This document shows, one piece after another, positions 1 through 64,000 of a stretch of DNA of 64,000 nt. A model generated the notes under the pieces. That model did not search any database and was not told the DNA's origin. It saw nothing but the letters and a program-made list of their open reading frames with translations. Location: assembly GCA_934045905.1 (NCBI GenBank), contig OW203766.1, positions 16,610,309 through 16,674,308 on the forward strand, given 5' to 3'. The stretch comes from Leuctra nigra (Eukaryota; Arthropoda; Insecta; Plecoptera; Leuctridae). Numbering within the stretch: position 1 is the first letter of the stretch; each line of letters begins with the position of its first letter. Both the position numbers and the translations under genes were made by a program.

Positions 1-43
1 CCTTGAGTAATTTAGAATGACACACTCTTACTTCTACTTTCAG

Positions 44-97
44 AACCAAAGGCAATAGTGATAGATGATATCACAGGTTTCAAGAAGAGGAGCGCAG
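44..97 (+). CDS. Micro-exon 1 (EPKAIVIDDITGFKKRSA)
   Basis: This is the first complete copy in the window. It is 54 nt, six more than the usual 48, giving an 18-residue module with two extra residues near the start (KA). It has acceptor cttctactttcag and donor gtgagt, phase 1 at both ends; the leading E codon takes its G from the previous exon. The earlier exon it splices to is not in the window. The intron after it is 1384 nt because a foldback transposable element has inserted. Confidence 0.82.
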
Positions 98-154
98 GTG
101 AGTTTGTTTAAACAATATTACGTCCTATAGCCAGATAACCTTGAGTAAAGATGA

Positions 155-524
155 CCATAAAAAACACTCCGTGTAAAAATACCAGCCAAGTCTCTTCAAC
201 TAAAAAAAAAATAGAAGAAATCTAAAAATTCAGCACTGAAAAGTAGTGATATCAAAAAAAGGCCAAGTCAAAACTTTTAAAAATTACTTGGCGCATCGTG
301 CATATAAATAGTATAGAAGTAGGTCGGTAATCAAATATACTCATCTATACATAAAATATATCTATAATCCCATAGAAAAACGATGCGCCAAGTAATTTTT
401 AAAAGTTTTGACTTGGCCTTTTTTTGATATCACTACTTTTCAGTGCTGAATTTTTAGATTTCTTCTATTTTTTTTTTAGTTGAAGAGACTTGGCTGGTAT
501 TTTTACACGGAGTGTTTTTTATGG
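155..524. repeat. Perfect 145-bp inverted repeat (foldback) in intron 1
   Basis: The left arm (155-299) and right arm (380-524) read as exact reverse complements, including a run of ten A or T, separated by an 80-bp loop. The arms carry aataccagccaagtctc and ttacttggcgcatcgt. Transcribed as part of the intron, this would fold into a long, perfectly paired hairpin. It forms one end of the dispersed element covering 155-1460. Confidence 0.93.
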
Positions 525-1460
525 GATATCATTCCTTTTTTCAGTTTATTCTTACAATTTGTAGCATATATTGTGGAACCAAAGACTATAATTCCTTTAA
601 AAAAATACGCCTTTTTGATTTGGTTGCTAAGAAAAGTTGTGCTTGTTACTATGTATATGCCATAAATGATATGCTATAAAGTATAGCGCAAGTTTCGTTC
701 CAATCGGTCCAGCCGTTCTCGAGTTATGGCATCACTTCCGGTTTTCAAAATGGCGGCTGACTTCACTGCCACCTAAAATTTGTGTCTTTAAATGCTATGT
801 AACATTATAAGCCTTCTGAATATGTAGTTATTGTTATAAGAGATGATTTCATTCAAATTTGGCATTTTTATGACGTCATTTCCGGTTTCGGTAAAAGTAC
901 ATTTCTATTTTGACTATTGATATTTCATTGAGAAGACCATCCGAATCGTTTGGCGCTAGTTTCGTCCCAATTGGTCCATCAGTTTTTAAGATATGACGTC
1001 ACTTCCGGTTTCAAAATGGTGGCACAAAAAATTCGTAAGGACAAGGTATCATCAGACGCCAAAAGTGCATATATGGTAAAAATTTCAGATCGATCGGCTC
1101 AGCCGTTTAGGCTGTGGCGCTGTCAACAGTGTTTCCTGATATCTCAGAATCATCATCTTCAGAATCAGAAAGTGGTGTAATTTTACATATTTCACGGCCC
1201 TCTAGCACGAAAATGACATACCCTATTGTTCCCAAATTCGGTATATGGGGTGGGGTGGGCCATAGCTCGAAATTAAGATATTTTGCAACAATGTGAGATT
1301 TTCCAATTTTAAGATCCAGTAGGCCGAAAATGCCATGGTGTTGCTTACAGTAAAAGTGGTCGGTCTGCTCCTCAGTTTATTAGGCATTTACGGTATGTTG
1401 AGTGAGTGTGAGTGTACGGTACGACTTGGCTGGGTGGAGCGACCGCTCCACTAGATATAA
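155..1460 (+). mobile_element. Dispersed non-coding element, copy A
   Basis: The sequence from the foldback to about 1460 is repeated, inverted, at about 4850-7963. Shared parts include the terminal aataccagccaagtctc block, the blocks around ggcatcacttccggttt and atgacgtcacttccgg, the segment near acttttactgtaagcaac (on the opposite strand), and the other end with a near-palindrome GTGGAGCG-CGCTCCAC. No transposase is visible. It looks like a non-autonomous DNA element; exact ends and a target duplication are not resolved. Confidence 0.7.
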
Positions 1461-1481
1461 TTAAATGCATCTTACTTTCAG

Positions 1482-1529
1482 AACCTGGAATAATAATAGA
1501 TGAAGTTGTCTTCAAGAAGAGAAGTGCAG
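1482..1529 (+). CDS. Micro-exon 2 (EPGIIIDEVVFKKRSA)
   Basis: A 48-nt, phase 1-1 exon with acceptor cttactttcag and donor gtgagc. It lacks the Gly before Phe and so belongs to a VF/IF subtype together with micro-exons 12 and 13. The intron that follows resembles the intron after micro-exon 11 (shared attcaattatgttt and tggaaagtaaagatat segments), so exon and flanking intron were duplicated together. Confidence 0.82.
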
Positions 1530-2919
1530 GTGAGCTGTGTATTTACTATTCAATTATGTTTGTAAGCGTGAAGATGTAGATTAATAATTATCCAAATAAA
1601 AATCACTTTATGTAAAAGCAGCAAAATCCATCACAGCAGTCCCATCACTTAAAAAAGGGGAAATTTAAAAATTCATTCCTGGAAAGTAAAGATATCAAAA
1701 TAATATGGATCTACTTCAATGCGTTAATTTAAAAACAATTTGAAGAATAAAATAATCTTTGAGCTTTGTGTTTAAAACATTTTTTTTATATTCACAGTAC
1801 AAACATAACTGCACCATTCCAAACTAAATTGGAGTGGGAAAAATGATCACAAATAATATAGGCCACAAAACATGTAATATAATGCCGGCTGGCCAAGCCT
1901 GTCACACTTTTTACCATAATACATACTAAATCTACTCTAATTCAGCGAGCATCTCCTTTTGGCTCATTTGGCACGGACCTCTGTTTTTTGTTTTTTTTCC
2001 TGTTACTGAGGATATACAGGTCAGAGTTTTTTTTCGATCGAGCTGAAATTTTGCACAAGTGTTCGGACATTCTCTGGGCGTTGCAGACCCTATTTTTTTT
2101 TAAATGTATTCATTGGTATTAAATTTAAATAAACATCTCCTGATTGGTTAAAAAATGAAAATGGTATTTGATAAATCTGTTCAAACTTATATTTTGTCTA
2201 TACAGGTCAGAGTTTTTCTTCGATCGAGCTAAAATTTTGCACACATGTAGAGACAACCTTTTCTGTTTGCAGATAATAATTTTTTTGAAATCCATTCATT
2301 GGTTAAAATTTAAATAAACATCTCCTGATAGCTTGTAAAATGAAAATGGTCTTCGATAAATGTTATCAAACTCATATTTTGCATGGTCAGTAAGACCAAG
2401 ATTGTCTCTAATTTTACAAAATTTCATCTGAACTTATTGAAATTTTTAATAGCCGTCAGTAATGAAGTATCGAAATGAATGTTTTATTGAATTGAATCTG
2501 ATTTGATTTATGTACAAGGGTGCTTAGATGCCATTTTCAAGTTTCGATGAAAAGCATATACCTACTTTATGTTGATTGAGTGGCTCATATTATTTCAATT
2601 CAATATGGATGTATATGTATTATGTGTTGTGTACGCTATTCCTGTTGGAGAATTTGAACGTACCCGTGCTCGCTCATCAACGCGTTATTCTGGGCGTTTT
2701 CCTAGTCTAATAGTATATACATTTGTTAGACAGAGTCAATTCCTATCTACTTTAAATACAAATAAACCAAATCAAATATTTTAATTATAAATTTATTTGT
2801 GAATAATTGGAAAATGAAGATGGAGTAAACGGCCGTCCAATTTCATGATTTGAACGGTCATTATATCATATAGCGAGATAACCTTGCATAATCATGATAA
2901 ACAATGCTTCTACTTTCAG
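1530..2919. repeat. Intron 2 with a dispersed repeat (about 1985-2720)
   Basis: A segment of about 186 bp starting at tatacaggtcagag (2013) is tandemly repeated at 2199, each copy with cgatcgagct and aaattttgcaca. Around 2640-2720 the sequence gtgctcgctcatcaacgcg matches, inverted, the start of the repeat at 9619. The same family recurs at 11490-11820. No gene is evident in this intron. Confidence 0.6.
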
Positions 2920-2970
2920 AACCAGTAGTGATAGTAGAGGATGTCACCGGTTTCAAAAAGAGGAGCGCTG
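2920..2970 (+). CDS. Micro-exon 3 (EPVVIVEDVTGFKKRSA)
   Basis: A 51-nt, phase 1-1 exon with acceptor tctactttcag and donor gtgagt. It has one extra residue compared with the 16-residue modules. It belongs to the GF subtype. The sequence just upstream (around 2775-2900) resembles that upstream of micro-exon 12. Confidence 0.82.
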
Positions 2971-3004
2971 GTGAGTTTGTTTAAACAACAATGATATCCC
3001 TTAT

Positions 3005-3150
3005 ATGACCTATGTAATATTTTAATTACATAGTTGTTTATAATTAACATAGTTGTACATAATTGTTTATTTTAATTACATTTAATTACATATTTTAATT
3101 ACATTTTAATTAGGTACATATTTAATTAAAATGTAAAAAATTACATTTTA
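3005..3150. repeat. AT-rich low-complexity tract
   Basis: The motif tttaattacat and its reverse complement alternate irregularly between micro-exons 3 and 4. The tract is non-coding. Confidence 0.75.
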
Positions 3151-3165
3151 ATCTACATGCATCAA

Positions 3166-3180
3166 CTTTCAGAACCAGCG
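3166..3180 (+). pseudogene. Ghost micro-exon a
   Basis: An acceptor ctttcag is followed by only the first 8 exon bases (aaccagcg), then directly by intron sequence (agatgacctt). The exon body and donor are gone, and reading on gives an in-frame TGA. Confidence 0.65.
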
Positions 3181-3224
3181 AGATGACCTTGAATAATCAT
3201 GATTTACAATGCTTCTACTTTCAG

Positions 3225-3272
3225 AACCAGTAGTGACAGAAGGTCCCTTAGGTTTCAAGAAGAGGAGTGCTG
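3225..3272 (+). pseudogene. Micro-exon 4 (EPVVTEGPLGFKKRSA), donor site mutated
   Basis: The exon body and acceptor are intact and the frame is open. The donor reads gctg|ttaagt where every other copy has gctg|gtgag or gctg|gtaag, so the obligatory GT has become TT. Using the GT one base earlier would shorten the exon to 47 nt and shift the frame. The core TEGPLGF also departs from the DD consensus. It is probably an exon that is no longer spliced in. Confidence 0.7.
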
Positions 3273-3345
3273 TTAAGTTTGTTTCAACAACAATGATATC
3301 CCTTAAATGACCTTATGTAGTGATGGTTTAGGCTGATGAGCATCT

Positions 3346-3360
3346 ACTTTAAGAACTAGC
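3346..3360 (+). pseudogene. Ghost micro-exon b
   Basis: The same truncated remnant as at 3166, further decayed: ctttaagaactagc, so the acceptor's pyrimidine before AG is also lost. Confidence 0.6.
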
Positions 3361-3405
3361 GAGATGACTTTGAATAATCATGATTAACAATGCTTCTACT
3401 TTCAG

Positions 3406-3453
3406 AACCAGTAGTGATAGATGATCTCGCCGGTTTCAAGAAGAGGAGCGCTG
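3406..3453 (+). CDS. Micro-exon 5 (EPVVIDDLAGFKKRSA)
   Basis: A 48-nt, phase 1-1 exon with donor gtaagt. It is identical to micro-exon 7 and forms the first half of a 311-bp tandem duplication. The following intron is only 82 nt. Confidence 0.85.
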
Positions 3454-3535
3454 GTAAGTTTGTTTCAACAACAACGATAAGCCTGAGATGACCTATTTAA
3501 TTATGGTTTACGCATCTACATGCTTCTACTTTCAG

Positions 3536-3583
3536 AACCAATAATTATTGATGATGCCACCGGTTTCAAAAAGAGGAACGCTG
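3536..3583 (+). CDS. Micro-exon 6 (EPIIIDDATGFKKRNA)
   Basis: A 48-nt, phase 1-1 exon with donor gtgagt. The linker is NA rather than SA. It is identical in sequence to micro-exon 8, its partner in the 311-bp duplication. Confidence 0.85.
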
Positions 3584-3655
3584 GTGAGTTTGTTTAACAA
3601 CAATGATATCCCTTAGATGACCTTATGTAATGATGGTTTAGGCTGATACATGCAT

Positions 3656-3671
3656 CACTTTCAGAACCAGC
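3656..3671 (+). pseudogene. Ghost micro-exon c
   Basis: A remnant with a good acceptor, ctttcagaaccagcg, followed by intron sequence. It lies inside the first 311-bp duplicate. Confidence 0.65.
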
Positions 3672-3716
3672 GAGATGACCTTGAATAATCATGATTAACA
3701 ATGCTTCTACTTTCAG

Positions 3717-3764
3717 AACCAGTAGTGATAGATGATCTCGCCGGTTTCAAGAAGAGGAGCGCTG
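3717..3764 (+). CDS. Micro-exon 7 (EPVVIDDLAGFKKRSA)
   Basis: A 48-nt exact copy of micro-exon 5, 311 bp downstream, with the same gtaagt donor and matching intron sequence. Confidence 0.85.
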
Positions 3765-3846
3765 GTAAGTTTGTTTCAACAACAACGATAAGCCTGAGAT
3801 GACCTATTTAATTATGGTTTACGCATCTACATGCTTCTACTTTCAG

Positions 3847-3894
3847 AACCAATAATTATTGATGATGCCACCGGTTTCAAAAAGAGGAACGCTG
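3847..3894 (+). CDS. Micro-exon 8 (EPIIIDDATGFKKRNA)
   Basis: A 48-nt exact copy of micro-exon 6, 311 bp downstream. The only difference noticed nearby is in the intron (gagtttattt versus gagtttgttt). Confidence 0.85.
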
Positions 3895-3966
3895 GTGAGT
3901 TTATTTAACAACAATGATATCCCTTAGATGACCTTATGTAATGATGGTTTAGGCTGATACATGCAT

Positions 3967-3982
3967 CACTTTCAGAACCAGC
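3967..3982 (+). pseudogene. Ghost micro-exon d
   Basis: The copy of ghost c in the second 311-bp duplicate, again ctttcagaaccagcg joined to agatgacctt. Confidence 0.65.
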
Positions 3983-4027
3983 GAGATGACCTTGAATAAT
4001 CATGATTAACAATGCTTCTTCTTTCAG

Positions 4028-4075
4028 AACCAGTAGTGGCAGATGATATCTTAGTTTTCAAGGAGAGAAACGCTG
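4028..4075 (+). CDS. Micro-exon 9 (EPVVADDILVFKERNA)
   Basis: A 48-nt, phase 1-1 exon with donor gtgagt. The processing motif KKR is changed to KER and the Gly before Phe is Val. The convertase site is therefore weakened or lost. If so, this module would stay joined to the next one, giving a longer peptide. Confidence 0.8.
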
Positions 4076-4159
4076 GTGAGTTTGTTTTACAACAATGATA
4101 TCCCTTAAATGAATGACCTTATGTAGTGATTGTTTAAGCTGATGTGCATCTACTTTCAG

Positions 4160-4207
4160 AACCAGTAGTGTCAGATGATATGAACGGTTTCAAGAAAAGG
4201 AGTGCTG
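4160..4207 (+). CDS. Micro-exon 10 (EPVVSDDMNGFKKRSA)
   Basis: A 48-nt, phase 1-1 exon with acceptor tctactttcag and donor gtgagt. It has the usual DD, GF and KKR. Confidence 0.84.
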
Positions 4208-4289
4208 GTGAGTTTGTTCAACAACATGGATATCCCTTAGATGACCTTATGTAATAATGGTTAAGCTGATACAATGCATCTACTTTCAG

Positions 4290-4337
4290 AACCAATAGTG
4301 GCAGATGATATGAGCGGTTTCAAGAAGAGGAGCGCTG
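4290..4337 (+). CDS. Micro-exon 11 (EPIVADDMSGFKKRSA)
   Basis: A 48-nt, phase 1-1 exon with donor gtaagt. It is closest to micro-exon 10 (DDM-x-GF). The 355-nt intron that follows resembles the one after micro-exon 2 and holds no other recognisable feature. Confidence 0.84.
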
Positions 4338-4692
4338 GTAAGTTGACTGTGTATTCAATTATGTTTGAAGGCGTGATGATCTATAGTAGATCAAGGTAAC
4401 TTCATCACTGGAAAACATAGTGCTGGAAAGTAAAGATATAAAAAAATTAATTCACGTCAACACGTTCATAAAAAAAAGGAATACAATAATGTTGGTACTT
4501 TTCGTATAAAACAATAGTACATATTGAATTTTCTTAGTCAAAAGTCAATCATCTCTACTTTAAAATATTCTAAAAAAGTGAACCAATATAATATTTTAAT
4601 TTTTTTTAAATTTATTTTGAATATTTGGAACATGAAGATGAAGAGAAAAGTCGCATAGTTTAAAGGTTTTCACGGTCCGCTTCTACTTTCAG

Positions 4693-4740
4693 ATCCAATA
4701 GTGATAGTAGACGATGTAATCTTCAAGAAGAGGAGCGCAG
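4693..4740 (+). CDS. Micro-exon 12 (DPIVIVDDVIFKKRSA)
   Basis: A 48-nt, phase 1-1 exon with donor gtgagt. It starts with Asp instead of Glu and has IF instead of GF before KKR. The next intron (4741-8610, 3870 nt) is swollen by nested transposon insertions. Confidence 0.82.
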
Positions 4741-5342
4741 GTGAGTTTGTTTGTGTAAACAGTTGAGGGGAAGGTGGGACATGAAAAGAGCAAAAGTAAT
4801 GCTTAGAAATTATCACCACATTGGTATTTCAGGGTGACAGTGAATCCCCTAGTATCTAGTGGAGCGGTCGCTCCACTCAGCCAAGTCGTACTGTGCGCAC
4901 ACTCACACAACATACCGTTAAAATACCTAACTGTTATAGAAAAAGGTTTAGGAGCTGACCAACACTTTTACTGTAAGCAACAATATAGCATTTTGAGCCT
5001 ACTGTATCTTAACATTTGAAAATCTCAGAAAACAGTGAAATTACACCACTTTCATCTTGATCTGATTCAGATGTCAGGAAACGTTGCTATCACCGCCACA
5101 GCCTAAACGGCTCAACCGATCGATCTGAAATTTTTACCACGTGTTCACTTTTGGCGTCTGAGCTGCCTCTTGTTGTTTTGACTGTTTATATGCCGCCATG
5201 TTGAAACCGGAAGTGACGTCATCTCAAAAACGGCTGGATTGATCGGAACGAAACTAGCGCGATTCGAACGGTCATCTATATAAAATATCAATAGTCGAAA
5301 TACAATGTACTGTTACCGAAACTGGAAATTACTTTGTAAAAA

Positions 5343-5351
5343 TTCCATATC
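5343..5351. repeat. LINE target-site duplication (left)
   Basis: TTCCATATC, identical to 7535-7543, directly abuts the A-rich tail. Confidence 0.8.
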
Positions 5352-7534
5352 TTTTATTTTTTTATTTTTTTTTTATTTTTTTTTATTTATTAAACACACA
5401 TACAAAATAATATGTACTATGCCCTGCTAAGCTATAAAATAAATTAAGCTTATCAGCAGGAGTACTACATATAAACAATAAACAACTTATAATAAAACTA
5501 AAACTAAACTAAAACTCATGCTGAAAAGAAAAGAAATCAATATAAACAATACACAAAATATCCTACAAAAAAAGAAAACATATTGAAATACAAAAGAGAG
5601 GTATGTTTTAGGTTATAAAAAAATCTTTAATTCCTAATTTAACATGACTAATTTTAGTGAAATTGTGCAAGGTCTCTGGCAAATTATTGAAAGTCATAGG
5701 TACTTTTACTGCTATTGTATTTCTTCCGTAATTGTTATTATATCGAGAAACTACATACTGGACCTTCCGAATATTGTATTTGTGAATTTTGGTAATCTTA
5801 TTTTCTTTATTGAAATAATGTTTTAATATTAGGTGGTAATCATATAATTGCTGAAATGTGAACACTCCAAAGAATGAGTATATACTATTGTTTTTAATTA
5901 TTTCATTTTTTAAATGTTCCGGCAATAGATTCTTTAAAATTCTTGTTTGTAATTTGGAAATATTATTTATTAAATAATCTGATGCATGTCCCCATGTCAA
6001 GATACCATACCTCATAACACTTTCAACAAGAGCCAAGTACACAATCCGCAAAGTATGGAAAGGCAAATATTGTTTCAACGTATAAAATTTAAATACACAA
6101 ACTCTTAACTTGTTTCTGACCGCTTCAACCTGTGCTTTAAATTTAAAATTTTTGTCTATCATAACGCCCAAATATTTAATTTCATTTACTGTTTCTAATT
6201 TATAATTACAATTACAAATCCATGTAATATTTCCAACTACAGCTTTATTTTCTAAACACTCACAATCATGTAAAACAATATCGAGACCTCGAGTGGGTTT
6301 TTTACACGTACGTATATGCATTACCTTTGTCTTCTTATAATTTATTACTAATCCATTATCATGTGTCCACCTAGTAATTCTGTTAAAATTTTCTTGCATT
6401 AACTCTTCTGCTTCCTCTAGATATTTATGTTCTGTGATCATTACGGTGTCATCTGCATATAGGTATACCTTACAATTTACTAAATTATCGCACATATTAT
6501 TTACATATAATAGATATAATGTAGGTCCTAATATTGAACCTTGTGCAATGCAATTAAACTTTAAAATTTTGCTTTCACAATGGCTTACCTTTACTAATTA
6601 CTTTCTATTTAACAAATAATTCATAAACCAGTTTAAAATTGGTCCCCTAATTCCTGATATTTCCAAAGCCGCTATTAATTTATCGTATTCTAGGGTGTCA
6701 AATGCTTTACTGAAATCAATGAAAAGAGCAACTATATCTTTATTATCATTTAATTTTTCATTTACGAAATTTGAGAAATTTTGAAGCAATTCTGTCGTAC
6801 TTTTTCCCACTCGAAATCCATACTGAATACCATGAATGATGTTGTGCTGATCTAAAAATTTAACTAAATTATTTGCAATATATCGTTCCATTATTTTTTC
6901 GATTGAGGGTAGTATAGCAATGGGGCGGTAATTTCCATAATTGGAATGATCTCCAGACTTATAAACTGGGCGTACAACTGACAATTTCAAATCTTCTGGT
7001 ATAATACCTTTCGAAATGGTAAGATTAATTAAATTTGCGATTAATGGACTAAGTTCGTTTGCTAATAAGTTTATGTCTTTCATCCTTATCCTGTCAATTC
7101 CTGCTGCCTTATTTACATTCATTTGTACTATAATTTTATAAATATCATCACTTTTAGCTTTAGGTACATACATGGAACAATTTATTCCCTCGAATTGACC
7201 AGAGTTACCATCAACGCATAACTTCCTATTACATTTGTGTTTAATGTGATCAATACCATCTACAAAAGATTGCACAAATGAGTTCACAATCTCACTGAGA
7301 GTTTTATTTTTACCCAAATATTTACTTATCACCTCGTCAATATTTGCCTTTCCTTTTTTATTTAATATTTTGTTTATTTCATTCCAAGTTCCCTTGAAAT
7401 CACCTTTTAAATTATTAAATTTAGTTTTATAATAGGTTTCTTTGACCTTTTTTATTTCTTTATTTAGCTTATTTCTAAAACTGTTGTACTGCACTCTGTA
7501 ATTTTGCTTTAAATGAGAATTAGTTTCACAACTC
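5352..7534 (-). mobile_element. 5'-truncated non-LTR retrotransposon (LINE)
   Basis: The insert is flanked by the 9-bp direct repeat TTCCATATC at 5343-5351 and 7535-7543, a target-site duplication. Its 3' end is an A-rich tail (T-rich on the + strand, about 5352-5396) and a 3'UTR runs to about 5607. The endonuclease half is absent; sequence begins in the linker before the reverse transcriptase. Truncation at the 5' end is typical of target-primed insertion. From memory of the protein pattern it fits the Jockey/CR1 supergroup, which I cannot confirm. Confidence 0.85.
5608..7532 (-). pseudogene. LINE reverse transcriptase, truncated, one in-frame stop
   Basis: One frame runs through the insert. 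Motifs in order are KAAGIDRI, NYRPIAILPSIEKIMERYI, YGFRVGKSTTELL, FIDFSKAFDTLEYDKL, then (after the stop) QGSILGP, the catalytic YADD, and a C-terminal YGILTWGHA region. A TAA at 6598-6600 follows LLNRK, just where related enzymes usually have Q, so a single nonsense change separates the halves without a frameshift. With the N-terminal endonuclease missing as well, the copy is dead. It has no role in the host gene beyond enlarging the intron. Confidence 0.88.
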
Positions 7535-7543
7535 TTCCATATC
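7535..7543. repeat. LINE target-site duplication (right)
   Basis: TTCCATATC, the second copy of the 9-bp direct repeat, abuts the truncated 5' end of the LINE. Confidence 0.8.
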
Positions 7544-7855
7544 CTAAAAAGATACTAAAACCATCTCTTATTACAATAACTACATATTCAGAACATGTAT
7601 AGATATACATTTTAGGTGGCAGTGATGTCAGACGCCACTTTGAAAACCGGAAGTGATGCCATAACTCGAAATTTACAGGACCTATTGGAACGAAACTTTT
7701 CCTATACTTTCTTAGCATTTTATTTATAGCATACATAGTAACAAGCGCAACTTTTTTTAGCAACCAAATCTCAAAAGCGTATTTTTTAAAGGACTTATAG
7801 TCATTGGTGCCTCGATATGTTACAAGTTTTAAAACTAAAAAAGGAGTGATATCCC

Positions 7856-7963
7856 CATAAGAAACATAACGTGTAAAAATACCAGCCAAGTCTCTTAGAT
7901 TTCTTATTTTTTTTAATTTGAGACTTGGCTGGTATTTTTACTCGGAGTGTTTTTTTATGGGGA
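7856..7963. repeat. Short imperfect foldback, same family as 155-524
   Basis: The segment aataccagccaagtctc is followed about 25 bp later by its reverse complement gagacttggctggtatt, and the outer parts pair imperfectly. It is a shortened, diverged version of the foldback end of copy A. Nothing recognisable lies between it and about 8200. Confidence 0.8.
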
Positions 7964-8199
7964 TTAATGATCCAGGAATGTCATGTTTTCCTGTCCCCTC
8001 ACTTAGTATACAAAAACCGTACTGTACCGTATTTTGATCGGGCGCCACGATCTCGTATTATTCTTAATTAAACTTGTCTCGAATAATCAGAGTCCGATCT
8101 TGAAATCTCAACTCCCTTGTAAAACGTCTCTTGATTCTAATCATAACGCCTAAAACGAACAAATTAGTCCAACGGACCAATGTCCATTAAATTACGATC

Positions 8200-8580
8200 T
8201 AAAGCAGGCTATGCAGGATTAAATTTCGGGGGGGGGGGGGGGGGGCCGGACATTACTAATATTTTGAAAAATCGCAGTGTAAAACCAGGGGTTCGGGGGC
8301 GCAGCCCCCAAGAAAATGTTGGATCAAGGTCATTCATTTGGGTGCAATTTTGAATCGCACTGTATAGCTATTTTGGAAATTATAAATTACAAAATATCAA
8401 AAAATTGGAAATTTTTTGGAATTTTAACTCAATTTTAACCATTTTGGAACGTTTTTGACATGACCTGTCTGTTTGTAAGTGTTTTTTTCCCCATATTATT
8501 TTAAATGTGCTTATTTTCTTAGATGAAACCCTGATTTCAGGGGGGGGGGCATGCCCCCCCCCCCCTTGAATACGCCCTTG
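8200..8580. mobile_element. Probable MITE with G-rich and C-rich ends
   Basis: A run of 18 G lies at 8228-8245. Near the other end, 10 G, CATG and 12 C form a palindrome (8540-8565), followed by ttgaatacgccctt. The outer 20 bp of the two ends are roughly inverted (gcaggattaaatttcggg versus aagggcgtattcaaggg), like terminal repeats of a non-autonomous element. No frame is open. The long homopolymers may have inexact length in the assembly. Confidence 0.5.
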
Positions 8581-8610
8581 TAGTGCTTATACTGATGCTT
8601 CTACTTTCAG

Positions 8611-8658
8611 AACCAATAATAATATCGGACGATGTTGTCTTTAAGAAGAGAAGCGCAG
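8611..8658 (+). CDS. Micro-exon 13 (EPIIISDDVVFKKRSA)
   Basis: A 48-nt, phase 1-1 exon with acceptor tctactttcag and donor gttagt. It is of the VF subtype and is the last internal module before the terminal exon, with a 75-nt intron between them. Confidence 0.82.
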
Positions 8659-8733
8659 GTTAGTTTTGTTTTTAACAACAGCATAATATCCTTGTAGGTC
8701 ATGATCTTACGTGAATTTTGTTTCTACTTTCAG

Positions 8734-8771
8734 AGCCAGTGGTTACAGAAGATCTCGCAGGGTTCTAGTAG
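8734..8771 (+). CDS. Terminal micro-exon 14 (EPVVTEDLAGF, stop)
   Basis: The acceptor tctactttcag is followed by the same phase-1 frame, giving EPVVTEDLAGF and then TAG at 8766-8768 with a second TAG directly after. The stop sits exactly where KKR begins in the other modules, so the last peptide would need no C-terminal cleavage. A donor-like gtaaat follows at 8772, so the stop lies three bases before the junction with a 3'UTR exon. Confidence 0.78.
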
Positions 8772-9030
8772 GTAAATGTTCAAGCCATCCCCGACATTCT
8801 TATACACTTTGACAACATTGTGGTAAATAACTAAATGGTTTATTCATGTTGCAGGGAGGTGTGCGACAACCAAGACAGAAGAATCAAGACTTTTGTCAAA
8901 TTTCATCACTCGCGTGACTTTTTGTTTGTGTAATTCAATGATGAAATGTAAACCCTACATGTGAGATTAATGTCTTTGCCTACCCACTTTGAGTTTGAAT
9001 GAATTGTAAAATTAAACTGCTACCTACTAA
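8772..9030 (+). other. Putative 3'UTR with small intron and polyadenylation signal
   Basis: A possible 83-nt intron runs from gtaaat at 8772 to ttcatgttgcag ending at 8854. The presumed 3'UTR exon starts at 8855, and an ATTAAA hexamer lies at 9011-9016. No long frame is open here. The exact 3' end is a guess. Confidence 0.4.
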
Positions 9031-9618
9031 AATCACGTAAAAAATGAACATTAAAAAAGAATAACGTTCAGTGTCACTTCCCAAATATTTAATTCTGTAT
9101 CTGGGTTAACAATAATAATTAATTATTTTTATTTCGATTTCCCTCAGGGAAAACTCCATAATAATCTGTGCTCATAGTTTCCCTTTGGTTTCAGTATAAG
9201 TATAACTCAATTACTTGGACAGATTATAATTCTATTCACAAGAACAATATTCTTCGTGTATATAATCAAATAATATGTTGACCTTTCACCCACGCAACCT
9301 AATCATAGAATCAATCTCATCGCCTATCAACAAGTCGATATAAGTTCCTGACACTTCGGATCAATCGGGGTTAGAATTAGAGCACCTGATAGTCCATCTA
9401 TACCAACTGCAACGTAGGCTGAGAAGCAGGACGCCCGTTCGATATGATGATTACTATGCTGACGATCAGCGGTGCCGATAGTAACCCTTTGTATTATGTG
9501 TTAGATTCCGAACTGACATGCAAGGCTCATTGTCACATAGAACACATCACGCAAATAGAATTACTGTGGAGATTGCAACCAAAATTAAATTATAATCGTT
9601 TCTGCTAATTGATTTATA
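9031..9618. other. Interval with no supported feature
   Basis: AT-rich sequence. A - strand stretch near 9350-9510 is open for about 50 codons, but I recognise no domain, and no matching splice signals were established. It could hide an exon, but nothing supports one. Confidence 0.4.
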
Positions 9619-10100
9619 CTAGGAATACGCTCTGTGTAACGCGTTGATGAGCGAGCACCGAAATGCACAACATCTCCAACCGGAATATCGAAATTTGATC
9701 CACTTGATCTCCATTGAAACTGAGAATAGCCATCTATAATAGCCATCTGAATGCATAAAGAAAATCAGATCTAAGTTGCACTGGAAACTAAATTTCTCTA
9801 ATGATTGGACCGAAAACTTGTAAAATAAGAGAAAATGTAGTCTTAAAGTCCGCAAGTTAAATTTGAACTTAAACGAGACATTTTGATTTTCGACCAATCG
9901 GGAGATATTTTCATTTTTGAACCAATCGGAGGGCAGTTGTAAAAAACTATACACGATTAAGTTAGAATGATATTAGTGTGTGTACACAATTTCAGCTCGA
10001 TCGGAAAAAAATTGTGACCTGTGCCGTCAGTCCAAACACAAAAAAGCCAGAGAAAGTGGGCAAAAGTGAAGAATTGAGACGCTCGCTCAATAATGGGGCC
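9619..10100. repeat. Dispersed repeat, copy inverted relative to 11490-11820
   Basis: One end reads ctctgtgtaacgcg and the interior carries gaaccaatcgga, cagctcgatcgg and gacgctcgctc. The 11490-11820 segment has the same landmarks in reverse order on the other strand. The 111-codon - strand frame here is within the repeat and not a gene. Confidence 0.65.
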
Positions 10101-10254
10101 TCTATTCTACACATTCAGTATAACATTATGTTTATACTTTATAATATACCTAGTTAGTACTTGACGTTCGTTTTACCTTACCACCACACACAACTGATAG
10201 CCCAGATGTCCGTTAATGATGGTGCGTGTTTGGGGAATACCTTCAATAATTACA

Positions 10255-10420
10255 AGTCAATTACACGCTGTAAAGACAAAACATGGTGTGCCATGATTTC
10301 AACACATTCAACCTCCTGCGTGAACCATCTCTGGACAGCAAGGACGTGGTTCGAATCCCGACAGTTACGCAACTTTTAACCTGTATCACCTGTTGATAAC
10401 TGTTGATCATCTGTTGCTCA
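10255..10420 (+). repeat. Possible tRNA-derived SINE fragment
   Basis: The segment ggttcgaatcccg at about 10348 resembles the RNA polymerase III B box of tRNA-derived SINEs. I found no convincing A box and the flanking bases do not pair as a T-stem, so this is tentative. The remainder to 10760 shows no recognisable feature. Confidence 0.25.
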
Positions 10421-10768
10421 ACTTGAGTTTTATGGTTTCCAGCTTTACAGTTTGTCCACAGATAGAAATAAATATAACGCGTTTTACCATGTGTTATTTT
10501 ACGAACGAGCTCGTGATTTCCAGTACGATGTAAATTTGTAGGTTCAAATTCTGGGTAAAACGATTGATTATTTTTTAACACTACCTAATCCACAAAGCCA
10601 AGTAGTACATGTGCGACCTTCATCTTTAAATCTAAAGTCCAATTCACCAAATATAGTAAACAGAGTGTAAACGTCTCTGGAGGATGAACCAGAGGTCGTT
10701 AATATTTGATTCGTGATAAATATTTTTAGATTACAGTAGGTATTCGAAGGTATCGGAAATCTCTAATG

Positions 10769-11143
10769 CAGGAGTCGGCAACCTTTTGAGTAATGGAGCC
10801 AATTTCCAAAATGTAATAAATTAGATACTAATGGGAGCCGCAGTAGAGGCAATCAAATAATTATAATACACCGAAAATAATAAATTGAATTACTAGTTTA
10901 TTTTGATATTTTGAAGAAATCTCCCAGTTGTTGCTCCGCAGAGCGTTTTTTTAGAATTCCGACAATTTAAAAGTGATTCTGGGACTCTAAAATTAACAAA
11001 CTGAGTCAAATAACCTTCCAAATGTTGCCCCGCAGGGCGTTTTTTTTTCTTTCGAATTATCAAATTTTTCAATTCCAGAATTGTATTTAAATTATAAAGA
11101 GTCATTCAAGAACCGCCAAAGAGCCGCAGGTTGCCGACCCCTG
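10769..11143. mobile_element. hAT-type non-autonomous element (MITE)
   Basis: The ends are inverted: CAGGAGTCGGCAACC at the left and, on the opposite strand at the right, CAGGGGTCGGCAACC, with one mismatch. Both sides are flanked by the 8-bp direct repeat CTCTAATG (10761-10768 and 11144-11151). An 8-bp duplication and CAGGGGTCGGCAACC-like ends are typical of hAT elements. The 375-bp body has no transposase. It includes two copies of a ccgcag(a/g)gcgttttttt motif. Confidence 0.92.
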
Positions 11144-11227
11144 CTCTAATGTGACTACTGTTGTCTGTTACAATGTTCTGGATCCAGATTAGGTCCGAAT
11201 CAACGTTAGGACCAAGGACGATTGACG

Positions 11228-11283
11228 AATGCTACTCACGGGATGGTCGGACCACAGGACTAATGCTACTCACGGGATGGTCG
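11228..11283. repeat. Duplicated 5' splice-site segment (34-bp offset)
   Basis: A 22-bp segment containing ctactcacgggatggtcg occurs at 11228-11249 and again at 11262-11283. On the - strand each contains the end of the IR exon and its donor (ATCCC|gtgagt). The exon-proximal copy is in place. The second donor (after 11240) would extend the exon by 34 nt and read straight into a stop (CCG TGA). Confidence 0.88.
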
Positions 11284-11429
11284 CCATCGGGAACGAGAAG
11301 TCGACGAGCACGTCCCGATCAGACGTGTGCGTGATGTACGTGGACGTGACGTCTGCTTCGCCTCGCACGCATGCGTACATCATCTCCTCCCAGCGGTTGC
11401 CGCCCTCGGGAGGGATGCTGTGTACAGAT
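11274..11429 (-). CDS. Ionotropic receptor exon (ligand-binding S1, second part)
   Basis: The acceptor tttatctgttgcag is followed by 156 nt with donor gtgagt; the exon opens with one base that completes the Thr codon from the preceding exon. The protein includes GNRWEEMMYACVRGEAD, STYITHTSDRDVLVDFSFPM and ATI. This is the insect IR/iGluR S1 pattern: W..M...V..GEAD, then T..R....DFS.P. The Arg sits five residues before DFS, the position that binds the ligand alpha-carboxylate in AMPA-type receptors. Later exons for the pore, membrane segments and S2 were not found in the lower coordinates, where transposons abound. The gene may be a remnant or may have very long introns. Confidence 0.85.
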
Positions 11430-12085
11430 CTGCAACAGATAAACTGATCAACTAACAAAACAATAGTGTATATCTACCGAAGAAACTACCTAATTGGGCG
11501 AGAGTAGCGAGCGACTCCATTCTGGATTTTGGACACTTTCTCTGTTTTTTGTTAGTTTGTTTGTGAGTGTTTGACCCGATTTTTTCCGATCGAGCTGATA
11601 TTTTGCACACATACTAATATCATTCTATAATTTAATCATGTAATTTTTTGAGAGCTGCCCTCTGATTGGTTCAAAAATGAATTCTGATTAAGTTCAAATA
11701 TTGCATGGACATTAAAACTACCATTTTCTCTAATTCTACAAGTTTTCAGCCCAATCGGTAGATAATTGACACTTATTGACACGCGTTACACAGAGTGTTA
11801 TGCTAGTACCTATACAAAAACATATCCCATACTTTCAGTCAACTTTTAGTATGTGTGTACCTCAGAGGGAGAAGGCTGGAAGTCCATTTGATTGATTCTT
11901 GTGGTGTGTTAAAAAAAGTTATTCTGCCTTCATTCTATCTGGCCTTCCAATGAATGCAAAATTATTGTTGTTTTGTTTAAGCATTGAGCAGTCGAATGTG
12001 CAATTGATAAAGCTTGATACATCCTGAAATTCGAGAAAATGAACTGGAACAAGTCCATGGACATTCTGGAATGGGGTAGACTCAC
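11430..12085 (-). other. IR intron (656 nt) holding a dispersed repeat
   Basis: Bounded on the - strand by gtgagt at 12085 and gttgcag ending at 11430. About 11490-11820 is a copy of the dispersed repeat found inverted at 9619-10100, ending in cgcgttacacagagtg. The rest shows no feature. Confidence 0.75.
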
Positions 12086-12186
12086 GTGAAGTTCATGCGA
12101 TGCTCCATGATATTCCAGAGTTTCCCGCAGAATCCGTCGATACTCATCGTTCCGTTGACCACGCGGACAATGCTCAGAGGAGGATC
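12086..12186 (-). CDS. Ionotropic receptor exon (ligand-binding S1, first part)
   Basis: A 101-nt exon from acceptor cctgcag (CAG at 12189-12187) to donor gtgagt at 12085. It encodes DPPLSIV, then VNGTMSI and GFCGKLWNIMEHRMNFT. This matches the IR S1 start (E/D-P-P-F..., G...LW..L....NFT). An in-frame TGA five codons upstream of the acceptor supports the exon start. It ends in AC, and the next exon starts with A, so the NFT-S junction stays in frame. The first 23 bases of this exon (12164-12186) are also the first bases of the satellite unit. Upstream exons would lie beyond the array, outside the window. Confidence 0.82.
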
Positions 12187-15100
12187 CTGCAGGACACATC
12201 ACGTGGTTACTCTCAACCAATCACTGACAATGCTCAGAGGAGGATCCTGCAGGACACATCACGTGGTTACTCTCAACCAATCACTGACAATGCTCAGAGG
12301 AGGATCCTGCAGGACACATCACGTGGTTACTCTGGACCAATCACGGACAATGCTCAGAGGAGGATCCTGCAGGACACATCACGTGGTTACTCTAGACCAA
12401 TCACTGACAATGCTCAGAGGAGGATCCTGCAGGACACATCACGTGGTTACTCTAGACCAATCACTGACAATGCTCAGAGGAGGATCCTGCAGGACACATC
12501 ACGTGGTTACTCTAGACCAATCACTGACAATGCTCAGAGGAGGATCCTGCAGGACACATCACGTGGTTACTCTAGACCAATCACTGACAATGCTCAGAGG
12601 AGGATCCTGCAGGACACATCACGTGGTTACTCTAGACCAATCACTGACAATGCTCAGAGGAGGATCCTGCAGGACACATCACGTGGTTACTCTAGACCAA
12701 TCACTGACAATGCTCAGAGGAGGATCCTGCAGGACACATCACGTGGTTACTCTAGACCAATCACTGACAATGCTCAGAGGAGGATCCTGCAGGACACATC
12801 ACGTGGTTACTCTCAACCAATCACTGACAATGCTCAGAGGAGGATCCTGCAGGACACATCACGTGGTTACTCTAGACCAATCACTGACAATGCTCAGAGG
12901 AGGATCCTGCAGGACACATCACGTGGTTACTCTAGACTAATCACTGACAATGCTCAGAGGAGGATCCTGCAGGACACATCACGTGGTTACTCTAGACTAA
13001 TCACTGACAATGCTCAGAGGAGGATCCTGCAGGACACATCACGTGGTTACTCTCAACCAATCACTGACAATGCTCAGAGGAGGATCCTGCAGGACACATC
13101 ACGTGGTTACTCTCAACCAATCACTGACAATGCTCAGAGGAGGCTCCTGCAGGACACATCACGTGGTTACTCTCAACCAATCACTGACAATGCTCAGAGG
13201 AGGATCCTGCAGGACACATCACGTGGTTACTCTAGACCAATCACTGACAATGCTCAGAGGAGGATCCTGCAGGACACATCACGTGGTTACTCTCAACCAA
13301 TCACTGACAATGCTCAGAGGAGGATCCTGCAGGACACATCACGTGGTTACTCTAGACCAATCACTGACAATGCTCAGAGGAGGATCCTGCAGGACACATC
13401 ACGTGGTTACTCTAGACTAATCACTGACAATGCTCAGAGGAGGATCCTGCAGGACACATCACGTGGTTACTCTAGACCAATCACTGACAATGCTCAGAGG
13501 AGGATCCTGCAGGACACATCACGTGGTTACTCTCAACCAATCACTGACAATGCTCAGAGGAGGATCCTGCAGGACACATCACGTGGTTACTCTCAACCAA
13601 TCACTGACAATGCTCAGAGGAGGATCCTGCAGGACACATCACGTGGTTACTCTCAACCAATCACTGACAATGCTCAGAGGAGGATCCTGCAGGACACATC
13701 ACGTGGTTACTCTCAACCAATCACTGACAATGCTCAGAGGAGGATCCTGCAGGACACATCACGTGGTTACTCTAGACCAATCACTGACAATGCTCAGAGG
13801 AGGATCCTGCAGGACACATCACGTGGTTACTCTAGACCAATCACTGACAATGCTCAGAGGAGGATCCTGCAGGACACATCACGTGGTTACTCTCAACCAA
13901 TCACTGACAATGCTCAGAGGAGGATCCTGCAGGACACATCACGTGGTTACTCTAGACCAATCACTGACAATGCTCAGAGGAGGATCCTGCAGGACACATC
14001 ACGTGGTTACTCTAGACCAATCACTGACAATGCTCAGAGGAGGATCCTGCAGGACACATCACGTGATTACTCTAGACCAATCACTGACAATGCTCAGAGG
14101 AGGATCCTGCAGGACACATCACGTGGTTACTCTAGACTAATCACTGACAATGCTCAGAGGAGGATCCTGCAGGACACATCACGTGGTTACTCTAGACCAA
14201 TCACTGACAATGCTCAGAGGAGGATCCTGCAGGACACATCACGTGGTTACTCTAGACCAATCACTGACAATGCTCAGAGGAGGATCCTGCAGGACACATC
14301 ACGTGGTTACTCTAGACCAATCACTGACAATGCTCAGAGGAGGATCCTGCAGGACACATCACGTGGTTACTCTCAACCAATCACTGACAATGCTCAGAGG
14401 AGGATCCTGCAGGACACATCACGTGGTTACTCTAGACCAATCACTGACAATGCTCAGAGGAGGATCCTGCAGGACACATCACGTGGTTACTCTAGACCAA
14501 TCACTGACAATGCTCAGAGGAGGATCCTGCAGGACACATCACGTGGTTACTCTCAACCAATCACTGACAATGCTCAGAGGAGGATCCTGCAGGACACATC
14601 ACGTGGTTACTCTAGACCAATCACTGACAATGCTCAGAGGAGGATCCTGCAGGACACATCACGTGGTTACTCTCAACCAATCACTGACAATGCTCAGAGG
14701 AGGATCCTGCAGGACACATCACGTGGTTACTCTAGACCAATCACTGACAATGCTCAGAGGAGGATCCTGCAGGACACATCACGTGGTTACTCTAGACCAA
14801 TCACTGACAATGCTCAGAGGAGGATCCTGCAGGACACATCACGTGGTTACTCTCAACCAATCACTGACAATGCTCAGAGGAGGATCCTGCAGGACACATC
14901 ACGTGGTTACTCTAGACCAATCACTGACAATGCTCAGAGGAGGATCCTGCAGGACACATCACGTGGTTACTCTCAACCAATCACTGACAATGCTCAGAGG
15001 AGGATCCTGCAGGACACATCACGTGGTTACTCTAGACCAATCACTGACAATGCTCAGAGGAGGATCCTGCAGGACACATCACGTGGTTACTCTAGACCAA

Positions 15101-16560
15101 TCACTGACAATGCTAAGAGGAGGATCCTGCAGGACACATCACGTGATTACTCTAGACCAATCACTGACAATGCTCAGAGGAGGATCCTGCAGGACACATC
15201 ACGTGGTTACTCTCAACCAATCACTGACAATGCTCAGAGGAGGATCCTGCAGGACACATCACGTGGTTACTCTAGACCAATCACTGACAATGCTCAGAGG
15301 AGGATCCTGCAGGACACATCACGTGGTTACTCTCAACCAATCACTGACAATGCTCAGAGGAGGCTCCTGCAGGACACATCACGTGGTTACTCTCAACCAA
15401 TCACTGACAATGCTCAGAGGAGGCTCCTGCAGGACACATCACGTGGTTACTCTCAACCAATCACTGACAATGCTCAGAGGAGGCTCCTGCAGGACACATC
15501 ACGTGGTTACTCTAGACCAATCACTGACAATGCTCAGAGGAGGATCCTGCAGGACACATCACGTGGTTACTCTCAACCAATCACTGACAATGCTCAGAGG
15601 AGGATCCTGCAGGACACATCACGTGGTTACTCTAGACCAATCACTGACAATGCTCAGAGGAGGATCCTGCAGGACACATCACGTGGTTACTCTCAACCAA
15701 TCACTGACAATGCTCAGAGGAGGATCCTGCAGGACACATCACGTGGTTACTCTCAACCAATCACTGACAATGCTCAGAGGAGGCTCCTGCAGGACACATC
15801 ACGTGGTTACTCTCAACCAATCACTGACAATGCTCAGAGGAGGCTCCTGCAGGACACATCACGTGGTTACTCTCAACCAATCACTGACAATGCTCAGAGG
15901 AGGATCCTGCAGGACACATCACGTGGTTACTCTAGACCAATCACTGACAATGCTCAGAGGAGGATCCTGCAGGACACATCACGTGGTTACTCTAGACCAA
16001 TCACTGACAATGCTCAGAGGAGGATCCTGCAGGACACATCACGTGGTTACTCTCAACCAATCACTGACAATGCTCAGAGGAGGATCCTGCAGGACACATC
16101 ACGTGGTTACTCTAGACCAATCACTGACAATGCTCAGAGGAGGATCCTGCAGGACACATCACGTGGTTACTCTAGACTAATCACTGACAATGCTCAGAGG
16201 AGGATCCTGCAGGACACATCACGTGGTTACTCTAGACCAATCACTGACAATGCTCAGAGGAGGATCCTGCAGGACACATCACGTGGTTACTCTAGACCAA
16301 TCACTGACAATGCTCAGAGGAGGATCCTGCAGGACACATCACGTGGTTACTCTAGACTAATCACTGACAATGCTCAGAGGAGGATCCTGCAGGACACATC
16401 ACGTGGTTACTCTAGACCAATCACTGACAATGCTCAGAGGAGGATCCTGCAGGACACATCACGTGGTTACTCTCAACCAATCACTGACAATGCTCAGAGG
16501 AGGATCCTGCAGGACACATCACGTGGTTACTCTAGACCAATCACTGACAATGCTCAGAGG

Positions 16561-17100
16561 AGGATCCTGCAGGACACATCACGTGGTTACTCTCAACCAA
16601 TCACTGACAATGCTCAGAGGAGGATCCTGCAGGACACATCACGTGGTTACTCTCAACCAATCACTGACAATGCTCAGAGGAGGATCCTGCAGGATTCATC
16701 ACGTGGTTACTCTCAACCAATCACTGACAATGCTCAGAGGAGGATCCTGCAGGACACATCACGTGGTTACTCTAGACCAATCACTGACAATGCTCAGAGG
16801 AGGATCCTGCAGGACACATCACGTGGTTACTCTAGACCAATCACTGACAATGCTCAGAGGAGGATCCTGCAGGACACATCACGTGGTTACTCTAGACCAA
16901 TCACTGACAATGCTCAGAGGAGGCTCCTGCAGGACACATCACGTGGTTACTCTCAACCAATCACTGACAATGCTCAGAGGAGGATCCTGCAGGACACATC
17001 ACGTGGTTACTCTCAACCAATCACTGACAATGCTCAGAGGAGGATCCTGCAGGATTCATCACGTGGTTACTCTCAACCAATCACTGACAATGCTCAGAGG
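16561..17100. repeat. Higher-order repeat, 360 bp (6 units)
   Basis: The rare variant aggattcatc occurs at 16681 and again at 17041, with matching neighbours on its upstream side. Confidence 0.65.
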
Positions 17101-19080
17101 AGGATCCTGCAGGACACATCACGTGGTTACTCTAGACCAATCACTGACAATGCTCAGAGGAGGATCCTGCAGGACACATCACGTGGTTACTCTCAACCAA
17201 TCACTGACAATGCTCAGAGGAGGATCCTGCAGGACACATCACGTGGTTACTCTAGACCAATCACTGACAATGCTCAGAGGAGGATCCTGCAGGACACATC
17301 ACGTGGTTACTCTCAACCAATCACTGACAATGCTCAGAGGAGGATCCTGCAGGACACATCACGTGGTTACTCTAGACCAATCACTGACAATGCTCAGAGG
17401 AGGATCCTGCAGGACACATCACGTGGTTACTCTCAACCAATCACTGACAATGCTCAGAGGAGGATCCTGCAGGACACATCACGTGATTACTCTAGACCAA
17501 TCACTGACAATGCTCAGAGGAGGATCCTGCAGGACACATCACGTGGTTACTCTCAACCAATCACTGACAATGCTCAGAGGAGGATCCTGCAGGACACATC
17601 ACGTGGTTACTCTCAACCAATCACTGACAATGCTCAGAGGAGGATCCTGCAGGACACATCACGTGGTTACTCTAGACCAATCACTGACAATGCTCAGAGG
17701 AGGATCCTGCAGGACACATCACGTGGTTACTCTAGACCAATCACTGACAATGCTCAGAGGAGGATCCTGCAGGACACATCACGTGGTTACTCTAGACCAA
17801 TCACTGACAATGCTCAGAGGAGGATCCTGCAGGACACATCACGTGGTTACTCTAGACCAATCACTGACAATGCTCAGAGGAGGATCCTGCAGGACACATC
17901 ACGTGGTTACTCTAGACCAATCACTGACAATGCTCAGAGGAGGATCCTGCAGGACACATCACGTGGTTACTCTAGACCAATCACTGACAATGCTCAGAGG
18001 AGGATCCTGCAGGACACATCACGTGGTTACTCTAGACCAATCACTGACAATGCTCAGAGGAGGATCCTGCAGGACACATCACGTGGTTACTCTCAACCAA
18101 TCACTGACAATGCTCAGAGGAGGATCCTGCAGGACACATCACGTGGTTACTCTAGACCAATCACTGACAATGCTCAGAGGAGGATCCTGCAGGACACATC
18201 ACGTGGTTACTCTAGACCAATCACTGACAATGCTCAGAGGAGGATCCTGCAGGACACATCACGTGGTTACTCTAGACTAATCACTGACAATGCTCAGAGG
18301 AGGATCCTGCAGGACACATCACGTGGTTACTCTCAACCAATCACTGACAATGCTCAGAGGAGGATCCTGCAGGACACATCACGTGGTTACTCTCAACCAA
18401 TCACTGACAATGCTCAGAGGAGGATCCTGCAGGACACATCACGTGGTTACTCTAGACCAATCACTGACAATGCTCAGAGGAGGATCCTGCAGGACACATC
18501 ACGTGGTTACTCTAGACCAATCACTGACAATGCTCAGAGGAGGATCCTGCAGGACACATCACGTGGTTACTCTAGACCAATCACTGACAATGCTCAGAGG
18601 AGGATCCTGCAGGACACATCACGTGGTTACTCTCAACCAATCACTGACAATGCTCAGAGGAGGATCCTGCAGGACACATCACGTGGTTACTCTAGACCAA
18701 TCACTGACAATGCTCAGAGGAGGATCCTGCAGGACACATCACGTGGTTACTCTAGACCAATCACTGACAATGCTCAGAGGAGGATCCTGCAGGACACATC
18801 ACGTGGTTACTCTAGACCAATCACTGACAATGCTCAGAGGAGGATCCTGCAGGACACATCACGTGGTTACTCTAGACCAATCACTGACAATGCTCAGAGG
18901 AGGATCCTGCAGGACACATCACGTGGTTACTCTCAACCAATCACTGACAATGCTCAGAGGAGGATCCTGCAGGACACATCACGTGGTTACTCTCAACCAA
19001 TCACTGACAATGCTCAGAGGAGGATCCTGCAGGACACATCACGTGGTTACTCTCAACCAATCACTGACAATGCTCAGAGG

Positions 19081-19920
19081 AGGATCCTGCAGGACACATC
19101 ACGTGGTTACTCTAGACCAATCACTGACAATGCTCAGAGGAGGATCCTGCAGGACACATCACGTGGTTACTCTAGACCAATCACTGACAATGCTCAGAGG
19201 AGGATCCTGCAGGACACATCACGTGGTTACTCTAGACCAATCACTGACAATGCTCAGAGGAGGCTCCTGCAGGACACATCACGTGGTTACTCTCAACCAA
19301 TCACTGACAATGCTCAGAGGAGGATCCTGCAGGACACATCACGTGGTTACTCTCAACTAATCACTGACAATGCTCAGAGGAGGATCCTGCAGGACACATC
19401 ACGTGGTTACTCTAGACCAATCACTGACAATGCTCAGAGGAGGATCCTGCAGGACACATCACGTGGTTACTCTAGACCAATCACTGACAATGCTCAGAGG
19501 AGGATCCTGCAGGACACATCACGTGGTTACTCTAGACCAATCACTGACAATGCTCAGAGGAGGCTCCTGCAGGACACATCACGTGGTTACTCTCAACCAA
19601 TCACTGACAATGCTCAGAGGAGGATCCTGCAGGACACATCACGTGGTTACTCTCAACTAATCACTGACAATGCTCAGAGGAGGATCCTGCAGGACACATC
19701 ACGTGGTTACTCTAGACCAATCACTGACAATGCTCAGAGGAGGATCCTGCAGGACACATCACGTGGTTACTCTAGACCAATCACTGACAATGCTCAGAGG
19801 AGGATCCTGCAGGACACATCACGTGGTTACTCTAGACCAATCACTGACAATGCTCAGAGGAGGCTCCTGCAGGACACATCACGTGGTTACTCTCAACCAA
19901 TCACTGACAATGCTCAGAGG
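19081..19920. repeat. Higher-order repeat, 300 bp (5 units)
   Basis: The order aga, aga, aga, ctcctg-caa, caa-ctaa repeats with aggctcctgc at 19261, 19561 and 19861 and tctcaactaa at 19351 and 19651. Confidence 0.85.
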
Positions 19921-22658
19921 AGGATCCTGCAGGACACATCACGTGGTTACTCTAGACCAATCACTGACAATGCTCAGAGGAGGATCCTGCAGGACACATC
20001 ACGTGGTTACTCTCAACCAATCACTGACAATGCTCAGAGGAGGATCCTGCAGGACACATCACGTGGTTACTCTCAACCAATCACTGACAATGCTCAGAGG
20101 AGGATCCTGCAGGACACATCACGTGGTTACTCTAGACCAATCACTGACAATGCTCAGAGGAGGATCCTGCAGGACACATCACGTGGTTACTCTCAACCAA
20201 TCACTGACAATGCTCAGAGGAGGATCCTGCAGGACACATCACGTGGTTACTCTAGACCAATCACTGACAATGCTCAGAGGAGGATCCTGCAGGACACATC
20301 ACGTGGTTACTCTAGACCAATCACTGACAATGCTCAGAGGAGGATCCTGCAGGACACATCACGTGGTTACTCTCAACCAATCACTGACAATGCTCAGAGG
20401 AGGATCCTGCAGGACACATCACGTGGTTACTCTAGACCAATCACTGACAATGCTCAGAGGAGGATCCTGCAGGACACATCACGTGGTTACTCTAGACCAA
20501 TCACTGACAATGCTCAGAGGAGGATCCTGCAGGACACATCACGTGGTTACTCTAGACCAATCACTGACAATGCTCAGAGGAGGATCCTGCAGGACACATC
20601 ACGTGATTACTCTAGACCAATCACTGACAATGCTCAGAGGAGGATCCTGCAGGACACATCACGTGGTTACTCTCAACCAATCACTGACAATGCTCAGAGG
20701 AGGATCCTGCAGGACACATCACGTGGTTACTCTAGACCAATCACTGACAATGCTCAGAGGAGGATCCTGCAGGACACATCACGTGGTTACTCTCAACCAA
20801 TCACTGACAATGCTCAGAGGAGGATCCTGCAGGACACATCACGTGGTTACTCTAGACCAATCACTGACAATGCTCAGAGGAGGATCCTGCAGGACACATC
20901 ACGTGGTTACTCTCAACCAATCACTGACAATGCTCAGAGGAGGATCCTGCAGGACACATCACGTGGTTACTCTAGACCAATCACTGACAATGCTCAGAGG
21001 AGGATCCTGCAGGACACATCACGTGGTTACTCTAGACCAATCACTGACAATGCTCAGAGGAGGATCCTGCAGGACACATCACGTGGTTACTCTAGACCAA
21101 TCACTGACAATGCTCAGAGGAGGATCCTGCAGGACACATCACGTGGTTACTCTAGACCAATCACTGACAATGCTCAGAGGAGGATCCTGCAGGACACATC
21201 ACGTGGTTACTCTCAACCAATCACTGACAATGCTCAGAGGAGGATCCTGCAGGACACATCACGTGGTTACTCTCAACCAATCACTGACAATGCTCAGAGG
21301 AGGATCCTGCAGGACACATCACGTGGTTACTCTAGACCAATCACTGACAATGCTCAGAGGAGGATCCTGCAGGACACATCACGTGGTTACTCTCAACCAA
21401 TCACTGACAATGCTCAGAGGAGGATCCTGCAGGACACATCACGTGGTTACTCTCAACCAATCACTGACAATGCTCAGAGGAGGATCCTGCAGGACACATC
21501 ACGTGGTTACTCTAGACCAATCACTGACAATGCTCAGAGGAGGATCCTGCAGGACACATCACGTGGTTACTCTCAACCAATCACTGACAATGCTCAGAGG
21601 AGGATCCTGCAGGACACATCACGTGGTTACTCTAGACCAATCACTGACAATGCTCAGAGGAGGATCCTGCAGGACACATCACGTGGTTACTCTAGACCAA
21701 TCACTGACAATGCTCAGAGGAGGATCCTGCAGGACACATCACGTGGTTACTCTCAACCAATCACTGACAATGCTCAGAGGAGGATCCTGCAGGACACATC
21801 ACGTGGTTACTCTCAACCAATCACTGACAATGCTCAGAGGAGGATCCTGCAGGACACATCACGTGGTTACTCTAGACCAATCACTGACAATGCTCAGAGG
21901 AGGATCCTGCAGGACACATCACGTGGTTACTCTAGACCAATCACTGACAATGCTCAGAGGAGGATCCTGCAGGACACATCACGTGGTTACTCTCAACCAA
22001 TCACTGACAATGCTCAGAGGAGGATCCTGCAGGACACATCACGTGGTTACTCTAGACCAATCACTGACAATGCTCAGAGGAGGATCCTGCAGGACACATC
22101 ACGTGGTTACTCTCAACCAATCACTGACAATGCTCAGAGGAGGATCCTGCAGGACACATCACGTGGTTACTCTCAACCAATCACTGACAATGCTCAGAGG
22201 AGGATCCTGCAGGACACATCACGTGGTTACTCTCAACCAATCACTGACAATGCTCAGAGGAGGATCCTGCAGGACACATCACGTGGTTACTCTCAACCAA
22301 TCACTGACAATGCTCAGAGGAGGATCCTGCAGGACACATCACGTGGTTACTCTAGACCAATCACTGACAATGCTCAGAGGAGGATCCTGCAGGACACATC
22401 ACGTGGTTACTCTAGACCAATCACTGACAATGCTCAGAGGAGGATCCTGCAGGACACATCACGTGATTACTCTCAACCAATCACTGACAATGCTCAGAGG
22501 AGGATCCTGCAGGACACATCACGTGGTTACTCTAGACCAATCACTGACAATGCTCAGAGGAGGCTCCTGCAGGACACATCACGTGGTTACTCTCAACCAA
22601 TCACTGACAATGCTCAGAGGAGGATCCTGCAGGACACATCACGTGGTTACTCTAGACT

Positions 22659-22666
22659 AATCAATC
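22659..22666. other. Single 4-bp duplication in the array
   Basis: ctaatcaatcactg replaces ctaatcactg, duplicating four bases. It is the only change of length seen in nearly 52 kb. It shifts the register of everything to the right and ends the 10.6-kb open frame at 22671. Confidence 0.95.
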
Positions 22667-25600
22667 ACTGACAATGCTCAGAGGAGGATCCTGCAGGACA
22701 CATCACGTGGTTACTCTAGACCAATCACTGACAATGCTCAGAGGAGGATCCTGCAGGACACATCACGTGGTTACTCTAGACCAATCACTGACAATGCTCA
22801 GAGGAGGATCCTGCAGGACACATCACGTGGTTACTCTAGACCAATCACTGACAATGCTCAGAGGAGGATCCTGCAGGACACATCACGTGGTTACTCTCAA
22901 CCAATCACTGACAATGCTCAGAGGAGGATCCTGCAGGACACATCACGTGGTTACTCTCAACCAATCACTGACAATGCTCAGAGGAGGATCCTGCAGGACA
23001 CATCACGTGGTTACTCTAGACCAATCACTGACAATGCTCAGAGGAGGATCCTGCAGGACACATCACGTGGTTACTCTCAACCAATCACTGACAATGCTCA
23101 GAGGAGGATCCTGCAGGACACATCACGTGGTTACTCTAGACCAATCACTGACAATGCTCAGAGGAGGATCCTGCAGGACACATCACGTGGTTACTCTAGA
23201 CCAATCACTGACAATGCTCAGAGGAGGATCCTGCAGGATTCATCACGTGGTTACTCTCAACCAATCACTGACAATGCTCAGAGGAGGATCCTGCAGGACA
23301 CATCACGTGGTTACTCTCAACCAATCACTGACAATGCTCAGAGGAGGATCCTGCAGGACACATCACGTGGTTACTCTAGACCAATCACTGACAATGCTCA
23401 GAGGAGGATCCTGCAGGACACATCACGTGGTTACTCTCAACCAATCACTGACAATGCTCAGAGGAGGATCCTGCAGGACACATCACGTGGTTACTCTAGA
23501 CCAATCACTGACAATGCTCAGAGGAGGATCCTGCAGGACACATCACGTGGTTACTCTCAACCAATCACTGACAATGCTCAGAGGAGGATCCTGCAGGACA
23601 CATCACGTGGTTACTCTAGACCAATCACTGACAATGCTCAGAGGAGGATCCTGCAGGACACATCACGTGGTTACTCTCAACCAATCACTGACAATGCTCA
23701 GAGGAGGATCCTGCAGGACACATCACGTGGTTACTCTAGACCAATCACTGACAATGCTCAGAGGAGGATCCTGCAGGACACATCACGTGGTTACTCTAGA
23801 CCAATCACTGACAATGCTCAGAGGAGGATCCTGCAGGACACATCACGTGGTTACTCTCAACCAATCACTGACAATGCTCAGAGGAGGATCCTGCAGGACA
23901 CATCACGTGGTTACTCTAGACCAATCACTGACAATGCTCAGAGGAGGATCCTGCAGGACACATCACGTGGTTACTCTAGACCAATCACTGACAATGCTCA
24001 GAGGAGGATCCTGCAGGACACATCACGTGGTTACTCTAGACCAATCACTGACAATGCTCAGAGGAGGATCCTGCAGGACACATCACGTGGTTACTCTCAA
24101 CCAATCACTGACAATGCTCAGAGGAGGATCCTGCAGGACACATCACGTGGTTACTCTCAACCAATCACTGACAATGCTCAGAGGAGGATCCTGCAGGACA
24201 CATCACGTGGTTACTCTAGACCAATCACTGACAATGCTCAGAGGAGGATCCTGCAGGACACATCACGTGGTTACTCGAGACCAATCACTGACAATGCTCA
24301 GAGCAGGATCCTGCAGGACACATCACGTGGTTACTCTAGACCAATCACTGACAATGCTCAGAGGAGGATCCTGCAGGACACATCACGTGGTTACTCTAGA
24401 CCAATCACTGACAATGCTCAGAGGAGGATCCTGCAGGACACATCACGTGGTTACTCTAGACTAATCACTGACAATGCTCAGAGGAGGATCCTGCAGGACA
24501 CATCACGTGGTTACTCTCAACCAATCACTGACAATGCTCAGAGGAGGATCCTGCAGGACACATCACGTGGTTACTCTCAACCAATCACTGACAATGCTCA
24601 GAGGAGGCTCCTGCAGGACACATCACGTGGTTACTCTAGACTAATCACTGACAATGCTCAGAGGAGGATCCTGCAGGACACATCACGTGGTTACTCTAGA
24701 CCAATCACTGACAATGCTCAGAGGAGGATCCTGCAGGACACATCACGTGGTTACTCTCAACCAATCACTGACAATGCTCAGAGGAGGATCCTGCAGGACA
24801 CATCACGTGGTTACTCTAGACCAATCACTGACAATGCTCAGAGGAGGATCCTGCAGGACACATCACGTGGTTACTCTGGACCAATCACTGACAATGCTCA
24901 GAGGAGGATCCTGCAGGACACATCACGTGGTTACTCTCAACCAATCACTGACAATGCTCAGAGCAGGATCCTGCAGGACACATCACGTGGTTACTCTAGA
25001 CCAATCACTGACAATGCTCAGAGGAGGATCCTGCAGGACACATCACGTGGTTACTCTAGACCAATCACTGACAATGCTCAGAGGAGGATCCTGCAGGACA
25101 CATCACGTGATTACTCTAGACCAATCACTGACAATGCTCAGAGGAGGATCCTGCAGGACACATCACGTGGTTACTCTCAACCAATCACTGACAATGCTCA
25201 GAGGAGGATCCTGCAGGACACATCACGTGGTTACTCTCAACCAATCACTGACAATGCTCAGAGGAGGATCCTGCAGGACACATCACTTGATTACTCTCAA
25301 CCAATCACTGACAATGCTCAGAGGAGGATCCTGCAGGACACATCACGTGGTTACTCTAGACCAATCACTGACAATGCTCAGAGGAGGATCCTGCAGGACA
25401 CATCACGTGGTTACTCTAGACCAATCACTGACAATGCTCAGAGGAGGATCCTGCAGGACACATCACGTGGTTACTCTAGACCAATCACTGACAATGCTCA
25501 GAGGAGGATCCTGCAGGACACATCACGTGGTTACTCTCAACCAATCACTGACAATGCTCAGAGGAGGATCCTGCAGGACACATCACGTGGTTACTCTGGA

Positions 25601-28600
25601 CCAATCACTGACAATGCTCAGAGGAGGATCCTGCAGGACACATCACGTGGTTATTCTAGACCAATCACTGACAATGCTCAGAGGAGGATCCTGCAGGACA
25701 CATCACGTGGTTACTCTCAACCAATCACTGACAATGCTCAGAGGAGGATCCTGCAGGACACATCACGTGGTTACTCTAGACTAATCACTGACAATGCTCA
25801 GAGGAGGATCCTGCAGGACACATCACGTGGTTATTCTAGACCAATCACTGACAATGCTCAGAGGAGGATCCTGCAGGACACATCACGTGGTTACTCTCAA
25901 CCAATCACTGACAATGCTCAGAGGAGGATCCTGCAGGACACATCACGTGGTTACTCTCAACCAATCACTGACAATGCTCAGAGGAGGATCCTGCAGGACA
26001 CATCACGTGGTTACTCTCAACCAATCACTGACAATGCTCAGAGGAGGATCCTGCAGGACACATCACGTGGTTACTCTCAACCAATCACTGACAATGCTCA
26101 GAGGAGGCTCCTGCAGGACACATCACGTGGTTACTCTCAACTAATCACTGACAATGCTCAGAGGAGGATCCTGCAGGACACATCACGTGGTTACTCTAGA
26201 CCAATCACTGACAATGCTCAGAGGAGGATCCTGCAGGACACATCACGTGGTTACTCTAGACCAATCACTGACAATGCTCAGAGGAGGATCCTGCAGGACA
26301 CATCACGTGGTTACTCTCAACCAATCACTGACAATGCTCAGAGGAGGATCCTGCAGGACACATCAGGTGGTTACTCTCAACCAATCACTGACAATGCTCA
26401 GAGGAGGATCCTGCAGGACACATCACGTGGTTACTCTAGACCAATCACTGACAATGCTCAGAGGAGGATCCTGCAGGACACATCACGTGGTTACTCTAGA
26501 CTAATCACTGACAATGCTCAGAGGAGGATCCTGCAGGACACATCACGTGGTTACTCTAGACCAATCACTGACAATGCTCAGAGGAGGATCCTGCAGGACA
26601 CATCACGTGGTTACTCTAGACCAATCACTGACAATGCTCAGAGGAGGATCCTGCAGGACACATCACGTGGTTACTCTCAACCAATCACTGACAATGCTCA
26701 GAGGAGGATCCTGCAGGACACATCACGTGGTTACTCTAGACCAATCACTGACAATGCTCAGAGGAGGATCCTGCAGGACACATCACGTGGTTACTCTCAA
26801 CCAATCACTGACAATGCTCAGAGGAGGATCCAGCAGGACACATCACGTGGTTACTCTAGACCAATCACTGACAATGCTCAGAGGAGGATCCTGCAGGACA
26901 CATCACGTGGTTACTCTAGACTAATCACTGACAATGCTCAGAGGAGGATCCTGCAGGACACATCACGTGGTTACTCTAGACCAATCACTGACAATGCTCA
27001 GAGGAGGATCCTGCAGGACACATCACGTGGTTACTCTAGACCAATCACTGACAATGCTCAGAGGAGGATCCTGCAGGACACATCACGTGGTTACTCTCAA
27101 CCAATCACTGACAATGCTCAGAGGAGGATCCTGCAGGACACATCACGTGGTTACTCTAGACCAATCACTGACAATGCTCAGAGGAGGATCCTGCAGGACA
27201 CATCACGTGGTTACTCTCAACCAATCACTGACAATGCTCAGAGGGGGATCCTGCAGGACACATCACGTGGTTACTCTAGACCAATCACTGACAATGCTCA
27301 GAGGAGGATCCTGCAGGACACATCACGTGGTTACTCTCAACCAATCACTGACAATGCTCAGAGGAGGATCCTGCAGGACACATCACGTGGTTACTCTAGA
27401 CCAATCACTGACAATGCTCAGAGGAGGATCCTGCAGGACACATCACGTGGTTACTCTAGACCAATCACTGACAATGCTCAGAGGAGGATCCTGCAGGACA
27501 CATCACGTGGTTACTCTAGACCAATCACTGACAATGCTCAGAGGAGGATCCTGCAGGACACATCACGTGGTTACTCTCAACTAATCACTGACAATGCTCA
27601 GAGGAGGATCCTGCAGGACACATCACGTGGTTACTCTCAACTAATCACTGACAATGCTCAGAGGAGGATCCTGCAGGACACATCACGTGGTTACTCTAGA
27701 CTAATCACTGACAATGCTCAGAGGAGGATCCTGCAGGACACATCACGTGGTTACTCTAGACCAATCACTGACAATGCTCAGAGGAGGATCCTGCAGGACA
27801 CATCACGTGGTTACTCTCAACTAATCACTGACAATGCTCAGAGGAGGATCCTGCAGGACACATCACGTGGTTACTCTCAACTAATCACTGACAATGCTCA
27901 GAGGAGGATCCTGCAGGACACATCACGTGGTTACTCTAGACCAATCACTGACAATGCTCAGAGGAGGATCCTGCAGGACACATCACGTGGTTACTCTAGA
28001 CCAATCACTGACAATGCTCAGAGGAGGATCCTGCAGGACACATCACGTGGTTACTCTCAACCAATCACTGACAATGCTCAGAGGAGGCTCCTGCAGGACA
28101 CATCACGTGGTTACTCTAGACCAATCACTGACAATGCTCAGAGGAGGATCCTGCAGGACACATCACGTGGTTACTCTAGACCAATCACTGACAATGCTCA
28201 GAGGAGGATCCTGCAGGACACATCACGTGGTTACTCTCAACCAATCACTGACAATGCTCAGAGGAGGATCCTGCAGGACACATCACGTGGTTACTCTAGA
28301 CCAATCACTGACAATGCTCAGAGGAGGATCCTGCAGGACACATCACGTGGTTACTCTCAACCAATCACTGACAATGCTCAGAGGAGGATCCTGCAGGACA
28401 CATCACGTGGTTACTCTCAACCAATCACTGACAATGCTCAGAGGAGGATCCTGCAGGACACATCACGTGGTTACTCTAGACCAATCACTGACAATGCTCA
28501 GAGGAGGATCCTGCAGGACACATCACGTGGTTACTCTCAACCAATCACTGACAATGCTCAGAGGAGGATCCTGCAGGACACATCACGTGGTTACTCTAGA

Positions 28601-31600
28601 CCAATCACTGACAATGCTCAGAGGAGGATCCTGCAGGACACATCACGTGGTTACTCTAGACCAATCACTGACAATGCTCAGAGGAGGATCCTGCAGGACA
28701 CATCACGTGGTTACTCTAGACCAATCACTGACAATGCTCAGAGGAGGATCCTGCAGGACACATCACGTGGTTACTCTCAACCAATCACTGACAATGCTCA
28801 GAGGAGGCTCCTGCAGGACACATCACGTGGTTACTCTAGACCAATCACTGACAATGCTCAGAGGAGGATCCTGCAGGACACATCACGTGGTTACTCTCAA
28901 CCAATCACTGACAATGCTCAGAGGAGGCTCCTGCAGGACACATCACGTGGTTACTCTAGACCAATCACTGACAATGCTCAGAGGAGGATCCTGCAGGACA
29001 CATCACGTGGTTACTCTCAACCAATCACTGACAATGCTCAGAGGAGGATCCTGCAGGACACATCACGTGGTTACTCTAGACCAATCACTGACAATGCTCA
29101 GAGGAGGATCCTGCAGGACACATCACGTGGTTACTCTAGACCAATCACTGACAATGCTCAGAGGAGGATCCTGCAGGACACATCACGTGGTTACTCTAGA
29201 CCAATCACTGACAATGCTCAGAGGAGGATCCTGCAGGACACATCACGTGGTTACTCTAGACCAATCACTGACAATGCTCAGAGGAGGATCCTGCAGGACA
29301 CATCACGTGGTTACTCTAGACCAATCACTGACAATGCTCAGAGGAGGATCCTGCAGGACACATCACGTGGTTACTCTAGACCAATCACTGACAATGCTCA
29401 GAGGAGGATCCTGCAGGACACATCACGTGGTTACTCTCAACCAATCACTGACAATGCTCAGAGGAGGATCCTGCAGGACACATCACGTGGTTACTCTCAA
29501 CCAATCACTGACAATGCTCAGAGGAGGATCCTGCAGGACACATCACGTGGTTACTCTAGACCAATCACTGACAATGCTCAGAGGAGGATCCTGCAGGACA
29601 CATCACGTGGTTACTCTAGACCAATCACTGACAATGCTCAGAGGAGGATCCTGCAGGACACATCACGTGGTTACTCTCAACCAATCACTGACAATGCTCA
29701 GAGGAGGATCCTGCAGGACACATCACGTGGTTACTCTAGACCAATCACTGACAATGCTCAGAGGAGGATCCTGCAGGACACATCAAGTGGTTATTCTAGA
29801 CCAATCACTGACAATGCTCAGAGGAGGATCCTGCAGGATTCATCACGTGGTTACTCTCAACCAATCACTGACAATGCTCAGAGGAGGATCCTGCAGGACA
29901 CATCACGTGGTTACTCTAGACCAATCACTGACAATGCTCAGAGGAGGATCCTGCAGGACACATCACGTGGTTACTCTAGACCAATCACTGACAATGCTCA
30001 GAGGAGGCTCCTGCAGGACACATCACGTGGTTACTCTAGACCAATCACTGACAATGCTCAGAGGAGGATCCTGCAGGACACATCACGTGGTTACTCTAGA
30101 CCAATCACTGACAATGCTCAGAGGAGGATCCTGCAGGACACATCACGTGGTTACTCTCAACCAATCACTGACAATGCTCAGAGGAGGATCCTGCAGGACA
30201 CATCACGTGGTTACTCTAGACCAATCACTGACAATGCTCAGAGGAGGATCCTGCAGGACACATCACGTGGTTACTCTCAACCAATCACTGACAATGCTCA
30301 GAGGAGGATCCTGCAGGACACATCACGTGGTTACTCTCAACCAATCACTGACAATGCTCAGAGGAGGATCCAGCAGGACACATCACGTGGTTACTCTAGA
30401 CCAATCACTGACAATGCTCAGAGGAGGATCCTGCAGGACACATCACGTGGTTACTCTAGACTAATCACTGACAATGCTCAGAGGAGGATCCTGCAGGACA
30501 CATCACGTGGTTACTCTAGACCAATCACTGACAATGCTCAGAGGAGGATCCTGCAGGACACATCACGTGGTTACTCTCAACCAATCACTGACAATGCTCA
30601 GAGGAGGATCCTGCAGGACACATCACGTGGTTATTCTAGACCAATCACTGACAATGCTCAGAGGAGGATCCTGCAGGACACATCACGTGGTTACTCTAGA
30701 CTAATCACTGACAATGCTCAGAGGAGGATCCTGCAGGACACATCACGTGGTTACTCTAGACCAATCACTGACAATGCTCAGAGGAGGATCCTGCAGGACA
30801 CATCACGTGGTTACTCTCAACCAATCACTGACAATGCTCAGAGGAGGATCCTGCAGGACACATCACGTGGTTACTCTAGACCAATCACTGACAATGCTCA
30901 GAGGAGGATCCTGCAGGACACATCACGTGGTTACTCTAGACCAATCACTGACAATGCTCAGAGGAGGATCCTGCAGGACACATCACGTGGTTACTCTAGA
31001 CCAATCACTGACAATGCTCAGAGGAGGATCCTGCAGGACACATCACGTGGTTACTCTAGACCAATCACTGACAATGCTCAGAGGAGGATCCTGCAGGACA
31101 CATCACGTGGTTACTCTAGACCAATCACTGACAATGCTCAGAGGAGGATCCTGCAGGACACATCACGTGGTTACTCTCAACCAATCACTGACAATGCTCA
31201 GAGGAGGATCCTGCAGGACACATCACGTGGTTACTCTCAACCAATCACTGACAATGCTCAGAGGAGGATCCTGCAGGATTCATCACGTGGTTACTCTAGA
31301 CCAATCACTGACAATGCTCAGAGGAGGATCCTGCAGGACACATCACGTGGTTACTCTCAACCAATCACTGACAATGCTCAGAGGAGGATCCTGCAGGACA
31401 CATCACGTGGTTACTCTCAACCAATCACTGACAATGCTCAGAGGAGGATCCTGCAGGACACATCACGTGGTTACTCTCAACCAATCACTGACAATGCTCA
31501 GAGGAGGATCCTGCAGGACACATCACGTGGTTACTCTAGACCAATCACTGACAATGCTCAGAGGAGGATCCTGCAGGACACATCACGTGGTTACTCTCAA

Positions 31601-32820
31601 CCAATCACTGACAATGCTCAGAGGAGGATCCTGCAGGACACATCACGTGGTTACTCTCAACCAATCACTGACAATGCTCAGAGGAGGATCCTGCAGGACA
31701 CATCACGTGGTTACTCTAGACCAATCACTGACAATGCTCAGAGGAGGATCCTGCAGGACACATCACGTGGTTACTCTAGACCAATCACTGACAATGCTCA
31801 GAGGAGGATCCTGCAGGACACATCACGTGGTTACTCTAGACCAATCACTGACAATGCTCAGAGGAGGATCCTGCAGGACACATCACGTGGTTACTCTAGA
31901 CTTATCACTGACAATGCTCAGAGGAGGATCCTGCAGGACACATCACGTGGTTACTCTCAACCAATCACTGACAATGCTCAGAGGAGGATCCTGCAGGACA
32001 CATCACGTGGTTACTCTCAACCAATCACTGACAATGCTCAGAGGAGGATCCTGCAGGACACATCACGTGGTTACTCTAGACTTATCACTGACAATGCTCA
32101 GAGGAGGATCCTGCAGGACACATCACGTGGTTACTCTCAACCAATCACTGACAATGCTCAGAGGAGGATCCTGCAGGACACATCACGTGGTTACTCTAGA
32201 CCAATCACTGACAATGCTCAGAGGAGGATCCTGCAGGACACATCACGTGGTTACTCTAGACCAATCACTGACAATGCTCAGAGGAGGCTCCTGCAGGACA
32301 CATCACGTGGTTACTCTAGACTAATCACTGACAATGCTCAGAGGAGGATCCTGCAGGACACATCACGTGGTTACTCTAGACCAATCACTGACAATGCTCA
32401 GAGGAGGATCCTGCAGGACACATCACGTGGTTACTCTAGACTAATCACTGACAATGCTCAGAGGAGGATCCTGCAGGACACATCACGTGGTTACTCTAGA
32501 CCAATCACTGACAATGCTCAGAGGAGGATCCTGCAGGACACATCACGTGGTTACTCTCAACCAATCACTGACAATGCTCAGAGGAGGATCCTGCAGGACA
32601 CATCACTTGATTACTCTCAACCAATCACTGACAATGCTCAGAGGAGGATCCTGCAGGACACATCACGTGGTTACTCTAGACCAATCACTGACAATGCTCA
32701 GAGGAGGATCCTGCAGGACACATCACGTGGTTACTCTAGACCAATCACTGACAATGCTCAGAGGAGGATCCTGCAGGACACATCACGTGGTTACTCTAGA
32801 CTAATCACTGACAATGCTCA

Positions 32821-33240
32821 GAGGAGGATCCTGCAGGACACATCACGTGGTTACTCTCAACCAATCACTGACAATGCTCAGAGGAGGATCCTGCAGGACA
32901 CATCACGTGGTTACTCTCAACCAATCACTGACAATGCTCAGAGGAGGATCCTGCAGGATTCATCACGTGGTTACTCTAGACCAATCACTGACAATGCTCA
33001 GAGGAGGATCCTGCAGGACACATCACGTGGTTACTCTAGACTAATCACTGACAATGCTCAGAGGAGGATCCTGCAGGACACATCACGTGGTTACTCTCAA
33101 CCAATCACTGACAATGCTCAGAGGAGGATCCTGCAGGACACATCACGTGGTTACTCTCAACCAATCACTGACAATGCTCAGAGGAGGATCCTGCAGGATT
33201 CATCACGTGGTTACTCTAGACCAATCACTGACAATGCTCA
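32821..33240. repeat. Higher-order repeat, 240 bp (4 units)
   Basis: The four-unit order caa, caa, ggattc-aga, aga-ctaa starts at 32821 and repeats from 33061. The ggattc variant lies at 32941 and 33181. Confidence 0.75.
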
Positions 33241-36200
33241 GAGGAGGATCCTGCAGGACACATCACGTGGTTACTCTCAACCAATCACTGACAATGCTCA
33301 GAGGAGGATCCTGCAGGACACATCACGTGGTTACTCTCAACCAATCACTGACAATGCTCAGAGGAGGATCCTGCAGGACACATCACGTGGTTACTCTCAA
33401 CCAATCACTGACAATGCTCAGAGGAGGATCCTGCAGGACACATCACGTGGTTACTCTAGACCAATCACTGACAATGCTCAGAGGAGGATCCTGCAGGACA
33501 CATCACGTGGTTACTCTAGACCAATCACTGACAATGCTCAGAGGAGGATCCTGCAGGACACATCACGTGGTTACTCTAGACCAATCACTGACAATGCTCA
33601 GAGGAGGATCCTGCAGGACACATCACGTGGTTACTCTAGACCAATCACTGACAATGCTCAGAGGAGGATCCTGCAGGACACATCACGTGGTTACTCTAGA
33701 CCAATCACTGACAATGCTCAGAGGATGATCCTGCAGGACACATCACGTGGTTACTCTAGACCAATCACTGACAATGCTCAGAGGAGGATCCTGCAGGACA
33801 CATCACGTGGTTACTCTAGACCAATCACTGACAATGCTCAGAGGAGGATCCTGCAGGACACATCACGTGGTTACTCTAGACCAATCACTGACAATGCTCA
33901 GAGGAGGATCCTGCAGGACACATCACGTGATTACTCTAGACCAATCACTGACAATGCTCAGAGGAGGATCCTGCAGGACACATCACGTGGTTACTCTAGA
34001 CCAATCACTGACAATGCTCAGAGGAGGATCCTGCAGGACACATCACGTGGTTACTCTCAACCAATCACTGACAATGCTCAGAGGAGGATCCTGCAGGACA
34101 CATCACGTGGTTACTCTAGACCAATCACTGACAATGCTCAGAGGAGGATCCTGCAGGACACATCACGTGGTTACTCTAGACCAATCACTGACAATGCTCA
34201 GAGGAGGCTCCTGCAGGACACATCACGTGGTTACTCTAGACCAATCACTGACAATGCTCAGAGGAGGATCCTGCAGGACACATCACGTGGTTACTCTAGA
34301 CCAATCACTGACAATGCTCAGAGGAGGCTCCTGCAGGACACATCACGTGGTTACTCTAGACCAATCACTGACAATGCTCAGAGGAGGATCCTGCAGGACA
34401 CATCACGTGGTTACTCTAGACCAATCACTGACAATGCTCAGAGGAGGATCCTGCAGGACACATCACGTGGTTACTCTAGACTAATCACTGACAATGCTCA
34501 GAGGAGGATCCTGCAGGACACATCACGTGGTTACTCTCAACCAATCACTGACAATGCTCAGAGGAGGATCCTGCAGGACACATCACGTGGTTACTCTCAA
34601 CCAATCACTGACAATGCTCAGAGGAGGATCCTGCAGGACACATCACGTGGTTACTCTCAACCAATCACTGACAATGCTCAGAGGAGGATCCTGCAGGACA
34701 CATCACGTGGTTACTCTCAACCAATCACTGACAATGCTCAGAGGAGGATCCTGCAGGACACATCACGTGGTTACTCTAGACCAATCACTGACAATGCTCA
34801 GAGGAGGATCCTGCAGGACACATCACGTGGTTACTCTCAACCAATCACTGACAATGCTCAGAGGAGGATCCTGCAGGACACATCACGTGGTTACTCTAGA
34901 CCAATCACTGACAATGCTCAGAGGAGGATCCTGCAGGACACATCACGTGGTTACTCTAGACCAATCACTGACAATGCTCAGAGGAGGATCCTGCAGGACA
35001 CATCACGTGGTTACTCTAGACCAATCACTGACAATGCTCAGAGGAGGATCCTGCAGGACACATCACGTGGTTACTCTAGACCAATCACTGACAATGCTCA
35101 GAGGAGGATCCTGCAGGACACATCACGTGGTTACTCTAGACCAATCACTGACAATGCTCAGAGGAGGCTCCTGCAGGACACATCACGTGGTTACTCTCAA
35201 CCAATCACTGACAATGCTCAGAGGAGGATCCTGCAGGACACATCACGTGGTTACTCTAGACCAATCACTGACAATGCTCAGAGGAGGATCCTGCAGGACA
35301 CATCACGTGGTTACTCTCAACCAATCACTGACAATGCTCAGAGGAGGATCCTGCAGGACACATCACGTGGTTACTCTAGACCAATCACTGACAATGCTCA
35401 GAGGAGGATCCTGCAGGACACATCACGTGGTTACTCTAGACTAATCACTGACAATGCTCAGAGGAGGATCCTGCAGGACACATCACGTGGTTACTCTCAA
35501 CCAATCACTGACAATGCTCAGAGGAGGATCCTGCAGGACACATCACGTGGTTACTCTAGACCAATCACTGACAATGCTCAGAGGAGGATCCTGCAGGACA
35601 CATCACGTGGTTACTCTCAACCAATCACTGACAATGCTCAGAGGAGGATCCTGCAGGACACATCACGTGGTTACTCTAGACCAATCACTGACAATGCTCA
35701 GAGGAGGATCCTGCAGGACACATCACGTGGTTACTCTAGACCAATCACTGACAATGCTCAGAGGAGGATCCTGCAGGACACATCACGTGGTTACTCTAGA
35801 CCAATCACTGACAATGCTCAGAGGAGGATCCTGCAGGACACATCACGTGGTTACTCTCAACCAATCACTGACAATGCTCAGAGGAGGATCCTGCAGGACA
35901 CATCACGTGGTTACTCTAGACTAATCACTGACAATGCTCAGAGGAGGATCCTGCAGGACACATCACGTGATTACTCTCAACCAATCACTGACAATGCTCA
36001 GAGGAGGATCCTGCAGGACACATCACGTGGTTACTCTAGACCAATCACTGACAATGCTCAGAGGAGGATCCTGCAGGACACATCACGTGGTTACTCTCAA
36101 CCAATCACTGACAATGCTCAGAGGAGGATCCTGCAGGACACATCACGTGGTTACTCTAGACCAATCACTGACAATGCTCAGAGGAGGATCCTGCAGGACA

Positions 36201-38160
36201 CATCACGTGGTTACTCTCAACCAATCACTGACAATGCTCAGAGGAGGATCCTGCAGGACACATCACGTGGTTACTCTAGACCAATCACTGACAATGCTCA
36301 GAGGAGGATCCTGCAGGACACATCACGTGGTTACTCTCAACCAATCACTGACAATGCTCAGAGGAGGATCCTGCAGGACACATCACGTGGTTACTCTAGA
36401 CCAATCACTGACAATGCTCAGAGGAGGATCCTGCAGGACACATCACGTGGTTACTCTAGACCAATCACTGACAATGCTCAGAGGAGGCTCCTGCAGGACA
36501 CATCACGTGGTTATTCTAGACCAATCACTGACAATGCTCAGAGGAGGATCCTGCAGGACACATCACGTGGTTACTCTAGACCAATCACTGACAATGCTCA
36601 GAGGAGGATCCTGCAGGACACATCACGTGGTTACTCTAGACCAATCACTGACAATGCTCAGAGGAGGCTCCTGCAGGACACATCACGTGGTTATTCTAGA
36701 CCAATCACTGACAATGCTCAGAGGAGGATCCTGCAGGACACATCACGTGGTTACTCTAGACCAATCACTGACAATGCTCAGAGGAGGCTCCTGCAGGACA
36801 CATCACGTGGTTATTCTAGACCAATCACTGACAATGCTCAGAGGAGGATCCTGCAGGACACATCACGTGGTTACTCTAGACCAATCACTGACAATGCTCA
36901 GAGGAGGATCCTGCAGGACGCATCACGTGGTTACTCTAGACTAATCACTGACAATGCTCAGAGAAGGATCCTGCAGGACACATCACGTGGTTACTCTAGA
37001 CCAATCACTGACAATGCTCAGAGGAGGATCCTGCAGGACACATCACGTGGTAACTATCAACCAATCACTGACAATGCTCAGAGGAGGATCCTGCAGGACA
37101 CATCACGTGGTTACTCTAGACCAATCACTGACAATGCTCAGAGGAGGATCCTGCAGGACACATCACGTGATTACTCTCAACCAATCACTGACAATGCTCA
37201 GAGGAGGATCCTGCAGGACACATCACGTGGTTACTCTAGACCAATCACTGACAATGCTCAGAGGAGGATCCTGCAGGACACATCACGTGATTACTCTCAA
37301 CCAATCACTGACAATGCTCAGAGGAGGATCCTGCAGGACACATCACGTGGTTACTCTAGACCAATCACTGACAATGCTCAGAGGAGGATCCTGCAGGACA
37401 CATCACGTGGTTACTCTAGACTAATCACTGACAATGCTCAGAGGAGGATCCTGCAGGACACATCACGTGGTTACTCTAGACTAATCACTGACAATGCTCA
37501 GAGGAGGATCCTGCAGGACACATCACGTGATTACTCTCAACCAATCACTGACAATGCTCAGAGGAGGCTCCTGCAGGACACATCACGTGATTACTCTCAA
37601 CCAATCACTGACAATGCTCAGAGGAGGATCCTGCAGGACACATCACGTGGTTATTCTAGACCAATCACTGACAATGCTCAGAGGAGGATCCTGCAGGACA
37701 CATCACGTGGTTACTCTAGACTAATCACTGACAATGCTCAGAGGAGGATCTTGCAGGACACATCACGTGATTACTCTCAACCAATCACTGACAATGCTCA
37801 GAGGAGGATCCTGCAGGACACATCACGTGGTTACTCTAGACCAATCACTGACAATGCTCAGAGGAGGATCCTGCAGGACACATCACGTGGTTATTCTAGA
37901 CCAATCACTGACAATGCTCAGAGGAGGATCCTGCAGGATTCATCACGTGGTTACTCTCAACCAATCACTGACAATGCTCAGAGGAGGATCCTGCAGGACA
38001 CATCACGTGGTTACTCTAGACTAATCACTGACAATGCTCAGAGGAGGATCCTGCAGGACACATCACGTGGTTACTCTAGACCAATCACTGACAATGCTCA
38101 GAGGAGGATCCTGCAGGACACATCACGTGGTTACTCTAGACCAATCACTGACAATGCTCA

Positions 38161-39840
38161 GAGGAGGATCCTGCAGGACACATCACGTGATTACTCTCAA
38201 CCAATCACTGACAATGCTCAGAGGAGGATCCTGCAGGACACATCACGTGGTTACTCAAGACCAATCACTGACAATGCTCAGAGGAGGCTCCTGCAGGACA
38301 CATCACGTGATTACTCTCAACCAATCACTGACAATGTTTAGAGGAGGATCCTGCAGGACACATCACGTGGTTACTCTAGACTAATCACTGACAATGCTCA
38401 GAGGAGGATCCTGCAGGACACATCACGTGGTTACTCTAGACTAATCACTGACAATGCTCAGAGGAGGATCCTGCAGGACACATCACGTGGTTACTCTCAA
38501 CCAATCACTGACAATGCTCAGAGGAGGATCCTGCAGGACACATCACGTGGTTACTCTGGACCAATCACTGACAATGCTCAGAGGAGGATCCTGCAGGACA
38601 CATCACGTGGTTACTCTAGACCAATCACTGACAATGCTCAGAGGAGGATCCTGCAGGACACATCACGTGGTTACTCTCAACCAATCACTGACAATGCTCA
38701 GAGGAGGATCCTGCAGGACACATCACGTGGTTACTCTAGACCAATCACTGACAATGCTCAGAGGAGGATCCTGCAGGACACATCACGTGGTTACTCTAGA
38801 CCAATCACTGACAATGCTCAGAGGAGGATCCTGCAGGACACATCACGTGGTTACTCTAGACCAATCACTGACAATGCTCAGAGGAGGATCCTGCAGGACA
38901 CATCACGTGGTTACTCTAGACCAATCACTGACAATGCTCAGAGGAGGATCCTGCAGGACACATCACGTGATTACTCTCAACCAATCACTGACAATGCTCA
39001 GAGGAGGATCCTGCAGGACACATCACGTGGTTACTCAAGACCAATCACTGACAATGCTCAGAGGAGGCTCCTGCAGGACACATCACGTGATTACTCTCAA
39101 CCAATCACTGACAATGTTTAGAGGAGGATCCTGCAGGACACATCACGTGGTTACTCTAGACTAATCACTGACAATGCTCAGAGGAGGATCCTGCAGGACA
39201 CATCACGTGGTTACTCTAGACTAATCACTGACAATGCTCAGAGGAGGATCCTGCAGGACACATCACGTGGTTACTCTCAACCAATCACTGACAATGCTCA
39301 GAGGAGGATCCTGCAGGACACATCACGTGGTTACTCTGGACCAATCACTGACAATGCTCAGAGGAGGATCCTGCAGGACACATCACGTGGTTACTCTAGA
39401 CCAATCACTGACAATGCTCAGAGGAGGATCCTGCAGGACACATCACGTGGTTACTCTCAACCAATCACTGACAATGCTCAGAGGAGGATCCTGCAGGACA
39501 CATCACGTGGTTACTCTAGACCAATCACTGACAATGCTCAGAGGAGGATCCTGCAGGACACATCACGTGGTTACTCTAGACCAATCACTGACAATGCTCA
39601 GAGGAGGATCCTGCAGGACACATCACGTGGTTACTCTAGACTAATCACTGACAATGCTCAGAGGAGGATCCTGCAGGACACATCACGTGGTTACTCTAGA
39701 CCAATCACTGACAATGCTCAGAGGAGGCTCCTGCAGGACACATCACGTGATTACTCTCAACCAATCACTGACAATGTTTAGAGGAGGATCCTGCAGGACA
39801 CATCACGTGGTTACTCTAGACTAATCACTGACAATGCTCA
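38161..39840. repeat. Higher-order repeat, 780 bp (13 units), third copy shortened
   Basis: The three-unit signature gattac-caa, ttactcaaga, ggctcc...aatgttta occurs at 38161-38340 and 38941-39120, 780 bp apart. A partial form (the last unit) recurs at 39721, 660 bp further, so two units were lost in that copy. Confidence 0.9.
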
Positions 39841-40200
39841 GAGGAGGATCCTGCAGGACACATCACGTGGTTACTCTAGACCAATCACTGACAATGCTCA
39901 GAGGAGGATCCTGCAGGACACATCACGTGGTTACTCTAGACCAATCACTGACAATGCTCAGAGGAGGATCCTGCAGGACACATCACGTGGTTACTCTAGA
40001 CCAATCACTGACAATGCTCAGAGGAGGATCCTGCAGGACACATCACGTGGTTACTCTAGACCAATCACTGACAATGCTCAGAGGAGGATCCTGCAGGACA
40101 CATCACGTGGTTACTCTCAACCAATCACTGACAATGCTCAGAGGAGGATCCTGCAGGACACATCACGTGGTTACTCTCAACCAATCACTGACAATGCTCA

Positions 40201-43200
40201 GAGGAGGATCCTGCAGGACACATCACGTGGTTACTCTGGACCAATCACTGACAATGCTCAGAGGAGGATCCTGCAGGACACATCACGTGGTTACTCTAGA
40301 CCAATCACTGACAATGCTCAGAGGAGGATCCTGCAGGACACATCACGTGGTTACTCTCAACCAATCACTGACAATGCTCAGAGGAGGATCCTGCAGGACA
40401 CATCACGTGGTTACTCTAGACCAATCACTGACAATGCTCAGAGGAGGCTCCTGCAGGACACATCACGTGGTTACTCTCAACCAATCACTGACAATGCTCA
40501 GAGGAGGCTCCTGCAGGACACATCACGTGGTTACTCTCAACCAATCACTGACAATGCTCAGAGGAGGATCCTGCAGGACACATCACGTGGTTATTCTAGA
40601 CCAATCACTGACAATGCTCAGAGGAGGATCCTGCAGGACACATCACGTGGTTACTCTAGACCAATCACTGACAATGCTCAGAGGAGGATCCTGCAGGACA
40701 CATCACGTGGTTACTCTCAACCAATCACTGACAATGCTCAGAGGAGGATCCTGCAGGACACATCACGTGGTTACTCTGGACCAATCACTGACAATGCTCA
40801 GAGGAGGATCCTGCAGGACACATCACGTGGTTACTCTAGACCAATCACTGACAATGCTCAGAGGAGGATCCTGCAGGACACATCACGTGGTTACTCTCAA
40901 CCAATCACTGACAATGCTCAGAGGAGGATCCTGCAGGACACATCACGTGGTTACTCTAGACCAATCACTGACAATGCTCAGAGGAGGCCCCTGCAGGACA
41001 CATCACGTGGTTACTCTCAACCAATCACTGACAATGCTCAGAGGAGGCTCCTGCAGGACACATCACGTGGTTACTCTCAACCAATCACTGACAATGCTCA
41101 GAGGAGGATCCTGCAGGACACATCACGTGGTTACTCTAGACCAATCACTGACAATGCTCAGAGGAGGATCCTGCAGGACACATCACGTGGTTATTCTAGA
41201 CCAATCACTGACAATGCTCAGAGGAGGATCCTGCAGGACACATCACGTGGTTACTCTAGACCAATCACTGACAATGCTCAGAGGAGGATCCTGCAGGACA
41301 CATCACGTGGTTACTCTCAACCAATCACTGACAATGCTCAGAGGAGGATCCTGCAGGACACATCACGTGGTTACTCTGGACCAATCACTGACAATGCTCA
41401 GAGGAGGATCCTGCAGGACACATCACGTGGTTACTCTAGACCAATCACTGACAATGCTCAGAGGAGGATCCTGCAGGACACATCACGTGGTTACTCTAGA
41501 CCAATCACTGACAATGCTCAGAGGAGGATCCTGCAGGACACATCAAGTGGTTATTCTAGACCAATCACTGACAATGCTCAGAGGAGGATCCTGCAGGACA
41601 CATCACGTGGTTACTCTAGACCAATCACTGACAATGCTCAGAGGAGGATCCTGCAGGACACATCACGTGGTTACTCTAGACCAATCACTGACAATGCTCA
41701 GAGGAGGATCCTGCAGGACACATCACGTGGTTACTCTAGACCAATCACTGACAATGCTCAGAGGAGGATCCTGCAGGACACATCACGTGGTTACTCTCAA
41801 CCAATCACTGACAATGCTCAGAGGAGGATCCTGCAGGACACATCACGTGGTTACTCTCAACCAATCACTGACAATGCTCAGAGGAGGATCCTGCAGGACA
41901 CATCACGTGGTTACTCTAGACCAATCACTGACAATGCTCAGAGGAGGATCCTGCAGGACACATCACGTGGTTACTCTCAACCAATCACTGACAATGCTCA
42001 GAGGAGGATCCTGCAGGACACATCACGTGGTTACTCTAGACCAATCACTGACAATGCTCAGAGGAGGATCCTGCAGGACACATCACGTGGTTATTCTAGA
42101 CCAATCACTGACAATGCTCAGAGGAGGATCCTGCAGGACACATCACGTGGTTACTCTAGACCAATCACTGACAATGCTCAGAGGAGGATCCTGCAGGACA
42201 CATCACGTGGTTACTCTCAACCAATCACTGACAATGCTCAGAGGAGGATCCTGCAGGACACATCACGTGGTTACTCTGGACCAATCACTGACAATGCTCA
42301 GAGGAGGATCCTGCAGGACACATCACGTGGTTACTCTAGACCAATCACTGACAATGCTCAGAGGAGGATCCTGCAGGACACATCACGTGGTTACTCTCAA
42401 CCAATCACTGACAATGCTCAGAGGAGGATCCTGCAGGACACATCACGTGGTTACTCTAGACCAATCACTGACAATGCTCAGAGGAGGCTCCTGCAGGACA
42501 CATCACGTGGTTACTCTCAACCAATCACTGACAATGCTCAGAGGAGGCTCCTGCAGGACACATCACGTGGTTACTCTCAACCAATCACTGACAATGCTCA
42601 GAGGAGGATCCTGCAGGACACATCACGTGGTTATTCTAGACCAATCACTGACAATGCTCAGAGGAGGATCCTGCAGGACACATCACGTGGTTACTCTAGA
42701 CCAATCACTGACAATGCTCAGAGGAGGATCCTGCAGGACACATCACGTGGTTACTCTCAACCAATCACTGACAATGCTCAGAGGAGGATCCTGCAGGACA
42801 CATCACGTGGTTACTCTGGACCAATCACTGACAATGCTCAGAGGAGGATCCTGCAGGACACATCACGTGGTTACTCTAGACCAATCACTGACAATGCTCA
42901 GAGGAGGATCCTGCAGGACACATCACGTGGTTACTCTCAACCAATCACTGACAATGCTCAGAGGAGGATCCTGCAGGACACATCACGTGGTTACTCTAGA
43001 CCAATCACTGACAATGCTCAGAGGAGGCTCCTGCAGGACACATCACGTGGTTACTCTCAACCAATCACTGACAATGCTCAGAGGAGGCTCCTGCAGGACA
43101 CATCACGTGGTTACTCTCAACCAATCACTGACAATGCTCAGAGGAGGATCCTGCAGGACACATCACGTGGTTATTCTAGACCAATCACTGACAATGCTCA

Positions 43201-43860
43201 GAGGAGGATCCTGCAGGACACATCACGTGGTTACTCTAGACCAATCACTGACAATGCTCAGAGGAGGATCCTGCAGGACACATCACGTGGTTACTCTCAA
43301 CCAATCACTGACAATGCTCAGAGGAGGATCCTGCAGGACACATCACGTGGTTACTCTGGACCAATCACTGACAATGCTCAGAGGAGGATCCTGCAGGACA
43401 CATCACGTGGTTACTCTAGACCAATCACTGACAATGCTCAGAGGAGGATCCTGCAGGACACATCACGTGGTTACTCTCAACCAATCACTGACAATGCTCA
43501 GAGGAGGATCCTGCAGGACACATCACGTGGTTACTCTAGACCAATCACTGACAATGCTCAGAGGAGGCTCCTGCAGGACACATCACGTGGTTACTCTCAA
43601 CCAATCACTGACAATGCTCAGAGGAGGCTCCTGCAGGACACATCACGTGGTTACTCTCAACCAATCACTGACAATGCTCAGAGGAGGATCCTGCAGGACA
43701 CATCACGTGGTTACTCTAGACCAATCACTGACAATGCTCAGAGGAGGATCCTGCAGGACACATCACGTGGTTACTCTAGACCAATCACTGACAATGCTCA
43801 GAGGAGGATCCTGCAGGACACATCACGTGGTTACTCTCAACCAATCACTGACAATGCTCA
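40201..43860. repeat. Higher-order repeat, 540 bp (9 units)
   Basis: The order gga, aga, caa, aga, ctcc-caa, ctcc-caa, ttattctaga, aga, caa starts at 40201, 42241 and 42781, and at 43321 with one unit changed. A 10-unit form starts at 40741. It is one of the youngest-looking expansions in the array. Confidence 0.92.
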
Positions 43861-46800
43861 GAGGAGGATCCTGCAGGACACATCACGTGGTTACTCTGGA
43901 CCAATCACTGACAATGCTCAGAGGAGGATCCTGCAGGACACATCACGTGGTTACTCTAGACCAATCACTGACAATGCTCAGAGGAGGATCCTGCAGGACA
44001 CATCACGTGGTTACTCTCAACCAATCACTGACAATGCTCAGAGGAGGATCCTGCAGGACACATCACGTGGTTACTCTAGACCAATCACTGACAATGCTCA
44101 GAGGAGGATCCTGCAGGACACATCACGTGGTTACTCTCAACCAATCACTGACAATGCTCAGAGGAGGATCCTGCAGGACACATCACGTGGTTACTCTCAA
44201 CCAATCACTGACAATGCTCAGAGGAGGATCCTGCAGGACACATCACGTGGTTACTCTAGACCAATCACTGACAATGCTCAGAGGAGGCTCCTGCAGGACA
44301 CATCACGTGGTTACTCTCAACCAATCACTGACAATGCTCAGAGGAGGATCCTGCAGGACACATCACGTGGTTACTCTAGACCAATCACTGACAATGCTCA
44401 GAGGAGGATCCTGCAGGACACATCACGTGGTTACTCTCAACCAATCACTGACAATGCTCAGAGGAGGATCCTGCAGGACACATCACGTGGTTACTCTAGA
44501 CCAATCACTGACAATGCTCAGAGGAGGATCCTGCAGGACACATCACGTGGTTACTCTAGACCAATCACTGACAATGCTCAGAGGAGGATCCTGCAGGACA
44601 CATCACGTGGTTACTCTAGACCAATCACTGACAATGCTCAGAGGAGGATCCTGCAGGACACATCACGTGGTTACTCTAGACCAATCACTGACAATGCTCA
44701 GAGGAGGATCCTGCAGGACACATCACGTGGTTACTCTCAACCAATCACTGACAATGCTCAGAGGAGGATCCTGCAGGACACATCACGTGGTTACTCTAGA
44801 CCAATCACTAACAATGCTCAGAGGAGGCTCCTGCAGGACACATCACGTGGTTACTCTAGACCAATCACTGACAATGCTCAGAGGAGGATCCTGCAGGACA
44901 CATCACGTGGTTACTCTCAACCAATCACTGACAATGCTCAGAGGAGGATCCTGCAGGACACATCACGTGGTTACTCTAGACCAATCACTGACAATGCTCA
45001 GAGGAGGATCCTGCAGGACACATCACGTGGTTACTCTAGACTAATCACTGACAATGCTCAGAGGAGGATCCTGCAGGACACATCACGTGGTTACTCTCAA
45101 CCAATCACTGACAATGCTCAGAGGAGGATCCTGCAGGACACATCACGTGGTTACTCTAGACCAATCACTGACAATGCTCAGAGGAGGATCCTGCAGGACA
45201 CATCACGTGGTTACTCTAGACCAATCACTGACAATGCTCAGAGGAGGATCCTGCAGGACACATCACGTGGTTACTCTAGACCAATCACTGACAATGCTCA
45301 GAGGAGGATCCTGCAGGACACATCACGTGGTTACTCTAGACCAATCACTGACAATGCTCAGAGGAGGATCCTGCAGGACACATCACGTGATTACTCTCAA
45401 CCAATCACTGACAATGCTCAGAGGAGGATCCTGCAGGACACATCACGTGGTTACTCTCAACCAATCACTGACAATGCTCAGAGGAGGATCCTGCAGGACA
45501 CATCACGTGGTTACTCTCAACCAATCACTGACAATGCTCAGAGGAGGATCCTGCAGGACACATCACGTGGTTACTCTAGACTAATCACTGACAATGCTCA
45601 GAGGAGGATCCTGCAGGACACATCACGTGGTTACTCTCAACCAATCACTGACAATGCTCAGAGGAGGATCCTGCAGGACACATCACGTGGTTACTCTCAA
45701 CCAATCACTGACAATGCTCAGAGGAGGATCCTGCAGGACACATCACGTGGTTACTCTCAACCAATCACTGACAATGCTCAGAGGAGGATCCTGCAGGACA
45801 CATCACGTGGTTACTCTCAACCAATCACTGACAATGCTCAGAGGAGGATCCTGCAGGACACATCACGTGGTTACTCTAGACCAATCACTGACAATGCTCA
45901 GAGGAGGATCCTGCAGGACACATCACGTGGTTACTCTAGACCAATCACTGACAATGCTCAGAGGAGGATCCTGCAGGACACATCACGTGGTTACTCTAGA
46001 CCAATCACTGACAATGCTCAGAGGAGGATCCTGCAGGACACATCACGTGGTTACTCTAGACCAATCACTGACAATGCTCAGAGGAGGATCCTGCAGGACA
46101 CATCACGTGGTTACTCTAGACCAATCACTGACAATGCTCAGAGGAGGATCCTGCAGGACACATCACGTGGTTACTCTCAACCAATCACTGACAATGCTCA
46201 GAGGAGGATCCTGCAGGACACATCACGTGGTTACTCTCAACCAATCACTGACAATGCTCAGAGGAGGATCCTGCAGGACACATCACGTGGTTACTCTAGA
46301 CCAATCACTGACAATGCTCAGAGGAGGATCCTGCAGGACACATCACGTGGTTACTCTCAACCAATCACTGACAATGCTCAGAGGAGGATCCTGCAGGACA
46401 CATCACGTGGTTACTCTCAACCAATCACTGACAATGCTCAGAGGAGGATCCTGCAGGACACATCACGTGGTTACTCTCAACCAATCACTGACAATGCTCA
46501 GAGGAGGATCCTGCAGGACACATCACGTGGTTACTCTAGACCAATCACTGACAATGCTCAGAGGAGGATCCTGCAGGACACATCACGTGGTTACTCTAGA
46601 CCAATCACTGACAATGCTCAGAGGAGGATCCTGCAGGACACATCACGTGGTTACTCTAGACCAATCACTGACAATGCTCAGAGGAGGATCCTGCAGGACA
46701 CATCACGTGGTTACTCTAGACCAATCACTGACAATGCTCAGAGGAGGCTCCTGCAGGACACATCACGTGGTTACTCTCAACCAATCACTGACAATGCTCA

Positions 46801-48300
46801 GAGGAGGATCCTGCAGGACACATCACGTGGTTACTCTAGACCAATCACTGACAATGCTCAGAGGAGGATCCTGCAGGACACATCACGTGGTTACTCTAGA
46901 CCAATCACTGACAATGCTCAGAGGAGGATCCTGCAGGACACATCACGTGGTTACTCTCAACCAATCACTGACAATGCTCAGAGGAGGATCCTGCAGGACA
47001 CATCACGTGGTTACTCTCAACCAATCACTGACAATGCTCAGAGGAGGATCCTGCAGGACACATCACGTGGTTACTCTAGACCAATCACTGACAATGCTCA
47101 GAGGAGGATCCTGCAGGACACATCACGTGGTTACTCTCAACCAATCACTGACAATGCTCAGAGGAGGATCCTGCAGGACACATCACGTGGTTACTCTAGA
47201 CCAATCACTGACAATGCTCAGAGGAGGATCCTGCAGGACACATCACGTGGTTACTCTAGACCAATCACTGACAATGCTCAGAGGAGGATCCTGCAGGACA
47301 CATCACGTGGTTACTCGAGACCAATCACTGACAATGCTCAGAGGAGGATCCTGCAGGACACATCACGTGGTTACTCTGGACCAATCACTGACAATGCTCA
47401 GAGGAGGATCCTGCAGGACACATCACGTGGTTACTCTCAACCAATCACTGACAATGCTCAGAGGAGGATCCTGCAGGACACATCACGTGGTTACTCTAGA
47501 CCAATCACTGACAATGCTCAGAGGAGGATCCTGCAGGACACATCACGTGGTTACTCTAGACCAATCACTGACAATGCTCAGAGGAGGATCCTGCAGGACA
47601 CATCACGTGGTTACTCTAGACCAATCACTGACAATGCTCAGAGGAGGATCCTGCAGGACACATCACGTGGTTACTCTAGACCAATCACTGACAATGCTCA
47701 GAGGAGGCTCCTGCAGGACACATCACGTGGTTACTCTAGACCAATCACTGACAATGCTCAGAGGAGGATCCTGCAGGACACATCACGTGGTTACTCTCAA
47801 CCAATCACTGACAATGCTCAGAGGAGGCTCCTGCAGGACACATCACGTGGTTACTCTCAACCAATCACTGACAATGCTCAGAGGAGGATCCTGCAGGACA
47901 CATCACGTGGTTACTCTCAACCAATCACTGACAATGCTCAGAGGAGGATCCTGCAGGACACATCACGTGATTACTCTCAACCAATCACTGACAATGCTCA
48001 GAGGAGGATCCTGCAGGACACATCACGTGGTTACTCTCAACCAATCACTGACAATGCTCAGAGGAGGATCCTGCAGGACACATCACGTGATTACTCTAGA
48101 CCAATCACTGACAATGCTCAGAGGAGGATCCTGCAGGACACATCACGTGGTTACTCTCAACCAATCACTGACAATGCTCAGAGGAGGATCCTGCAGGACA
48201 CATCACGTGGTTACTCTAGACCAATCACTGACAATGCTCAGAGGAGGATCCTGCAGGACACATCACGTGGTTACTCTCAACCAATCACTGACAATGCTCA

Positions 48301-49380
48301 GAGGGGGATCCTGCAGGACACATCACGTGGTTACTCTAGACCAATCACTGACAATGCTCAGAGGAGGATCCTGCAGGACACATCACGTGGTTACTCTAGA
48401 CCAATCACTGACAATGCTCAGAGGGGGATCCTGCAGGACACATCACGTGGTTACTCTAGACCAATCACTGACAATGCTCAGAGGAGGATCCTGCAGGACA
48501 CATCACGTGGTTACTCTCAACCAATCACTGACAATGCTCAGAGGAGGATCCTGCAGGACACATCACGTGGTTACTCTCAACCAATCACTGACAATGCTCA
48601 GAGGAGGATCCTGCAGGACACATCACGTGGTTACTCTAGACCAATCACTGACAATGCTCAGAGGGGGATCCTGCAGGACACATCACGTGGTTACTCTAGA
48701 CCAATCACTGACAATGCTCAGAGGAGGATCCTGCAGGACACATCACGTGGTTACTCTCAACCAATCACTGACAATGCTCAGAGGAGGATCCTGCAGGACA
48801 CATCACGTGGTTACTCTAGACCAATCACTGACAATGCTCAGAGGAGGATCCTGCAGGACACATCACGTGGTTACTCTAGACCAATCACTGACAATGCTCA
48901 GAGGGGGATCCTGCAGGACACATCACGTGGTTACTCTAGACCAATCACTGACAATGCTCAGAGGAGGATCCTGCAGGACACATCACGTGGTTACTCTCAA
49001 CCAATCACTGACAATGCTCAGAGGGGGATCCTGCAGGACACATCACGTGGTTACTCTAGACCAATCACTGACAATGCTCAGAGGAGGATCCTGCAGGACA
49101 CATCACGTGATTACTCTAGACCAATCACTGACAATGCTCAGAGGAGGATCCTGCAGGACACATCACGTGGTTACTCTCAACCAATCACTGACAATGCTCA
49201 GAGGAGGATCCTGCAGGACACATCACGTGGTTACTCTAGACCAATCACTGACAATGCTCAGAGGAGGATCCTGCAGGACACATCACGTGGTTACTCTCAA
49301 CCAATCACTGACAATGCTCAGAGGGGGATCCTGCAGGACACATCACGTGGTTACTCTAGACCAATCACTGACAATGCTCA
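48301..49380. repeat. Cluster of the gagggggatc variant
   Basis: The variant gagggggatc lies at 48301, 48421, 48661, 48901, 49021 and 49321. Only one other copy (27241) was seen elsewhere, so a single mutation spread locally. Confidence 0.85.
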
Positions 49381-49980
49381 GAGGAGGATCCTGCAGGACA
49401 CATCACGTGGTTACTCTAGACCAATCACTGACAATGCTCAGAGGAGGATCCTGCAGGACACATCACGTGGTTACTCTAGACCAATCACTGACAATGCTCA
49501 GAGGAGGATCCTGCAGGACACATCACGTGGTTACTCTAGACCAATCACTGACAATGCTCAGAGGAGGATCCTGCAGGACACATCACGTGGTTACTCTCAA
49601 CCAATCACTGACAATGCTCAGAGGAGGATCCTGCAGGACACATCACGTGGTTACTCTGGACCAATCACTGACAATGCTCAGAGGAGGATCCTGCAGGACA
49701 CATCACGTGGTTACTCTCAACCAATCACTGACAATGCTCAGAGGAGGATCCTGCAGGACACATCACGTGGTTACTCTAGACCAATCACTGACAATGCTCA
49801 GAGGAGGATCCTGCAGGACACATCACGTGGTTACTCTAGACTTATCACTGACAATGCTCAGAGGAGGATCCTGCAGGACACATCACGTGGTTACTCTCAA
49901 CCAATCACTGACAATGCTCAGAGGAGGATCCTGCAGGACACATCACGTGGTTACTCTAGACCAATCACTGACAATGCTCA

Positions 49981-50880
49981 GAGGAGGATCCTGCAGGACA
50001 CATCACGTGGTTACTCTAGACCAATCACTGACAATGTTTAGAGGAGGATCCTGCAGGACACATCACGTGGTTACTCTAGACTAATCACTGACAATGCTCA
50101 GAGGAGGATCCTGCAGGACACATCACGTGGTTACTCTAGACCAATCACTGACAATGCTCAGAGGAGGATCCTGCAGGACACATCACGTGGTTACTCTAGA
50201 CCAATCACTGACAATGCTCAGAGGAGGATCCTGCAGGACACATCACGTGGTTACTCTAGACCAATCACTGACAATGCTCAGAGGAGGATCCTGCAGGACA
50301 CATCACGTGGTTACTCTCAACCAATCACTGACAATGCTCAGAGGAGGATCCTGCAGGACACATCACGTGGTTACTCTAGACCAATCACTGACAATGCTCA
50401 GAGGAGGATCCTGCAGGACACATCACGTGGTTACTCTAGACCAATCACTGACAATGCTCAGAGGAGGATCCTGCAGGACACATCACGTGGTTATTCTAGA
50501 CCAATCACTGACAATGCTCAGAGGAGGATCCTGCAGGACACATCACGTGGTTACTCTAGACCAATCACTGACAATGTTTAGAGGAGGATCCTGCAGGACA
50601 CATCACGTGGTTACTCTAGACTAATCACTGACAATGCTCAGAGGAGGATCCTGCAGGACACATCACGTGGTTACTCTAGACCAATCACTGACAATGCTCA
50701 GAGGAGGATCCTGCAGGACACATCACGTGGTTACTCTAGACCAATCACTGACAATGCTCAGAGGAGGATCCTGCAGGACACATCACGTGGTTACTCTAGA
50801 CCAATCACTGACAATGCTCAGAGGAGGATCCTGCAGGACACATCACGTGGTTACTCTCAACCAATCACTGACAATGCTCA
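49981..50880. repeat. Higher-order repeat, 540 bp, marked by aatgttta
   Basis: The units ending aatgttta at 50040 and 50580 are each followed by aga-ctaa and then by aga, aga, aga, caa. Confidence 0.75.
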
Positions 50881-53800
50881 GAGGAGGATCCTGCAGGACA
50901 CATCACGTGGTTACTCTAGACCAATCACTGACAATGCTCAGAGGAGGCTCCTGCAGGACACATCACGTGGTTACTCTAGACCAATCACTGACAATGCTCA
51001 GAGGAGGCTCCTGCAGGACACATCACGTGGTTACTCTAGACCAATCACTGACAATGCTCAGAGGAGGATCCTGCAGGACACATCACGTGGTTACTCTCAA
51101 CCAATCACTGACAATGCTCAGAGGAGGATCCTGCAGGACACATCACGTGGTTACTCTAGACCAATCACTGACAATGCTCAGAGGAGGATCCTGCAGGACA
51201 CATCACGTGGTTACTCTAGACCAATCACTGACAATGCTCAGAGGAGGATCCTGCAGGACACATCACGTGGTTACTCTAGACCAATCACTGACAATGCTCA
51301 GAGGAGGCTCCTGCAGGACACATCACGTGGTTACTCTAGACCAATCACTGACAATGCTCAGAGGAGGATCCTGCAGGACACATCACGTGGTTACTCTAGA
51401 CCAATCACTGACAATGCTCAGAGGAGGATCCTGCAGGACACATCACGTGGTTACTCTCAACCAATCACTGACAATGCTCAGAGGAGGATCCTGCAGGACA
51501 CATCACGTGGTTACTCTAGACCAATCACTGACAATGCTCAGAGGAGGATCCTGCAGGACACATCACGTGGTTACTCTAGACCAATCACTGACAATGCTCA
51601 GAGGAGGATCCTGCAGGACACATCACGTGGTTACTCTAGACCAATCACTGACAATGCTCAGAGGAGGATCCTGCAGGACACATCACGTGGTTACTCTAGA
51701 CCAATCACTGACAATGCTCAGAGGAGGCTCCTGCAGGACACATCACGTGGTTACTCTCAACCAATCACTGACAATGCTCAGAGGAGGATCCTGCAGGACA
51801 CATCACGTGGTTACTCTAGACCAATCACTGACAATGCTCAGAGGAGGATCCTGCAGGACACATCACGTGGTTACTCTAGACCAATCACTGACAATGCTCA
51901 GAGGAGGATCCTGCAGGACACATCACGTGGTTACTCTAGACTAATCACTGACAATGCTCAGAGGAGGATCCTGCAGGACACATCACGTGGTTACTCTAGA
52001 CCAATCACTGACAATGCTCAGAGGAGGCTCCTGCAGGACACATCACGTGGTTACTCTAGACTAATCACTGACAATGCTCAGAGGAGGATCCTGCAGGACA
52101 CATCACGTGGTTACTCTCAACCAATCACTGACAATGCTCAGAGGAGGATCCTGCAGGACACATCACGTGGTTACTCTCAACCAATCACTGACAATGCTCA
52201 GAGGAGGATCCTGCAGGACACATCACGTGGTTACTCTAGACTAATCACTGACAATGCTCAGAGGAGGATCCTGCAGGACACATCACGTGGTTACTCTCAA
52301 CCAATCACTGACAATGCTCAGAGGAGGATCCTGCAGGACACATCACGTGGTTACTCTCAACCAATCACTGACAATGCTCAGAGGAGGATCCTGCAGGACA
52401 CATCACGTGGTTACTCTCAACCAATCACTGACAATGCTCAGAGGAGGATCCTGCAGGATTCATCACGTGGTTACTCTAGACCAATCACTGACAATGCTCA
52501 GAGGAGGATCCTGCAGGACACATCACGTGGTTACTCTGGACCAATCACTGACAATGCTCAGAGGAGGATCCTGCAGGACACATCACGTGGTTACTCTAGA
52601 CCAATCACTGACAATGCTCAGAGGAGGATCCTGCAGGACACATCACGTGGTTACTCTCAACCAATCACTGACAATGCTCAGAGGAGGATCCTGCAGGACA
52701 CATCACGTGGTTACTCTCAACCAATCACTGACAATGCTCAGAGGAGGATCCTGCAGGACACATCACGTGGTTACTCTAGACCAATCACTGACAATGCTCA
52801 GAGGAGGATCCTGCAGGACACATCACGTGGTTACTCTAGACCAATCACTGACAATGCTCAGAGGAGGATCCTGCAGGACACATCACGTGGTTACTCTGGA
52901 CCAATCACTGACAATGCTCAGAGGAGGATCCTGCAGGACACATCACGTGGTTACTCTAGACCAATCACTGACAATGCTCAGAGGAGGATCCTGCAGGACA
53001 CATCACGTGGTTACTCTAGACCAATCACTGACAATGCTCAGAGGAGGATCCTGCAGGACACATCACGTGGTTACTCTGGACCAATCACTGACAATGCTCA
53101 GAGGAGGATCCTGCAGGACACATCACGTGGTTACTCTAGACCAATCACTGACAATGCTCAGAGGAGGATCCTGCAGGACACATCACGTGGTTACTCTAGA
53201 CCAATCACTGACAATGCTCAGAGGAGGATCCTGCAGGACACATCACGTGGTTACTCTAGACTAATCACTGACAATGCTCAGAGGAGGATCCTGCAGGACA
53301 CATCACGTGGTTACTCTAGACCAATCACTGACAATGCTCAGAGGAGGATCCTGCAGGACACATCACGTGGTTACTCTCAACCAATCACTGACAATGCTCA
53401 GAGGAGGATCCTGCAGGACACATCACGTGGTTACTCTAGACCAATCACTGACAATGCTCAGAGGAGGATCCTGCAGGACACATCACGTGGTTACTCTAGA
53501 CCAATCACTGACAATGCTCAGAGGAGGATCCTGCAGGACACATCACGTGGTTACTCTAGACCAATCACTGACAATGCTCAGAGGAGGATCCTGCAGGACA
53601 CATCACGTGGTTACTCTCAACCAATCACTGACAATGCTCAGAGGAGGATCCTGCAGGACACATCACGTGGTTACTCTAGACCAATCACTGACAATGCTCA
53701 GAGGAGGATCCTGCAGGACACATCACGTGGTTACTCTAGACCAATCACTGACAATGCTCAGAGGAGGATCCTGCAGGACACATCACGTGGTTACTCTCAA

Positions 53801-55080
53801 CCAATCACTGACAATGCTCAGAGGAGGATCCTGCAGGACACATCACGTGGTTACTCTAGACCAATCACTGACAATGCTCAGAGGAGGATCCTGCAGGACA
53901 CATCACGTGGTTACTCTAGACTAATCACTGACAATGCTCAGAGGAGGATCCTGCAGGACACATCACGTGGTTACTCTAGACCAATCACTGACAATGCTCA
54001 GAGGAGGATCCTGCAGGACACATCACGTGGTTACTCTAGACCAATCACTGACAATGCTCAGAGGAGGATCCTGCAGGACACATCACGTGGTTACTCTAGA
54101 CCAATCACTGACAATGCTCAGAGGAGGATCCTGCAGGACACATCACGTGGTTACTCTCAACCAATCACTGACAATGCTCAGAGGAGGATCCTGCAGGACA
54201 CATCACGTGGTTACTCTCAACCAATCACTGACAATGCTCAGAGGAGGATCCTGCAGGACACATCACGTGGTTACTCTAGACCAATCACTGACAATGCTCA
54301 GAGGAGGATCCTGCAGGACACATCACGTGGTTACTCTCAACCAATCACTGACAATGCTCAGAGGAGGATCCTGCAGGACACATCACGTGGTTACTCTCAA
54401 CCAATCACTGACAATGCTCAGAGGAGGATCCTGCAGGACACATCACGTGGTTACTCTAGACCAATCACTGACAATGCTCAGAGGAGGATCCTGCAGGACA
54501 CATCACGTGGTTACTCTCAACCAATCACTGACAATGCTCAGAGGAGGATCCTGCAGGACACATCACGTGGTTACTCTAGACCAATCACTGACAATGCTCA
54601 GAGGAGGATCCTGCAGGACACATCACGTGGTTACTCTAGACCAATCACTGACAATGCTCAGAGGAGGATCCTGCAGGACACATCACGTGGTTACTCTCAA
54701 CCAATCACTGACAATGCTCAGAGGAGGATCCTGCAGGACACATCACGTGGTTACTCTAGACCAATCACTGACAATGCTCAGAGGAGGATCCTGCAGGACA
54801 CATCACGTGGTTACTCTAGACCAATCACTGACAATGCTCAGAGGAGGATCCTGCAGGACACATCACGTGGTTACTCTAGACCAATCACTGACAATGCTCA
54901 GAGGAGGATCCTGCAGGACACATCACGTGGTTACTCTCAACCAATCACTGACAATGCTCAGAGGAGGATCCTGCAGGACACATCACGTGGTTACTCTAGA
55001 CCAATCACTGACAATGCTCAGAGGAGGATCCTGCAGGACACATCACGTGGTTACTCTAGACCAATCACTGACAATGCTCA

Positions 55081-55560
55081 GAGGAGGATCCTGCAGGACA
55101 CATCACGTGGTTACTCTCAACCAATCACTGACAATGCTCAGAGGAGGATCCTGCAGGACACATCACGTGGTTACTCTCAACCAATCACTGACAATGCTCA
55201 GAGGAGGATCCTGCAGGACACATCACGTGGTTACTCTAGACCAATCACTAACAATGCTCAGAGGAGGATCCTGCAGGACACATCACGTGGTTACTCTCAA
55301 CCAATCACTGACAATGCTCAGAGGAGGATCCTGCAGGACACATCACGTGGTTACTCTCAACCAATCACTGACAATGCTCAGAGGAGGATCCTGCAGGACA
55401 CATCACGTGGTTACTCTAGACCAATCACTAACAATGCTCAGAGGAGGATCCTGCAGGACACATCACGTGGTTACTCTCAACCAATCACTGACAATGCTCA
55501 GAGGAGGATCCTGCAGGACACATCACGTGGTTACTCTCAACCAATCACTGACAATGCTCA
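55081..55560. repeat. Higher-order repeat, 180 bp (3 units)
   Basis: The order caa, caa, aga with cactaacaatg repeats, the variant lying at about 55250 and 55430, followed by another caa, caa pair. Confidence 0.75.
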
Positions 55561-57360
55561 GAGGAGGATCCTGCAGGACACATCACGTGGTTACTCTAGA
55601 CCAATCACTGACAATGCTCAGAGGAGGATCCTGCAGGACACATCACGTGGTTACTCTAGACCAATCACTGACAATGCTCAGAGGAGGATCCTGCAGGACA
55701 CATCACGTGGTTACTCTAGACCAATCACTGACAATGCTCAGAGGAGGATCCTGCAGGACACATCACGTGGTTACTCTCAACCAATCACTGACAATGCTCA
55801 GAGGAGGATCCTGCAGGACACATCACGTGATTACTCTAGACCAATCACTGACAATGCTCAGAGGAGGATCCTGCAGGACACATCACGTGGTTACTCTAGA
55901 CCAATCACTGACAATGCTCAGAGGAGGATCCTGCAGGACACATCACGTGGTTACTCTAGACCAATCACTGACAATGCTCAGAGGAGGATCCTGCAGGACA
56001 CATCACGTGGTTACTCTAGACCAATCACTGACAATGCTCAGAGGAGGATCCTGCAGGACACATCACGTGGTTATTCTAGACCAATCACTGACAATGCTCA
56101 GAGGAGGATCCTGCAGGACACATCACGTGGTTACTCTAGACCAATCACTGACAATGCTCAGAGGAGGATCCTGCAGGACACATCACGTGGTTACTCTAGA
56201 CCAATCACTGACAATGCTCAGAGGAGGATCCTGCAGGACACATCACGTGGTTACTCTAGACTAATCACTGACAATGCTCAGAGGAGGATCCTGCAGGACA
56301 CATCACGTGGTTACTCTCAACCAATCACTGACAATGCTCAGAGGAGGATCCTGCAGGACACATCACGTGGTTACTCTCAACCAATCACTGACAATGCTCA
56401 GAGGAGGCTCCTGCAGGACACATCACGTGGTTACTCTCAACCAATCACTGACAATGCTCAGAGGAGGATCCTGCAGGACACATCACGTGGTTATTCTAGA
56501 CCAATCACTGACAATGCTCAGAGGAGGATCCTGCAGGACACATCACGTGGTTACTCTAGACCAATCACTGACAATGCTCAGAGGAGGATCCTGCAGGACA
56601 CATCACGTGGTTACTCTCAACCAATCACTGACAATGCTCAGAGGAGGATCCTGCAGGACACATCACGTGGTTACTCTCAACCAATCACTGACAATGCTCA
56701 GAGGAGGATCCTGCAGGACACATCACGTGGTTATTCTAGACCAATCACTGACAATGCTCAGAGGAGGATCCTGCAGGACACATCACGTGGTTACTCTAGA
56801 CCAATCACTGACAATGCTCAGAGGAGGATCCTGCAGGACACATCACGTGGTTACTCTCAACCAATCACTGACAATGCTCAGAGGAGGATCCTGCAGGACA
56901 CATCACGTGGTTACTCTAGACCAATCACTGACAATGCTCAGAGGAGGATCCTGCAGGACACATCACGTGGTTACTCTAGACCAATCACTGACAATGCTCA
57001 GAGGAGGATCCTGCAGGACACATCACGTGGTTACTCTCAACCAATCACTGACAATGCTCAGAGGAGGATCCTGCAGGACACATCACGTGGTTACTCTAGA
57101 CCAATCACTGACAATGCTCAGAGGAGGATCCTGCAGGACACATCACGTGGTTACTCTAGACCAATCACTGACAATGCTCAGAGGAGGATCCTGCAGGACA
57201 CATCACGTGGTTACTCTAGACCAATCACTGACAATGCTCAGAGGAGGATCCTGCAGGACACATCACGTGGTTACTCTAGACCAATCACTGACAATGCTCA
57301 GAGGAGGATCCTGCAGGACACATCACGTGGTTACTCTAGACTAATCACTGACAATGCTCA

Positions 57361-59820
57361 GAGGAGGATCCTGCAGGACACATCACGTGGTTACTCTCAA
57401 CCAATCACTGACAATGCTCAGAGGAGGATCCTGCAGGACACATCACGTGGTTACTCTAGACCAATCACTGACAATGCTCAGAGGAGGATCCTGCAGGACA
57501 CATCACGTGGTTACTCTAGACCAATCACTGACAATGCTCAGAGGAGGATCCTGCAGGACACATCACGTGGTTACTCTCAACCAATCACTGACAATGCTCA
57601 GAGGAGGATCCTGCAGGACACATCACGTGGTTACTCTAGACCAATCACTGACAATGCTCAGAGGAGGATCCTGCAGGACACATCACGTGGTTACTCTCAA
57701 CCAATCACTGACAATGCTCAGAGGAGGATCCTGCAGGACACATCACGTGGTTACTCTAGACCAATCACTGACAATGCTCAGAGGAGGATCCTGCAGGACA
57801 CATCACGTGGTGACTCTAGACCAATCACTGACAATGCTCAGAGGAGGATCCTGCAGGACACATCACGTGGTTACTCTAGACCAATCACTGACAATGCTCA
57901 GAGGAGGATCCTGCAGGACACATCACGTGGTTACTCTCAACCAATCACTGACAATGCTCAGAGGAGGATCCTGCAGGACACATCACGTGGTTACTCTAGA
58001 CCAATCACTGACAATGCTCAGAGGAGGATCCTGCAGGACACATCACGTGGTTACTCTAGACCAATCACTGACAATGCTCAGAGGAGGATCCTGCAGGACA
58101 CATCACGTGGTTACTCTAGACCAATCACTGACAATGCTCAGAGGAGGATCCTGCAGGACACATCACGTGGTTACTCTAGACTAATCACTGACAATGCTCA
58201 GAGGAGGATCCTGCAGGACACATCACGTGGTTACTCTCAACCAATCACTGACAATGCTCAGAGGAGGATCCTGCAGGACACATCACGTGGTTACTCTAGA
58301 CCAATCACTGACAATGCTCAGAGGAGGATCCTGCAGGACACATCACGTGGTTACTCTAGACCAATCACTGACAATGCTCAGAGGAGGATCCTGCAGGACA
58401 CATCACGTGGTTACTCTCAACCAATCACTGACAATGCTCAGAGGAGGATCCTGCAGGACACATCACGTGGTTACTCTAGACCAATCACTGACAATGCTCA
58501 GAGGAGGATCCTGCAGGACACATCACGTGGTTACTCTCAACCAATCACTGACAATGCTCAGAGGAGGATCCTGCAGGACACATCACGTGGTTACTCTAGA
58601 CCAATCACTGACAATGCTCAGAGGAGGATCCTGCAGGACACATCACGTGGTTACTCTAGACCAATCACTGACAATGCTCAGAGGAGGATCCTGCAGGACA
58701 CATCACGTGGTTACTCTAGACCAATCACTGACAATGCTCAGAGGAGGATCCTGCAGGACACATCACGTGGTTACTCTCAACCAATCACTGACAATGCTCA
58801 GAGGAGGATCCTGCAGGACACATCACGTGGTTACTCTAGACCAATCACTGACAATGCTCAGAGGAGGATCCTGCAGGACACATCACGTGGTTACTCTAGA
58901 CCAATCACTGACAATGCTCAGAGGAGGATCCTGCAGGACACATCACGTGGTTACTCTAGACCAATCACTGACAATGCTCAGAGGAGGATCCTGCAGGACA
59001 CATCACGTGGTTACTCTAGACCAATCACTGACAATGCTCAGAGGAGGATCCTGCAGGACACATCACGTGGTTACTCTCAACCAATCACTGACAATGCTCA
59101 GAGGAGGATCCTGCAGGACACATCACGTGGTTACTCTAGACTAATCACTGACAATGCTCAGAGGAGGATCCTGCAGGACACATCACGTGGTTACTCTCAA
59201 CCAATCACTGACAATGCTCAGAGGAGGATCCTGCAGGACACATCACGTGGTTACTCTAGACCAATCACTGACAATGCTCAGAGGAGGATCCTGCAGGACA
59301 CATCACGTGGTTACTCTAGACCAATCACTGACAATGCTCAGAGGAGGATCCTGCAGGACACATCACGTGGTTACTCTCAACCAATCACTGACAATGCTCA
59401 GAGGAGGATCCTGCAGGACACATCACGTGGTTACTCTAGACCAATCACTGACAATGCTCAGAGGAGGATCCTGCAGGACACATCACGTGGTTACTCTCAA
59501 CCAATCACTGACAATGCTCAGAGGAGGATCCTGCAGGACACATCACGTGGTTACTCTAGACCAATCACTGACAATGCTCAGAGGAGGATCCTGCAGGACA
59601 CATCACGTGGTTACTCTAGACCAATCACTGACAATGCTCAGAGGAGGATCCTGCAGGACACATCACGTGGTTACTCTAGACCAATCACTGACAATGCTCA
59701 GAGGAGGATCCTGCAGGACACATCACGTGGTTACTCTAGACCAATCACTGACAATGCTCAGAGGAGGATCCTGCAGGACACATCACGTGGTTACTCTAGA
59801 CTAATCACTGACAATGCTCA
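57361..59820. repeat. Higher-order repeat, 840/960/660 bp
   Basis: Blocks starting at 57361, 58201 and 59161 open with the same nine-unit order (caa, aga, aga, caa, aga, caa, aga, aga, aga) and each closes with an aga-ctaa unit. The blocks hold 14, 16 and 11 units. Confidence 0.85.
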
Positions 59821-62800
59821 GAGGAGGATCCTGCAGGACACATCACGTGGTTACTCTCAACCAATCACTAACAATGCTCAGAGGAGGATCCTGCAGGACA
59901 CATCACGTGGTTACTCTGGACCAATCACTGACAATGCTCAGAGGAGGATCCTGCAGGACACATCACGTGGTTACTCTAGACTAATCACTGACAATGCTCA
60001 GAGGAGGATCCTGCAGGACACATCACGTGATTACTCTCAACCAATCACTGACAATGCTCAGAGGAGGATCCTGCAGGACACATCACGTGGTTACTCTCAA
60101 CCAATCACTGACAATGCTCAGAGGAGGATCCTGCAGGACACATCACGTGGTTACTCTCAACCAATCACTGACAATGCTCAGAGGAGGATCCTGCAGGACA
60201 CATCACGTGATTACTCTAGACCAATCACTGACAATGCTCAGAGGAGGATCCTGCAGGACACATCACGTGGTTACTCTCAACCAATCACTGACAATGCTCA
60301 GAGGAGGATCCTGCAGGACACATCACGTGGTTACTCTAGACCAATCACTGACAATGCTCAGAGGAGGATCCTGCAGGACACATCACGTGGTTACTCTAGA
60401 CCAATCACTGACAATGCTCAGAGGAGGATCCTGCAGGACACATCACGTGGTTACTCTAGACCAATCACTGACAATGCTCAGAGGAGGATCCTGCAGGACA
60501 CATCACGTGGTTACTCTAGACCAATCACTGACAATGCTCAGAGGAGGATCCTGCAGGACACATCACGTGGTTACTCTCAACCAATCACTGACAATGCTCA
60601 GAGGAGGATCCTGCAGGACACATCACGTGGTTACTCTCAACCAATCACTGACAATGCTCAGAGGAGGATCCTGCAGGACACATCACGTGGTTACTCTAGA
60701 CCAATCACTGACAATGCTCAGAGGAGGATCCTGCAGGACACATCACGTGGTTACTCTCAACCAATCACTGACAATGCTCAGAGGAGGATCCTGCAGGACA
60801 CATCACGTGGTTACTCTAGACCAATCACTGACAATGCTCAGAGGAGGATCCTGCAGGACACATCACGTGGTTACTCTCAACCAATCACTGACAATGCTCA
60901 GAGGAGGCTCCTGCAGGACACATCACGTGATTACTCTAGACCAATCACTGACAATGCTCAGAGGAGGATCCTGCAGGACACATCACGTGGTTACTCTCAA
61001 CCAATCACTGACAATGCTCAGAGGAGGATCCTGCAGGACACATCACGTGGTTACTCTCAACCAATCACTGACAATGCTCAGAGGAGGATCCTGCAGGACA
61101 CATCACGTGGTTACTCTAGACCAATCACTGACAATGCTCAGAGGAGGATCCTGCAGGACACATCACGTGGTTACTCTAGACCAATCACTGACAATGCTCA
61201 GAGGAGGATCCTGCAGGACACATCACGTGGTTACTCTCAACTAATCACTGACAATGCTCAGAGGAGGATCCTGCAGGACACATCACGTGGTTACTCTAGA
61301 CCAATCACTGACAATGCTCAGAGGAGGATCCTGCAGGACACATCACGTGGTTACTCTCAAATAATCACTGACAATGCTCAGAGGAGGATCCTGCAGGACA
61401 CATCACGTGGTTACTCTAGACCAATCACTGACAATGCTCAGAGGAGGATCCTGCAGGACACATCACGTGGTTACTCTAGACCAATCACTGACAATGCTCA
61501 GAGGAGGATCCTGCAGGACACATCACGTGGTTACTCTCAACCAATCACTGACAATGCTCAGAGGAGGATCCTGCAGGACACATCACGTGGTTACTCTAGA
61601 CCAATCACTGACAATGCTCAGAGGAGGATCCTGCAGGACACATCACGTGGTTACTCTAGACCAATCACTGACAATGCTCAGAGGAGGATCCTGCAGGACA
61701 CATCACGTGGTTACTCTCAACCAATCACTGACAATGCTCAGAGGAGGATCCTGCAGGACACATCACGTGGTTACTCTAGACCAATCACTGATAATGCTCA
61801 GAGGAGGATCCTGCAGGACACATCACGTGGTTACTCTCAACCAATCACTGACAATGCTCAGAGGAGGATCCTGCAGGACACATCACGTGGTTACTCTAGA
61901 CCAATCACTGACAATGCTCAGAGGAGGATCCTGCAGGACACATCACGTGGTTACTCTGGACCAATCACTGACAATGCTCAGAGGAGGATCCTGCAGGACA
62001 CATCACGTGGTTACTCTAGACCAATCACTGACAATGCTCAGAGGAGGATCCTGCAGGACACATCACGTGGTTACTCTAGACCAATCACTGACAATGCTCA
62101 GAGGAGGATCCTGCAGGACACATCACGTGGTTACTCTAGACCAATCACTGACAATGCTCAGAGGAGGATCCTGCAGGACACATCACGTGGTTACTCTCAA
62201 CCAATCACTGACAATGCTCAGAGGAGGATCCTGCAGGACACATCACGTGGTTACTCTCAACCAATCACTGACAATGCTCAGAGGAGGATCCTGCAGGACA
62301 CATCACGTGGTTACTCTCAACCAATCACTGACAATGCTCAGAGGAGGATCCTGCAGGACACATCACGTGGTCACTCTAGACCAATCACTGACAATGCTCA
62401 GAGGAGGATCCTGCAGGACACATCACGTGGTTACTCTCAACCAATCACTGACAATGCTCAGAGGAGGATCCTGCAGGACACATCACGTGGTTACTCTAGA
62501 CCAATCACTGACAATGCTCAGAGGAGGATCCTGCAGGACACATCACGTGGTTACTCTCAACCAATCACTGACAATGCTCAGAGGAGGATCCTGCAGGACA
62601 CATCACGTGGTTACTCTAGACCAATCACTGACAATGCTCAGAGGAGGATCCTGCAGGACACATCACGTGGTTACTCTAGACCAATCACTGACAATGCTCA
62701 GAGGAGGATCCTGCAGGACACATCACGTGGTTACTCTAGACCAATCACTGACAATGCTCAGAGGAGGATCCTGCAGGACACATCACGTGGTTACTCTCAA

Positions 62801-64000
62801 CCAATCACTGACAATGCTTAGAGGAGGCTCCTGCAGGACACATCACGTGGTTACTCTAGACCAATCACTGACAATGCTCAGAGGAGGATCCTGCAGGACA
62901 CATCACGTGGTTACTCTCAACCAATCACTGACAATGCTCAGAGGAGGATCCTGCAGGACACATCACGTGGTTACTCTAGACCAATCACTGACAATGCTCA
63001 GAGGAGGATCCTGCAGGACACATCAGGTGGTTACTCTCAACCAATCACTGACAATGCTCAGAGGAGGATCCTGCAGGACACATCACGTGGTTACTCTCAA
63101 CCAATCACTGACAATGCTCAGAGGAGGATCCTGCAGGACACATCACGTGGTTACTCTCAACCAATCACTGACAATGCTCAGAGGAGGATCCTGCAGGACA
63201 CATCACGTGGTTACTCTAGACCAATCACTGACAATGCTCAGAGGAGGATCCTGCAGGACACATCACGTGGTTACTCTCAACCAATCACTGACAATGCTCA
63301 GAGGAGGATCCTGCAGGACACATCACGTGGTTACTCTCAACCAATCACTGACAATGCTCAGAGGAGGATCCTGCAGGACACATCACGTGGTTACTCTAGA
63401 CCAATCACTGACAATGCTCAGAGGAGGATCCTGCAGGACACATCACGTGGTTACTCTAGACTAATCACTGACAATGCTCAGAGGAGGATCCTGCAGGACA
63501 CATCACGTGGTTACTCTAGACCAATCACTGACAATGCTCAGAGGAGGATCCTGCAGGACACATCACGTGGTTACTCTCAACCAATCACTGACAATGCTCA
63601 GAGGAGGATCCTGCAGGACACATCACGTGGTTACTCTAGACCAATCACTGACAATGCTCAGAGGAGGATCCTGCAGGACACATCACGTGGTTACTCTCAA
63701 CCAATCACTGACAATGCTCAGAGGAGGATCCTGCAGGACACATCACGTGGTTACTCTGGACCAATCACTGACAATGCTCAGAGGAGGATCCTGCAGGACA
63801 CATCACGTGATTACTCTCAACCAATCACTGACAATGCTCAGAGGAGGATCCTGCAGGACACATCACGTGGTTACTCTCAACCAATCACTGACAATGCTCA
63901 GAGGAGGATCCTGCAGGACACATCACGTGGTTACTCTAGACCAATCACTGACAATGCTCAGAGGAGGATCCTGCAGGACACATCACGTGGTTACTCTCAA

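What the first reader, a model, noticed from the sequence alone, without database searches (positions are those of the whole stretch)
12086..64000. A satellite born from a 3' splice site: about 860 decoy acceptors beside an ionotropic receptor exon
Read on the - strand, the unit contains TAAC (branch-like), cctgcag, then the first 21-23 bases of the adjacent IR exon, with the rest intronic. The array begins exactly inside that exon (12164-12186). The shared exon bases encode DPPLSIV, which fits the conserved start of the IR ligand-binding lobe, so the direction exon-to-satellite is more likely than the reverse. The pre-mRNA would present hundreds of identical acceptors before the true one; a decoy used as an exon start runs into TGA at codon 16. 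How the true acceptor is chosen, or whether the gene is silenced, is an open and unusual question.
Basis: partly seen in the sequence, partly recalled or inferred. Interest (0 to 1): 0.92.

Follow-up and report, generated by a model that had tools for sequence, protein, structure and literature searches.

The report
Satellite grown from a splice site
A 60-base piece spanning the start of a receptor-gene exon has been copied head to tail more than 1,500 times inside that gene's own intron, and smaller copies of other exon edges in the same and another gene point to a genome instability recently described in birds.

Summary
The window has 863 whole 60-bp units; in the host assembly the array runs to window coordinate 107515: 1585 units, about 95 kb, one 200-N gap. 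A whole-genome pattern search counts 1584 copies, the number found in this array alone. The unit is 39 intron bases plus the first 21 bases of exon A of an ionotropic-receptor gene (IR1). Exon-to-satellite direction is supported: a neighbouring paralogue (IR2) has the same intron, begins NPPSSVI against DPPLSIV, and its intron is 755 bases; IR1's upstream exon lies beyond the array in order, strand and phase; both array edges share one unit phase. Similar exon-edge arrays sit at exon B (x2), C (x6), D (x15), IR2 exon B (x2), and at two acceptors of an unrelated GPCR reached through a random control. This matches 'exon stuttering' of chicken dot chromosomes (PMC12954441; at most 44 copies). No RNA was seen: acceptor choice at the exon-proximal copy is inferred. 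Verdict: real, new variant of a known kind.

The parts
12166..64000 (-). 60-bp satellite array in the intron upstream of exon A (863 whole units in the window; continues to coordinate 107515 in the assembly, 1585 units, one 200-N gap at 76204-76403)
12086..12186 (-). exon A of receptor gene IR1 (101 nt, start of the ligand-binding lobe S1, DPPLSIVRVV...MNFT)
12166..12186 (-). the 21 exon bases (DPPLSIV) copied into the units; this is the source copy
12187..12225 (-). the 39 intron bases of the unit next to the exon, ending in the acceptor CTGCAG
11274..11429 (-). exon B of IR1 (156 nt), joined to A in frame
11258..11283 (-). copy of the exon B donor region used by the gene model (26-nt repeat, spacing 34)
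11224..11249 (-). second copy of the exon B donor region, 34 bases downstream; its use would read into TGA

Best explanation
The array is an extreme case of local tandem duplication of an exon edge ('exon stuttering'). Shown: the unit spans the intron-exon A border of a receptor gene with an open frame, lies in that gene's own intron between the upstream exon and exon A, is private to this place in the genome, is highly homogeneous, and has company at other exon edges of the same gene, its paralogue and an unrelated GPCR. Inferred: a first duplication of about 60 bp arose by end joining (the internal junction carries one base, A, found in neither flank), and unequal exchange or replication-based amplification then drove it to at least 1585 copies. 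It was tolerated because the exon-proximal copy keeps the whole exon. The gene is most likely spliced at that exon-proximal acceptor, because only there does an exon of normal size with a good donor follow (exon definition); decoys are followed by an in-frame stop and by weaker donor-like sites. Some transcripts are probably lost to decoy use and decay.
For: Copies. Private: 1584 in the genome, 1584 in the array. Same intron position and NPP/DPP start in IR2. Upstream exon found beyond the array: it ends at 108030 (...LVLRATNVH|GTGAGT), co-linear with IR2's (...LVLRAGAFN|GTAAGT at -21176), both phase 0 as exon A needs; the intron is 755 bases in IR2 and 95,843 in IR1 (lengths computed from those coordinates). 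Edges in phase. IR1 and IR2 open over five joined exons, 320 and 327 aa; Lig_chan 35.4 and 48.6 bits, cut-off 30.8; IR2 against iGluR chains, best E 1.6e-25. Of 18 TRF arrays around the locus 5 cover exactly one receptor splice site and end in the exon, random mean 0.41, reached in 2 of 50000; without the doubtful IR2.N 4, reached in 62 of 100000; leaving out the focal array and exon A too, 3 of 17, reached in 483 of 100000; GC-rich arrays placed on GC-rich stretches, 3 of 11, reached in 1120 of 100000. GPCR: 7tm_1 38.5 bits, cut-off 30.5, E1 acceptor x3.9 and E2 acceptor x10.5. Best donor-like site in the unit 6 of 9 matches against 8 and 7 for exons A and B; no AG|GT in the window's part of the array.
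Against: No RNA, no second individual and no second species were available, so splicing, expression and copy-number change are untested. The assembly has a 200-N gap inside the array, so its true length is unknown (that the two flanks belong to one gene is now supported). A looser count, splice sites lying inside arrays, is only 5 of 22 against 1.36 expected, reached in 852 of 20000 (made with one misplaced exon D acceptor and with IR2.N). Six likely exons of other genes, picked by eye from the right-flank candidates, carry no array at an edge. In a genome-wide protein search with IR1 (129 matches listed, 125 of 247 candidates scored) only IR1's own exon C gives a run of closely repeated hits (short edges would be missed). 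16 of 22 receptor splice sites show no nearby copy.
Confidence: 0.84

Rival explanations
1. A satellite that already existed elsewhere invaded the intron and its end overwrote or supplied the first 21 bases of the exon (satellite to exon).
For: The array edge does lie in the exon, and the Pfam profiles do not show DPPLSIV to be ancestral.
Against: Paralogue IR2 has the same intron position and NPPSSVI; genome count equals array count, 1584; both edges in the same phase; other exon edges are copied in the same way.
Confidence: 0.04
2. IR1 is a dead or silenced gene; the array grew because splicing no longer mattered, or the array itself silenced the gene by heterochromatin.
For: About 95 kb of satellite within the gene and acceptor AG kept in 1579 of 1585 units; a further 19.9-kb intron between exons B and P holding a LINE and an opposite-strand gene.
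Against: IR1 keeps an open 320-aa frame over five exons with GT-AG sites and fitting phases, and aligns along that length with IR2; Lig_chan passes its cut-off, Lig_chan-Glu_bd is 0.1 bit short for the joined piece. A recent death would leave the same picture.
Confidence: 0.3
3. The decoys are used on purpose: a regulated splicing sink that lowers or times expression of the receptor (poison acceptors with an in-frame TGA).
For: 60 is a multiple of 3 and a decoy ends at codon 16; acceptor AG kept in 1579 of 1585 units.
Against: No sign of selection on the acceptor: variable sites are 9 of 21 exon-derived and 17 of 39 intron-derived positions in the window (counted), and homogenisation explains the sameness. 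Stops follow from including intron sequence at all.
Confidence: 0.07
4. Assembly artefact: a short array inflated by the assembler.
For: A 200-N gap lies in the array.
Against: 67 distinct unit types in 1582 60-bp units, in the window without a simple period; smaller arrays at other exons show the same kind of copying.
Confidence: 0.03

Closest known systems
Exon stuttering / sequence stuttering on chicken dot chromosomes (Hron et al. 2026, PMC12954441; abstract, section 7 in both parts, part 1 of the discussion and find-passages read)
   Same: A block spanning an exon border, with part of the exon and the splice donor or acceptor, is copied in tandem into the adjacent intron; the exon stays intact; exon parts 20-187 bp there, 21 here for exon A.
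   Different: There 1-44 copies and spans of 112-23,555 bp, mostly on GC-rich bird dot chromosomes (a group of gerbil genes is mentioned as data not shown). Here at least 1585 copies over about 95 kb, highly homogeneous, in an AT-rich genome of an animal with ionotropic receptors (an insect is my inference). Some exon parts here are shorter than 20 (8 and 10 bases).
Satellite-filled gigantic introns of Drosophila Y fertility genes (PMC6508621, start of abstract in a listing; PMC11207136 and PMC12965833, find-passages)
   Same: A gene carries a large satellite array inside an intron and must be transcribed and spliced across it.
   Different: The passages seen speak of satellites and repeats in megabase introns, not of copies of the gene's own splice site.
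Laboratory duplication of splice sites in tandem (classic exon-proximity experiments of the 1980s; recalled, nothing read)
   Same: Several identical sites compete and distance and exon context decide.
   Different: Two or a few engineered copies against more than 1,500 natural ones.
Satellites arising from transposons (review PMC12628747, find-passages)
   Same: Birth of a satellite by tandem amplification of a short segment.
   Different: Source here is the border of a coding exon, and the array is still attached to it.

Membership tests
Exon stuttering (PMC12954441) | Repeated block spans an exon-intron border and carries the splice site | tested here: met
   21 exon + 39 intron bases with CTGCAG acceptor; also exons B, C, D of IR1 and B of IR2
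Exon stuttering (PMC12954441) | Copies lie in the intron next to the source exon | tested here: met
   Genome count 1584, array count 1584; array lies between upstream exon and exon A
Exon stuttering (PMC12954441) | The coding exon itself stays intact | tested here: met
   Open 320-aa frame across exons A-B-P-C-D
Exon stuttering (PMC12954441) | Extensive intron-length variation between individuals | not testable with these tools
   One assembly only; between the two paralogues the same intron is 755 and 95,843 bases
Exon stuttering (PMC12954441) | Reported range 1-44 copies, span up to 23,555 bp | tested here: not met
   1585 copies, about 95 kb; the smaller arrays (2 to 15.5 copies) lie inside the range. 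A range observed in chicken, not a definition
Exon stuttering (PMC12954441) | Link to GC-rich dot chromosomes of birds | tested here: not met
   Host contig 39.2 Mb, five sampled loci 30-41% GC; the receptor exons 50-63% GC
Satellite DNA | Long homogeneous head-to-tail array | tested here: met
Satellite DNA | Heterochromatic or centromeric setting | not testable with these tools
   no cytology or chromatin data
Ionotropic receptor (IR) of the iGluR superfamily | Split ligand-binding lobe plus ion-channel domain | tested here: met
   IR1: Lig_chan 35.4 bits (cut-off 30.8), Lig_chan-Glu_bd 29.9 (cut-off 30; 30.5 with exons A+B alone); IR2: 48.6 and 41.3
Ionotropic receptor (IR) of the iGluR superfamily | IR rather than classical iGluR (no SYTANLAAF) | tested here: inconclusive
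   SYSGVLISNLT in place of that motif, read; motif recalled, no IR profile was searched

The most novel reading that the evidence does not exclude
Exon stuttering is a general instability of this non-vertebrate genome, present in at least two gene families, and in one receptor gene it has run away into a private satellite of more than 1,500 splice acceptors while the gene stays functional, spliced at the exon-proximal copy.
Probability: 0.5. Interest if true: 0.92.

Novelty: new variant of a known kind. Interest (0 to 1): 0.86.

Why it matters
It shows a satellite at or near birth, still attached to its source, and links satellite origin to exon borders. It carries a class of instability described in birds to another animal lineage and to a copy number 36 times the published maximum (1585 against 44). 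It is also a natural limit test for splice-site choice: more than 1,500 near-identical acceptors upstream of the true one in a gene with an open frame, beside a paralogue whose same intron is 755 bases. In the one search that named the phenomenon (33 papers with at least 4 of 6 terms, 10 listed) only the avian paper, among those listed, held the words; nine other searches listed no other report that I recognised as such. The library holds only open-licence papers.

Tried and rejected
Protein database search with exons A+B: 2 candidates, none at E 0.01. Satellite translated in one open + frame (300 residues): no candidate. A 32-base exact piece of the unit in viral and prokaryote contigs: none. 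Unit and peptide letters in papers: none. Window 1-12165 against phage records: no match. RNA families in 1-13000 and tRNAs in the window: none. RNA fold of the exon edge with about two units: z -0.65, nothing special. Higher-order repeat in the window: best lag identity 0.346 at 13 units against 0.310 random (sd 0.013), no clear period. Recursive splicing: no AG|GT in the window's array, rejected. A + strand protein: a frame of up to 5226 codons is open, but two of the three + frames are open in the first units anyway and no homologue was found, so rejected. Exon D acceptor was first misplaced and corrected by phase and by IR2. IR2 exon N: its 120-bp array stays open in 9 of 9 copies tested, so it may be an in-frame exon repeat; counted, left out. 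A new IR1 P-C intron: rejected, since several other paralogue hits end or begin near residue 163. A shared TCTTGTGTCTAG before IR1 exon C and the GPCR exon: not followed. One search failed silently (no rows even for known exon pairs); it was repeated with mended options, which found the upstream exons.
Full report
WHAT IS THERE. Tandem Repeats Finder gives one array at 12166-63997, period 60, 863.8 copies. Unit by unit there are 863 whole units, 862 of them 60 bp, on average 98.3% identical to the consensus, 43 distinct types. On the - strand the unit is AGTGATTGGTCTAGAGTAACCACGTGATGTGTCCTGCAG|GATCCTCCTCTGAGCATTGTC: 39 bases that end in an acceptor, then the first 21 bases of exon A (12086-12186). 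Exon A has a GTGAGT donor, and exon B (11274-11429) joins it in frame. The two exons together match the glutamate-receptor ligand-binding lobe (PF10613, 30.5 bits, cut-off 30).

OUTSIDE THE WINDOW. The host assembly first answered (536 Mb, 144 contigs; the window is C5:16610309-16674308). Flanks of 80 and 120 kb were fetched. The array ends at window coordinate 107515, holds 1585 units (67 distinct types among 1582 units of 60 bp), keeps the acceptor AG in 1579, and has one 200-N gap at 76204-76403, so its length is a lower bound. A whole-genome pattern search (41 bases, up to 3 mismatches) counts 1584 forward and 0 reverse matches; the same count on the fetched stretch is 1584, all inside the array. 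Within this assembly the satellite is private to this intron.

DIRECTION: EXON TO SATELLITE. Better evidence came from the neighbourhood. A paralogue, IR2, lies on the same strand (exons A to D at -21932 to -43627 in window coordinates). Its exon A begins directly after AG with NPPSSVI, at the same intron position as DPPLSIV, and ends at the same donor position. IR1 continues left of the window with exons P (-8577 to -8803), C (-13865 to -14082) and D (-14623 to -14882); the phases fit, the joined frame is open for 320 codons, IR2's for 327, and the two align along their length. Lig_chan scores are 35.4 and 48.6 bits (cut-off 30.8), and IR2 matches solved iGluRs with best E 1.6e-25.

THE UPSTREAM EXON. 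A comparison of the stretch beyond the array with the stretch before IR2 exon A (with known exon pairs as positive control) finds three co-linear coding pieces: 110887 with -17046 (E 2e-8), 108429 with -20862 (6e-14) and 108179 with -21024 (2e-8). The last one ends in ...LVLRATNVH|GTGAGT at 108030 in IR1 and ...LVLRAGAFN|GTAAGT at -21176 in IR2, phase 0 in both, as exon A requires. So the array lies inside one intron of one gene. That intron is 755 bases in IR2 and 95,843 in IR1 (computed from these coordinates, 200 N included); all but about 0.5 kb of the latter is array. Both edges of the array fall at the same place in the unit: base 1 at the exon, base 59 at the far intron side, as in-situ duplication gives; for unrelated edges that is a chance of a few in sixty. 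The internal junction carries one base (A) found in neither flank. The junctions of the exon C and IR2 exon B arrays show four extra bases and a one-base overlap (read by eye), so the first duplications look like end joining (inference).

NOT ALONE. TRF on the surroundings shows arrays at other receptor exon edges: 88 bp x6 (99%) at the exon C acceptor, 32 bp x15.5 (88%; 11 copies with an exact CATAAGTAAGT donor) at the exon D donor, 133 bp x2 (98%) at the IR2 exon B acceptor, 120 bp x10.1 (97%) at a putative IR2 exon N, and, below the TRF cut, a 34-bp duplication of the exon B donor. Exact runs shared on the exon side are 21, 10, 64, 8, 61 and 39 bases for A, B, C, D, IR2.N and IR2.B. A 16-mer spanning the splice site recurs within 400 nt at 6 of 22 sites, IR2.N included; 16 show none. 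Of 18 merged arrays (period at least 25, score at least 150), 5 cover exactly one receptor splice site and end inside the exon; random placement gives a mean of 0.41 and reaches 5 in 2 of 50000. Without IR2.N, whose 'decoys' stay open in 9 of 9 copies, it is 4, reached in 62 of 100000. Without IR2.N, the focal array and exon A it is 3 of 17, reached in 483 of 100000; GC-rich arrays placed on GC-rich stretches give 3 of 11, reached in 1120 of 100000. A looser count is weaker: 5 of 22 sites inside arrays against 1.36, reached in 852 of 20000 (with a misplaced exon D acceptor and with IR2.N).

A SECOND GENE. Of 40 drawn random loci on the same contig only 5 (50 kb) could be fetched. They hold four merged arrays. 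One of them, in L033, is again an exon edge: 168 bp x3.9, acceptor plus exon, with three decoys that each end at codon 56. Its neighbourhood shows a second array, 128 bp x10.5, at the next exon's acceptor. The first exon alone had no Pfam or PDB match; the three exons joined give a 256-aa piece that matches 7tm_1 at 38.5 bits (cut-off 30.5). A genome-wide protein search returns 15 matches, all at this locus, with the repeated hits of both exons. So the process is not private to the receptor cluster. It is not everywhere either: none of six likely exons of other right-flank genes, picked by eye from the candidates, has an array at an edge, and among the 129 listed matches of IR1 across the genome (125 of 247 candidates scored) only IR1's own exon C gives a run of closely spaced repeat hits (short edges would be missed).

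HOW IT PROBABLY WORKS. Shown: location, unit anatomy, privacy, homogeneity, recurrence. Inferred: duplication by end joining, then amplification and homogenisation by unequal exchange or a replication-based route. Such duplications are tolerated because the copy next to the exon body keeps the full exon. Decoys used as exon starts or ends meet stops: codon 16 (A), 24 (C, 5 of 5 decoys), 44 (IR2 B), 56 (GPCR E1, 3 of 3), and at or one codon after the B and D donors. The true acceptor A is followed by a 101-nt exon and a donor with 8 of 9 consensus matches; the best donor-like site in the unit has 6 of 9, and there is no AG|GT for recursive splicing in the window's array. Exon definition at the proximal copy is therefore the likeliest route (my estimate about 0.6), with loss of some transcripts; silencing of the gene is the main rival (0.3).

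COMPARISON. Hron et al. 2026 (PMC12954441; abstract, section 7 and the first part of the discussion read) describe exon stuttering on chicken dot chromosomes: blocks spanning an exon border with its donor or acceptor copied into the adjacent intron, exon parts 20-187 bp, 1-44 copies, spans 112-23,555 bp. [quoted passage not shown] The small arrays here fit that description; the 60-bp array is the same kind driven to satellite scale. Fly Y-linked gigantic introns also carry satellites, but the passages seen do not speak of copied splice sites.

Noticed in passing
window 44-8658, + strand (also -1341 to 148): A gene with at least 12 similar 48-54-nt microexons encoding P-x-x-x-DD-xx-GFKKRSAGE-like repeats, with recent tandem copies (132 bp x11.3 and 311 bp x3.5); it sits in IR1's 19.9-kb B-P intron on the opposite strand. 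Pfam gave only odd matches that do not convince; KKR spacing looks like a peptide precursor (my guess).
   Followed up: partly
window 5611-7554, - strand: Two open frames of a non-LTR retrotransposon reverse transcriptase (RVT_1).
   Followed up: no
window 10768-11144: Short non-autonomous hAT-like element (family recalled): 17-nt inverted ends (94%) and an 8-base CTCTAATG on both sides read by eye; in the intron downstream of exon B.
   Followed up: no
window 9617-10065 and 11527-11808: A SINE-like sequence present twice in opposite orientation (inverted arms 79-92%).
   Followed up: no
L013 8117-9079 (window coordinates 112117-113079): GC-rich 125 bp x7.6 array with a coding-like frame on the - strand, 4.6 kb beyond the far end of the satellite and upstream of the IR1 pieces recognised; may be another exon edge, no Pfam match.
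   Followed up: partly
L027 1050-2256 (window coordinates -18950 to -17744): 120 bp x10 array open in one frame through the copies tested (40-residue repeat), either an exon-edge array or an in-frame repeated exon of IR2.
   Followed up: partly
L033 7561-8101 and window coordinates -13420 to -13864: The same 12 bases TCTTGTGTCTAG end the intron part of the repeat unit in two unrelated stuttered exons; chance or a shared cause is open.
   Followed up: no
window 12166-64000: 858 CACGTG E-boxes in the window's array, with 811 BamHI, 861 PstI/SbfI and 517 XbaI sites, so a restriction ladder would size it.
   Followed up: no
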